Positions 1 through 64,000 of a DNA stretch of 64,000 nt are shown here, piece after piece. A model generated the notes under the pieces. That model made no database searches, was not told the origin of the DNA, and saw only the letters and a list, made by a program, of their open reading frames with translations. The position numbers were made by a program, and so were the translations under genes. Each line of letters begins with the position of its first letter. Position 1 is the stretch's first letter. This stretch comes from Piscicola geometra. Lineage: Eukaryota > Annelida > Clitellata > Hirudinida > Piscicolidae. The DNA lies in assembly GCA_943735955.1 (NCBI GenBank), contig OX030962.1, positions 72,501 to 136,500 of the forward strand, written 5' to 3'.

Positions 1-126
1 CGATCTAATAAATCATGGGTGGCCTAATGAGCCATTCGCAGCTTCACTGTTTGAAAGTTTGTGCTTAGACATGCATGGCTTAATCTTTGAGACAAGCATA
101 TAACTACTGGCAGGATCAACCAGGTA
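1..126 (-). rRNA. 18S small-subunit ribosomal RNA, 5' end only
   Basis: Read on the minus strand from 126 downward, the sequence starts TACCTGGTTGATCCTGCCAG and continues through AGTTATATGCTTGTCTCAAA and GATTAAGCCATGCATGTCTAAG, the near-universal start of eukaryotic 18S rRNA. A second conserved stretch, CTGCGAATGGCTCATTA, follows. The gene runs leftward out of the window, so only about 126 nt are visible. The gene would be transcribed by RNA polymerase I from right to left, making everything to its right 5' ETS, promoter and intergenic spacer. After CTCATTA the usual AATCAGTTATGG is replaced by GGCCACCCATGAT, so this copy is divergent or belongs to a fast-evolving lineage. Whether it is a functional copy cannot be judged from this fragment. 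Confidence 0.97.
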
Positions 127-137
127 ATACACGAGCA

Positions 138-177
138 AGAAGACTAGCGTCGCTGGCCTAAAGTCGACGAGTCTTCT
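138..177 (-). other. Hairpin in the 5' ETS next to the 18S start
   Basis: AGAAGACT (138-145) pairs with AGTCTTCT (170-177), and CGTCG (148-152) pairs with CGACG (165-169). A two-base bulge (146-147) and a 12-base loop (153-164) complete the 13-bp stem. In the transcript it ends 12 nt before the 18S 5' end, a position where pre-rRNA processing structures are common. Function is inferred. Confidence 0.6.
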
Positions 178-183
178 AGTCGC

Positions 184-225
184 CTTCGATAGTCGTCGCC
201 GCTCGTAAAAGCGGCTATATCGAAG
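184..225 (-). other. Two-step hairpin in the 5' ETS
   Basis: The outer stem CTTCGATA (184-191) pairs with TATCGAAG (218-225). Inside it, GCCGCT (198-203) pairs with AGCGGC (210-215) around a six-base loop. Both stems are perfect. It is probably a structural element of the pre-rRNA leader. Confidence 0.6.
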
Positions 226-436
226 ATAATTTATCAGCTTCGAATCTCTGCTTTACCGAGATCTAGTGATGATGATAGGAGATCACGCGCTTATTGCCGC
301 TAATAGACGTCCCCTTGAACGGTTAGCCTATCTTAAGCGAATAAGCAGCGCATCAGGCCAGTGGGAAATAACAGACGTTCGAGGTGCTTTTTGAGAAACT
401 CGTTTCGAGCTCAAAATATTTGATCGGTCAGTCTTT

Positions 437-459
437 TTATAATCGTTTACAGATTATAA
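437..459. other. Perfect 8-bp inverted repeat at the promoter/ETS border
   Basis: TTATAATC (437-444) pairs with GATTATAA (452-459) around a 7-base loop. Only the right arm lies in the conserved promoter block. The left arm is absent from the three spacer copies, which read AGAGTAAATTTACAG there. The right arm contains the 10-bp palindrome GATTATAATC, kept in all four copies. Confidence 0.5.
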
Positions 460-657
460 TCGCGTTTCAATGGGACCAAGCCGGTGAAGGCATGTTTTCT
501 CGCGCATTCGACCGGAGCGGTGAGGATCTCGGCCTAGCGTGGAATTTCATTGCCTGTGAAAAAAATTTTAAATAAAAATGTTAAAAAATCTTTCGTTCAA
601 TCATGAGACAAATCTCAAAATAAGTTCATTTGACAAGAGTTGCCATTTGAAACTTTA
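446..657 (-). promoter_or_regulatory. Candidate rRNA gene promoter (block A, gene-proximal copy)
   Basis: This 212-bp block upstream of the 5' ETS recurs in three 456-bp islands inside the satellite at 36829-37040, 43340-43551 and 45558-45769. The gene copy differs from them by roughly ten substitutions plus small length changes in A/T runs. It includes the conserved TTTACAGATTATAATCGCG at its gene-side end and the GC-rich core GCGCATTCGACCGGAGCGG. A promoter block reiterated in the intergenic spacer is the classic signature of Pol I gene and spacer promoters. No consensus can be relied on, because Pol I promoters diverge quickly; the call rests on position and duplication. An open frame across it (384-575) is incidental. 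Confidence 0.6.
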
Positions 658-821
658 TTATCTTGAGTTTCGAAGCATGCCTATACCTATAGAATATACA
701 AGAGTTAACTAGCGTGAGACATCGAGTTTCAATTTGTGTGAAACGAAAATAAGGCCGTATAAGAGACGATAAGATTGAAACAATTTTATTTTAACTGCTG
801 TCTATATCAACCAACACCTTT
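658..821. other. Unique spacer between block A and the satellite
   Basis: There is no gene here. Similarity to the spacer islands stops after GAAACTT near 656. At 765-781 the sequence GACGATAAGATTGAAAC matches GACGATAAGATCGAAAC of the islands (36712-36728 in the first) at 16 of 17 positions. A second piece of the island is therefore represented here, but on the other side of block A. Confidence 0.6.
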
Positions 822-1159
822 CATCGTCTTCATTGTCTTCATCGTCTTCATCTTCTTCATCGTCTTCACCGTCTTCATCGTCTTCATCGTCTTCATCGTC
901 TTCATCGTCTTCATCGTCTTCACTGTCTTCACCTTCTTCATCGTCTTCATCGTCTTCATCGTCTTCATCGTCTTCACCGTCTTCACCGTCTTCATCGTCT
1001 TCATCGTCTTCACCGTCTTCATCGTCTTCACCGTCTTCGTTCGTCTTCCCCGTCTTCATCGTCTTCACCGTCTTCATCTTTCGTCTTCACCGTCTTCATC
1101 GTCTTCATCGTCTTCACCGTCTTCATCGTCTTCATCGTCTTCACCGTCTTCATCGTCTT

Positions 1160-1540
1160 CATCGTCTTTATCATCTTCACCGTCTTCATCGTCTTCATCG
1201 TCTTCATCGTCTTCACCGTCTTCATCGTCTTCACCGTCTTCACCGTCTTCACCGTCTTCACCGTCTTCATCGTCTTCATCGTCTTCATCTTCTTCATCGT
1301 CTTCACCGTCTTCATCGTCTTCATCGTCTTCACCGTCTTCATCGTCTTCATCGTCTTTATCATCTTCACCGTCTTCATCGTCTTCATCGTCTTCATCGTC
1401 TTCACCGTCTTCATCGTCTTCACCGTCTTCACCGTCTTCACCGTCTTCACCGTCTTCACCGTCTTCACCGTCTTCATCGTCTTCATCGTCTTCATCGTCT
1501 TCACCGTCTTCATCGTCTTCATCGTCTTCACCGTCTTCAC
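1160..1540 (+). repeat. Tandem 189-bp duplication inside array 1
   Basis: The variant TTTATCATCTTCACC occurs at 1167 and again at 1356, 189 bp (21 units) apart, with the same order of CATCG and CACCG units before and after. This shows local duplication in blocks of whole units. Confidence 0.6.
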
Positions 1541-4500
1541 CGTCTTCATCGTCTTCATCGTCTTCATCGTCTTCATCGTCTTCATCGTCTTCATCGTCTT
1601 CACCGTCTTCAACGTCTTCACCGTCTTCACCGTCTTCATCGTCTTCACCGTCTTCATCGTCTTCATCGTCTTCATCGTTCGTCTTCATCGTTCGTCTTCA
1701 TCGTCTTCATCGTCTTCACCGTCTTCACCGTCTTCACCGTCTTCACCGTCTTCATCGTCTTCACCGTCTTCATCGTCTTCATCGTCTTCGTCGTCTTCAT
1801 CGTCTTCACCGTCTTCACCGTCTTCATCGTCTTCATCGTCTTCACCGTCTTCACCGTCTTCATCGTTTTCATCGTCTTCATTGTCTTCACCGTCTTCACC
1901 GTCTTCATCGTCTTCATCGTCTTCACCGTCTTCACCGTCTTCACCGTCTTCATCGTCTTCATCGTCTCCACCGTCTTCACCGTCTTCACCGTCTTCACCG
2001 TCTTCACCGTCTTCATCGTCTTAATCGTCTTCATCTTCTTCATCGTCTTCACCGTCTTCATCGCCTTCATCGTCTTCACCGTCTTCATCGTCTTCATCGT
2101 CTTTATCATCTTCACCGTCTTCATCGTCTTCATCGTCTTCATCGTCTTCACCGTCTTCATCGTCTTAACCGTCTTCACAGTCTTCACCGTCTTCACCGTC
2201 TTCACCGTCCTCACCGTCTTCACCGTCTTCATCGTCTTCATCGTCTTCATCGTCTTCATCGTCTTCATCGTCTTCACCGTCTTCATCGTCTTCACCGTCT
2301 TCATCGTCTTCTTCGTCTTCACCGTCTTCATCGTCTTCACCGTCTTCATCGTCTTCATCGTCTTCACCGTCTTCATCGTCTTCATCGTCTTCACCGTCTT
2401 CACCGTCTTCACCGTCTTCATCGTCTTCATCGTCTTCATCGTCTTCATCGTCTTCATCGTCTTCATCGTCTTCATCGTCTTCACCGTCTTCATCGTCTTC
2501 ACCGTCTTCACCGTCTTCACCGTCTTCACCGTCTTCATCGTCTTCATCGTCTTCATCGTCTTCATCGTCTTCATCGTCTTCATCGTCTTCATCGTCATCT
2601 TCGTCTTCATCGTCTTCACCGTCTTCATCGTCTTCATCGTCTTCACCGTCTTCATCGTCTTCACCGTCTTCATCGTCTTCACCATCTCCACGGTCTTCAT
2701 CGTCTTCATCGTCTTCATCGTCTTCACCGTCTTCACCGTCTTCACCGTCTTCATCGTCTTAAGCGTCTTCACCGTCTTCATCGTCTTCATCGTCTTCATC
2801 GTCTTCATCTTCTTGATCGTCTTCACCTTCTTCATCGTCTTCATCGTCTTCACCGTCTTCATCGTCTTCATCGTCTTCACCGTCTTCACCGTCTTCATCG
2901 TCTTCATCGTCTTCTTCGTCTTCATCGTCTTCATCGTCTTCACCGTCTTCATCGTCTTCATCGTCTTCATCGTCTTCATCGTCTTCATCGTCTTCACCGT
3001 CTTCATCGTCTTCATCGTCTTTATCATCTTCACCGTCTTTATCGTCTTCATCGTCTTCATCGTCTTCACCGTCTTCATCGTCTACACCGTCTTCACCGTC
3101 TTCACCGTCTTCACCGTCTTCACCGTCTTCACCGTATTCACCGTCTTCACCGTCTTCATCGTCTTCATCTTCTTCATCGTCTTCATCGTCTTCATCGTCT
3201 TCACCGTCTTCATCGTCTTCACCGTCTTCATCGTCTTCTTCGTCTTCACCGTCTTCATCGTCTTCACCGTCTTCATCGTCTTCATCGTCTTCACCGTCTT
3301 CATCGTCTTCATCGTCTTCACCGTCTTCATCGTCTTCATCGTCTTCATTGTCTTCATCGTCATCTTTGTCTTCATCGTCTTCACCGTCTTCACCGTCTTC
3401 ATCGTCTTCATCGTCTTCACCGTCTTCATCGTCTTCACCGTCTTCATCGTCTTCACCGTCTTCATCGTCTTCATCTTTCGTCTTCATCGTCTTCATCGTC
3501 TTCATCGTCTTGACCGTCTTCACCGTCTTCACCGTCTTCATCGTCTTCATCGTCTTCATCGTCTTTATCGTCTTCATCGTCTTCATCGTCTTCATCGTCT
3601 TCATCGTCTTCACCGTCTTCATCGTCTTCACCGTCTTCACGGTCTTCACCGTCTTCATCGTCTTCATCGTCTTCACCGTCTTCATCGTCTTCATCGTCTT
3701 CACCGTCTTCATCGTCTTCATCGTCTTCACCGTCTTCATCGTCTTCATCGTCTTCATTGTCTTCATCGTCATCTTCGTCTTCATCGTCTTCACCGTCTTC
3801 ACCGTCTTCATCGTCTTCATCGTCTTCACCGTCTTCATCGTCTTCATCGTCTTCATCTTCTTCATCGTCTTCACCGTCTTCATCGTCTTCATCGTCTTCA
3901 CCGTCTTCATCGTCTTCATCGTCTTTATCATCTTCACCGTCTTCATCGTCTTCATCGTCTTCATCGTCTTCACCGTCTTCATCGTCTTAACCGTCTTCAC
4001 AGTCTTCACCGTCTTCACCGTCTTCACCGTCTTCACCGTCTTCATCGTCTTCATCGTCTTCATCGTCTTCATCGTCTTCATCGTCTTCACCGTCTTCATC
4101 GTCTTCACCGTCTTCTTCGTCTTCACCGTCTTCATCGTCTTCACCGTCTTCATCGTCTTCACCTTCTTCAACGTCTTCATCGTCTTCACCGTCTTCATCG
4201 TCTTCATCGTCTTCACCGTCTTCACCGTCTTCATCGTCTTCATCGTCTTCATCGTCTTCATCGTCTTCATCGTCTTCACCGTCTTCATCGTCTTCACCGT
4301 CTTCACCGTCTTCACCGTCTTCATCGTCTTCATCGTCTTCATCGTGTTCACCGTCTTCACCGTCTTCACCGTCTTCACCGTCTTCACCGTCTTCATCGTC
4401 TTCCTCATCTTCATCGTCTTCACCGTCTTCATCGTCTTCACCGTCTTCACCGTCTTCATCGTCTTCATCGTCTTCATCGTCTTCACCGTCTTCATCGTCT

Positions 4501-7500
4501 TCACCGTCTTCATCGTCTTCATCGTCTTCACCGTCTTCACCGTCTTCATCGTCTTCATCGTCTTCTTCGTCTTCATTGTCTTCATCGTCTTCACCGTCTT
4601 CATCGTCTTCATCGTCTTCATCGTCTTCGTCGTCTTCATCGTCTTCATCGTCTTCACCGTCTTCACCGTCTTCACCGTCTTCATCGTCTTCATCGTCTTC
4701 ATCGTCTTCACCGTCTTCATCGTCTTCATCGTTCGTCTTCATCGTCTTCATCGTTCGTCTTCATCGTCTTCATCGTCTTCATCGTCTTCACCGTCTTCAT
4801 CGTCTTCTTCGTCTACACCGTCTTCATCGTTTTCACCGTCTTCATCGTCTTCATCGTCTTCACCGTCTATATCGTCTTCATCGTCTTCACCGTCTTCATC
4901 GTCTTCTTCGTCTTCACCGTCTTCATCGTCTTCACCGTCTTCATCGTCTTCATCGTCTTCGACGTCTATATCGTCTTCATCGTCTTCACCGTCTTCATCG
5001 TCTTCATCGTCTTCGTCGTTTTCATCGTCTTCATCGTCTTCATCGTCTTCACCGTCTTCATCGTCTTCACCGTCTTCATCGTCTTCTTCGTCTTCACCGT
5101 CTTCATCGTCTTCACCGTCTTCCTCGTCTTCATCGTCTTCATCGTCTTCATCGTCTCATCGTCTTCACCGTCTTCATCGTCTTCATCGTCTTCACCGTCT
5201 TCATCGTCTTCATCTTTCGTCTTCACCGTCTTCATCGTCTTCATCGTCTTCACCGTCTTCACCGTCTTCACCGTCTTCATCGTCTTCATCGTCTTCATCG
5301 TCTTCATCGTCTTCATCGTCTTCACCGTCTTCATCGTCTTCACCGTCTTCACCGTCTTCACCGTCTTCATCGTCTTCATCGTCTTCATCGTGTTCACCGT
5401 CTTCACCGTCTTCACCGTCTTCACCGTCTTCACCGTCTTCATCGTCTTCATCGTCTTCACCGTCTTCATCGTCTTCATCGTCTTCACCGTCTTCACCGTC
5501 TTCATCGTTTTCATCGTCTTCTTCGTCTTCATCGTCTTCATCGTCTTCACCGTCTTCATCGTCTTCATCGTCTTCATCGTCTTCGTCGTCTTCATCGTCT
5601 TCATCGTCTTCATCGTCTTCACCGTCTTCATCGTCTTCATCGTTCGTCTTCATCGTCTTCATCGTTCGTCTTCATCGTCTTCATCGTCTTCATCGTCTTC
5701 ACCGTCTTCATCGTCTTCACCGTCTTCATCGTCTTCATCGTCTTCACCGTCTATATCGTCTTCATCGTCTTCACCGTCTTCATCGTCTTCATCGTCTTCG
5801 TCGTCTTCATCGTCTTCATCGTCTTCACCGTCTTCACCGTCTTCACCGTCTTCATCGTCTTCATCGTCTTCATCGTCTTCATCGTCTTCATCGTCTTCAC
5901 CGTCTTCATCGTCTTCACCGTCTTCATCGTCTTCTTCGTCTTCACCGTCTTCATCGTCTTCACCGTCTTCCTCGTCTTCATCGTCTTCACCGTCTTCATC
6001 GTCTTCATCGTTTTCACCGTCTTCATCGTCTTCATCGTCTTCACCATCTTCATCGTCTTCATCTTTCGTCTTCACCGTCTTCATCGTCTTCATCGTCTTC
6101 ACCGTCTTCACCTTTTTCACCGTCTTCATCGTCTTCATCGTCTTCATCGTCTTCATCGTCTTCATCGTCTTCATCGTTTTCATCGTCTTCACCGTCTTCA
6201 TCGTCTTCACCGTCTTCACCGTCTTCACCGTCTTCACCGTCTTCATCGTCTTCATCGTGTTCACCGTCTTCACCGTCTTCACCGTCTTCACCGTCTTCAC
6301 CGTCTTCATCGTCTTCATCGTCTTCATCGTCTTCATCGTCTTTATCGTCATCTTCGTCTTCATCGTCTTCACCATCTTCACCGTCTTCATCGTCTTCATC
6401 GTCTTCACCGTCTTCATCGTCTTCACCGTCTTCATCGTCTTCATCGTCTTCACCGTCTTCATCGTCTTCATCGTCTTCATCGTCTTCTTCGTCTTCACCG
6501 TCTTCATCGTCTTCACCGTCTTCAACGTCTTCATCGTCTTCATCGTCTTCACCGTCTATATCGTCTTCATCGTCTTCACCGTCTTCATCGTCTTCATCGT
6601 CTTCACCGTCTTCATCGTCTTCACCGTCTTCATCGTCTTCTTCGTCTTCACCGTCTTCATCGTCTTCACCGTCTTCACCGTCTTCATCGTCTTCATCGTC
6701 TTCACCGTCTATATCGTCTTCATCGTCTTCACCGTCTTCATCGTCTTCATCGTTCGTCTTCACCATCTTCATCGTCTTCATCGTCTTCACCGTCTTCACC
6801 GTCCTCAGCGTCTTCATCGTCTTCATCGTCTTCATCGTCTTCACCGTCTTCATCGTCTTCACCGTTTTCACCGTCTTCACCGTCTTCATCGTTTTCATCG
6901 TCTTCATCGTCTTCACCGTCTTCACCGTCTTGACCGTCTTCACCGTCTTCACCGTCTTCATCGTCTTCATCGTCTTCATCGTCTTCATCGTCTTCATCGT
7001 CTTCCTCGTCTTCATCGTCTTCACCGTCTTCACCGTCTTCATCGTCTTCATCGTCTTCACCGTCTTCATCGTCTTCACCGTCTTCATCGTCTTCATCGTC
7101 TTCACCGTCTTGATCGTCTTCACCGTCTTCATCGTCTTCACCGTCTCCACGGTCTTCATCGTCTTCATCGTCTTCATCGTCTTCACCGTCTTCACCGTCT
7201 TCACCGTCTTCACCGTCTTCACCGTCTTCATCGTCTTCAGCGTCTTCACCGTCTTCATCGTCTTCATCGTCTTCATCGTCTTCATCTTCTTGATCGTCTT
7301 CACCTTCTTCATCGTCTTCATCGTCTTCACCGTCTTCATCGTCTTCACCGTCTTCACCGTCTTCATCGTCTTCATCGTCTTCACCGTCTATATCGTCTTC
7401 ATCGTCTTCACCGTCTTCATCGTCTTCACCGTCTTCATCGTCTTCACCGTTTTCACCGTCTTCACCGTCTTCATCGTTTTCATCGTCTTCATCGTCTTCA

Positions 7501-8819
7501 CCGTCTTCACCGTCTTGACCGTCTTCACCGTCTTCACCGTCTTCATCGTCTTCATCGTCTTCATCGTCTTCATCGTCTTCATCGTCTTCCTCGTCTTCAT
7601 CGTCTTCACCGTCTTCACCGTCTTCATCGTCTTCATCGTCTTCACCGTCTTCATCGTCTTCACCGTCTTCATCGTCTTCATCGTCTTCACCGTCTTCATC
7701 GTCTTCACCGTCTTCATCGTCTTCACCGTCTCCACGGTCTTCATCGTCTTCATCGTCTTCATCGTCTTCACCGTCTTCACCGTCTTCACCGTCTTCACCG
7801 TCTTCACCGTCTTCATCGTCTTCACCGTCTTCATCGTCTTCATCGTCTTCACCGTCTTCATCGTCTTCATCGTCTTCACCGTCTTCATCGTCTTCACCGT
7901 CTTCATCGTCTTCTTCGTCTTCACCGTCTTCATCGTCTTCACCGTCTTCACCGTCTTCACCGTCTTCACCGTCTTCATCGTCTTCACCGTCTTCATCGTT
8001 CGTCTTCATCGTCTTCATCGTTCGTCTTCATCGTTCGTCTTCATCGTCTTCATCGTCTTCATCGTTTTCATCGTCTTCATCGTCTTCACCGTCTTCATCG
8101 TCTTCTTCGTCTTCACCGTCTTCATCGTCTTCACCGTTTTCATCGTCTTCATCGTTCGTCTTCACCGTCTTCATCGTCTTCATCGTCTTCACCGTCTTCA
8201 CCGTCCTCAACGTCTTCATCGTCTTCATCGTCTTCATCGTCTTCATCGTCTTCATCGTCTTCACCGTCTTCATCGTCTTCACCGTTTTCACCGTCTTCAC
8301 CGTCTTCATCGTCTTCATCGTCTTCATCGTCTTCACCGTCTTCACCGTCTTCACCGTCTTCACCGTCTTCACCGTCTTCATCGTCTTCATTGTCTTCATC
8401 GTCTTCATCGACTTCATCGTCTTCTTCGTCTTCATCGTCTTCACCGTCTTCACCGTCTTCATCGTCTTCATCGTCTTCATCGTCTTCATCGTCTTCCTCG
8501 TCTTCATCGTCTTCACCGTCTTCACCGTCTTCATCGTCTTCATCGTCTTCATCGTCTTCACCGTCTTCACCGTCTTCACCGTCTTCACCGTCTTCATCGT
8601 CTTCATCGTCTTCATCGTCTTCACCGTCTTCATCGTCTTCATCGTTCGTCTTCATCGTTCGTCTTCATCGTTCGTCTTCATCGTTCGTCTTCATCGTTCG
8701 TCTTCATCGTCTTCATCGTCTTCATCGTTTTCATCGTCTTCATCGTCTTCACCGTCTTCATCGTCTTCTTCGTCTTCATCGTCTTCATCGTCTTCATCGT
8801 TTTCATCGTCTTCATCGTC

Positions 8820-11800
8820 TTCACCGTCTTCATCGTCTTCTTCGTCTTCACCGTCTTCATCGTCTTCACCGTTTTCATCGTCTTCATCGTCTTCACCGTC
8901 TTCATCGTCTTCATCGTCTTCACCGTCTTCATCGTCTTCATCGTTCGTCTTCACCGTCTTCATCGTCTTCATCGTCTTCACCGTCTTCACCGTCCTCAAC
9001 GTCTTCATCGTCTTCATCGTCTTCATCGTCTTCATCGTCTTCATCGTCTTCACCGTCTTCATCGTCTTCACCGTTTTCACCGTCTTCACCGTCTTCATCG
9101 TCTTCATCGTCTTCATCGTCTTCACCGTCTTCACCGTCTTCACCGTCTTCACCGTCTTCACCGTCTTCATCGTCTTCATTGTCTTCATCGTCTTCATCGT
9201 CTTCATCGTCTTCTTCGTCTTCATCGTCTTCACCGTCTTCATCGTCTTCATCGTCTTCATCGTCTTCATCGTCTTCCTCGTCTTCATCGTCTTCACCGTC
9301 TTCACCGTCTTCATCGTCTTCATCGTCTTCATCGTCTTCGCCGTCTTCACCGTCTTCACCGTCTTCACCGTCTTCATCGTCTTCATCGTCTTCATCCTCT
9401 TCACCGTCTTCATCGTCTTCATCGTTCGTCTTCATCGTTCGTCTTCATCGTTCGTCTTCATCGTTCGTCTTCATCGTCTTCATCGTCTTCATCGTTTTCA
9501 TCGTCTTCATCGTCTTCACCGTCTTCATCGTCTTCTTCGTCTTCACCGTCTTCATCGTCTTCACCGTTTTCATCGTCTTCATCGTCTTCACCGTCTTCAT
9601 CGTCTTCATCGTCTTCACCGTCTTCATCGTCTTCATCGTTCGTCTTCACCGTCTTCATCGTCTTCATCGTCTTCACCGTCTTCACCGTCCTCAGCGTCTT
9701 CATCGTCTTCATCGTCTTCATCGTCTTCATCGTCTTCATCGTCTTCACCGTCTTCATCGTCTTCACCGTTTTCACCGTCTTCATCGTCTTCATCGTCTTC
9801 ATCGTCTTCACCGTCTTCACCGTCTTCACCGTCTTCACCGTCTTCATCGTCTTCATCGTCTTCACCGTCTTCACCGTCCTCAGCGTCTTCATCGTCTTCA
9901 TCGTCTTCATCGTCTTCATCGTCTTCATCGTCTTCACCGTTTTCATCGTCTTCACCGTTTTCACCGTCTTCATCGTCTTCATCGTCTTCATCGTCTTCAC
10001 CGTCTTCACCGTCTTCACCGTCTTCACCGTCTTCACCGTCTTCATCGTCTTCATTGTCTTCATCGTCTTCATCGTCTTCATCGTCTTCTTCGTCTTCATC
10101 GTCTTCACCGTCTTCACCGTCTTCATCGTCTTCATCGTCTTCATCGTCTTCATCGTCTTCATCGTCTTCCTCGTCTTCATCGTCTTCACCGTCTTCACCG
10201 TCTTCATCGTCTTCATCGTCTTCACCGTCTTCATCGTCTTCACCGTCTTCATCGTCTTCATCGTCTTCTTCGTCTTCATCGTCTTCATCGTCTTCATCGT
10301 CTTCATCGTCTTCGTCGTCTTCATCGTCTTAATCGTCTTCATCGTCTTCCTCGTCTTCACCGTCTTCATCGTCTTCATCGTCTTCATCGTCTTCACCGTC
10401 TTCACCGTCTTCATCGTCTTCATCGTTCGTCTTCATCGTCTTCATCGTTCGTCTTCATCGTTTGTCTTCATCGTCTTCATCGTTTTCATCGTCTTCATCG
10501 TCTTCACCGTCTTCACCGTCTTCATCGTCTTCTTCGTCTTCACCGTCTTCATCGTCTTCACCGTTTTCATCGTCTTCATCGTCTTCACCGTCTTCATCGT
10601 CTTCATCGTCTTCACCGTCTTCATCGTCTTCATCGTTCGTCTTCACCGTCTTCATCGTCTTCATCGTCTTCACCGTCTTCACCGTCCTCAGCGTCTTCAT
10701 CGTCTTCATCGTCTTCATCGTCTTCATCGTCTTCATCGTCTTCATCGTCTTCACCGTCTTCATCGTCTTCATCGTTCGTCTTCATCGTCTTCATCGTTCG
10801 TCTTCATCGTTCGTCTTCATCATCTTCATCGTCTTCATCGTCTTCACCGTCTTCATCGTCTTCACCGTCTTCATCGTCTTCTTCGTCTTCACCGTCTTCA
10901 TCGTCTTCACCGTCTTCATCGTCTTCATCGTCTTCACCGTCTATATCGTCTTCATCGTCTTCACCGTCTTCATCGTCTTCATCGTCTTCATCGTTCGTCT
11001 TCATCGTCTTCATCGTCTTCATCGTCTTCATCGTTTTCATCGTCTTCATCGTCTTCACCGTCTTCATCGTCTTCTTCGTCTTCACCGTCTTCATCGTCTT
11101 CACCGTTTTCATCGTCTTCATCGTCTTCACCGTCTTTACCGTCTTCATCGTCTTCATCGTTCGTCTTCATCGTTCGTCTTCATCGTTCGTCTTCATCGTT
11201 CGTCTTCATCGTCTTCATCGTCTTCATCGTTTTCATCGTCTTCATCGTCTTCACCGTCTTCATCGTCTTCTTCGTCTTCACCGTCTTCATCGTCTTCACC
11301 GTTTTCATCGTCTTCATCGTCTTCACCGTCTTCATCGTCTTCATCGTCTTCACCGTCTTCATCGTCTTCATCGTTCGTCTTCACCGTCTTCATCGTCTTC
11401 ATCGTCTTCACCGTCTTCACCGTCCTCAGCGTCTTCATCGTCTTCATCGTCTTCATCGTCTTCATCGTCTTCATCGTCTTCACCGTCTTCATCGTCTTCA
11501 CCGTTTTCACCGTCTTCATCGTCTTCATCGTCTTCATCGTCTTCACCGTCTTCACCGTCTTCACCGTCTTCACCGTCTTCATCGTCTTCATCGTCTTCAC
11601 CGTCTTCACCGTCCTCAGCGTCTTCATCGTCTTCATCGTCTTCATCGTCTTCATCGTCTTCATCGTCTTCACCGTTTTCATCGTCTTCACCGTTTTCACC
11701 GTCTTCATCGTCTTCATCGTCTTCATCGTCTTCACCGTCTTCACCGTCTTCACCGTCTTCACCGTCTTCACCGTCTTCATCGTCTTCATTGTCTTCATCG

Positions 11801-14800
11801 TCTTCATCGTCTTCATCGTCTTCTTCGTCTTCATCGTCTTCACCGTCTTCACCGTCTTCATCGTCTTCATCGTCTTCATCGTCTTCATCGTCTTCATCGT
11901 CTTCCTCGTCTTCATCGTCTTCACCGTCTTCACCGTCTTCATCGTCTTCATCGTCTTCACCGTCTTCATCGTCTTCACCGTCTTCATCGTCTTCATCGTC
12001 TTCTTCGTCTTCATCGTCTTCATCGTCTTCATCGTCTTCATCGTCTTCGTCGTCTTCATCGTCTTAATCGTCTTCATCGTCTTCCTCGTCTTCACCGTCT
12101 TCATCGTCTTCATCGTCTTCATCGTCTTCACCGTCTTCACCGTCTTCATCGTCTTCATCGTTCGTCTTCATCGTCTTCATCGTTCGTCTTCATCGTTTGT
12201 CTTCATCGTCTTCATCGTTTTCATCGTCTTCATCGTCTTCACCGTCTTCACCGTCTTCATCGTCTTCTTCGTCTTCACCGTCTTCATCGTCTTCACCGTT
12301 TTCATCGTCTTCATCGTCTTCACCGTCTTCATCGTCTTCATCGTCTTCACCGTCTTCATCGTCTTCATCGTTCGTCTTCACCGTCTTCATCGTCTTCATC
12401 GTCTTCACCGTCTTCACCGTCCTCAGCGTCTTCATCGTCTTCATCGTCTTCATCGTCTTCATCGTCTTCATCGTCTTCATCGTCTTCACCGTCTTCATCG
12501 TCTTCATCGTTCGTCTTCATCGTCTTCATCGTTCGTCTTCATCGTTCGTCTTCATCATCTTCATCGTCTTCATCGTCTTCACCGTCTTCATCGTCTTCAC
12601 CGTCTTCATCGTCTTCTTCGTCTTCACCGTCTTCATCGTCTTCACCGTCTTCATCGTCTTCATCGTCTTCACCGTCTATATCGTCTTCATCGTCTTCACC
12701 GTCTTCATCGTCTTCATCGTCTTCATCGTTCGTCTTCATCGTCTTCATCGTCTTCATCGTCTTCATCGTTTTCATCGTCTTCATCGTCTTCACCGTCTTC
12801 ATCGTCTTCTTCGTCTTCACCGTCTTCATCGTCTTCACCGTTTTCATCGTCTTCATCGTCTTCACCGTCTTTACCGTCTTCATCGTCTTCATCGTTCGTC
12901 TTCACCGTCTTCATCGTCTTCATCATCTTCATCGTCTTCACCGTCTTCATCGTCTTCATCGTTTTCATCGTCTTCACCGTCTTCATCGTCTTCATCGTTC
13001 GTCTTCACCGTCTTCATCGTCTTCATCGTCTTCACCGTCTTCACCGTCTTCATCGTCTTCTTCGTCTTCACCGTCTTCATCGTCTTCACCGTTTTCATCG
13101 TCTTCATCGTCTTCACCGTCTTCATCGTCTTCATCGTCTTCACCGTCTTCATCGTCTTCATCGTTCGTCTTCACCGTCTTCATCGTCTTCATCGTCTTCA
13201 CCGTCTTCACCGTCCTCAACGTCTTCATCGTCTTCATCGTCTTCATCGTCTTCATCGTCTTCATCGTCTTCACCGTCTTCATCGTCTTCACCGTTTTCAC
13301 CGTCTTCACCGTCTTCATCGTCTTCATCGTCTTCATCGTCTTCACCGTCTTCACCGTCTTCACCGTCTTCACCGTCTTCACCGTCTTCATCGTCTTCATT
13401 GTCTTCATCGTCTTCATCGTCTTCATCGTCTTCTTCGTCTTCATCGTCTTCACCGTCTTCATCGTCTTCATCGTCTTCATCGTCTTCATCGTCTTCCTCG
13501 TCTTCATCGTCTTCACCGTCTTCACCGTCTTCATCGTCTTCATCGTCTTCATCGTCTTCGCCGTCTTCACCGTCTTCACCGTCTTCACCGTCTTCATCGT
13601 CTTCATCGTCTTCATCCTCTTCACCGTCTTCATCGTCTTCATCGTTCGTCTTCATCGTTCGTCTTCATCGTTCGTCTTCATCGTTCGTCTTCATCGTCTT
13701 CATCGTCTTCATCGTTTTCATCGTCTTCATCGTCTTCACCGTCTTCATCGTCTTCTTCGTCTTCACCGTCTTCATCGTCTTCACCGTTTTCATCGTCTTC
13801 ATCGTCTTCACCGTCTTCATCGTCTTCATCGTCTTCACCGTCTTCATCGTCTTCATCGTTCGTCTTCACCGTCTTCATCGTCTTCATCGTCTTCACCGTC
13901 TTCACCGTCCTCAGCGTCTTCATCGTCTTCATCGTCTTCATCGTCTTCATCGTCTTCATCGTCTTCACCGTCTTCATCGTCTTCACCGTTTTCACCGTCT
14001 TCATCGTCTTCATCGTCTTCATCGTCTTCACCGTCTTCACCGTCTTCACCGTCTTCACCGTCTTCATCGTCTTCATCGTCTTCACCGTCTTCACCGTCCT
14101 CAGCGTCTTCATCGTCTTCATCGTCTTCATCGTCTTCATCGTCTTCATCGTCTTCACCGTTTTCATCGTCTTCACCGTTTTCACCGTCTTCATCGTCTTC
14201 ATCGTCTTCATCGTCTTCACCGTCTTCACCGTCTTCACCGTCTTCACCGTCTTCACCGTCTTCATCGTCTTCATTGTCTTCATCGTCTTCATCGTCTTCA
14301 TCGTCTTCTTCGTCTTCATCGTCTTCACCGTCTTCACCGTCTTCATCGTCTTCATCGTCTTCATCGTCTTCATCGTCTTCATCGTCTTCCTCGTCTTCAT
14401 CGTCTTCACCGTCTTCACCGTCTTCATCGTCTTCATCGTCTTCACCGTCTTCATCGTCTTCACCGTCTTCATCGTCTTCATCGTCTTCTTCGTCTTCATC
14501 GTCTTCATCGTCTTCATCGTCTTCATCGTCTTCGTCGTCTTCATCGTCTTCATCGTCTTCATCGTCTTCCTCGTCTTCACCGTCTTCATCGTCTTCATCG
14601 TCTTCATCGTCTTCACCGTCTTCACCGTCTTCATCGTCTTCATCGTTCGTCTTCATCGTCTTCATCGTTCGTCTTCATCGTTTGTCTTCATCGTCTTCAT
14701 CGTTTTCATCGTCTTCATCGTCTTCACCGTCTTCACCGTCTTCATCGTCTTCTTCGTCTTCACCGTCTTCATCGTCTTCACCGTTTTCATCGTCTTCATC

Positions 14801-15200
14801 GTCTTCACCGTCTTCATCGTCTTCATCGTCTTCACCGTCTTCATCGTCTTCATCGTTCGTCTTCACCGTCTTCATCGTCTTCATCGTCTTCACCGTCTTC
14901 ACCGTCCTCAGCGTCTTCATCGTCTTCATCGTCTTCATCGTCTTCATCGTCTTCATCGTCTTCATCGTCTTCACCGTCTTCATCGTCTTCATCGTTCGTC
15001 TTCATCGTCTTCATCGTTCGTCTTCATCGTTCGTCTTCATCATCTTCATCGTCTTCATCGTCTTCACCGTCTTCATCGTCTTCACCGTCTTCATCGTCTT
15101 CTTCGTCTTCACCGTCTTCATCGTCTTCACCGTCTTCATCGTCTTCATCGTCTTCACCGTCTATATCGTCTTCATCGTCTTCACCGTCTTCATCGTCTTC
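8820..15200 (+). repeat. Higher-order duplication, about 2.16 kb copied 4,220 bp away
   Basis: The order of unit variants in about 8820-10980 is repeated in about 13040-15200 at a constant offset of 4,220 bp. Shared landmarks include the CCTCAACG and CCTCAGCG variants, the CTCTTCACC unit near 9397 and 13617, and CTATATCG at 10941 and 15161. One visible difference is AATCG at 10331 against CATCG at 14551. Boundaries are approximate. Confidence 0.75.
9405..12898 (+). repeat. Tandem duplication of a 1,735-bp higher-order unit
   Basis: The variant pattern from about 9405 to 11140 repeats directly in about 11140-12898 with an offset of 1,735 bp. Each copy has the same series of consecutive 13-base units (around 9421 and 11156), the two CCTCAGCG landmarks, the single AATCG unit (10331 and 12066) and CTATATCG (10941 and 12676). 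It overlaps the 4,220-bp duplication, so several rounds of exchange have occurred. Confidence 0.75.
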
Positions 15201-17399
15201 ATCGTTCGTCTTCACCGTCTTCATCGTCTTCATCGTCTTCACCGTCTTCACCGTCCTCAGCGTCTTCATCGTCTTCATCGTCTTCATCGTCTTCATCGTC
15301 TTCATCGTCTTCATCGTCTTCATCGTCTTCACCGTCTTCATCGTCTTCACCGTTTTCACCGTCTTCACCGTCTTCATCGTCTTCATCGTCTTCATCGTCT
15401 TAACCGTCTTCACCGTCTTGACCGTCTTCACCGTCTTCACCGTCTTCATCGTCTTCATCGTTTTCATCGTCTTCATCGTCTTTATCGTCTTCATCGTCTT
15501 CCTCGTCTTCATCGTCTTCACCGTCTTCACCGTCTTCATCGTCTTCATCGTCTTCACCGTCTTCATCGTCTTCACCGTCTTCATCGTCTTCATCGTCTTC
15601 TTCGTCTTCATCGTCTTCATCGCCTTCACAGTCTTCATCGTCTTCATCGTTTTCATCGTCTTCGTCGTCTTCATCGTCTTCATCGTCTTCACCGTCTTCA
15701 CCGTCTTCACCGTCTTCATCGTCTTCATCGTCTTCATCGTCTTCACCGTCTTCATCGTCTTCATCGTTCGTCTTCATCGTCTTCATCGTTCGTCTTCATC
15801 GTTCGTCCTCATCGTCTTCATCGTCTTCATCGTCTTCACCGTCTTCATCGTCTTCACCGTCTTCATCGTCTTCTTCGTCTTCACCGTCTTCATCGTCTTC
15901 ACCGTCTTCACCGTCTTCACCGTCTTCACCGTCTTCATCGTCTTCATCGTCTTCATCGTCTTCATCGTCTTCCTCGTCTTCATCGTCATCACCGTCTTCA
16001 CCGTCTTCATCGTCTTCATCGTCTTCACCGTCTTCATCGTCTACACCGTCTTCATCGTCTTCATCGTCTTCTTCGTCTTCATCGTCTTCATCGTCTTCAC
16101 CGTCTTCATCGTCTTCATCGTCTTCATCGTCATCGTCGTCTTCATCGTCTTCATCGTCTTCACCGTCTTCACCGTCTTCACCGTCTTCACCGTCTCCATC
16201 GTCTTCATCGTCTTCACCGTCTTCATCGTCTTCATCGTTCGTCTTCATCGTCTTCATCGTTCGTCTTCATCGTTCGTCTTCATCGTTCGTCTTCATCGTT
16301 CGTCTTCATCATCTTCATCGTCTTCATCGTCTTCACCGTCTTCATCGTCTTCACCGTCTTCATCGTCTTCTTCGTCTTCACCGTCTTCATCGTCTTCATC
16401 GTCATCGTCGTCTTCATCGTCTTCATCGTCTTCACCGTCTTCACCGTCTTCACCGTCTTCACCGTCTCCATCGTCTTCATCGTCTTCATCGTCTTCACCG
16501 TCTTCATCGTCTTCATCGTTCGTCTTCATCGTCTTCATCGTTCGTCTTCATCGTTCGTCTTCATCGTCTTCATCGTCTTCATCGTTTTAATCGTCTTCAT
16601 CGTCTTCACCGTCGTCATCGTCTTCTTCGTCTTCACCGTCTTTAGCGTTTTCATCGTCTTCATCGTCTTCACCGTCTTCATCGTCTTCATCGTCTTCACC
16701 GTCTTCATCGTCTTCATCGTTCGTCTTCACCGTCTTCATCGTCTTCATCGTCTTCACCGTCTTCACCGTCCTCAGCGTCTTCATCGTCTTCATCGTCTTC
16801 ATCGTCTTCATCGTCTTCATCGTCTTCACCGTCTTCATCGTCTTCACCGTTTTCACCGTCTTCACCGTCTTCATCGTCTTCATCGTCTTCATCGTCTTCA
16901 TCGTCTTCACCGTCTTCATCGTCTTCACCGTCTTCATCGTCTTCTTCGTCTTCACCGTCTTCATCGTCTTCACCGTCTTCATCGTCTTCATCGTCTTCAC
17001 CGTCTTCATCGTCTTCATCGTTCGTCTTCACCGTCTTCATCGTCTTCATCGTCTTCACCGTCCTCAGCGTCTTCATCGTCTTCACCGTCTTCATCGTCTT
17101 CATCGTCTTCACCGTCTTCACCGTCTTCACCGTCCTCAGCGTCTTCATCGTCTTCATTGTCTTCGTCGTCTTCATCGTCTGCATCGTCTTCACCGTCTTC
17201 ACCGTCTTCACCGTCTCCATCGTCTTCATCGTCTTCATCGTCTTCACCGTCTTCATCGTCTTCATCGTTCGTCTTCACCGTCTTCATCGTCTTCATCGTC
17301 TTCACCGTCTTCACCGTCCTCAGCGTCTTCATCGTCTTCATCGTCTTCATCGTCTTCATCGTCTTCATCGTCTTCACCGTCTTCATCGTCTTCATCGTT

Positions 17400-20300
17400 C
17401 GTCTTCATCGTCTTCATCGTTCGTCTTCATCGTTCGTCTTCATCATCTTCATCGTCTTCATCGTCTTCACCGTCTTCATCGTCTTCACCGTCTTCATCGT
17501 CTTCTTCGTCTTCACCGTCTTCATCGTCTTCACCGTCTTCATCGTCTTCATCGTCTTCACCGTCTTCATCGTCTTCATCGTTCGTCTTCACCGTCTTCAT
17601 CGTCTTCATCGTCTTCACCGTCCTCAGCGTCTTCATCGTCTTCACCGTCTTCATCGTCTTCATCGTCTTCACCGTCTTCACCGTCTTCACCGTCCTCAGC
17701 GTCTTCATCGTCTTCATTGTCTTCGTCGTCTTCATCGTCTGCATCGTCTTCACCGTCTTCACCGTCTTCACCGTCTCCATCGTCTTCATCGTCTTCATCG
17801 TCTTCACCGTCTTCATCGTCTTCATCGTTCGTCTTCACCGTCTTCATCGTCTTCACCGTCTTCATCGTCTTCATCGTCTTCATCGTCTTCTTCGTCTTCA
17901 CCGTCTTCATCGTCTTCACCGTTTTCATCGTCTTCATCGTCTTCACCGTCTTCATCGTCTTCATCGTCTTCACCGTCTTCATCGTCTTCATCGTTCGTCT
18001 TCACCGTCTTCATCGTCTTCATCGTCTTCACCGTCTTCACCGTCCTCAGCGTCTTCATCGTCTTCATCGTCTTCATCGTCTTCATCGTCTTCATCGTCTT
18101 CACCGTCTTCATCGTCTTCACCGTTTTCACCGTCTTCACCGTCATTATCGTCTTCATCGTCTTCATCGTCTTCACCGTCTTCACCGTCTTCACCGTCTTC
18201 ACCATCTTCATCGTCTTCATTGTCTTCATCGTCTTCATCGTCTTCATCGTCTTCTTCGTCTTCATCGTTTTCACCGTCTTCACCGTCTTCATCGTCTTCA
18301 TCGTCTTCATCGTCTTCCTCGTCTTCATCGTTTTCACCGTCTTCACCGTCTTCATCGTCTTCATCGTCTTCATCGTCTTCCTCGTCTTCATCGTCTTCAC
18401 CGTCTTCACCGTCTTCATCGTCTTCATCGTCTTCACCGTCTTCATCGTCTTCACCGTCTTCATCGTCTTCATCGTCTTCTTCGTCTTCATCGTCTTCATC
18501 GTCTTCACCGTCTTCATCGTCTTCATCGTCTTCATCGTCTTCGTCGTCTTCATCGTCTTCATCGTCTTCATCGTCTTCCTCGTCTTCACCGTCTTCATCG
18601 TCTTCATCGTCTTCATCGTTCGTCTTCACCGTCTTCATCGTCTTCATCGTCTTCACCGTCTTCACCGTCTTCAGCGTCTTCATCGTCTTCATCGTCTTCA
18701 TCGTCTTCATCGTCTTCATCGTCTTCACCGTCTTCATCGTCTTCATCGTTCGTCTTCATCGTCTTCATCGTTCGTCTTCATCGTTCGTCTTCATCATCTT
18801 CATCGTCTTCATCGTCTTCACCGTCTTCATCGTCTTCACCGTCTTCATCGTCTTCTTCGTCTTCACCGTCTTCATCGTCTTCACCGTCTTCATCGTCTTC
18901 ATCGTCTTCACCGTCTTCATCGTCTTCATCGTTCGTCTTCACCGTCTTCATCGTCTTCATCGTCTTCACCGTCTTCATCGTCTTCATTGTCTTCGTCGTC
19001 TTCATCGTCTGCATCGTCTTCACCGTCTTCACCGTCTTCACCGTCTCCATCGTCTTCATCGTCTTCATCGTCTTCACCGTCTTCATCGTCTTCATCGTTC
19101 GTCTTCACCGTCTTCATCGTCTTCATCGTCTTCACCGTCTTCACCGTCCTCAGCGTCTTCATCGTCTTCATCGTCTTCATCGTCTTCATCGTCTTCACCG
19201 TCTTCATCGTCTTCATCGTTCGTCTTCATCGTCTTCATCGTTCGTCTTCATCGTTCGTCTTCATCATCTTCATCGTCTTCATCGTCTTCACCGTCTTCAT
19301 CGTCTTCACCGTCTTCATCGTCTTCTTCGTCTTCACCGTCTTCATCGTCTTCACCGTCTTCATCGTCTTCATCGTCTTCACCGTCTTCATCGTCTTCATC
19401 GTTCGTCTTCACCGTCTTCATCGTCTTCATCGTCTTCACCGTCCTCAGCGTCTTCATCGTCTTCACCGTCTTCATCGTCTTCATCGTCTTCACCGTCTTC
19501 ACCGTCTTCACCGTCCTCAGCGTCTTCATCGTCTTCATTGTCTTCGTCGTCTTCATCGTCTGCATCGTCTTCACCGTCTTCACCGTCTTCACCGTCTCCA
19601 TCGTCTTCATCGTCTTCATCGTCTTCACCGTCTTCATCGTCTTCATCGTTCGTCTTCACCGTCTTCATCGTCTTCACCGTCTTCATCGTCTTCATCGTCT
19701 TCATCGTCTTCTTCGTCTTCACCGTCTTCATCGTCTTCACCGTTTTCATCGTCTTCATCGTCTTCACCGTCTTCATCGTCTTCATCGTCTTCACCGTCTT
19801 CATCGTCTTCATCGTTCGTCTTCACCGTCTTCATCGTCTTCATCGTCTTCACCGTCTTCACCGTCCTCAGCGTCTTCATCGTCTTCATCGTCTTCATCGT
19901 CTTCATCGTCTTCATCGTCTTCACCGTCTTCATCGTCTTCACCGTTTTCACCGTCTTCACCGTCATTATCGTCTTCATCGTCTTCATCGTCTTCACCGTC
20001 TTCACCGTCTTCACCGTCTTCACCATCTTCATCGTCTTCATTGTCTTCATCGTCTTCATCGTCTTCATCGTCTTCTTCGTCTTCATCGTTTTCACCGTCT
20101 TCACCGTCTTCATCGTCTTCATCGTCTTCATCGTCTTCCTCGTCTTCATCGTTTTCACCGTCTTCACCGTCTTCATCGTCTTCATCGTCTTCATCGTCTT
20201 CCTCGTCTTCATCGTCTTCACCGTCTTCACCGTCTTCATCGTCTTCATCGTCTTCACCGTCTTTATCGTCTTCACCGTCTTCATCGTCTTCATCGTCTTC

Positions 20301-20460
20301 TTCGTCTTCATCGTCTTCATCGTCTTCACCGTCTTCATCGTCTTCATCGTCTTCATCGTCTTCGTCGTCTTCATCGTCTTCATCGTCTTCATCGTCTTCC
20401 TCGTCTTCACCGTCTTCATCGTCTTCATCGTCTTCATCGTCTTCACCGTCTTCATCGTCT
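17400..20460 (+). repeat. Higher-order duplication at 1,821-bp offset
   Basis: About 17400-18600 and 19221-20420 share the same order of variants, including CATTGTCTTCGTCG, CTGCATCG, CTCCATCG and the CATTATCG unit. A third copy of the left part occurs near 23315-23907, offset 4,095 bp from the second. Edges are approximate. Confidence 0.7.
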
Positions 20461-20464
20461 TCAT

Positions 20465-23070
20465 CGTTCGTCTTCATCGTCTTCATCGTTCGTCTTCATC
20501 GTTTGTCTTCATCGTCTTCATCGTCTTCATCGTTTTCATCGTCTTCATCGTCTTCACCGTCTTCATCGTCTTCTTCGTCTTCACCGTCTTCATTGTCTTC
20601 ACCGTTTTCATCGTCTTCATCGTCTTCATTGTCTTCATCGTCTTCATCGTCTTCATCGTCTTCTTCGTCTTCATCGTCTTCACCGTCTTCACCGTCTTCA
20701 TCGTCTTCATCGTTCGTCTTCATCGTTCGTCTTCATCGTCTTCATCGTCTTCATCGTCTTCATCGTCTTCATCGTCTTCATCGTCTTCGTCGTCTTCATC
20801 GTCTTCATCGTCTTCATCGTCTTCCTCGTCTTCACCGTCTTCATCGTCTTCATCGTCTTCACCGTCTTCATCGTCTTCATCGTTCGTCTTCATCGTCTTC
20901 ATCGTTCGTCTTCATCGTTTGTCTTCATCGTCTTCATCGTCTTCATCGTTTTCATCGTCTTCATCGTCTTCACCGTCTTCATCGTCTTCTTCGTCTTCAC
21001 CGTCTTCATCGTCTTCACCGTCTTCATCGTCTTCACCGTTTTCATCGTCTTCATCGTCTTCACCGTCTTCATCGTCTTCATCGTCTTCACCGTCTTCATC
21101 GTCTTCATCGTTCGTCTTCACCGTTCGTCTTCACCGTCTTCATCGTCTTCATCGTCTTCACCGTCTTCACCGTCCTCAGCGTCTTCATCGTCTTCATCGT
21201 CTTCATCGTCTTCATCGTCTTCATCGTCTTCACCGTCTTCATCGTCTTCACCGTTTTCACCGTCTTCACCGTCTTCATCGTCTTCATCGTCTTCATCGTC
21301 TTCACCGTCTTCACCGTCTTCACCGTCTTCACCGTCTTCATCGTCTTCATTGTCTTCATCGTCTTCATCGTCTTCATCGTCTTCTTCGTCTTCATCGTCT
21401 TCACCGTCTTCATCGTCTTCACCGTCCTCAGCGTCTTCATCGTCTTCACCGTCTTCATCGTCTTCATCGTCTTCACCGTCTTCACCGTCTTCACCGTCCT
21501 CAGCGTCTTCATCGTCTTCACCGTCTTCATCGTCTTCTTCGTCTTCATCGTTTTCACCGTCTTCACCGTCTTCATCGTCTTCATCGTCTTCATCGTCTTC
21601 CTCGTCTTCATCGTCTTCATCGTCTTCTTCGTCTTCATCGTTTTCACCGTCTTCACCGTCTTCATCGTCTTCATCGTCTTCATCGTCTTCCTCGTCTTCA
21701 TCGTTTTCACCGTCTTCACCGTCTTCATCGTCTTCATCGTCTTCATCGTCTTCCTCGTCTTCATCGTCTTCACCGTCTTCACCGTCTTCATCGTCTTCAT
21801 CGTCTTCACCGTCTTTATCGTCTTCACCGTCTTCATCGTCTTCATCGTCTTCTTCGTCTTCATCGTCTTCATCGTCTTCACCGTCTTCATCGTCTTCATC
21901 GTCTTCATCGTCTTCGTCGTCTTCATCGTCTTCATCGTCTTCATCGTCTTCCTCGTCTTCACCGTCTTCATCGTCTTCATCGTCTTCATCGTCTTCACCG
22001 TCTTCATCGTCTTCATCGTTCGTCTTCATCGTCTTCATCGTTCGTCTTCATCGTTTGTCTTCATCGTCTTCATCGTCTTCATCGTTTTCATCGTCTTCAT
22101 CGTCTTCACCGTCTTCATCGTCTTCTTCGTCTTCACCGTCTTCATTGTCTTCACCGTTTTCATCGTCTTCATCGTCTTCATTGTCTTCATCGTCTTCATC
22201 GTCTTCATCGTCTTCTTCGTCTTCATCGTCTTCACCGTCTTCACCGTCTTCATCGTCTTCATCGTTCGTCTTCATCGTTCGTCTTCATCGTCTTCATCGT
22301 CTTCATCGTCTTCATCGTCTTCATCGTCTTCATCGTCTTCGTCGTCTTCATCGTCTTCATCGTCTTCATCGTCTTCCTCGTCTTCACCGTCTTCATCGTC
22401 TTCATCGTCTTCACCGTCTTCATCGTCTTCATCGTTCGTCTTCATCGTCTTCATCGTTCGTCTTCATCGTTTGTCTTCATCGTCTTCATCGTCTTCATCG
22501 TTTTCATCGTCTTCATCGTCTTCACCGTCTTCATCGTCTTCTTCGTCTTCACCGTCTTCATCGTCTTCACCGTCTTCATCGTCTTCACCGTTTTCATCGT
22601 CTTCATCGTCTTCACCGTCTTCATCGTCTTCATCGTCTTCACCGTCTTCATCGTCTTCATCGTTCGTCTTCACCGTTCGTCTTCACCGTCTTCATCGTCT
22701 TCATCGTCTTCACCGTCTTCACCGTCCTCAGCGTCTTCATCGTCTTCATCGTCTTCATCGTCTTCATCGTCTTCATCGTCTTCACCGTCTTCATCGTCTT
22801 CACCGTTTTCACCGTCTTCACCGTCTTCATCGTCTTCATCGTCTTCATCGTCTTCACCGTCTTCACCGTCTTCACCGTCTTCACCGTCTTCATCGTCTTC
22901 ATTGTCTTCATCGTCTTCATCGTCTTCATCGTCTTCTTCGTCTTCATCGTCTTCACCGTCTTCATCGTCTTCACCGTCCTCAGCGTCTTCATCGTCTTCA
23001 CCGTCTTCATCGTCTTCATCGTCTTCACCGTCTTCACCGTCTTCACCGTCCTCAGCGTCTTCATCGTCTT
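20465..23070 (+). repeat. Higher-order duplication at 1,552-bp offset
   Basis: About 20465-21520 and 22017-23070 carry the same variants in the same order, including the CATCGTTTGTCTTC landmark, paired 13-base units, and CCTCAGCG. They diverge after 21520 and 23072. Confidence 0.7.
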
Positions 23071-26000
23071 CATTGTCTTCGTCGTCTTCATCGTCTGCAT
23101 CGTCTTCACCGTCTTCACCGTCTTCACCGTCTCCATCGTCTTCATCGTCTTCATCGTCTTCACCGTCTTCATCGTCTTCATCGTTCGTCTTCACCGTCTT
23201 CATCGTCTTCATCGTCTTCACCGTCTTCACCGTCCTCAGCGTCTTCATCGTCTTCATCGTCTTCATCGTCTTCATCGTCTTCATCGTCTTCACCGTCTTC
23301 ATCGTCTTCATCGTTCGTCTTCATCGTCTTCATCGTTCGTCTTCATCGTTCGTCTTCATCATCTTCATCGTCTTCATCGTCTTCACCGTCTTCATCGTCT
23401 TCACCGTCTTCATCGTCTTCTTCGTCTTCACCGTCTTCATCGTCTTCACCGTCTTCATCGTCTTCATCGTCTTCACCGTCTTCATCGTCTTCATCGTTCG
23501 TCTTCACCGTCTTCATCGTCTTCATCGTCTTCACCGTCCTCAGCGTCTTCATCGTCTTCACCGTCTTCATCGTCTTCATCGTCTTCACCGTCTTCACCGT
23601 CTTCACCGTCCTCAGCGTCTTCATCGTCTTCATTGTCTTCGTCGTCTTCATCGTCTGCATCGTCTTCACCGTCTTCACCGTCTTCACCGTCTCCATCGTC
23701 TTCATCGTCTTCATCGTCTTCACCGTCTTCATCGTCTTCATCGTTCGTCTTCACCGTCTTCATCGTCTTCACCGTCTTCATCGTCTTCATCGTCTTCATC
23801 GTCTTCTTCGTCTTCACCGTCTTCATCGTCTTCACCGTTTTCATCGTCTTCATCGTCTTCACCGTCTTCATCGTCTTCATCGTCTTCACCGTCTTCATCG
23901 TCTTCATCGTTCGTCTTCACCGTCTTCATCGTCTTCATCGTCTTCACCGTCTTCACCGTCCTCAGCGTCTTCATCGTCTTCATCGTCTTCATCGTCTTCA
24001 TCGTCTTCATCGTCTTCACCGTCTTCATCGTCTTCACCGTTTTCACCGTCTTCACCGTCATTATCGTCTTCATCGTCTTCATCGTCTTCACCGTCTTCAC
24101 CGTCTTCACTGTCTTCACCATCTTCATCGTCTTCATTGTCTTCATCGTCTTCATCGTCTTCATCGTCTTCTTCGTCTTCATCGTTTTCACCGTCTTCACC
24201 GTCTTCATCGTCTTCATCGTCTTCATCGTCTTCCTCGTCTTCATCGTCTTCACCGTCTTCACCGTCTTCATCGTCTTCATCGTCTTCACCGTCTTCATCG
24301 TCTTCACCGTCTTCATCGTCTTCATCGTCTTCTTCGTCTTCATCGTCTTCATCGTCTTCACCGTCTTCATCGTCTTCATCGTCTTCATCGTCTTCGTCGT
24401 CTTCATCGTCTTCATCGTCTTCATCGTCTTCCTCGTCTTCACCGTCTTCATCGTCTTCATCGTCTTCATCGTCTTCATCGTCTTCCTCGTCTTCACCGTC
24501 TTCATCGTCTTCATCGTTCGTCTTCATCGTCTTCATCGTTCGTCTTCATCGTTTGTCTTCATCGTCTTCATCGTTCGTCTTCATCGTCTTCATCGTTCGT
24601 CTTCATCGTTTGTCTTCATCGTCTTCATCGTTTTCATCGTCTTCATCGTCTTCACCGTCTTCATCGTCTTCTTCGTCTTCACCGTCTTCATTGTCTTCAC
24701 CGTTTTCATCGTCTTCATCGTCTTCATTGTCTTCATCGTCTTCATCGTCTTCATCGTCTTCTTCGTCTTCATCGTCTTCACCGTCTTCACCGTCTTCATC
24801 GTCTTCATCGTTCGTCTTCATCGTTCGTCTTCATCGTCTTCATCGTCTTCATCGTCTTCATCGTCTTCATCGTCTTCGTCGTCTTCATCGTCTTCATCGT
24901 CTTCATCGTCTTCCTCGTCTTCACCGTCTTCATCGTCTTCATCGTCTTCACCGTCTTCATCGTCTTCATCGTTCGTCTTCATCGTCTTCATCGTTCGTCT
25001 TCATCGTTTGTCTTCATCGTCTTCATCGTCTTCATCGTTTTCATCGTCTTCATCGTCTTCACCGTCTTCATCGTCTTCTTCGTCTTCACCGTCTTCATCG
25101 TCTTCACCGTCTTCATCGTCTTCACCGTTTTCATCGTCTTCATCGTCTTCACCGTCTTCATCGTCTTCATCGTCTTCACCGTCTTCATCGTCTTCATCGT
25201 TCGTCTTCACCGTTCGTCTTCACCGTCTTCATCGTCTTCATCGTCTTCACCGTCTTCACCGTCCTCAGCGTCTTCACCGTCTTCACCGTCTTCATCGTCT
25301 TCATCGTCTTCATCGTCTTCCTCGTCTTCATCGTCTTCACCGTCTTCACCGTCTTCATCGTCTTCATCGTCTTCACCGTCTTCATCGTCTTCACCGTCTT
25401 CATCGTCTTCACCGTCTTCATCGTCTTCATCGTCTTCACCGTCTTCATCGTCTTCATCGTTCGTCTTCATCGTCTTCATCGTTCGTCTTCATCGTTTGTC
25501 TTCATCGTCTTCATCGTCTTCATCGTTTTCATCGTCTTCATCGTCTTCACCGTCTTCATCGTCTTCTTCGTCTTCACCGTCTTCATCGTCTTCACCGTCT
25601 TCATCGTCTTCACCGTTTTCATCGTCTTCATCGTCTTCACCGTCTTCATCGTCTTCATCGTCTTCACCGTCTTCATCGTCTTCATCGTTCGTCTTCACCG
25701 TTCGTCTTCACCGTCTTCATCGTCTTCATCGTCTTCACCGTCTTCACCGTCCTCAGCGTCTTCATCGTCTTCATCGTCTTCATCGTCTTCATCGTCTTCA
25801 TCGTCTTCACCGTCTTCATCGTCTTCACCGTTTTCACCGTCTTCACCGTCTTCATCGTCTTCATCGTCTTCATCGTCTTCACCGTCTTCACCGTCTTCAC
25901 CGTCTTCACCGTCTTCATCGTCTTCATTGTCTTCATCGTCTTCATCGTCTTCATCGTCTTCTTCGTCTTCATCGTCTTCACCGTCTTCACCGTCTTCACC

Positions 26001-28079
26001 GTCCTCAGCGTCTTCATCGTCTTCATCGTCTTCATCGTCTTCATCGTCTTCATCGTCTTCACCGTCTTCATCGTCTTCACCGTTTTCACCGTCTTCGCCG
26101 TCATTATCGTCTTCATCGTCTTCATCGTCTTCACCGTCTTCACCGTCTTCACCGTCTTCACCGTCTTCACCATCTTCATCGTCTTCATTGTCTTCATCGT
26201 CTTCATCGTCTTCATCGTCTTCTTCGTCTTCATCGTTTTCACCGTCTTCACCGTCTTCATCGTCTTCATCGTCTTCATCGTCTTCCTCGTCTTCATCGTC
26301 TTCACCGTCTTCACCGTCTTCATCGTCTTCATCGTCTTCACCGTCTTCATCGTCTTCACCGTCTTCATCGTCTTCATCGTCTTCTTCGTCTTCATCGTCT
26401 TCATCGTCTTCACCGTCTTCATCGTCTTCATCGTCTTCATCGTCTTCGTCGTCTTCATCGTCTTCATCGTCTTCATCGTCTTCCTCGTCTTCACCGTCTT
26501 CATCGTCTTCATCGTCTTCATCGTCTTCACCGTCTTCATCGTCTTCATCGTTCGTCTTCATCGTCTTCATCGTTCGTCTTCATCGTTCGTCTTCATCGTC
26601 TTCATCGTCTTCATCGTTTTCATCGTCTTCATCGTCTTCACCGTCTTCATCGTCTTCTTCGTCTTCACCGTCTTCATTGTCTTCACCGTTTTCATCGTCT
26701 TCATCGTCTTCATTGTCTTCATCGTCTTCATCGTCTTCATCGTCTTCTTCGTCTTCATCGTCTTCACCGTCTTCACCGTCTTCATCGTCTTCATCGTTCG
26801 TCTTCATCGTTCGTTTTCATCGTCTTCATCGTCTTCATTGTCTTCATCGTCTTCATCGTCTTCATCGTCTTCTTCGTCTTCATCGTCTTCACCGTCTTCA
26901 CCGTCTTCATCGTCTTCATCGTTCGTCTTCATCGTTCGTCTTCATCGTCTTCATCGTCTTCACCGTCTTCATCGTCTTCATCGTTCGTCTTCACCGTTCG
27001 TCTTCACCGTCTTCATCGTCTTCATCGTCTTCACCGTCTTCACCGTCCTCAGCGTCTTCATCGTCTTCATCGTCTTCATCGTCTTCATCGTCTTCATCGT
27101 CTTCACCGTCTTCATCGTCTTCACCGTTTTCACCGTCTTCACCGTCTTCATCGTCTTCATCGTCTTCATCGTCTTCACCGTCTTCACCGTCTTCACCGTC
27201 TTCACCGTCTTCATCGTCTTCATTGTCTTCATCGTCTTCATCGTCTTCATCGTCTTCTTCGTCTTCATCGTCTTCACCGTCTTCACCGTCTTCACCGTCC
27301 TCAGCGTCTTCATCGTCTTCATCGTCTTCATCGTCTTCATCGTCTTCATCGTCTTCACCGTCTTCATCGTCTTCACCGTTTTCACCGTCTTCGCCGTCAT
27401 TATCGTCTTCATCGTCTTCATCGTCTTCACCGTCTTCACCGTCTTCACCGTCTTCACCATCTTCATCGTCTTCATTGTCTTCATCGTCTTCATCGTCTTC
27501 ATCGTCTTCTTCGTCTTCATCGTTTTCACCGTCTTCACCGTCTTCATCGTCTTCATCGTCTTCATCGTCTTCCTCGTCTTCATCGTCTTCACCGTCTTCA
27601 CCGTCTTCATCGTCTTCATCGTCTTCACCGTCTTCATCGTCTTCACCGTCTTCATCGTCTTCATCGTCTTCTTCGTCTTCATCGTCTTCATCGTCTTCAC
27701 CGTCTTCATCGTCTTCATCGTCTTCATCGTCTTCGTCGTCTTCATCGTCTTCATCGTCTTCATCGTCTTCCTCGTCTTCATCGTCTTCATCGTCTTCATC
27801 GTCTTCATCGTCTTCACCGTCTTCATCGTCTTCATCGTTCGTCTTCATCGTCTTCATCGTTCGTCTTCATCGTTTGTCTTCATCGTCTTCATCGTCTTCA
27901 TCGTTTTCATCGTCTTCATCGTCTTCACCGTCTTCATCGTCTTCTTCGTCTTCACCGTCTTCATTGTCTTCACCGTTTTCATCGTCTTCATCGTCTTCAT
28001 TGTCTTCATCGTCTTCATCGTCTTCATCGTCTTCTTCGTCTTCATCGTCTTCACCGTCTTCACCGTCTTCATCGTCTTC

Positions 28080-30340
28080 ATCGTTCGTCTTCATCGTTCG
28101 TCTTCATCGTCTTCATCGTCTTCATCGTCTTCATCGTCTTCATCGTCTTCATCGTCTTCATCGTCTTCATCGTCTTCATCGTCTTCATCGTCTTCATCGT
28201 CTTCATCGTCTTCATCGTCTTCATCGTCTTCACCGTCTTCATCGTCTTCATCGTTCGTCTTCATCGTCTTCATCGTTCGTCTTCATCGTTTGTCTTCATC
28301 GTCTTCATCGTCTTCATCGTTTTCATCGTCTTCATCGTCTTCACCGTCTTCATCGTCTTCTTCGTCTTCACCGTCTTCATCGTCTTCACCGTCTTCATCG
28401 TCTTCACCGTTTTCATCGTCTTCATCGTCTTCACCGTCTTCATCGTCTTCATCGTCTTCACCGTCTTCATCGTCTTCATCGTTCGTCTTCACCGTTCGTC
28501 TTCACCGTCTTCATCGTCTTCATCGTCTTCACCGTCTTCACCGTCCTCAGCGTCTTCATCGTCTTCATCGTCTTCATCGTCTTCATCGTCTTCATCGTCT
28601 TCACCGTCTTCATCGTCTTCACCGTTTTCACCGTCTTCACCGTCTTCATCGTCTTCATCGTCTTCATCGTCTTCACCGTCTTCACCGTCTTCACCGTCTT
28701 CACCGTCTTCATCGTCTTCATTGTCTTCATCGTCTTCATCGTCTTCATCGTCTTCTTCGTCTTCATCGTCTTCACCGTCTTCACCGTCTTCATCGTCTTC
28801 ATCGTCTTCACCGTCTTCATCGTCTTCACCGTCTTCATCGTCTTCACCGTCTTCACGGTCTTCATCGTCTTCATCGTCTTCATCGTCTTCACCGTCTTCA
28901 CCGTCTTCACCGTCTTCACCGTCTTCATCTTCTTCATCGTCTTCACCGTCTTCATCGTCTTCATCGTCTTCACCGTCTTCATCGTCTTCACCGTCTTCAT
29001 CGTCTTCACCGTCTTCACCGTCTTCACGGTTTCATCGTCTTCATCGTCTTCATCGTCTTCACCGTCTTCACCGTCTTCACCGTCTTCACCGTCTTCATCT
29101 TCTTCATCGTCTTCACCGTCTTCATCGTCTTCATCGTCTTCATCGTCTTCATCTTCTTCATCGTCTTCACCGTCTTCATCGTCTTCATCGTCTTCACCGT
29201 CTTCATCGTCTTCACCGTCTTCACCGTTTTCATCGTCTTCATCGTCTTCTTCGTCTTCATCGTCTTCATCGTCTTCACCGTCTTCATCGTCTTCATCGTC
29301 TTCATCGTCTTCGTCGTCTTCATCGTCTTCATCGTCTTCACCGTCTTCACCGTCTTCACCGTCTTCATCGTCTTCATCGTCTTCATCGTCTTCACCGTCT
29401 TCATCGTCTTCATCGTTCGTCTTCATCGTCTTCATCGTCTTCATCGTCTTCACCGTCTTCACCGTCTTCATCGTCTTCATCGTTTTCATCGTCTTCATCG
29501 TCTTCACCGTCTTCATCGTCTTCTTCGTCTTCACCGTCTTCATTGTCTTCACCGTTTTCATCGTCTTCATCGTCTTCATTGTCTTCATCGTCTTCACCGT
29601 CTTCACCGTCTTCATCGTCTTCATCGTTCGTCTTCATCGTTCGTCTTCATCGTCTTCATCGTCTTCATCGTCTTCATCGTCTTCATCGTCTTCATCGTCT
29701 TCATCGTCTTCATCGTCTTCATCGTCTTCATCGTCTTCATCGTCTTCATCGTCTTCATCGTCTTCATCGTCTTCACCGTCTTCATCGTCTTCATCGTTCG
29801 TCTTCATCGTCTTCATCGTTCGTCTTCATCGTTTGTCTTCATCGTCTTCATCGTCTTCATCGTTTTCATCGTCTTCATCGTCTTCACCGTCTTCATCGTC
29901 TTCTTCGTCTTCACCGTCTTCATCGTCTTCACCGTCTTCATCGTCTTCACCGTTTTCATCGTCTTCATCGTCTTCACCGTCTTCATCGTCTTCATCGTCT
30001 TCACCGTCTTCATCGTCTTCATCGTTCGTCTTCACCGTTCGTCTTCACCGTCTTCATCGTCTTCATCGTCTTCACCGTCTTCACCGTCTTCAGCGTCTTC
30101 ATCGTCTTCATCGTCTTCATCGTCTTCATCGTCTTCATCGTCTTCACCGTCTTCATCGTCTTCACCGTTTTCACCGTCTTCACCGTCTTCATCGTCTTCA
30201 TCGTCTTCATCGTCTTCACCGTCTTCACCGTCTTCACCGTCTTCACCGTCTTCATCGTCTTCATTGTCTTCATCGTCTTCATCGTCTTCATCGTCTTCTT
30301 CGTCTTCATCGTCTTCACCGTCTTCACCGTCTTCACCGTC
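28080..30340 (+). repeat. Higher-order duplication at 1,543-bp offset, with homogenised stretches
   Basis: About 28080-28800 and 29623-30340 match at an offset of 1,543 bp. Each begins with an almost uninterrupted run of CATCGTCTT units (near 28105-28228 and 29648-29771). The equivalent positions in the related copy near 20725-20850 carry GTCG and CCTCG variants that are missing here. Confidence 0.65.
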
Positions 30341-33300
30341 TTCATCGTCTTCATCGTCTTCACCGTCTTCATCGTCTTCACCGTCTTCATCGTCTTCACC
30401 GTCTTCACGGTCTTCATCGTCTTCATCGTCTTCATCGTCTTCACCGTCTTCACCGTCTTCACCGTCTTCACCGTCTTCATCTTCTTCATCGTCTTCACCG
30501 TCTTCATCGTCTTCATCGTCTTCATCGTCTTCATCTTCTTCATCGTCTTCACCGTCTTCATCGTCTTCATCGTCTTCACCGTCTTCATCGTCTTCAGCGT
30601 CTTCACCGTCTTCACCGTTTTCATCGTCTTCATCGTCTTCTTCGTCTTCATCGTCTTCATCGTCTTCACCGTCTTCATCGTCTTCATCGTCTTCATCGTC
30701 TTCGTCGTCTTCATCGTCTTCATCGTCTTCACCGTCTTCACCGTCTTCATCGTCTTCTTCGTCTTCATTGTCTTCATCGTCTTCATCGTCTTCTTCGTCT
30801 TCACCGTCTTCATCGTCTTCACCGTTTTCATCGTCTTCATCGTCTTCACCGTCTTCATCGTCTTCATCGTCTTCACCGTCTTCATCGTCTTCATCGTTCG
30901 TCTTCACCGTCTTCATCGTCTTCATCGTCTTCACCGTCTTCACCGTCCTCAGCGTCTTCATCGTCTTCATCGTCTTCATCGTCTTCATCGTCTTCATCGT
31001 CTTCACCGTCTTCATCGTCTTCACCGTTTTCACCGTCTTCACCGTCTTCATCGTCTTTATCGTCTTCATCGTCTTCACCGTCTTCACCGTCTTCACCGTC
31101 TTCACCGTCTTCACCGTCTTCATCGTCTTCATTGTCTTCATCGTCTTCATCGTCTTCATCGTCTTCTTCGTCTTCATCGTCTTCACCGTCTTCACCGTCT
31201 TCATCGTCTTCATCGTCTTCACCGTCTTCATCGTCTTCACCGTCTTCATCGTCTTCACCGTCTTCACGGTCTTCATCGTCTTCATCGTCTTCATCGTCTT
31301 CACCGTCTTCACCGTCTTCACCGTCTTCACCGTCTTCATCTTCTTCATCGTCTTCACCGTCTTCATCGTCTTCATCGTCTTCATCGTCTTCATCTTCTTC
31401 ATCGTCTTCACCGTCTTCATCGTCTTCATCGTCTTCACCGTCTTCATCGTCTTCACCGTCTTCACCGTTTTCATCGTCTTCATCGTCTTCTTCGTCTTCA
31501 TCGTCTTCATCGTCTTCACCGTCTTCATCGTCTTCATCGTCTTCATCGTCTTCGTCGTCTTCATCGTCTTCATCGTCTTCACCGTCTTCATCGTCTTCAT
31601 CGTCTTCATCGTCTTCACCGTCTTCATCGTCTTCACCGTCTTCATCGTCTTCACCGTCTTCACGGTCTTCATCGTCTTCATCGTCTTCATCGTCTTCACC
31701 GTCTTCACCGTCTTCACCGTCTTCACCGTCTTCATCTTCTTCATCGTCTTCACCGTCTTCATCGTCTTCATCGTCTTCATCGTCTTCATCTTCTTCATCG
31801 TCTTCACCGTCTTCATCGTCTTCATCGTCTTCACCGTCTTCATCGTCTTCACCGTCTTCACCGTTTTCATCGTCTTCATCGTCTTCTTCGTCTTCATCGT
31901 CTTCATCGTCTTCACCGTCTTCATCGTCTTCATCGTCTTCATCGTCTTCGTCGTCTTCATCGTCTTCATCGTCTTCACCGTCTTCACCGTCTTCACCGTC
32001 TTCATCGTCTTCATCGTCTTCATCGTCTTCACCGTCTTCATCGTCTTCATCGTTCGTCTTCATCGTCTTCATCGTCTTCATCGTCTTCACCGTCTTCACC
32101 GTCTTCATCGTCTTCATCGTCTTCACCGTCTTCATCGTCTTCACCGTCTCCACCGTCTTCATCGTCTTCATCGTCTTCACCGTCTTCATCGTCTTCATCG
32201 TCTTCACCGTCTTCACCGTCTTCATCGTCTTCATCGTCTTCATCGTTCGTCTTCACCGTCTTCATCGTCTTCATCGTCTTCACCGTCTTCATCGTCTTCA
32301 TCGTCTTCACCGTCTTCATCGTCTTCATCGTCTTCACCGTCTTCATCGTCTTCATCGTTCGTCTTCACCGCCTTCATCGTCTTCATCGTCTTCACCGTCT
32401 TATGCGTCTTCACCGTCTTCATCGTCTTCATCGTCTTCATCGTCTTCATCGTCTTCACCGTCTTCATCGTCTTCATCGTCTTCATCGTCTTCGTCGTCTT
32501 CATCGTCTTCATCGTCTTCACCGTCTTCACCGTCTTCACCGTCTTCATCGTCTTCATCGTCTTCATCGTCTTCACCGTCTTCATCGTCTTCTTCGTCTTC
32601 ACCGTCTTCATCGTCTTCACCGTTTTCATCGTCTTCATCGTCTTCACCGTCTTCATCGTCTTCATCGTCTTCACCGTCTTCACCGTCCTCAGCGTCTTCA
32701 TCGTCTTCATCGTCTTCATCGTCTTCATCGTCTTCATCGTCTTCACCGTCTTCATCGTCTTCACCGTTTTCACCGTCTTCACCGTCTTCATCGTCTTCAT
32801 CGTCTTCATCGTCTTCACCGTCTTCACCGTCTTCACCGTCTTCACCGTCTTCACCGTCTTCATCGTCTTCATTGTCTTCATCGTCTTCATCGTCTTCATC
32901 GTCTTCTTCGTCTTCATCGTCTTCACCGTCTTCACCGTCTTCATCGTCTTCATCGTCTTCACCGTCTTCATCGTCTTCACCGTCTTCATCGTCTTCACCG
33001 TCTTCACCGTCTTCACGGTTTCATCGTCTTCATCGTCTTCATCGTCTTCACCGTCTTCACCGTCTTCACCGTCTTCACCGTCTTCATCTTCTTCATCGTC
33101 TTCACCGTCTTCATCGTCTTCATCGTCTTCATCGTCTTCATCTTCTTCATCGTCTTCACCGTCTTCATCGTCTTCATCGTCTTCACCGTCTTCATCGTCT
33201 TCACCGTCTTCACCGTTTTCATCGTCTTCATCGTCTTCTTCGTCTTCATCGTCTTCATCGTCTTCACCGTCTTCATCGTCTTCATCGTCTTCATCGTCTT

Positions 33301-36300
33301 CGTCGTCTTCATCGTCTTCATCGTCTTCACCGTCTTCACCGTCTTCACCGTCTTCATCGTCTTCATCGTCTTCATCGTCTTCACCGTCTTCATCGTCTTC
33401 ATCGTTCGTCTTCATCGTCTTCATCGTCTTCATCGTCTTCACCGTCTTCACCGTCTTCATCGTCTTCACCGTCTTCATCGTCTTCATCGTCTTCACCGTC
33501 TTCATCGTCTTCACCGTCTCCACCGTCTTCATCGTCTTCATCGTCTTCACCGTCTTCATCGTCTTCATCGTCTTCACCGTCTTCACCGTCTTCATCGTCT
33601 TCATCGTCTTCACCGTCTTCATCGTCTTCATCGTCTTCACCGTCTTCACCGTCTTCACCGTCTTCATCGTCTTCATCGTCTTCTTCGTCTTCATCGTCTT
33701 CATCGTTCGTCTTCACCGTCTTCATCGTCTTCATCGTCTTCACCGTCTTCATCGTCTTCATCGTCTTCACCGTCTTCATCGTCTTCATCGTCTTCACCGT
33801 CTTCATCGTCTTCATCGTTCGTCTTCACCGCCTTCATCGTCTTCATCGTCTTCATCGTCTTCATCGTCTCCATCGTCTTCACTGTCTTTATCGTCTTCAT
33901 CGTTCGTCTTCACCGTCTTCATCGTCTTCACCGTCTTCATCGTCTTCATCGTCTTCATCGTCTTCATTGTCTTCATCGTCTTCATCGTCTTCACCGTCTT
34001 CATCGTCTTCATCGTCTTCACCGTCTTCACCGTCTTCACCGTCTTCACCGTCTTCATCGTCTTCATCGTCTTCACCGTCTTCATCGTCTTCATCGTCTTC
34101 ACCGTCTTCATCGTCTTCATCGTCTTCACCGTCTTCATCGTCTTCATCGTCTTCACCGTCTTCACCGTCTTCATCGTCTTCATCGTCTTCTTCGTCTTCA
34201 TCGTCTTCATCGTCTTCACCGTCTTCATCGTCTTCATCGTCTTCATCGTCTTCATCGTCTCCATCGTCTTCACTGTCTTTATCGTCTTCATCGTTCGTCT
34301 TCACCGTCTTCATCGTCTTCACCGTCTTCACCGTCTTCATCGTCTTCATTGTCTTCACCGTCTTCATCGTCTTCATCGTCTTCACCGTCTTCATCGTCTT
34401 CATCGTTCGTCTTCACCGCCTTCATCGTCTTCATCGTTTTCATTGTCTTCATCGTCTTCATCGTCTTCATCGTCTTCTTCGTCTTCATCGTCTTCACCGT
34501 CTTCACCGTCTTCATCGTCTTCATCGTCTTCACCGTCTTCATCGTCTTCACCGTCTTCACGGTCTTCATCGTCTTCATCGTCTTCATCGTCTTCACCGTC
34601 TTCACCGTCTTCACCGTCTTCACCGTCTTCACCGTCTTCATCTTCTTCATCGTCTTCACCGTCTTCATCGTCTTCATCGTCTTCATCGTCTTCATCGTCT
34701 TCACCGTCTTCACCGCCTTCATCGTCTTCATCGTTTTCATTGTCTTCATCGTCTTCATCGTCTTCATCGTCTTCTTCGTCTTCATCGTCTTCACCGTCTT
34801 CACCGTCTTCATCGTCTTCATCGTCTTCATCGTCTTCATCGTCTTCATCGTCTTCATCTTCTTCATCGTCTTCACCGTCTTCATCGTCTTCATCGTCTTC
34901 ACCGTCTTCATCGTCTTCACCGTCTTCACCGTTTTCATCGTCTTCATCGTCTTCTTCGTCTTCATCGTCTTCATCGTCTTCACCGTCTTCATCGTCTTCA
35001 TCGTCTTCGTCGTCTTCATCGTCTTCATCTTCTTCACCGTCTTCACCGTCTTCACCGTCTTCATCGTCTTCATCGTCTTCATCGTCTTCACCGTCTTCAT
35101 CGTCTTCATCGTTCGTCTTCATCGTCTTCATCGTCTTCATCGTCTTCACCGTCTTCACCGTCTTCATCGTCTTCACCGTCTTCATCGTCTTCATCGTCTT
35201 CACCGTCTTCATCGTCTTCACCGTCTCCACCGTCTTCATCGTCTTCATCGTCTTCACCGTCTTCATCGTCTTCATCGTCTTCACCGTCTTCACCGTCTTC
35301 ATCGTCTTCATCGTCTTCACCGTCTTCATCGTCTTCATCGTCTTCACCGTCTTCACCGTCTTCACCGTCTTCATCGTCTTCATCGTCTTCTTCGTCTTCA
35401 TCGTCTTCATCGTTCGTCTTCACCGTCTTCATCGTCTTCATCGTCTTCATCGTCTTCACCGTCTTCATCGTCTTCATCGTCTTCACCGTCTTCATCGTCT
35501 TCATCGTTCGTCTTCACCGCCTTCATCGTCTTCATCGTCTTCACCGTCTTATGCGTCTTCACCGTCTTCATCGTCTTCATCGTCTTCACCGTCTTCATTG
35601 TCTTCATCGTCTTCATCGTCTTCACCGTCTTCATCGTCTTCATCGTCTTCACCGTCTTCACCGTCTTCACCGTCTTCACCGTCTTCATCGTCTTCATCGT
35701 CTTCACCGTCTTCATCGTCTTCATCGTCTTCACCGTCTTCATCGTCTTCATCGTCTTCACCGTCTTCATCGTCTTCATCGTCTTCACCGTCTTCACCGTC
35801 TTCATCGTCTTCATCGTCTTCTTCGTCTTCATCGTCTTCATCGTCTTCACCGTCTTCATCGTCTTCATCGTCTTCATCGTCTTCATCGTCTCCATCGTCT
35901 TCACCGTCTTTATCGTCTTCATCGTTCGTCTTCACCGTCTTCATCGTCTTCACCGTCTTGACCGTCTTCATCGTCTTTATTGTCTTCACCGTCTTCATCG
36001 TCTTCATCGTCTTCACCGTCTTCATCGTCTTCATCGTTCGTCTTCACCGCCTTCATCGTCTTCATCGTCTTCACCGTCTTATGCGTCTTCACCGTCTTCA
36101 TCGTCTTCATCGTCTTCATCGTCTTCATTGTCTTCATCGTCTTCATCGTCTTCACCGTCTTCATCGTCTTCATCGTCTTCACCGTCTTCACCGTCTTCAC
36201 CGTCTTCACCGTCTTCATCGTCTTCATCGTCTTCACCGTCTTCATCGTCTTCATCGTCTTCACCGTCTTCATCGTCTTCATCGTCTTCATCGTCTTCATC

Positions 36301-36584
36301 GTCTTCATCTTCTTCATCGTCTTCACCGTCTTCATCGTCTTTATCGTCTTCACCGTCTTCATCGTCTTCATCGTCTTCACCGTCTTCACCGCCTTCATCG
36401 TCTTCATCGTCTTCATCGTCTTCATCGTCTTCATCGTCTTCACCGTCTTCACCGTCTTCATCGTCTTCATCGTCTTCACCGTCTTCATCGTCTTCATCGT
36501 CTTCATCGTCTTCACCGTCTTCATCGTCTTCACCGTCTTCATCGTCTTCATCGTCTTCACCGTCTTCATCGTCTTCATCGTCTT

Positions 36585-37040
36585 GCAACCATACTTCCCC
36601 CGGAATCCAAAATCTTTGGTTTCCCGGAGACTGCCCGCGGGGTCATATCTACCCTTTTTTCTTAACTAAGGGGGGTGAATAAAGCAAAAAAAAATTTAAT
36701 CTCGATAAATAGACGATAAGATCGAAACGAGTTGTTAATACGCTAAGTGAGCGGTCATCGAGGGAGATAGGAGATGCGACGGCGGATGCCGTTGAAAAAC
36801 TTGAAAGTCTTAGAAAATTAAGAGTAAATTTACAGATTATAATCGCGTTTCAATGGGACCCAAGCCGATGAAGGCATGTTTTCTCGCGCATTCGACCGGA
36901 GCGGCGAGGATCTCGGCCTAGCGTGGAATTTCATTGCCAGTGAAAAAAATTTAAAAATGACATTTTTAAAAAATCGTTCGTTCAATCATGAGACAAATTT
37001 CAAAATAAGTTCATTTGACAAGAGTTGCCATTTGAAACTT
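36585..37040 (-). promoter_or_regulatory. Candidate rDNA spacer promoter, copy 1 (456-bp island)
   Basis: This non-satellite island interrupts the array. It is one of three equal-length (456 bp), almost identical islands. Its right part (36829-37040) is block A, the sequence found upstream of the 18S gene at 446-657 in the same orientation. Going left, i.e. downstream if transcribed like the 18S gene, come an AT-rich middle with GACGATAAGATCGAAAC (36712-36728) and a GC-rich end. That end holds a CCGG...CCGG hairpin (36600-36627), the palindrome CCCGCGGG, and CTTTTTTC before a G-run. The duplication is seen directly; promoter activity is inferred. Open frames crossing it, such as the one starting at 36876, merely join satellite frames. 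Confidence 0.65.
36600..36627. other. GC-capped hairpin in spacer island 1
   Basis: CCGG and CCAAA on the left pair with TTTGG and CCGG on the right around ATC, with small internal loops. It is conserved in islands 2 and 3 at the same internal position. It lies downstream of block A in the rRNA direction, where a terminator or processing element could be, but nothing shows which. Confidence 0.4.
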
Positions 37041-40000
37041 CATCGTCTTCATCGTCTTCATCGTCTTCACCGTCTTCAGAGTCTTCACTGTCTTCATCGT
37101 CTTCATCGTCTTCATCGTCTTCATCGTCTTCACCGTCTTCACCGTCTTCACCGTCTTCATCGTCTTCATCGTCTTCATCGTCTTCATCGTCTTCATCGTC
37201 TTCACCGTCTTCACCGTCTTCATCGTCTTCATCGTCTTCACCGTCTTCATCGTCTTCATCGTCTTCATCGTCTTCATCGTCTTCACCGTCTTCATCGTCT
37301 TCATCGTCTTCACCGTCTTCACCGTCTTCATCGTCTTCATCGTCTTCTTCGTCTTCATCGTCTTCATCGTCTTCACCGTCTTCATCGTCTTCATCGTCTT
37401 CATCGTCTTCATCGTCTTCACCGTCTTTATCGTCTTCATCGTTCGTCTTCACCGTCTTCGTCGTCTTCATCGTCTTCACCGTCTTCATCGTCTTCATCGT
37501 CTTCACCGTCTTCATCGTCTTCATCGTCTTCACCGTCTTCATCGTCTTCATCGTTCGTCTTCACCGTCTTCATCGTCTTCATCGTCTTCACCGTCTTATG
37601 CGTCTTCATCGTCTTCGTCGTCTTCACCGTCTTCATCGTCTTCATCGTCTTCACCGTCTTCATCGTCTTCACCGTCTCCACCGTCTTCATCGTCTTCATC
37701 GTCTTCACCGTCTTCATCGTCTTCATCGTCTTCACCGTCTTCACCGTCTTCATCGTCTTCATCGTCTTCACCGTCTTCATCGTCTTCATCGTCTTCACCG
37801 TCATCACCGTCTTCATCGTCTTCATCGTCTTCTTCGTCTTCATCGTCTTCATCGTCTTCACCGTCTTCATCGTCATCATCGTCTTCATCGTCTTCGTCGT
37901 CTTCACCGTCTTCATCGTCTTCATCGTCTTCACCGTCTTCATCGTCTTCACCGTCTCCACCGTCTTTATCGTCTTCATCGTCTTCACCGTCTTCATCGTC
38001 TTCATCGTCTTCACCGTCTTCACCGTCTTCATCGTCTTCATCGTCTTCACCGTCTTCATCGTCTTCATCGTCTTCACCGTCATCACCGTCTTCATCGTCT
38101 TCATCGTCTTCTTCGTCTTCATCGTCTTCATCGTCTTCACCGTCTTCATCGTCTTCATCGTCTTCATCGTCTTCATCGTCTTCATCGTCTTCACCGTCTT
38201 TATCGTCTTCATCGTTCGTCTTCACCGTCTTCATGGTCTTCATCGTCTTCACCGTCTTCATCGTCTTCATCGTCTTCACCGTCTTCATCGTCTTCATCGT
38301 TCGTCTTCACCGCCTTCATCGTCTTCATCGTCTTCACCGTCTTATGCGTCTTCACCGTCTTCATCGTCTTCATCGTCTTCATTGTCTTCATTGTCTTCAT
38401 CGTCTTCATCGTCTTCACCGTCTTCATCGTCTTCATCGTCTTCACCGTCTTCACCGTCTTCACCGTCTTCACCGTCTTCATCGTCTTCATCGTCTTCACC
38501 GTCTTCATCGTCTTCATCGTCTTCACCGTCTTCATCGTCTTCATCGTCTTCATCGTTTTCATCGTCTTCATCTTCTTCATCGTCTTCACCGTCTTCATCG
38601 TCTTTATCGTCTTCACCGTCTTCATCGTCTTCATCGTCTTCACCGTCTTCACCGTCTTCATCGTCTTCATCGTCTTCATCGTCTTCATCGTCTTCATCGT
38701 CTTCACCGTCTTCACCGTCTTCATCGTCTTCATCGTTCGTCTTCACCGCCTTCATCGTCTTCATCGTCTTCACCGTCTTATGCGTCTTCACCGTCTTCAT
38801 CGTCTTCATCGTCTTCATTGTCTTCATTGTCTTCATCGTCTTCATCGTCTTCACCGTCTTCATCGTCTTCATCGTCTTCACCGTCTTCACCGTCTTCACC
38901 GTCTTCACCGTCTTCATCGTCTTCATCGTCTTCACCGTCTTCATCGTCTTCATCGTCTTCACCGTCTTCATCGTCTTCATCGTCTTCATCGTTTTCATCG
39001 TCTTCATCTTCTTCATCGTCTTCACCGTCTTCATCGTCTTTATCGTCTTCACCGTCTTCATCGTCTTCATCGTATTCACCGTCTTCACCGTCTTCATCGT
39101 CTTCATCGTCTTCATCGTCTTCATCGTCTTCATCGTCTTCACCGTCTTCACCGTCTTCATCGTCTTCATCGTCTTCACCGTCTTCATCGTCTTCATCGTC
39201 TTCATCGTCTTCACCGTCTTCATCGTCTTCACCGTCTTCATCGTCTTCATCGTCTTCACCGTCTTCATCGTCTTCATCGTCTTCACCGTCTTCATCGTCT
39301 TCATCGTCTTCACCGTCTTCATCGTCTTCATCGTCTTCACCGTCTTCATCGTCTTCATCGTCTTCATCGTTTTCATCGTCTTCATCTTCTTCATCGTCTT
39401 CACCGTCTTCATCGTCTTTATCGTCTTCACCGTCTTCATCGTCTTCATCGTCTTCATCGTCTTCACCGTCTTCAGCGTCTTCACCGTCTTCATCGTCTTC
39501 ATCGTCTTCATCATCTTCATCGTCTTCACCGTCTTCACCGTCTTCACCGTCTTCATCGTCTTCATCGTCTTCATCGTCTTCATCGTCTTCATCGTCTTCA
39601 CCGTCTTCACCGTCTTCATCATCTTCATCGTCTTCACCGTCTTCATCGTCTTCATCGTCTTCATCGTCTTCACCGTCTTCATCGTCTTCATCGTCTTCAC
39701 CGTCTTCACCGTCTTCATCGTCTTCATCGTCTTCTTCGTCTTCATCGTCTTCATCGTCTTCACCGTCTTCATCGTCTTCATCGTCTTCATCGCCTTCACC
39801 GTCTTTATCGTCTTCATCGTTCGTCTTCACCGTCTTCATCGTCTTCACCGTCTTCACCGTCTTCACCGTCTTCATCGTCTTCACCGTCTTCATCGTCTTC
39901 ATCGTCTTCACCGTCTTCATCGTCTTCATCGTTCGTCTTCACCGCCTTCATCGTCTTCATCGTCTTCACCGTCTTATGCGTCTTCACCGTCTTCATCGTC

Positions 40001-43000
40001 TTCATCGTCTTCATTGTCTTCATTGTCTTCATCGTCTTCATCGTCTTCACCGTCTTCATCGTCTTCATCGTCTTCACCGTCTTCACCGTCTTCACCGTCT
40101 TCACCGTCTTCATCGTCTTCATCGTCTTCACCGTCTTCATCGTCTTCATCGTCTTCACCGTCTTCATCGTCTTCATCGTCTTCATCGTTTTCATCGTCTT
40201 CATCTTCTTCATCGTCTTCACCGTCTTCATCGTCTTTATCGTCTTCACCGTCTTCATCGTCTTCATCGTCTTCACCGTCTTCACCGTCTTCATCGTCTTC
40301 ATCGTCTTCATCGTCTTCATCGTCTTCATCGTCTTCACCGTCTTCACCGTCTTCATCGTCTTCATCGTCTTCACCGTCTTCATCGTCTTCATCGTCTTCA
40401 TCGTCTTCACCGTCTTCATCGTCTTCACCGTCTTCATCGTCTTCATCGTCTTCACCGTCTTCATCGTCTTCATCGTCTTCACCGTCTTCATCGTCTTCAT
40501 CGTCTTCACCGTCTTCATCGTCTTCATCGTCTTCACCGTCTTCATCGTCTTCATCGTCTTCATCGTTTTCATCGTCTTCATCTTCTTCATCGTCTTCACC
40601 GTCTTCATCGTCTTTATCGTCTTCACCGTCTTCATCGTCTTCATCGTCTTCATCGTCTTCACCGTCTTCAGCGTCTTCACCGTCTTCATCGTCTTCATCG
40701 TCTTCATCATCTTCATCGTCTTCACCGTCTTCACCGTCTTCACCGTCTTCATCGTCTTCATCGTCTTCATCGTCTTCATCGTCTTCATCGTCTTCACCGT
40801 CTTCACCGTCTTCATCATCTTCATCGTCTTCACCGTCTTCATCGTCTTCATCGTCTTCATCGTCTTCACCGTCTTCATCGTCTTCATCGTCTTCACCGTC
40901 TTCACCGTCTTCATCGTCTTCATCGTCTTCTTCGTCTTCATCGTCTTCATCGTCTTCACCGTCTTCATCGTCTTCATCGTCTTCATCGTCTTCACCGTCT
41001 TTATCGTCTTCATCGTTCGTCTTCACCGTCTTCATCGTCTTCATCGTCTTCACCGTCTTCATCGTCTTTATCGTCTTCACCATCTTCATCGTCTTCATCG
41101 TCTTCACCGTCTTCATCGTCTTCATCGTTCGTCTTCACCGTCTTCATCGTCTTCATCGTCTTCACCGTCTTATGCGTCTTCATCGTCTTCATCGTCTTCA
41201 CCGTCTTCATCGTCTTCATCGTCTTCATCGTCTTCACCGTCTTCATCGTCTTCATCGTCTTCATCGTCTTCACCGTCTTTATCGTCTTCATCGTTCGTCT
41301 TCACCGTCTTCATCGTCTTCACCGTCTTCACCGTCTTCACCGTCTTCATCGTCTTCACCGTCTTCATCGTCTTCATCGTCTTCACCGTCTTCATCGTCTT
41401 CATCGTTCGTCTTCACCGCCTTCATCGTCTTCATCGTCTTCACCGTCTTATGCGTCTTCACCGTCTTCATCGTCTTCATCGTCTTCATTGTCTTCATTGT
41501 CTTCATCGTCTTCATCGTCTTCACCGTCTTCATCGTCTTCATCGTCTTCACCGTCTTCACCGTCTTCACCGTCTTCACCGTCTTCATCGTCTTCATCGTC
41601 TTCACCGTCTTCATCGTCTTCATCGTCTTCACCGTCTTCATCGTCTTCATCGTCTTCATCGTTTTCATCGTCTTCATCTTCTTCATCGTCTTCACCGTCT
41701 TCATCGTCTTTATCGTCTTCACCGTCTTCATCGTCTTCATCGTCTTCACCGTCTTCACCGTCTTCATCGTCTTCATCGTCTTCATCGTCTTCATCGTCTT
41801 CATCGTCTTCACCGTCTTCACCGTCTTCATCGTCTTCATCGTCTTCACCGTCTTCATCGTCTTCATCGTCTTCATCGTCTTCACCGTCTTCATCGTCTTC
41901 ACCGTCTTCATCGTCTTCATCGTCTTCACCGTCTTCATCGTCTTCATCGTCTTCACCGTCTTCATCGTCTTCATCGTCTTCACCGTCTTCATCGTCTTCA
42001 TCGTCTTCACCGTCTTCATCGTCTTCATCGTCTTCATCGTTTTCATCGTCTTCATCTTCTTCATCGTCTTCACCGTCTTCATCGTCTTTATCGTCTTCAC
42101 CGTCTTCATCGTCTTCATCGTCTTCATCGTCTTCACCGTCTTCAGCGTCTTCACCGTCTTCATCGTCTTCATCGTCTTCATCATCTTCATCGTCTTCACC
42201 GTCTTCACCGTCTTCACCGTCTTCATCGTCTTCATCGTCTTCATCGTCTTCATCGTCTTCATCGTCTTCACCGTCTTCACCGTCTTCATCATCTTCATCG
42301 TCTTCACCGTCTTCATCGTCTTCATCGTCTTCATCGTCTTCACCGTCTTCATCGTCTTCATCGTCTTCACCGTCTTCACCGTCTTCATCGTCTTCATCGT
42401 CTTCTTCGTCTTCATCGTCTTCATCGTCTTCACCGTCTTCATCGTCTTCATCGTCTTCATCGTCTTCACCGTCTTTATCGTCTTCATCGTTCGTCTTCAC
42501 CGTCTTCATCGTCTTCATCGTCTTCACCGTCTTCATCGTCTTTATCGTCTTCACCATCTTCATCGTCTTCATCGTCTTCACCGTCTTCATCGTCTTCATC
42601 GTTCGTCTTCACCGTCTTCATCGTCTTCATCGTCTTCACCGTCTTATGCGTCTTCACCGTCTTCATCGTCTTCATCGTCTTCATCGTCCTCATTGTCTTC
42701 ATCGTCTTCATCGTCTTCACCGTCTTCATCGTCTTCATCGTCTTCACCGTCTTCATCGTCTTCATCGTCTTCACCGTCTTCATCGTCTTCATCGTCTTCA
42801 TCGTTTTCATCGTCTTCATCTTCTTCATCGTCTTCACCGTCTTCATCGTCTTTATCGTCTTCACCGTCTTCATCGTCTTCATCGTCTTCACCGTCTTCAC
42901 CGTCTTCATCGTCTTCATCGTCTTCATCGTCTTCATCGTCTTCATCGTCTTCACCGTCTTCACCGTCTTCATCGTCTTCATCGTCTTCACCGTCTTCATC

Positions 43001-43095
43001 GTCTTCATCGTCTTCATCGTCTTCACCGTCTTCATCGTCTTCACCGTCTTCATCGTCTTCATCGTCTTCACCGTCTTCATCGTCTTCATCGTCTT
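37041..43095 (+). repeat. Satellite array 2, 6.1 kb
   Basis: The same nine-base satellite in the same orientation as array 1. It is rich in the landmark CTTATGCGTC, always preceded by a 13-base unit and a few CACCG/CATCG units, and in CATCATC and CATTGTC variants. Much of it is made of 1,196-bp higher-order copies. No gene is seen. Confidence 0.98.
38340..42646 (+). repeat. Higher-order repeats of 1,196 bp marked by CTTATGCGTC
   Basis: The ATG of CTTATGCGTC falls at 38344, 38780, 39976, 41172, 41450 and 42646. Three of the spacings are exactly 1,196 bp (38780-39976, 39976-41172, 41450-42646). An extra 278-bp partial copy sits between 41172 and 41450. The stretches 39814-41125 and 41288-42599 give identical translations in two frames at an offset of 1,474 bp, so they are close to identical DNA. 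The first copy differs slightly, for example GTATTCACC near 39073. Confidence 0.8.
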
Positions 43096-43551
43096 GCAAC
43101 CATACTTCCCCCGGAATCCAAAATCTTTGGTTTCCCGGAGACTGCCCGCGGGGTCATATCTACCCTTTTTTCTTAACTAAGGGGGGTGAATAAAGCAAAA
43201 AAAAATTTAATCTCGATAAATAGACGCTAAGATCGAAACGAGTTGTTAATACGCTAAGTGAGCGGTCATCGAGGGAGATAGGAGATGCGACGGCGGATGC
43301 CGTTGAAAAACTTGAAAGTCTTAGAAAATTAAGAGTAAATTTACAGATTATAATCGCGTTTCAATGGGACCCAAGCCGATGAAGGCATGTTTTCTCGCGC
43401 ATTCGACCGGAGCGGCGAGGATCTCGGCCTAGCGTGGAATTTCATTGCCAGTGAAAAAATTTTTTAAATGACATTTTTAAAAAATCGTTCGTTCAATCAT
43501 GAGACAAATTTCAAAATAAATTCATTTGACAAGAGTTGCCATTTGAAACTT
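43096..43551 (-). promoter_or_regulatory. Candidate rDNA spacer promoter, copy 2 (456-bp island)
   Basis: Same length and same junctions as copy 1: it starts GCAACCATACTTCC directly after a satellite unit and ends GAAACTT directly before one. Block A is at 43340-43551. The few differences seen are GACGCTAAG instead of GACGATAAG, a changed A/T run after CAGTG, and AAAATAAATTC instead of AAAATAAGTTC. It begins 6,511 bp after copy 1. Such near identity inside a fast-changing array suggests recent duplication or concerted evolution. Promoter function is inferred. Confidence 0.65.
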
Positions 43552-45313
43552 CATCGTCTTCATCGTCTTCATCGTCTTCACCGTCTTCAGCGTCTTCACC
43601 GTCTTCATCGTCTTCATCGTCTTCATCGTCTTCATCGTCTTCACCGTCTTCACCGTCTTCACCGTCTTCATCGTCTTCATCGTCTTCATCGTCTTCATCG
43701 TCTTCATCGTCTTCACCGTCTTCACCGTCTTCACCGTCTTCATCATCTTCATCGTCTTAACCGTCTTCATCGTCTTCATCGTCTTCATCTTCTTCACCGT
43801 CTTCATCGTCTTCATCGTCTTCATCGTCTTCACCGTTTTCATCGTCTTCATCGTCTTCTTCGTCTTCATCGTCTTCATCGTCTTCACCGTCTTCATCGTC
43901 TTCATCGTCTTCATCGTCTTCATCGTCTTCATCGTCTTCACCGTCTTTATCGTCTTCATCGTTCGTCTTCACCGTCTTCATCGTCTTCATCGTCTTCACC
44001 GTCTTCATCGTCTTCATCGTCTTCACCGTCTTCATCGTCTTCATCGTCTTCACCGTCTTCATCGTCTTCATCGTTCGTCTTCACCGTCTTCATCGTCTTC
44101 ATCGTCTTCACCGTCTTATGCGTCTTCACCGTCTTCATCGTCTTCATCGTCCTCATTGTCTTCATCGTCTTCATCGTCTTCACCGTCTTCATCGTCTTCA
44201 TCGTCTTCACCGTCTTCACCGTCTTCACCGTCTTCACCGTCTTCATCGTCTTCATCGTCTTCACCATCTTCATCGTCTTCATCGTCTTCACCGTCTTCAT
44301 CGTCTTCATCGTCTTCATCGTCTTCATCGTCTTCATCTTCTTCATCGTCTTCACCGTCTTCATCGTCTTTATCGTCTTCACCGTCTTCATCGTCTTCATC
44401 GTCTTCACCGTCTTCACCGTCTTCATCGTCTTCATCGTCTTCATCGTCTTCATCGTCTTCATCGTCTTCACCGTCTTCACCGTCTTCATCGTCTTCATCG
44501 TCTTCACCGTTTTCATCGTCTTCATCGTCTTCACCGTCTTCATCGTCTTCATCGTCTTCACCGTCTTCATCGTCTTCATCGTCTTCATCGTCTTCATCGT
44601 CTTCATCGTCTTCATCGTCTTCATCGTCTTCATCGTCTTCACCGTCTTTATCGTCTTCATCGTTCGTCTTCACCGTCTTCATCGTCTTCATCGTCTTCAC
44701 CGTCTTCATCGTCTTCATCGTCTTCACCGTCTTCATCGTCTTCATCGTCTTCACTGTCTTCATCGTCTTCATCGTTCGTCTTCACCGTCTTCATCGTCTT
44801 CATCGTCTTCACCGTCTTATGCGTCTTCACCGTCTTCATAGTCTTCATCGTCTTCATCGTCTTCATTGTCTTCATCGTCTTCATCGTCTTCACCGTCTTC
44901 ATCGTCTTCATCGTCTTCACCGTCTTCACCGTCTTCACCGTCTTCATCGTCTTCATCGTCTTCACCGTCTTCATCGTCTTCATCGTCTTCACCGTCTTCA
45001 TCGTCTTCATCGTCTTCATCGTCTTCATCGTCTTCATCTTCTTCATCGTCTTCACCGTCTTCATCGTCTTTATCGTCTTCACCGTCTTCATCGTCTTCAT
45101 CGTCTTCACCGTCTTCACCGTCTTCATCGTCTTCATCGTCTTCATCGTCTTCATCGTCTTCATCGTCTTCACCGTCTTCACCGTCTTCATCGTCTTCATC
45201 GTCTTCACCGTCTTCATCGTCTTCATCGTCTTCCTCGTCTTCACCGTCTTCATCGTCTTCACCGTCTTCATCGTCTTCATCGTCTTCACCGTCTTCATCG
45301 TCTTCATCGTCTT
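43552..45313 (+). repeat. Satellite array 3, 1.8 kb
   Basis: The nine-base satellite in the same orientation, between spacer islands 2 and 3. It contains CTTATGCGTC at 44118 and 44819 (ATG positions) and the CCTCATTG variant near 44151. It is the shortest inter-island array. Confidence 0.98.
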
Positions 45314-45769
45314 GCAACCATACTTCCCCCGGAATCCAAAATCTTTGGTTTCCCGGAGACTGCCCGCGGGGTCATATCTACCCTTTTTTCTTAACTAAGG
45401 GGGGTGAATAAAGCAAAAAAAAATTTAATCTCGATAAATAGACGATAAGATCGAAACGAGTTGTTAATACGCTAAGTGAGCGGTCATCGAGGGAGATAGG
45501 AGATGCGACGGCGGATGCCGTTGAAAAACTTGAAAGTCTTAGAAAATTAAGAGTAAATTTACAGATTATAATCGCGTTTCAATGGGACCCAAGCCGATGA
45601 AGGCATGTTTTCTCGCGCATTCGACCGGAGCGGCGAGGATCTCGGCCTAGCGTGGAATTTCATTGCCAGTGAAAAAAATTTTTAAATGACATTTTTAAAA
45701 AATCGTTCGTTCAATCATGAGACAAATTTCAAAATAAGTTCATTTGACAAGAGTTGCCATTTGAAACTT
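45314..45769 (-). promoter_or_regulatory. Candidate rDNA spacer promoter, copy 3 (456-bp island)
   Basis: Third island, again 456 bp, beginning 2,218 bp after copy 2, with block A at 45558-45769. It matches copy 1 at GACGATAAG and AAAATAAGTTC and differs from it in the A/T run after CAGTG. It is the most distal island from the 18S gene. Arrays 4 and 5 beyond it have no further island. Promoter function is inferred from its similarity to the block upstream of the 18S gene. Confidence 0.65.
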
Positions 45770-48700
45770 CATCGTCTTCATCGTCTTCACCGTCGTCAGC
45801 GTCTTCACCGTCTTCATCGTCTTTATCGTCTTCATCGTCTTCATCGTCTTCACCATCTTCACCGTCTTCACCGTCTTCATCGTCTTCATCATCTTCATCG
45901 TCTTCATCGTCTTCATCGTCTTCACCATCTTCACCGTCTTCATCGTCTTCATCGTCTTCACCGTCTTCATCGTCTTCATCGTCTTCATCGTCTTCACCGT
46001 CTTCATCGTCTTCATCGTCTTCACCGTCTTCACCGTCTTCATCGTCTTCATCGTCTTCTTCGTCTTCATCGTCTTCATCGTTTTCACCGTCTTCATCGTC
46101 TTCATCGTCTTCATCGTCTTCATCGTCTTCACCATCTTTATCGTCTTCATCGTTCGTCTTCACCGTCTTCATCGTCTTCACCGTCTTCATCGTCTTCATC
46201 GTCTTCACCGTCTTCATCGTCTTCACCGTCTTTACCGTCTTCACCGTCTTCATCGTCTTCATCGTCTTCACCGTCTTCATCGTCTTCACCGTCTTTACCG
46301 TCTTCACCGTCTTCATCGTCTTCACCGTCTTCACCGTCTTCATCGTCTTCACCGTCTTCATCGTCTTCATCGTCTTCACCGTCTTCATCGTCTTCACCGT
46401 CTTTACCGTCTTCACCGTCTTCATCGTCTTCACCGTCTTCACCGTCTTCATCGTCTTCACCGTCTTCATCGTCTTCACCGTCTTTATCGTCTTAATCGTC
46501 TTCATCGTCTTCATCGTCTTCACCGTCTTCATCGTCTTCATCGTCTTCACCGTCTTCATCGTCTTCATCGTCTTCATCGTCTTCATCGTCTTCATCTTCT
46601 TCATCGTCTTCACCGTCTTCATCGTCTTTATCGTCTTCATCGTCTTCATCGTCTTCATCGTCTTCATCGTCTTCATCGTCTTCATCGTCTTCACCGTCTT
46701 CACCGTCTTCATCGTCTTCATCGTCTTCATCGTCTTCATCGTCTTCATCGTCTTCATCGTCTTTATCGTCTTCATCGTCTTCATCGTCTTCACCATCTTC
46801 ACCGTCTTCACCGTCTTCATCGTCTTCATCATCTTCATCGTCTTCATCGTCTTCATCGTCTTCACCATCTTCACCGTCTTCATCGTCTTCATCGTCTTCA
46901 TCGTCTTCATCGTCTTCACCGTCTTCATCGTCTTTATCGTCTTCATCGTCTTCATCGTCTTCACCATCTTCACCGTCTTCACCGTCTTCATCGTCTTCAT
47001 CGTCTTCATCGTCTTCATCGTCTTCATCGTCTTCACCGTCTTGATCATCTTCACCGTCTTCACCGTCTTCATCGTCTTCATCGTCTTCATCGTCTTCATC
47101 GTCTTCATCGTCTTCATCGTCTTCATCGTCTTCATCGTCTTCATCGTCTTCATCGTCTTCACCATCTTCACCGTCTTCACCGTCTTCATCGTCTTCATCA
47201 TCTTCATCGTCTTCATCGTCTTCATCGTCTTCACCATCTTCACCGTCTTCATCGTCTTCATCGTCTTCATCGTCTTCATCGTCTTCACCGTCTTCATCGT
47301 CTTTATCGTCTTCATCGTCTTCATCGTCTTCACCATCTTCACCGTCTTCACCGTCTTTACCGTCTTCACCGTCTTCATCGTCTTCACCGTCTTCACCGTC
47401 TTCATCGTCTTCACCGTCTTCATCGTCTTCACCGTCTTTATCGTCTTCATCGTCTTCATCGTCTTCATCGTCTTCACCGTCTTCATCGTCTTCATCGTCT
47501 TCACCGTCTTCATCGTCTTCATCGTCTTCATCGTCTTCATCGTCTTCATCTTCTTCATCGTCTTCACCGTCTTCATCGTCTTTATCGTTTTCACGGTCTT
47601 CATCGTCTTCATCGTCTTCACCGTCTTCACCGTCTTCATCGTCTTCATCGTCTTCATCGTCTTCATCGTCTTCATCGTCTTCATCGTCTTTATCGTCTTC
47701 ATCGTCTTCATCGTCTTCACCATCTTCACCGTCTTCACCGTCTTCATCGTCTTTATCGTCTTCACGGTCTTCATCGTCTTCATCGTCTTCACCGTCTTCA
47801 TCGTCTTCATCGTCTTCTTCGTCTTCATCGTCTTCATCGTTTTCACCGTCTTCATCGTCTTCATCGTCTTCACCATCTTTATCGTCTTCATCGTTCGTCT
47901 TCACCGTCTTCATCGTCTTCACCGTCTTCATCGTCTTCATCGTCTTCACCGTCTTCATCGTCTTCACCGTCTTTACCGTCTTCACCGTCTTCATCGTCTT
48001 CATCGTCTTCACCGTCTTCATCGTCTTCACCGTCTTTACCGTCTTCACCGTCTTCATCGTCTTCACCGTCTTCACCGTCTTCATCGTCTTCACCGTCTTC
48101 ATCGTCTTCATCGTCTTCACCGTCTTCATCGTCTTCACCGTCTTTACCGTCTTCACCGTCTTCATCGTCTTCACCGTCTTCACTGTCTTCATCGTCTTCA
48201 CCGTCTTCATCGTCTTCACCGTCTTTATCGTCTTCATCGTCTTCATCGTCTTCATCGTCTTCACCGTCTTCATCGTCTTCATCGTCTTCACCGTCTTCAT
48301 CGTCTTCATCGTCTTCATCGTCTTCATCGTCTTCATCTTCTTCATCGTCTTCACCGTCTTCATCGTCTTTATCGTCTTCATCGTCTTCATCGTCTTCATC
48401 GTCTTCATCGTCTTCATCGTCTTCATCGTCTTCACCGTCTTCACCGTCTTCATCGTCTTCATCGTCTTCATCGTCTTCATCGTCTTCATCGTCTTCATCG
48501 TCTTTATCGTCTTCATCGTCTTCATCGTCTTCACCATCTTCACCGTCTTCACCGTCTTCATCGTCTTCATCATCTTCATCGTCTTCATCGTCTTCATCGT
48601 CTTCACCATCTTCACCGTCTTCATCGTCTTCATCGTCTTCATCGTCTTCATCGTCTTCACCGTCTTCATCGTCTTTATCGTCTTCATCGTCTTCATCGTC

Positions 48701-49907
48701 TTCACCATCTTCACCGTCTTCACCGTCTTCATCGTCTTCATCGTCTTCATCGTCTTCATCGTCTTCATCGTCTTCACCGTCTTGATCGTCTTCACCGTCT
48801 TCACCGTCTTCATCGTCTTCATCGTCTTCATCGTCTTCATCGTCTTCATCGTCTTCATCGTCTTTATCGTCTTCATCGTCTTCATCGTCTTCACCATCTT
48901 CACCGTCTTCACCGTCTTCATCGTCTTCATCATCTTCATCGTCTTCATCGTCTTCATCGTCTTCACCATCTTCACCGTCTTCATCGTCTTCATCGTCTTC
49001 ATCGTCTTCATCGTCTTCACCGTCTTCATCGTCTTTATCGTCTTCATCGTCTTCATCGTCTTCACCATCTTCACCGTCTTCACCGTCTTTACCGTCTTCA
49101 CCGTCTTCATCGTCTTCACCGTCTTCACCGTCTTCATCGTCTTCACCGTCTTCATCGTCTTCACCGTCTTTATCGTCTTCATCGTCTTCATCGTCTTCAT
49201 CGTCTTCACCGTCTTCATCGTCTTCATCGTCTTCACCGTCTTCATCGTCTTCATCGTCTTCATCGTCTTCATCGTCTTCATCTTCTTCATCGTCTTCACC
49301 GTCTTCATCGTCTTTATCGTTTTCACGGTCTTCATCGTCTTCATCGTCTTCACCGTCTTCACCGTCTTCATCGTCTTCATCGTCTTCATCGTCTTCATCG
49401 TCTTCATCGTCTTCATCGTCTTTATCGTCTTCATCGTCTTCATCGTCTTCACCATCTTCACCGTCTTCACCGTCTTCATCGTCTTTATCGTCTTCACGGT
49501 CTTCATCGTCTTCATCGTCTTCACCGTCTTCATCGTCTTCATCGTCTTCATCGTCTTCATCGTCTTCATCGTCTTCACCGTCTTCATCGTCTTTATCGTC
49601 TTCATCGTCTTCATCGTCTTCACCATCTTCACCGTCTTCACCGTCTTCATCGTCTTCATCATCTTCATCGTCTTCATCGTCTTCACCATCTTCACCGTCT
49701 TCATCGTCTTCATCGTCTTCACCGTCTTCATCGTCTTCATCGTCTTCATCGTCTTCACCGTCTTCATCGTCTTCATCGTCTTCACCGTCTTCACCGTCTT
49801 CATCGTCTTCATCGTCTTCTTCGTCTTCATCGTATTCATCGTTTTCACCGTCTTCATCGTCTTCATCGTCTTCATCGTCTTCATCGTCTTCACCATCTTT
49901 ATCGTCT

Positions 49908-51962
49908 TCATCGTTCGTCTTCACCGTCTTCATCGTCTTCACCGTCTTCATCGTCTTCATCGTCTTCACCGTCTTCATCGTCTTCACCGTCTTTACCGTC
50001 TTCACCGTCTTCATCGTCTTCATCGTCTTCACCGGCTTCATCGTCTTCACCGTCTTTACCGTCTTCACCGTCTTCATCGTCTTCACCGTCTTCACCGTCT
50101 TCATCGTCTTCACCGTCTTCATCGTCTTCACCGTCTTTATCGTCTTCATCGTCTTCATCGTCTTCATCGTCTTCACCGTCTTCATCGTCTTCATCGTCTT
50201 CATCGTCTTCATCGTCTTCACCGTCTTCATCGTCTTCACCGTCTTCACCGTCTTCATCGTCTTCATCGTCTTCATCGTCTTCACCGTCTTCACCGTCTTC
50301 ACCGTCTTCATCATCTTCATCGTCTTCACCGTCTTCATCGTCTTCACCGTCTTCACCGTCTTCATCGTCTTCATCGTCTTCATCGTCTTCACCGTCTTCA
50401 CCGTCTATCGTCTTCATCGTCTTCATCGTCTTCATCGTCTTCATCGTCTTCATCGTCTTCACCATCTTTATCGTCTTCATCGTTCGTCTTCACCGTCTTC
50501 ATCGTCTTCACCGTCTTCATCGTCTTCATCGTCTTCACCGTCTTCATCGTCTTCACCGTCTTTACCGTCTTCACCGTCTTCATCGTCTTCATCGTCTTCA
50601 CCGTCTTCATCGTCTTCACCGTCTTTACCGTCTTCACCGTCTTCATCGTCTTCACCGTCTTCACCGTCTTCATCGTCTTCACCGTCTTCATCGTCTTCAT
50701 CGTCTTCACCGTCTTCATCGTCTTCATCGTCTTCACCGTCTTCATCGTCTTCATCGTCTTCATCTTCTTCATCGTCTTCACCGTCTTCATCGTCTTTATC
50801 GTTTTCACGGTCTTCATCGTCTTCATCGTCTTCACCGTCTTCACCGTCTTCATCGTCTTCATCGTCTTCATCGTCTTCATCGTCTTCATCGTCTTCATCG
50901 TCTTTATCGTCTTCATCGTCTTCATCGTCTTCACCATCTTCACCGTCTTCACCGTCTTCATCGTCTTTATCGTCTTCACGGTCTTCATCGTCTTCATCGT
51001 CTTCACCGTCTTCATCGTCTTCATCGTCTTCATCGTCTTCATCGTCTTCATCGTCTTCACCGTCTTCATCGTCTTTATCGTCTTCATCGTCTTCATCGTC
51101 TTCACCATCTTCACCGTCTTCACCGTCTTCATCGTCTTCATCATCTTCATCGTCTTCATCGTCTTCACCATCTTCACCGTCTTCATCGTCTTCATCGTCT
51201 TCACCGTCTTCATCGTCTTCATCGTCTTCATCGTCTTCACCGTCTTCATCGTCTTCATCGTCTTCACCGTCTTCACCGTCTTCATCGTCTTCATCGTCTT
51301 CTTCGTCTTCATCGTCTTCATCGTTTTCACCGTCTTCATCGTCTTCATCGTCTTCATCGTCTTCATCGTCTTCACCATCTTTATCGTCTTCATCGTTCGT
51401 CTTCACCGTCTTCATCGTCTTCACCGTCTTCATCGTCTTCATCGTCTTCACCGTCTTCATCGTCTTCACCGTCTTTACCGTCTTCACCGTCTTCATCGTC
51501 TTCATCGTCTTCACCGGCTTCATCGTCTTCACCGTCTTTACCGTCTTCACCGTCTTCATCGTCTTCACCGTCTTCACCGTCTTCATCGTCTTCACCGTCT
51601 TCATCGTCTTCACCGTCTTTATCGTCTTCATCGTCTTCATCGTCTTCATCGTCTTCACCGTCTTCATCGTCTTCATCGTCTTCATCGTCTTCATCGTCTT
51701 CACCGTCTTCATCGTCTTCACCGTCTTCACCGTCTTCATCGTCTTCATCGTCTTCATCGTCTTCGCCGTCTTCACCGTCTTCACCGTCTTCATCATCTTC
51801 ATCGTCTTCACCGTCTTCATCGTCTTCACCGTCTTCACCGTCTTCATCGTCTTCATCGTCTTCATCGTCTTCACCGTCTTCACCGTCTATCGTCTTCATC
51901 GTCTTCATCGTCTTCATCGTCTTCATCGTCTTCATCGTCTTCACCATCTTTATCGTCTTCAT
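49908..51962 (+). repeat. Higher-order duplication at 1,482-bp offset in array 4
   Basis: About 49908-50480 and 51390-51962 match. Two private mutations are shared: CACCGGCTTC (near 50031 and 51513) and the six-base-short junction CCGTCTATCGTC (near 50400 and 51882). Shared rare errors make independent origin very unlikely. Confidence 0.75.
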
Positions 51963-54900
51963 CGTTCGTCTTCACCGTCTTCACCGTCTTCATCGTCTTC
52001 ACCGTCTTTATCGTCTTCATCGTCTTCACCGTCTTTACCGTCTTCACCGTCTTCATCGTCTTCACCGTCTTCACCGTCTTCATCGTCTTCACCGTCTTCA
52101 TCGTCTTCATCGTCTTCACCGTCTTCATCGTCTTCACCGTCTTTACCGTCTTCACCGTCTTCATCGTCTTCACCGTCTTCACCGTCTTCATCGTCTTCAC
52201 CGTCTTCATCGTCTTCACCGTCTTTATCGTCTTCATCGTCTTCATCGTCTTCATCGTCTTCACCGTCTTCATCGTCTTCATCGTCTTCACCGTCTTCATC
52301 GTCTTCATCGTCTTCATCGTCTTCATCGTCTTCATCTTCTTCATCGTCTTCACCGTCTTCATCGTCTTTATCGTCTTCACGGTCTTCATCGTCTTCATCG
52401 TCTTCACCGTCTTCACCGTCTTCATCGTCTTCATCGTCTTCATCGTCTTCATCGTCTTCATCGTCTTTATCGTCTTCATCGTCTTCATCGTCTTCACCAT
52501 CTTCACCGTCTTCACCGTCTTCATCGTCTTCATCATCTTCATCGTCTTCATCGTCTTCATCGTCTTCACCATCTTCACCGTCTTCATCGTCTTCATCGTC
52601 TTCATCGTCTTCATCGTCTTCACCGTCTTCATCGTCTTTATCGTCTTCATCGTCTTCACCGTCTTCATCGTCTTCACCGTCTTCACCGTCTTCACCGTCT
52701 TCATCGTCTTCATCGTCTTCTTCGTCTTCATCGTCTTCATCGTTTTCACCGTCTTCATCGTCTTCATCGTCTTCATCGTCTTCATCGTCTTCACCATCTT
52801 TATCGTCTTCATCGTTCGTCTTCACCGTCTTCATCGTCTTCACCGTCTTCATCGTCTTCATCGTCTTCACCGTCTTCATCGTCTTCACCGTCTTTACCGT
52901 CTTCACCGTCTTCATCGTCTTCATCGTCTTCACCGTCTTCATCGTCTTCACCGTCTTTACCGTCTTCACCGTCTTCATCGTCTTCACCGTCTTCACCGTC
53001 TTCATCGTCTTCACCGTCTTCATCGTCTTCACCGTCTTTATCGTCTTCATCGTCTTCATCGTCTTCATCGTCTTCACCGTCTTCATCGTCTTCATCGTCT
53101 TCATCGTCTTCATCGTCTTCACCGTCTTCATCGTCTTCACCGTCTTCACCGTCTTCATCGTCTTCATCGTCTTCATCGTCTTCACCGTCTTCACCGTCTT
53201 CACCGTCTTCATCATCTTCATCGTCTTCACCGTCTTCATCGTCTTCACCGTCTTCACCGTCTTCATCGTCTTCATCGTCTTCATCGTCTTCACCGTCTTC
53301 ACCGTCTTCATCGTCTTCATCGTTTTCACCGTCTTCATCGTCTTCATCGTCTTCATCGTCTTCATCGTCTTCACCATCTTTATCGTCTTCATCGTTCGTC
53401 TTCACCGTCTTCATCGTCTTCACCGTCTTCATCGTCTTCATCGTCTTCACCGTCTTCATCGTCTTCACCGTCTTTACCGTCTTCACCGTCTTCATCGTCT
53501 TCATCGTCTTCACCGTCTTCATCGTCTTCACCGTCTTTACCGTCTTCACCGTCTTCATCGTCTTCACCGTCTTCACCGTCTTTATCGTCTTCATCGTCTT
53601 CATCGTCTTCATCGTCTTCACCGTCTTCATCGTCTTCATCGTCTTCATCGTCTTCATCGTCTTCATCGTCTTCACCGTCTTCATCGTCTTCACCGTCTTC
53701 ACCGTCTTCATCGTCTTCATCGTCTTCATCGTCTTCACCGTCTTCACCGTCTTCACCGTCTTCATCATCTTCATCGTCTTCACCGTCTTCATCGTCTTCA
53801 CCGTCTTCACCGTCTTCATCGTCTTCATCGTCTTCATCGTCTTCACCGTCTTCACCGTCTTCATCGTCTTCATCGTCTTCATCGTCTTCATCGTCTTCAT
53901 CGTCTTCATCGTCTTCACCATCTTTATCGTCTTCATCGTTCGTCTTCACCGTCTTCATCGTCTTCACCGTCTTCATCGTCTTCATCGTCTTCACCGTCTT
54001 CATCGTCTTCACCGTCTTTACCGTCTTCACCGTCTTCATCGTCTTCATCGTCTTCACCGTCTTCATCGTCTTCACCGTCTTTACCGTCTTCACCGTCTTC
54101 ATCGTCTTCACCGTCTTCACCGTCTTCATCGTCTTCACCGTCTTCATCGTCTTCATCGTCTTCACCGTCTTCATCGTCTTCACCGTCTTTACCGTCTTCA
54201 CCGTCTTCATCGTCTTCACCGTCTTCACCGTCTTCATCGTCTTCACCGTCTTCATCGTCTTCACCGTCTTTATCGTCTTCATCGTCTTCATCGTCTTCAT
54301 CGTCTTCACCGTCTTCATCGTCTTCATCGTCTTCACCGTCTTCATCGTCTTCATCGTCTTCATCGTCTTCATCGTCTTCATCTTCTTCATCGTCTTCACC
54401 GTCTTCATCGTCTTTATCGTCTTCACGGTCTTCATCGTCTTCATCGTCTTCACCGTCTTCATCGTCTTCATCGTCTTCATCGTCTTCATCGTCTTCATCT
54501 TCTTCATCGTCTTCACCGTCTTCATCGTCTTTATCGTCTTCACCGTCTTTATCGTCTTCATCGTCTTCATCGTCTTCATCGTCTTCACCGTCTTCATCGT
54601 CTTCATCGTCTTCACCGTCTTCATCGTCTTCATCGTCTTCATCGTCTTCATCGTCTTCATCTTCTTCATCGTCTTCATCGTCTTCATCGTCTTCATCGTC
54701 TTTATCGTCTTCATCGTCTTCATCGTCTTCACCATCTTCACCGTCTTCACCGTCTTCATCGTCTTCATCATCTTCATCGTCTTCATCGTCTTCATCGTCT
54801 TCACCATCTTCACCGTCTTCATCGTCTTCATCGTCTTCATCGTCTTCATCGTCTTCACCGTCTTCATCGTCTTTATCGTCTTCATCGTCTTCACCGTCTT

Positions 54901-55460
54901 CATCGTCTTCACCGTCTTCACCGTCTTCACCGTCTTCACCATCTTTATCGTCTTCATCGTTCGTCTTCACCGTCTTCATCGTCTTCACCGTCTTCATCGT
55001 CTTCATCGTCTTCACCGTCTTTACCGTCTTCACCGTCTTCACCGTCTTCATCGTCTTCATCGTCTTCATCGTCTTCATCATCTTCATCGTCTTCATCGAT
55101 CGTCTTCATCGTCTTCATCGTCTTCATCGTCTTCACCGTCTTCATCGTCTTCACCGTCTTCATCGTCTTCATCGTCTTCACCGTCTTTACCGTCTTCACC
55201 GTCTTCATCGTCTTCATCGTCTTCACCGTCTTCATCGTCTTCACCGTCTTCACCGTCTTCATCGTTCGTCTTCATCGTCTTCATCGTCTTCATCGTCTTC
55301 ATCGTCTTCATCGTCTTCATCGTCTTCATCGTCTTCACCGTCTTCATCGTCTTCACCGTCTTCATCGTCTTCATCGTCTTCACCGTCTTTACCGTCTTCA
55401 CCGTCTTCATCGTCTTCATCGTCTTCACCGTCTTCATCGTTTTCACCGTCTTCACCGTCT

Positions 55461-57423
55461 TCATCGTTCGTCTTCATCGTCTTCATCGTCTTCACCGTCT
55501 TCACCGTCTTCATCGTCTTCACCGTCTTCATCGTCTTCACCGTCTTCACCGTATCCACCGTCTTCATCGTCTTCACCGTCTTCACCGTCTTCATCGTCTT
55601 CACCGTCTTCATCGTCTTCACCGTCTTCATCGTCTTCATTGTCTTCACCGTCTTCATCGTCTTCATCGTCTTCATCGTCTTCATCGTCTTCACCGTCTTC
55701 ATCGTCTTTATCGTCTTCATCGTCTTCACCGTCTTCATCGTCTTCACCGTCTTCACCGTCTTCACCATCTTTATCGTCTTCATCGTTCGTCTTCACCGTC
55801 TTCATCGTCTTCACCGTCTTCATCGTCTTCATCGTCTTCACCGTCTTTACCGTCTTCACCGTCTTCACCGTCTTCATCGTCTTCATCGTCTTCATCGTTC
55901 GTCTTCATCGTCTTCATCGTCTTCACCGTCTTCACCGTCTTCATCGTCTTCACCGTCTTCATCGTCTTCACCGTCTTCATCGTCTTCATCGTCTTCATCG
56001 TCTTCACCGTCTTCACCGTCTTCATCGTCTTCATCGTCTTCATCGTCTTCATCGTCTTCATCGTCTTCATCGTCTTCACCGTCTTTACCGTCTTCACCGT
56101 CTTCATCGTCTTCATCGTCTTCACCGTCTTCATCGTCTTCACCGTCTTCATCGTCTTCATCGTCTTCACCGTCTTCATCGTCTTCACCGTCTTCATCGTC
56201 TTCATCGTCTTCACCGTCTTTACCGTCTTCACCGTCTTCACCGTCTTCATCGTCTTCATCGTCTTCATCGTCTTCATCGTCTTCATCGTCTTCATCGTCT
56301 TCACCGTCTTCATCGTCTTCACCGTCTTCATCGTCTTCATCGTCTTCACCGTCTTTACCGTCTTCACCGTCTTCATCGTCTTCATCGTCTTCACCGTCTT
56401 CATCGTCTTCACCGTCTTCACCGTCTTCATCGTTCGTCTTCATCGTCTTCATCGTCTTCATCGTCTTCATCGTCTTCATCGTCTTCATCGTCTTCATCGT
56501 CTTCACCGTCTTCATCGTCTTCACCGTCTTCATCGTCTTCATCGTCTTCACCGTCTTTACCGTCTTCACCGTCTTCATCGTCTTCATCGTCTTCACCGTC
56601 TTCATCGTTTTCACCGTCTTCACCGTCTTCATCGTTCGTCTTCATCGTCTTCATCGTCTTCACCGTCTTCACCGTCTTCATCGTCTTCACCGTCTTCATC
56701 GTCTTCACCGTCTTCACCGTATCCACCGTCTTCATCGTCTTCACCGTCTTCACCGTCTTCATCGTCTTCACCGTCTTCATCGTCTTCATCGTCTTCATCG
56801 TCTTCACCGTCTTCACCGTCTTCATCGTCTTCATCGTCTTCATCGTCTTCATCGTCTTCATCGTCTTCACCGTCTTTACCGTCTTCACCGTCTTCATCGT
56901 CTTCATCGTCTTCACCGTCTTCATCGTCTTCACCGTCTTCATCGTCTTCATTGTCTTCACCGTCTTCATCGTCTTCACCGTCTTCATCGTCTTCATCGTC
57001 TTCACCGTCTTTACCGTCTTCACCGTCTTCACCGTCTTCATCGTCTTCATCGTCTTCATCGTCTTCATCGTCTTCATCGTCTTCATCGTCTTCACCGTCT
57101 TCATCGTCTTCACCGTCTTCATCGTCTTCATCGTCTTCACCGTCTTTACCGTCTTCACCGTCTTCATCGTCTTCATCGTCTTCACCGTCTTCATCGTCTT
57201 CACCGTCTTCACCGTCTTCATCGTTCGTCTTCATCGTCTTCATCGTCTTCATCGTCTTCATCGTCTTCATCGTCTTCATCGTCTTCATCGTCTTCACCGT
57301 CTTCATCGTCTTCACCGTCTTCATCGTCTTCATCGTCTTCACCGTCTTTACCGTCTTCACCGTCTTCATCGTCTTCATCGTCTTCACCGTCTTCATCGTC
57401 TTCACCGTCTTCACCGTCTTCAT
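55461..57423 (+). repeat. Higher-order duplication at 1,168-bp offset in array 4
   Basis: The rare variant GTATCCACCG occurs at 55551 and 56719, 1,168 bp apart, in the same context. The blocks starting at 55461 and 56629 share variant order. Confidence 0.6.
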
Positions 57424-58533
57424 CGTTCGTTTTCATCGTCTTCATCGTCTTCACCGTCTTCACCGTCTTCATCGTCTTCACCGTCTTCATCGTCTTCACC
57501 GTCTTCATCGTCTTCATCGTCTTCATCGTCTTCACCGTCTTCATCGTCTTCACCGTCTTCATCGTCTTCACCGTCTTCATCGTCTTCATCGTCTTCATCG
57601 TCTTCACCGTCTTCATCGTCTTCATCGTCTTCATCGTCTTCATCGTCTTCACCGTCTTCATCGTCTTCACCGTCTTCACCGTCTTCATCGTCTTCATCGT
57701 TTTCATCGTCTTCACCGTCTTCACCGTCTTCACCGTCTTCACCGTCTTCATCGTCTTCACCGTCTTCACCGTCTTCACCGTCTTCACCGTCTTCATCGTC
57801 TTCATCGTCTTCATCGTCTTCATCGTCTTCATCGTCTTTACCGTCTTCACCGTCTTCATCGTCTTCATCGTCTTCACCGTCTTCATCGTCTTCACCGTCT
57901 TCACCGTCTTCATCGTTCGTCTTCATCGTCTTCATCGTCTTCATCGTCTTCATCGTCTTCATCGTCTTCATCGTCTTCATCGTCTTCACCGTCTTCATCG
58001 TCTTCACCGTCTTCATCGTCTTCATCGTCTTCACCGTCTTTACCGTCTTCACCGTCTTCATCGTCTTCATCGTCTTCACCGTCTTCATCGTCTTCACCGT
58101 CTTCACCGTCTTCATCGTTCGTTTTCATCGTCTTCATCGTCTTCACCGTCTTCACCGTCTTCATCGTCTTCACCGTCTTCATCGTCTTCACCGTCTTCAT
58201 CGTCTTCATCGTCTTCATCGTCTTCACCGTCTTCATCGTCTTCACCGTCTTCATCGTCTTCACCGTCTTCATCGTCTTCATCGTCTTCATCGTCTTCACC
58301 GTCTTCATCGTCTTCATCGTCTTCATCGTCTTCATCGTCTTCACCGTCTTCATCGTCTTCACCGTCTTCACCGTCTTCATCGTCTTCATCGTTTTCATCG
58401 TCTTCACCGTCTTCACCGTCTTCACCGTCTTCACCGTCTTCATCGTCTTCACCGTCTTCACCGTCTTCACCGTCTTCACCGTCTTCATCGTCTTCATCGT
58501 CTTCATCGTCTTCATCGTCTTCATCGTCTTCAC

Positions 58534-58553
58534 CGTCTTCATCGATGAAGACG
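58534..58553. other. Head-to-head inversion point of the satellite
   Basis: CGTCTTCATC is followed directly by GATGAAGACG, a perfect 20-bp palindrome centred between 58543 and 58544. To the left the unit reads CATCGTCTT; to the right it reads GATGAAGAC. Beyond ten bases each side the two arms have different variant orders, so this is not a simple mirror image. Confidence 0.95.
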
Positions 58554-61500
58554 AACGATGAAGACGATGAAGACGGTGAAGACGATGAAGATGATGAAGA
58601 CGGTGAAGACGGTGAAGACGATGAAGACGATGAAGACGATGAAGACGATGAAGACGATGAAGACGGTGAAGACGGTGAAGACGGTGAAGACGGTGAAGAC
58701 GGTGAAGACGGTGAAGACGGTGAAGACGATGAAGACGATGAAGACGATGAAGACGATAAAGACGGTGAAGACGGTGAAGACGGTGAAGACGGTGAAGACG
58801 GTGAAGACGGTGAAGACGATGAAGACGGTGAAGACGGTGAAGACGATGAAGACGATGAAGACGATGAAGACGATGAAGACGAACGATGAAGACGAACGAT
58901 GAAGACGAACGATGAAGACGAACGATGAAGACGATGAAGACGGTGAAGACGATGAAGACGGCTAAGACGGTGAAGACGATGAAGACGGTGAAGACGGTGA
59001 AGACGGTGAAGACGATGAAGACGATGAAGACGAACGATGAAGACGATGAAGACGGTGAAGACGATGAAGACGCCTAAGACGGTGAAGACTATGAAGACGG
59101 TGAAGACGATGAAGACGGTGAAGACGGTGAAGACGATGAAGACGATGAAGAAGGTGGAGACGGTGAAGACGGTGAAGACGATGAAGACGATGAAGACGAT
59201 GAAGACGATGAAGACAGTAAAGACGGTGAAGACGGTGAAGACGGTGAAGACGGTGAAGACGGTGAAGACGATGAAGACGATGAAGACGATGAAGACGATG
59301 AAGACGGTGAAGACGGTGAAGACGGTGAAGACGGTGAAGACGGTGAAGACGGTGAAGACGATGAAGACGGTGAAGACGGTGAAGACGGTGAAGACGGTGA
59401 AGACGATGAAGACGATGAAGAAGGTGAAGACGGTGAAGACGGTGAAAACGGTGAAGACGATGAAGACGGTGAAGACGATGAAGACGATGAAGACGATGAA
59501 GACGGTGAAGACGGTGAAGACAGTGAAGACGGTGAAGACGGTGAAGACGGTGAAGACGGTGAAGACGATGAAGACGATGAAGACGATGAAGACGATGAAG
59601 ACGGTGAAGACGGTGAAGACGGTGAAGACGGTGAAGACGATGAAGACGATGAAGACGATGAAGACGGTGAAGACGGTGAAGACGATGAAGACGATGAAGA
59701 CGATGAAGACGATGAAGACGATGAAGACGATGAAGACGATGAAGACGATGAAGACGATGAAGACGATGAAGACGATGAAGACGATGAAGACGGTGAAGAC
59801 GAACGATGAAGACGATGAAGACGGTGAAGACGATGAAGACGGTGGAAACGGTGAAGACGATGAAGACGGTGAAGACGGTGAAGACGATGAAGACGATGAA
59901 GACGAACGATGAAGACGAACGATGAAGACGATGAAGACGGTGAACACGATGAAGACTGTGAAGACGGTGAAGACTATGAAGACGACGAAGACAGTGAAGA
60001 CGGTGAAGACAGTGAAGACGGTGAAGACGGTGAAGACGATGAAGACGATGAAGACGATGAAGACAGTGAAGACGGTGAAGACGGTGAAGACGGTGAAGAC
60101 GGTGAAGACGGTGAAGACGGTGAAGACGGTGAAGACGGTGAAGACAGTGAAGACGGTGAAGACGGTGAAGACGATGAAGACGATGAAGACGAACGATGAA
60201 GACGAACGATGAAGACGATGAAGACGAACGATGAAGACGATGAAGACGATGAAGACGGTGAAGACGGTGAAGACGGTGAAGACGAACGATGAAGACGATG
60301 AAGACGATGAAGACGGTGAAGACAGTGAAGACGATGAAGACGAACGATGAAGACGATGAAGACGGTGAAGACGATGAAGACGGTGAAGACGGTGAAGACG
60401 ATGAAGACGATGAAGACGATGAAGACGATGAAGAAGGTGAAGACGGTGAAAACGGTGAAGACGATGAAGACGGTGAAGACGATGAAGACGATGAAGACGA
60501 ACGATGAAGACGATGAAGACGATGAAGACGGTGAAGACGGTGAAGACGGTGAAGACGAACGATGAAGACGATGAAGACGATGAAGACGGTGAAGACAGTG
60601 AAGACGATGAAGACGAACGATGAAGACGATGAAGACGGTGAAGACGATGAAGACGGTGAAGACGGTGAAGACGATGAAGACGATGAAGACGATGAAGACG
60701 ATGAAGACGATGAAGAAGGTGAAGACGGTGAAAACGGTGAAGACGATGAAGACGGTGAAGACGATGAAGACGATGAAGACGATGAAGACGGTGAAGACGG
60801 TGAAGACAGTGAAGACGGTGAAGACGGTGAAGACGGTGAAGACGGTGAAGACGATGAAGACGATGAAGACGATGAAGACGATGAAGACGGTGAAGACGGT
60901 GAAGACGGTGAAGACGGTGAAGACGATGAAGACGATGAAGACGATGAAGACGGTGAAGACGATGAAGACGATGAAGACGATGAAGACGATGAAGACGATG
61001 AAGACGATGAAGACGATGAAGACGATGAAGACGGTGAAGACGAACGATGAAGACGATGAAGACGGTGAAGACGATGAAGACGGTGGAGACGGTGAAGACG
61101 ATGAAGACGGTGAAGACGGTGAAGACGATGAAGACGATGAAGACGAACGATGAAGACGATGAAGACGGTGAAGACGATGAAGACGGTGAAGACGGTGAAG
61201 ACTATGAAGACGTCGAAGACAGTGAAGACGGTGAAGACGGTGAAGACGGTGAAGGCGGTGAAGACGGTGAAGACGATGAAGACGATGAAGACGATGAAGA
61301 CAGTGAAGACGATGAAGACGGTGAAGACGGTGAAGACGGTGAAGACGGTGAAGACGGTGAAGACGGTGAAGACGGTGAAGACGGTGAAGACAGTGAAGAC
61401 GGTGAAGACGGTGAAGACGATGAAGACGATGAAGACGAACGATGAAGACGAACGATGAAGACGATGAAGACGAACGATGAAAACGATGAAGACGATGAAG

Positions 61501-62407
61501 ACGGTGAAGACAGTGAAGACGATGAAGACGGTGAAGACGGTGAAGACGGTGAAGACGGTGAAGACGGTGAAGACGGTGAAGACGATGAAGACGGTGGAGA
61601 CGGTGAAGACGATGAAGACGGTGAAGACGGTGAAGACGATGAAGACGATGAAGACGAACGATGAAGACGATGAAGACGGTGAAGACGATGAAGACGGTGA
61701 AAACGGTGAAGACGATGAAGACGATGAAGACGATGAAGACGATGAAGACGATGAAGACGATGAAGAAGGTGAAGACGGTGAAGACGGTGAAGACGGTGAA
61801 GACGATGAAGACGGTGAAGACGATGAAGACGATGAAGACGATGAAGACGATGAAGACGGTGAAGACGGTGAAGACAGTAAAGACGGTGAAGACGGTGAAG
61901 ACGGTGAAGACGGTGAAGACGATGAAGACGATGAAGACGATGAAGACGATGAAGACGGTGAAGACGGTGAAGACGGTGAAGACGGTGAAGACGGTGAAGA
62001 CGGTGAAGACGGTGAAGACGGTGAAGACGGTGAAGACGGTGAAGACGATGAAGACGATGAAGACGGTGAAGACGGTGAAGACGGTGAAGACGATGAAGAC
62101 GATGAACACGATGAACACGATGAAGACGAACGATGAAGACGAACGATGAAGACGATGAAGACGAACGATGAAGACGATGAAGACGAACGATGAAGACGAT
62201 GAAGACGATGAAGACGGTGAAGACAGTGAAGACGATGAAGACGGTGAAGACGGTGAAGACGGTGAAGACGGTGAAGACGGTGAAGACGGTGAAGACGGTG
62301 AAGACGGTGAAGACGGTGAAGACGATGAAGACGATGAAGACGATGAAGACGGTGAATAGGGTGAAGACGATGAAGACGGTGAAGACGATGAAGACGGTGA
62401 AGACGAT
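58544..62407 (-). repeat. Satellite array 5, inverted, 3.9 kb
   Basis: The same nine-base satellite in reverse orientation (GATGAAGAC and GGTGAAGAC on the plus strand). It differs in composition from array 4. It has longer runs of the GGTGAAGAC (CACCG) form, AGTGAAGAC and GAAGAAGGTG variants, and clusters of the 13-base unit in reverse (AAGACGAACGATG). It contains no spacer island. Its right end, at 62407, is the outer edge of the whole satellite domain. No gene is seen. Confidence 0.97.
60289..60834 (-). repeat. 273-bp tandem duplication in array 5
   Basis: The stretch beginning at 60289 is repeated from 60562, an offset of 273 bp. It includes the AGTGAAGAC unit, a 13-base unit, GAAGAAGGTG and GGTGAAAACGG. 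The second copy has one extra GATGAAGAC unit. Confidence 0.7.
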
Positions 62408-62520
62408 TCGGGAACCGGGAATAGGCTTTCGGAACGGGAACGAGAAGAAACATTCAAATCGGGAACGGGAAGAAACGGTAAGAGGAATCAACGTTTAAAT
62501 CGGGAACGGGATAAACGTGA
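62408..62520 (+). repeat. Short cluster of TCGGGAACGGGA repeats
   Basis: Four copies of TCGGGAACGGGA or close variants start at about 62408 (TCGGGAACCGGGA), 62429 (TCGGAACGGGA), 62459 and 62500. The last two are preceded by CAAA/TAAA and followed by AGAAAC/TAAAC. The cluster sits directly against the end of the satellite and is unrelated to it. Confidence 0.7.
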
Positions 62521-62968
62521 ATAAAAGTTATTGAGATTGGATTCTTTTAAAATTATTCTTAGACAAACTCCTAAGCATAGATATCCTACAAATAACAAGT
62601 ATATAATATATCTGTGCTCCTAAGTATGGAAATATCAATTTCATCGATACTCCATACCAGTGGCGGTGATCTGCGGAAAATCTTGGGGGGGTCTTCCCCA
62701 GGGTTGGAATCAAAGAACCGGTATCGACCAATACAGTAAAAGCAATACTATTTAGTATTGTTTGCTGTAGTGCAAACTATTTTTGTATCAACTATTAATA
62801 TTTTGATCACTAAACATTAAAAAAAAGTTTGATACCCAATAAAAATACTTTTCTATTGCCACTATGAGCGATTTGAAGAAAAAATAGCGATTTTAGTACC
62901 TTTTATTATTTGTCATCTATAAAAATTCAATTACAACTAGCCATCAACCCATCAAACAAATTGTATAA
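62521..62968. other. AT-rich flank without a recognisable gene
   Basis: This is unique AT-rich sequence between the repeat cluster and the retroelement. The 67-codon minus frame at 62528-62731 shows no recognisable domain. A perfect inverted repeat, CAATACTA/TAGTATTG with a two-base loop, lies at 62744-62761. No LTR boundary or primer-binding site could be identified. Confidence 0.5.
62658..62700. mobile_element. Possible DNA-transposon end
   Basis: CAGTGGCGGTGATCTGCGG followed by a run of seven G resembles the CAGTGGCGGATC-type ends with G-runs that recur in invertebrate DNA transposons. I recall the pattern but cannot assign a family. No partner terminal repeat or target-site duplication is visible. 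Confidence 0.25.
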
Positions 62969-63475
62969 CATCTTGTTTTCCATGACTATGACATGCTAAA
63001 GAACGCTGTCAAAAGTTTCCACGAGATGAGCAAAGATGAACTATTTGAATCCTTTCTCCAGTAAACACCCTTCATTGGCAAACCATCCCATTTCCTCTTC
63101 CAAATGACAAAGGTGGCGAAAAAGGTCGGTTCCAACAAGCTCTCCTGCCCAGTCTCGTTCTCGTCATCGCATCACAAATTGGGACTGGACGACCTCGGAA
63201 GACTCGCCGACGAACTACTGCCTCTACTAAAGAGCCAGTCAACTTCTTTCGTCAGCGAATCAAATTTCAACAATCGAGCGTCAACAACAACAAAAACAAG
63301 CTTTATAACAAAAACATTAACTCCATATGCTGAAAACCAGCGGCCCAAGGTTTGCAGAAACCATATATTCTATGGCATTAAAGCGCACACGTGTTGCCAT
63401 TGGTGTCAATGGCCAGACAAATCTGGTTGTAAAACACTCCAGTCGCATGATTCAACTCCAGTGAGGTCGCGATAG
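62969..63475 (+). pseudogene. gag: gag remnant of a Ty3/gypsy-type retrotransposon
   Basis: In one frame, this region reads as the C-terminal half of a retrotransposon Gag, interrupted by an in-frame TAA at 63062-63064. Before the stop lies a helical segment containing YDMLKNAVKSF (from 62987). After it come GKPSHFL (about 63077-63097) and GLDDLGRLADEL (63182-63217), matching the KPS-x-FL and LADxL landmarks of gypsy-type Gag. The end carries a Cys/His knuckle C-x2-H-x9-C-x3-C (Cys at 63353, His at 63362, Cys at 63392 and 63404), including YGIKAHTC, typical of this Gag group. The frame ends with TAG at 63473-63475. The ATG at 63104 is internal, not a start. The N-terminal half is missing or unrecognisable. 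The copy is therefore broken and non-autonomous. Confidence 0.8.
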
Positions 63476-63918
63476 AATTCAGAGCAGTCTTTAAACAACT
63501 AAGCGCGCCAGCATCTGCGGCATCTGGTAGCGCTCTTCAATTGTTGGCCGCTTTCAGGGTTGCGAAATTTTCTTTAGATTTGTTAATTGATACAGGTTCA
63601 TCAATATCTATAATCCCATTGTCAATTTCAAAATCACTTTTATGTTTATTATCACCATCTTATATTCATTTAAAAGCTGCTGATGGTCGTTCAATAGCAG
63701 TACATGAACAAACTCATTTAAAAAGAAATAATAAATCATTACGCAGATCATTTTTTTGGGTTTTTGTCGTGGCTGACGTTTCAAAGCCAATTATTGGTGT
63801 TGATTTTTTATCGAAATTTTACATTAACATAAACTGTTTTGAACGTACAATTGTCGACAACAACACAGGTTTTAAAGCGCCATGTACTTTGAAACTTGTA
63901 CCGAATTACACTGCATGA
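63451..63918 (+). pseudogene. pol: Retropepsin (aspartic protease) remnant of the same retrotransposon
   Basis: This open frame overlaps the end of gag by 25 bases in another frame (shifted by one base). It encodes a retropepsin: the active-site motif LLIDTGSSISIIP has its catalytic Asp at 63589-63591, and the second conserved strand IIGVDFLSKF is at 63790-63819. In a working element it would process the Gag-Pol polyprotein. No slippery heptamer is evident in the overlap, so the frame change may be decay rather than programmed frameshifting; this is open. The frame stops at TGA 63916-63918, before any reverse transcriptase. There is no ATG start; the frame opens just after TGA at 63448-63450. 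Confidence 0.8.
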
Positions 63919-64000
63919 AGCGTTAAGCTCAGAAAACTTACCGGATTTTATTTTCCTGTTATTTGAAAGATACCCTAAAGTTTTTATGCCTCAACAAATA
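63905..64000 (+). pseudogene. pol: Start of the protease-RT linker of the same element, frame-shifted
   Basis: In the frame one base on from the protease, the sequence reads through LPDF (63938-63949) and LFERYPKVFMPQ (63959-63994). This resembles the conserved linker that precedes reverse transcriptase in gypsy-type Pol (Leu-x2-x-Phe/Tyr-Pro-x-Val/Leu-Phe-x-Pro). The element therefore continues past the window but with another frameshift near 63890-63918. The evidence is short; the order gag-protease-linker supports it. Confidence 0.5.

Follow-up and report, generated by a model that had tools for sequence, protein, structure and literature searches.

A block of composite satellite that carries ribosomal RNA gene promoters, lying beside a single, rearranged rDNA copy, is probably the best account of the 64,000-nucleotide stretch of Piscicola geometra DNA analysed here (the window; positions 72,501 to 136,500 of contig OX030962.1, C8 below). 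Mitochondrial COX1 from this genome is 97% identical to that of Codonobdella sp., a member of the fish-leech family. The initial annotation placed an 18S 5' end next to more than 60 kb of a nonanucleotide repeat, with a 0.7-kb stretch of external transcribed spacer (ETS) and promoter, and here it holds, Rfam and TRF agreeing on the arrangement. The features are as follows.

1 to 126, minus strand: 18S rRNA 5' end, cut by the window edge (Rfam RF01960, SSU_rRNA_eukarya, model positions 1-127, 115.6 bits, E 1.6e-30)
127 to 445, minus strand: 5' ETS, putative extent, set by where the duplicated promoter segment ends
446 to 664, minus strand: rDNA promoter region, so named from where it lies; duplicates of this segment occur in the islands
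665 to 795, minus strand: promoter-upstream segment in common with the C1 copy, the homology to which ends at 795
796 to 819, no strand given: rDNA-satellite junction segment, common to satellite-linked copies elsewhere (junction matches)
820 to 58544, plus strand: nonanucleotide satellite (TTCATCGTC / TTCACCGTC)n, containing 13-bp variants and exact duplications of as much as 1767 bp (TRF, period 9, 6473.8 copies; unit counts)
36585 to 37037, minus strand: island 1, an internal 18S fragment, an intergenic spacer (IGS) repeat piece and a promoter piece (alignment)
36582 to 36627, minus strand: short stretch of internal 18S, at one edge of island 1 (local alignment)
43096 to 43548, minus strand: island 2, make-up as island 1 (comparison)
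45314 to 45766, minus strand: island 3, make-up as island 1 (comparison)
58545 to 62407, minus strand: inverted block of the same satellite, with a head-to-head turn at ATCGAT (TRF, reverse complement at 58555-62407, period 9, 436.6 copies)
62408 to 64000, no strand given: flank toward the chromosome interior, containing a retroelement-like reading frame (63451-63918)

The satellite array (820-62407) contains 3240 units of TTCATCGTC and 1857 of TTCACCGTC, switches strand at 58544/58545 and is broken up by short variant stretches and by three islands of 453 bp each, which begin at 36585, 43096 and 45314. The satellite can also be written as (CATCGTCTT)n. Long open reading frames within the array (up to 11105 aa) were rejected as genes, because the nine-base unit has no stops and so opens frames by itself. 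The frame at 63451-63918 in the flank carries what we take to be an aspartic-protease motif, and a Pfam search with it gave no match.

The islands, described earlier as promoter-like, do contain the rDNA promoter region, all three matching window 446-664 at about 93%. The 18S fragment of island 1 aligns with a score of 39 to a stretch that we take to be human 18S, the maximum of 200 shuffles being 14; Rfam models did not detect this fragment, and the nine matches obtained in island 1 at a permissive threshold, none of them rRNA and all far below gathering scores, were set aside as chance. The three promoter duplicates lie upstream of the gene promoter and point the same way as the gene, with short repeats between. 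Xenopus rDNA has duplicated spacer promoters with enhancer repeats between them, and the rDNA spacers of Drosophila reportedly contain duplicated promoters; the leech resembles both in having multiple copies of the promoter ahead of the gene's own and differs in that its copies sit in nonanucleotide satellite on many chromosomes, by truncated 18S in the copies sampled. By this analogy, the islands could function as spacer promoters for Pol I, with the nonanucleotide as their enhancer repeats, but the C1 stretch that was read is without such an arrangement and the islands' own satellite junction has three matches genome-wide, all on C8, which makes such a system quite unlikely.

The passage from rDNA to satellite is itself a repeated structure. 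Window 82-820 is conserved in other copies at 97-99%, and of the 41 matches that extend beyond window 664, 39 cross the junction as far as 820 and the other two (C1 and C57) end at 795; the window is thus of the satellite-linked junction type. The distance from the 18S 5' end upstream to the satellite is 693 bp, and a promoter recognised as that of an rRNA gene by position and duplication adjoins the satellite block. A false join of rDNA and satellite might be suspected from the gaps in the assembly (254 contigs in 69 scaffolds) and from the stretch left of the window, C8:65001-72500, which reads N. However, the passage from 18S through ETS to satellite lies within contiguous sequence, and a misjoin is unlikely because the 21-base ETS-satellite junction has 220 genome matches with at most two mismatches, the 100 listed being exact, against 0 for a reversed-pattern control. 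The N block C8:65001-72500, like those of loci L004, L005 and L010, has an edge on a multiple of 500, which suggests withheld sequence and not an assembly gap. An assembly artefact is therefore highly improbable as an account of the window.

Across the genome, the satellite is dispersed and totals about 3.2 Mb, or about 1.9% of the genome, with 196,887 matches to a 26-mer of it against 3,754 in the window (about 52 times as many). The junction of the 18S fragment gave 194 matches with at most two mismatches (at least 100 exact; control 0), a number that may include plain 18S, admissible under the two-mismatch limit. Inserts bearing rDNA occur on at least 11 of the 17 chromosome-scale contigs, with satellite beside them in the loci of C1, C2, C4, C6, C8, C11, C13, C14 and C16 and with C7 and C12 placed by junction patterns only; units homologous to rDNA hence lie within satellite on several chromosomes. 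Lengths of the inserts fall on a ladder, 611 + 746k bp, to which 60 of 74 pairs conform within 20 bp (about 5.5% expected if uniform; base and step were picked after the distances were seen); unequal exchange acting on duplicated promoters would be expected to produce such a ladder. The satellite has one orientation relative to the insert in all of loci L001-L020 and L031-L039 except L015 and L039, both on C13; this was judged on fetched loci only, because the junction pattern itself fixes orientation. An origin for the nonanucleotide was sought in the C1 stretch read and none was found; in the composite satellite, rDNA is confined to the inserts. The rRNA genes are outside readable sequence.

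Promoters with a different, AT-rich upstream context number 12, ten on C1 (16.27-16.60 Mb) and two on C57, of which one C1 copy, L040, was read as sequence and the other 11 were placed by a 32-mer. The order in L040, whose match to the window spans 37-795 only, is 533-bp repeats, 1.2 kb of AT-rich DNA, promoter and 18S, and its 5,067 readable bases of 10,000 contain 0 forward and 0 reverse nonanucleotide units; the N runs of this locus lie off the 500-base grid and are possibly assembly gaps. A search of the whole genome for 5.8S found none (0 of 1; 4493 candidates, 39 scored), which fits rRNA genes that read N and fits the limited scoring as well. The initial annotation took the nonanucleotide to be the ribosomal intergenic spacer of the organism. 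That the satellite is the true spacer of working rDNA units draws on its lying, in the window, directly against a promoter and an intact 18S 5' end, and on the adjoining 7.5-kb N block, about the length of an 18S-28S unit. Satellite-spaced active units may also exist among the C1 genes, which are largely outside readable sequence. However, the DNA upstream of the AT-rich-context promoter that was read on C1 is of conventional type, the satellite-linked copies sampled elsewhere have a truncated or internally deleted 18S, and the 62-kb satellite block gives way to other DNA at 62407. Together with the 12 AT-rich contexts and the excess of satellite genome-wide, these observations leave the true-spacer reading very unlikely, and the idea that other rDNA units have the same spacer was not borne out. 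Two outcomes had been named that would tell against the original claim: normal short spacers were found in part, in the one stretch read, and misassembly was not.

The surroundings of the rDNA copy in the window bear on a further possibility, namely that the left end of chromosome 8 carries an rDNA array and that the satellite flanks this array proximally, in a position comparable to that of the junction DNA of human acrocentric chromosomes. C8 indeed starts with 65 kb of rDNA IGS repeats, which cover 65,000 of 65,000 bases of C8:1-65000, all in plus orientation, followed by the N block and then by satellite toward the chromosome interior. Against this possibility, the 65-kb stretch contains no second gene and no further N block; the IGS repeats on the 28S side of the window are inverted relative to the repeats at 10 of 10 C1 promoters; and the 32-mer of the AT-rich promoter context has no match on C8. 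DNA at the edge of a nucleolus organizer (NOR) is, overall, an unlikely explanation.

The 18S end of the window has no mismatch to L040 over the 90 comparable bases and none over 126 bases to a C6 copy; the identity to L040 would fit a live gene, a recent conversion or a founder copy. Among 22 distinct promoter copies, L040 alone differs at 10 columns and the window alone at 7, column 293 unites the window and L040 against the 20 others, and the tree leaves the window unplaced. Ten promoter columns that had seemed to place the window in the satellite lineage were dropped, the lineage sites being uninformative, and promoter sequence alone does not fix the lineage of the window.

The composite satellite probably represented by the window may have arisen when a piece of rDNA comprising promoter, 5' ETS, 18S start, an IGS-repeat piece and an internal 18S piece was joined to the nonanucleotide satellite; the fused unit would then have multiplied and reached many chromosomes. 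Unequal exchange between promoter duplicates would have made inserts longer or shorter in 746-bp steps, and in the window a satellite block would have come to lie next to the promoter of a single rearranged rDNA copy with the satellite-linked junction, a copy that probably includes a whole rRNA gene in the adjoining N stretch. Most likely, the block persists as a satellite and has no required role in rRNA synthesis. Pol I may initiate from the captive promoters. That the inserts are live Pol I sites, which would transcribe the satellite into purine-rich (GAAGACGAT)n repeat RNA and bring many chromosomes to the nucleolus, is unlikely; if true, they would amount to a 'shadow' nucleolus organizer, dispersed and consisting largely of satellite. 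The case would exemplify the capture of a ribosomal promoter by a simple satellite and its subsequent multiplication, with the 746-bp ladder preserving the products of unequal exchange. Moreover, conventional rDNA promoters and a large satellite-borne set coexist in one genome, so that the behaviour of Pol I promoters remote from rRNA genes (firing, silencing or competition for Pol I factors) can be put to the test.

Clusters of rDNA spacer sequence outside the NOR occur in the newt, and there as in the leech such sequence is dispersed without intact rRNA genes; the leech differs in that most of each block is simple satellite. A literature search found no report of the nonanucleotide satellite, and the main texts of the P. 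geometra genome note and of that on Branchellion lobata (PMC12326168) make no mention of repeat, rDNA, satellite, ribosomal or telomer. A tomato satellite derives from the rDNA spacer; recombination and segmental duplication enlarged and homogenised it, with loss of rRNA coding sequence (PMC2679016). Both it and the leech case involve an rDNA-related satellite expanded by recombination; the tomato repeat is itself an IGS subrepeat, whereas the bulk in the leech is a nine-base repeat for which no rDNA origin was found, the rDNA part being the promoter-bearing insert. The As51 satellite of characiform fishes occurs in association with 45S rDNA and has dispersed to heterochromatin (PMC13170303), and it shares with the leech satellite both the 45S rDNA association and the dispersal. 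As51-like repeats lie within 45S spacers in all species examined there, whereas the one conventional spacer stretch read in the leech is without satellite.

Ribosomal sequence and satellite meet at the start of the window in the order given here, with positions in window coordinates.

1-126, minus strand: 18S rRNA 5' end, reverse complement, from a profile match
Next after 126, about 320 bases: putative 5' ETS
446-664: rDNA promoter region, named from position and duplication, without a mapped start site
To 795: promoter-upstream segment
24 bases between the upstream segment and the satellite start at 820: junction segment
820-62407: nonanucleotide array, with one strand switch at 58544/58545

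Within the window, TTCATCGTC (3240) and TTCACCGTC (1857) are the dominant variants of the nonanucleotide, and exact duplications reaching 1767 bp suggest that unequal exchange has recurred inside the array. Three islands of 453 bp break the array. The first carries, in gene orientation, a promoter piece at about 93% to window 446-664 and part of the 533-bp IGS repeat (88-94% in alignments). At its edge lie some 46 bases that presumably derive from internal 18S; they align to a human 18S stretch with a score of 39, while shuffled sequence scored 14 at most. The other two islands differ little from the first, and all three have an additional deletion that joins satellite at the position corresponding to window 664, a join with three matches genome-wide, all on C8. 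The strand switch is a head-to-head satellite turn at an ATCGAT palindrome, resembling the product of a fold-back or template-switch inversion.

The window corresponds to C8:72501-136500 of an assembly of 171.02 Mb in 66 contigs, whose mitochondrial COX1 shares 97% identity with that of Codonobdella sp. Across this assembly, a nonanucleotide 26-mer has 196,887 matches, 3,754 of them inside the window, and its reversed control has none. Scaling the 26-mer counts by the 61.6-kb array gives a satellite total of about 3.2 Mb, or 1.9% of the assembly; repeat counts are lower bounds, and assembled array lengths are possibly collapsed or expanded. At up to two mismatches the ETS-satellite junction is matched 220 times and the 18S-fragment-satellite junction 194 times, with no control matches and with all of the 100 listed for each exact. 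Because a pattern search detects its own breakpoint only, breakpoint sharing was judged from the 41 matches that extend past window 664, of which 39 reach 820 through the junction segment and two (C1, C57) end at 795. The rRNA genes of the genome are unreadable.

Of the chromosome-scale contigs, which number 17 according to the Piscicola geometra genome note (wrPisGeom1.1, PMC11134150), at least 11 carry satellite-linked inserts. Satellite adjoins inserts in fetched loci on C1, C2, C4, C6, C8, C11, C13, C14 and C16; C7 and C12 are known from junction patterns alone, and C22 from the genome-wide matches to the rDNA stretch of the window. Many junction sites lie close to contig ends, with internal examples at C1:6.1 Mb and C4:10.2-11.1 Mb. 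On C1 the first listed 26-mer match is at 10.4 kb, and the initial 1.5 kb is CCCTAA repeats. The outer 1-1.5 kb at five of the eight contig ends read is filled by one AT-rich repeat of about 20 bp (L044, L046, L047, L048 and L049, on C2, C13, C11, C7 and C4); among the remaining ends, the C1 start has the CCCTAA repeats, the C8 end has TTAGGG repeats and the C6 end has neither.

Insert lengths form a ladder. Among the 100 exact 18S-fragment junctions listed, the 75 on C2, C4, C6 and C7 were used, as the list of ETS junctions ends on C7; each was paired with the nearest downstream ETS junction on the same strand, and with one left unpaired this gave 74 pairs. Sixty pairs deviate by no more than 20 bp from 611 + 746k (k=0, 20; k=1, 21; k=2, 14; k=3, 2; k=4, 5 and 6, one each) and 14 fall outside; a uniform spread would place about 5.5% within these limits, base and step having been picked after the distances were seen. 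The step is the spacing between tandem promoter matches, and in the C2 locus read the 746-bp unit consists of promoter, ETS and an internally deleted 18S. Such a ladder is the result expected from unequal exchange between the two promoters that a long insert carries, in which losses would yield short islands and gains tandem promoters.

Most likely the block behaves like a satellite, in which slippage and unequal exchange expand and contract the array and the promoter inserts are carried along. A single satellite orientation is found in 27 of 29 fetched satellite-linked loci (L001-L020 and L031-L039, overlapping places counted), and in the aligned loci a transcript from the upstream insert promoter would be purine-rich; purine-rich satellite transcripts from insert promoters are predicted. 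In the sequence, no evidence of the block serving rRNA synthesis was seen. Two overlapping loci, L015 and L039 (C13:1.565-1.575 Mb), are alone among the fetched satellite loci in sharing the window's mix of satellite orientations, each having 20 reverse units.

One spacer stretch of conventional type was read on C1. The AT-rich sequence past the equivalent of window 795 in L040 (C1:16270001-16280000; 4,933 of 10,000 bases N), searched as a 32-mer with up to three mismatches, occurs at 12 places, all exact: ten at C1:16.27-16.60 Mb and two on C57. C1 is the probable nucleolus organizer. L040, the one AT-rich-context promoter locus read as sequence, runs from 533-bp repeats through about 1.2 kb of AT-rich DNA to promoter, ETS and 18S, and its readable part contains no satellite unit. 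It also holds two facing rDNA promoters that are separated by an N run of 2,700 bases and mirror each other over 1,929 bp with 99.7% identity, reflecting either a scaffold join or a real inverted rDNA arrangement.

At all ten C1 promoters the upstream IGS repeats keep one orientation relative to the promoter (seven plus with minus repeats, three minus with plus repeats), and in a tandem rDNA array the repeats past the 28S end should have the C1-type orientation. On C8, IGS repeat in a single orientation fills positions 1-65000 throughout, all 65,000 bases matching at 90% or better, followed by N at 65001-72500, which is presumed to be withheld sequence and to contain the rRNA gene. The C8 repeats are oriented opposite to the expectation for a tandem array, which sets the C8 copy apart from ordinary tandem units, provided that the N block is one through-running gene. 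N-block edges lie on a 500-base grid on C8, C11 (end 500000) and C14 (starts 182501 and 190001), which favours withheld sequence; those in L040 do not follow this grid, and some N runs may thus be assembly gaps. Beyond the window, C8:145743-146474 (L029:9243-9974) holds an IS1595-like transposase reading frame (Pfam PF12762, E 9.4e-07), its best named relative being from Clonorchis sinensis (62% identity, 75% of query), and C8:149700-155400 (L030:3200-8900) is a tandem array of 27-bp period with long His/Pro/Thr-rich reading frames.

The promoter comparison covered 34 full copies, 22 of them distinct, with overlapping loci counted and the window entered twice. Among the distinct copies, ten columns differ in L040 alone and seven in the window alone, and at column 293 the two agree and differ from the remaining 20. 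The window has no settled place in the tree, where three pairs are the only well-supported groupings; as promoter sequence does not decide, it is the shared junction that places the window with the satellite family. The C8 copy may thus stand near the insert founder, as an intact gene beside which the satellite would first have lain; in keeping with this, over 90 bases the window 18S end is identical to that of L040.
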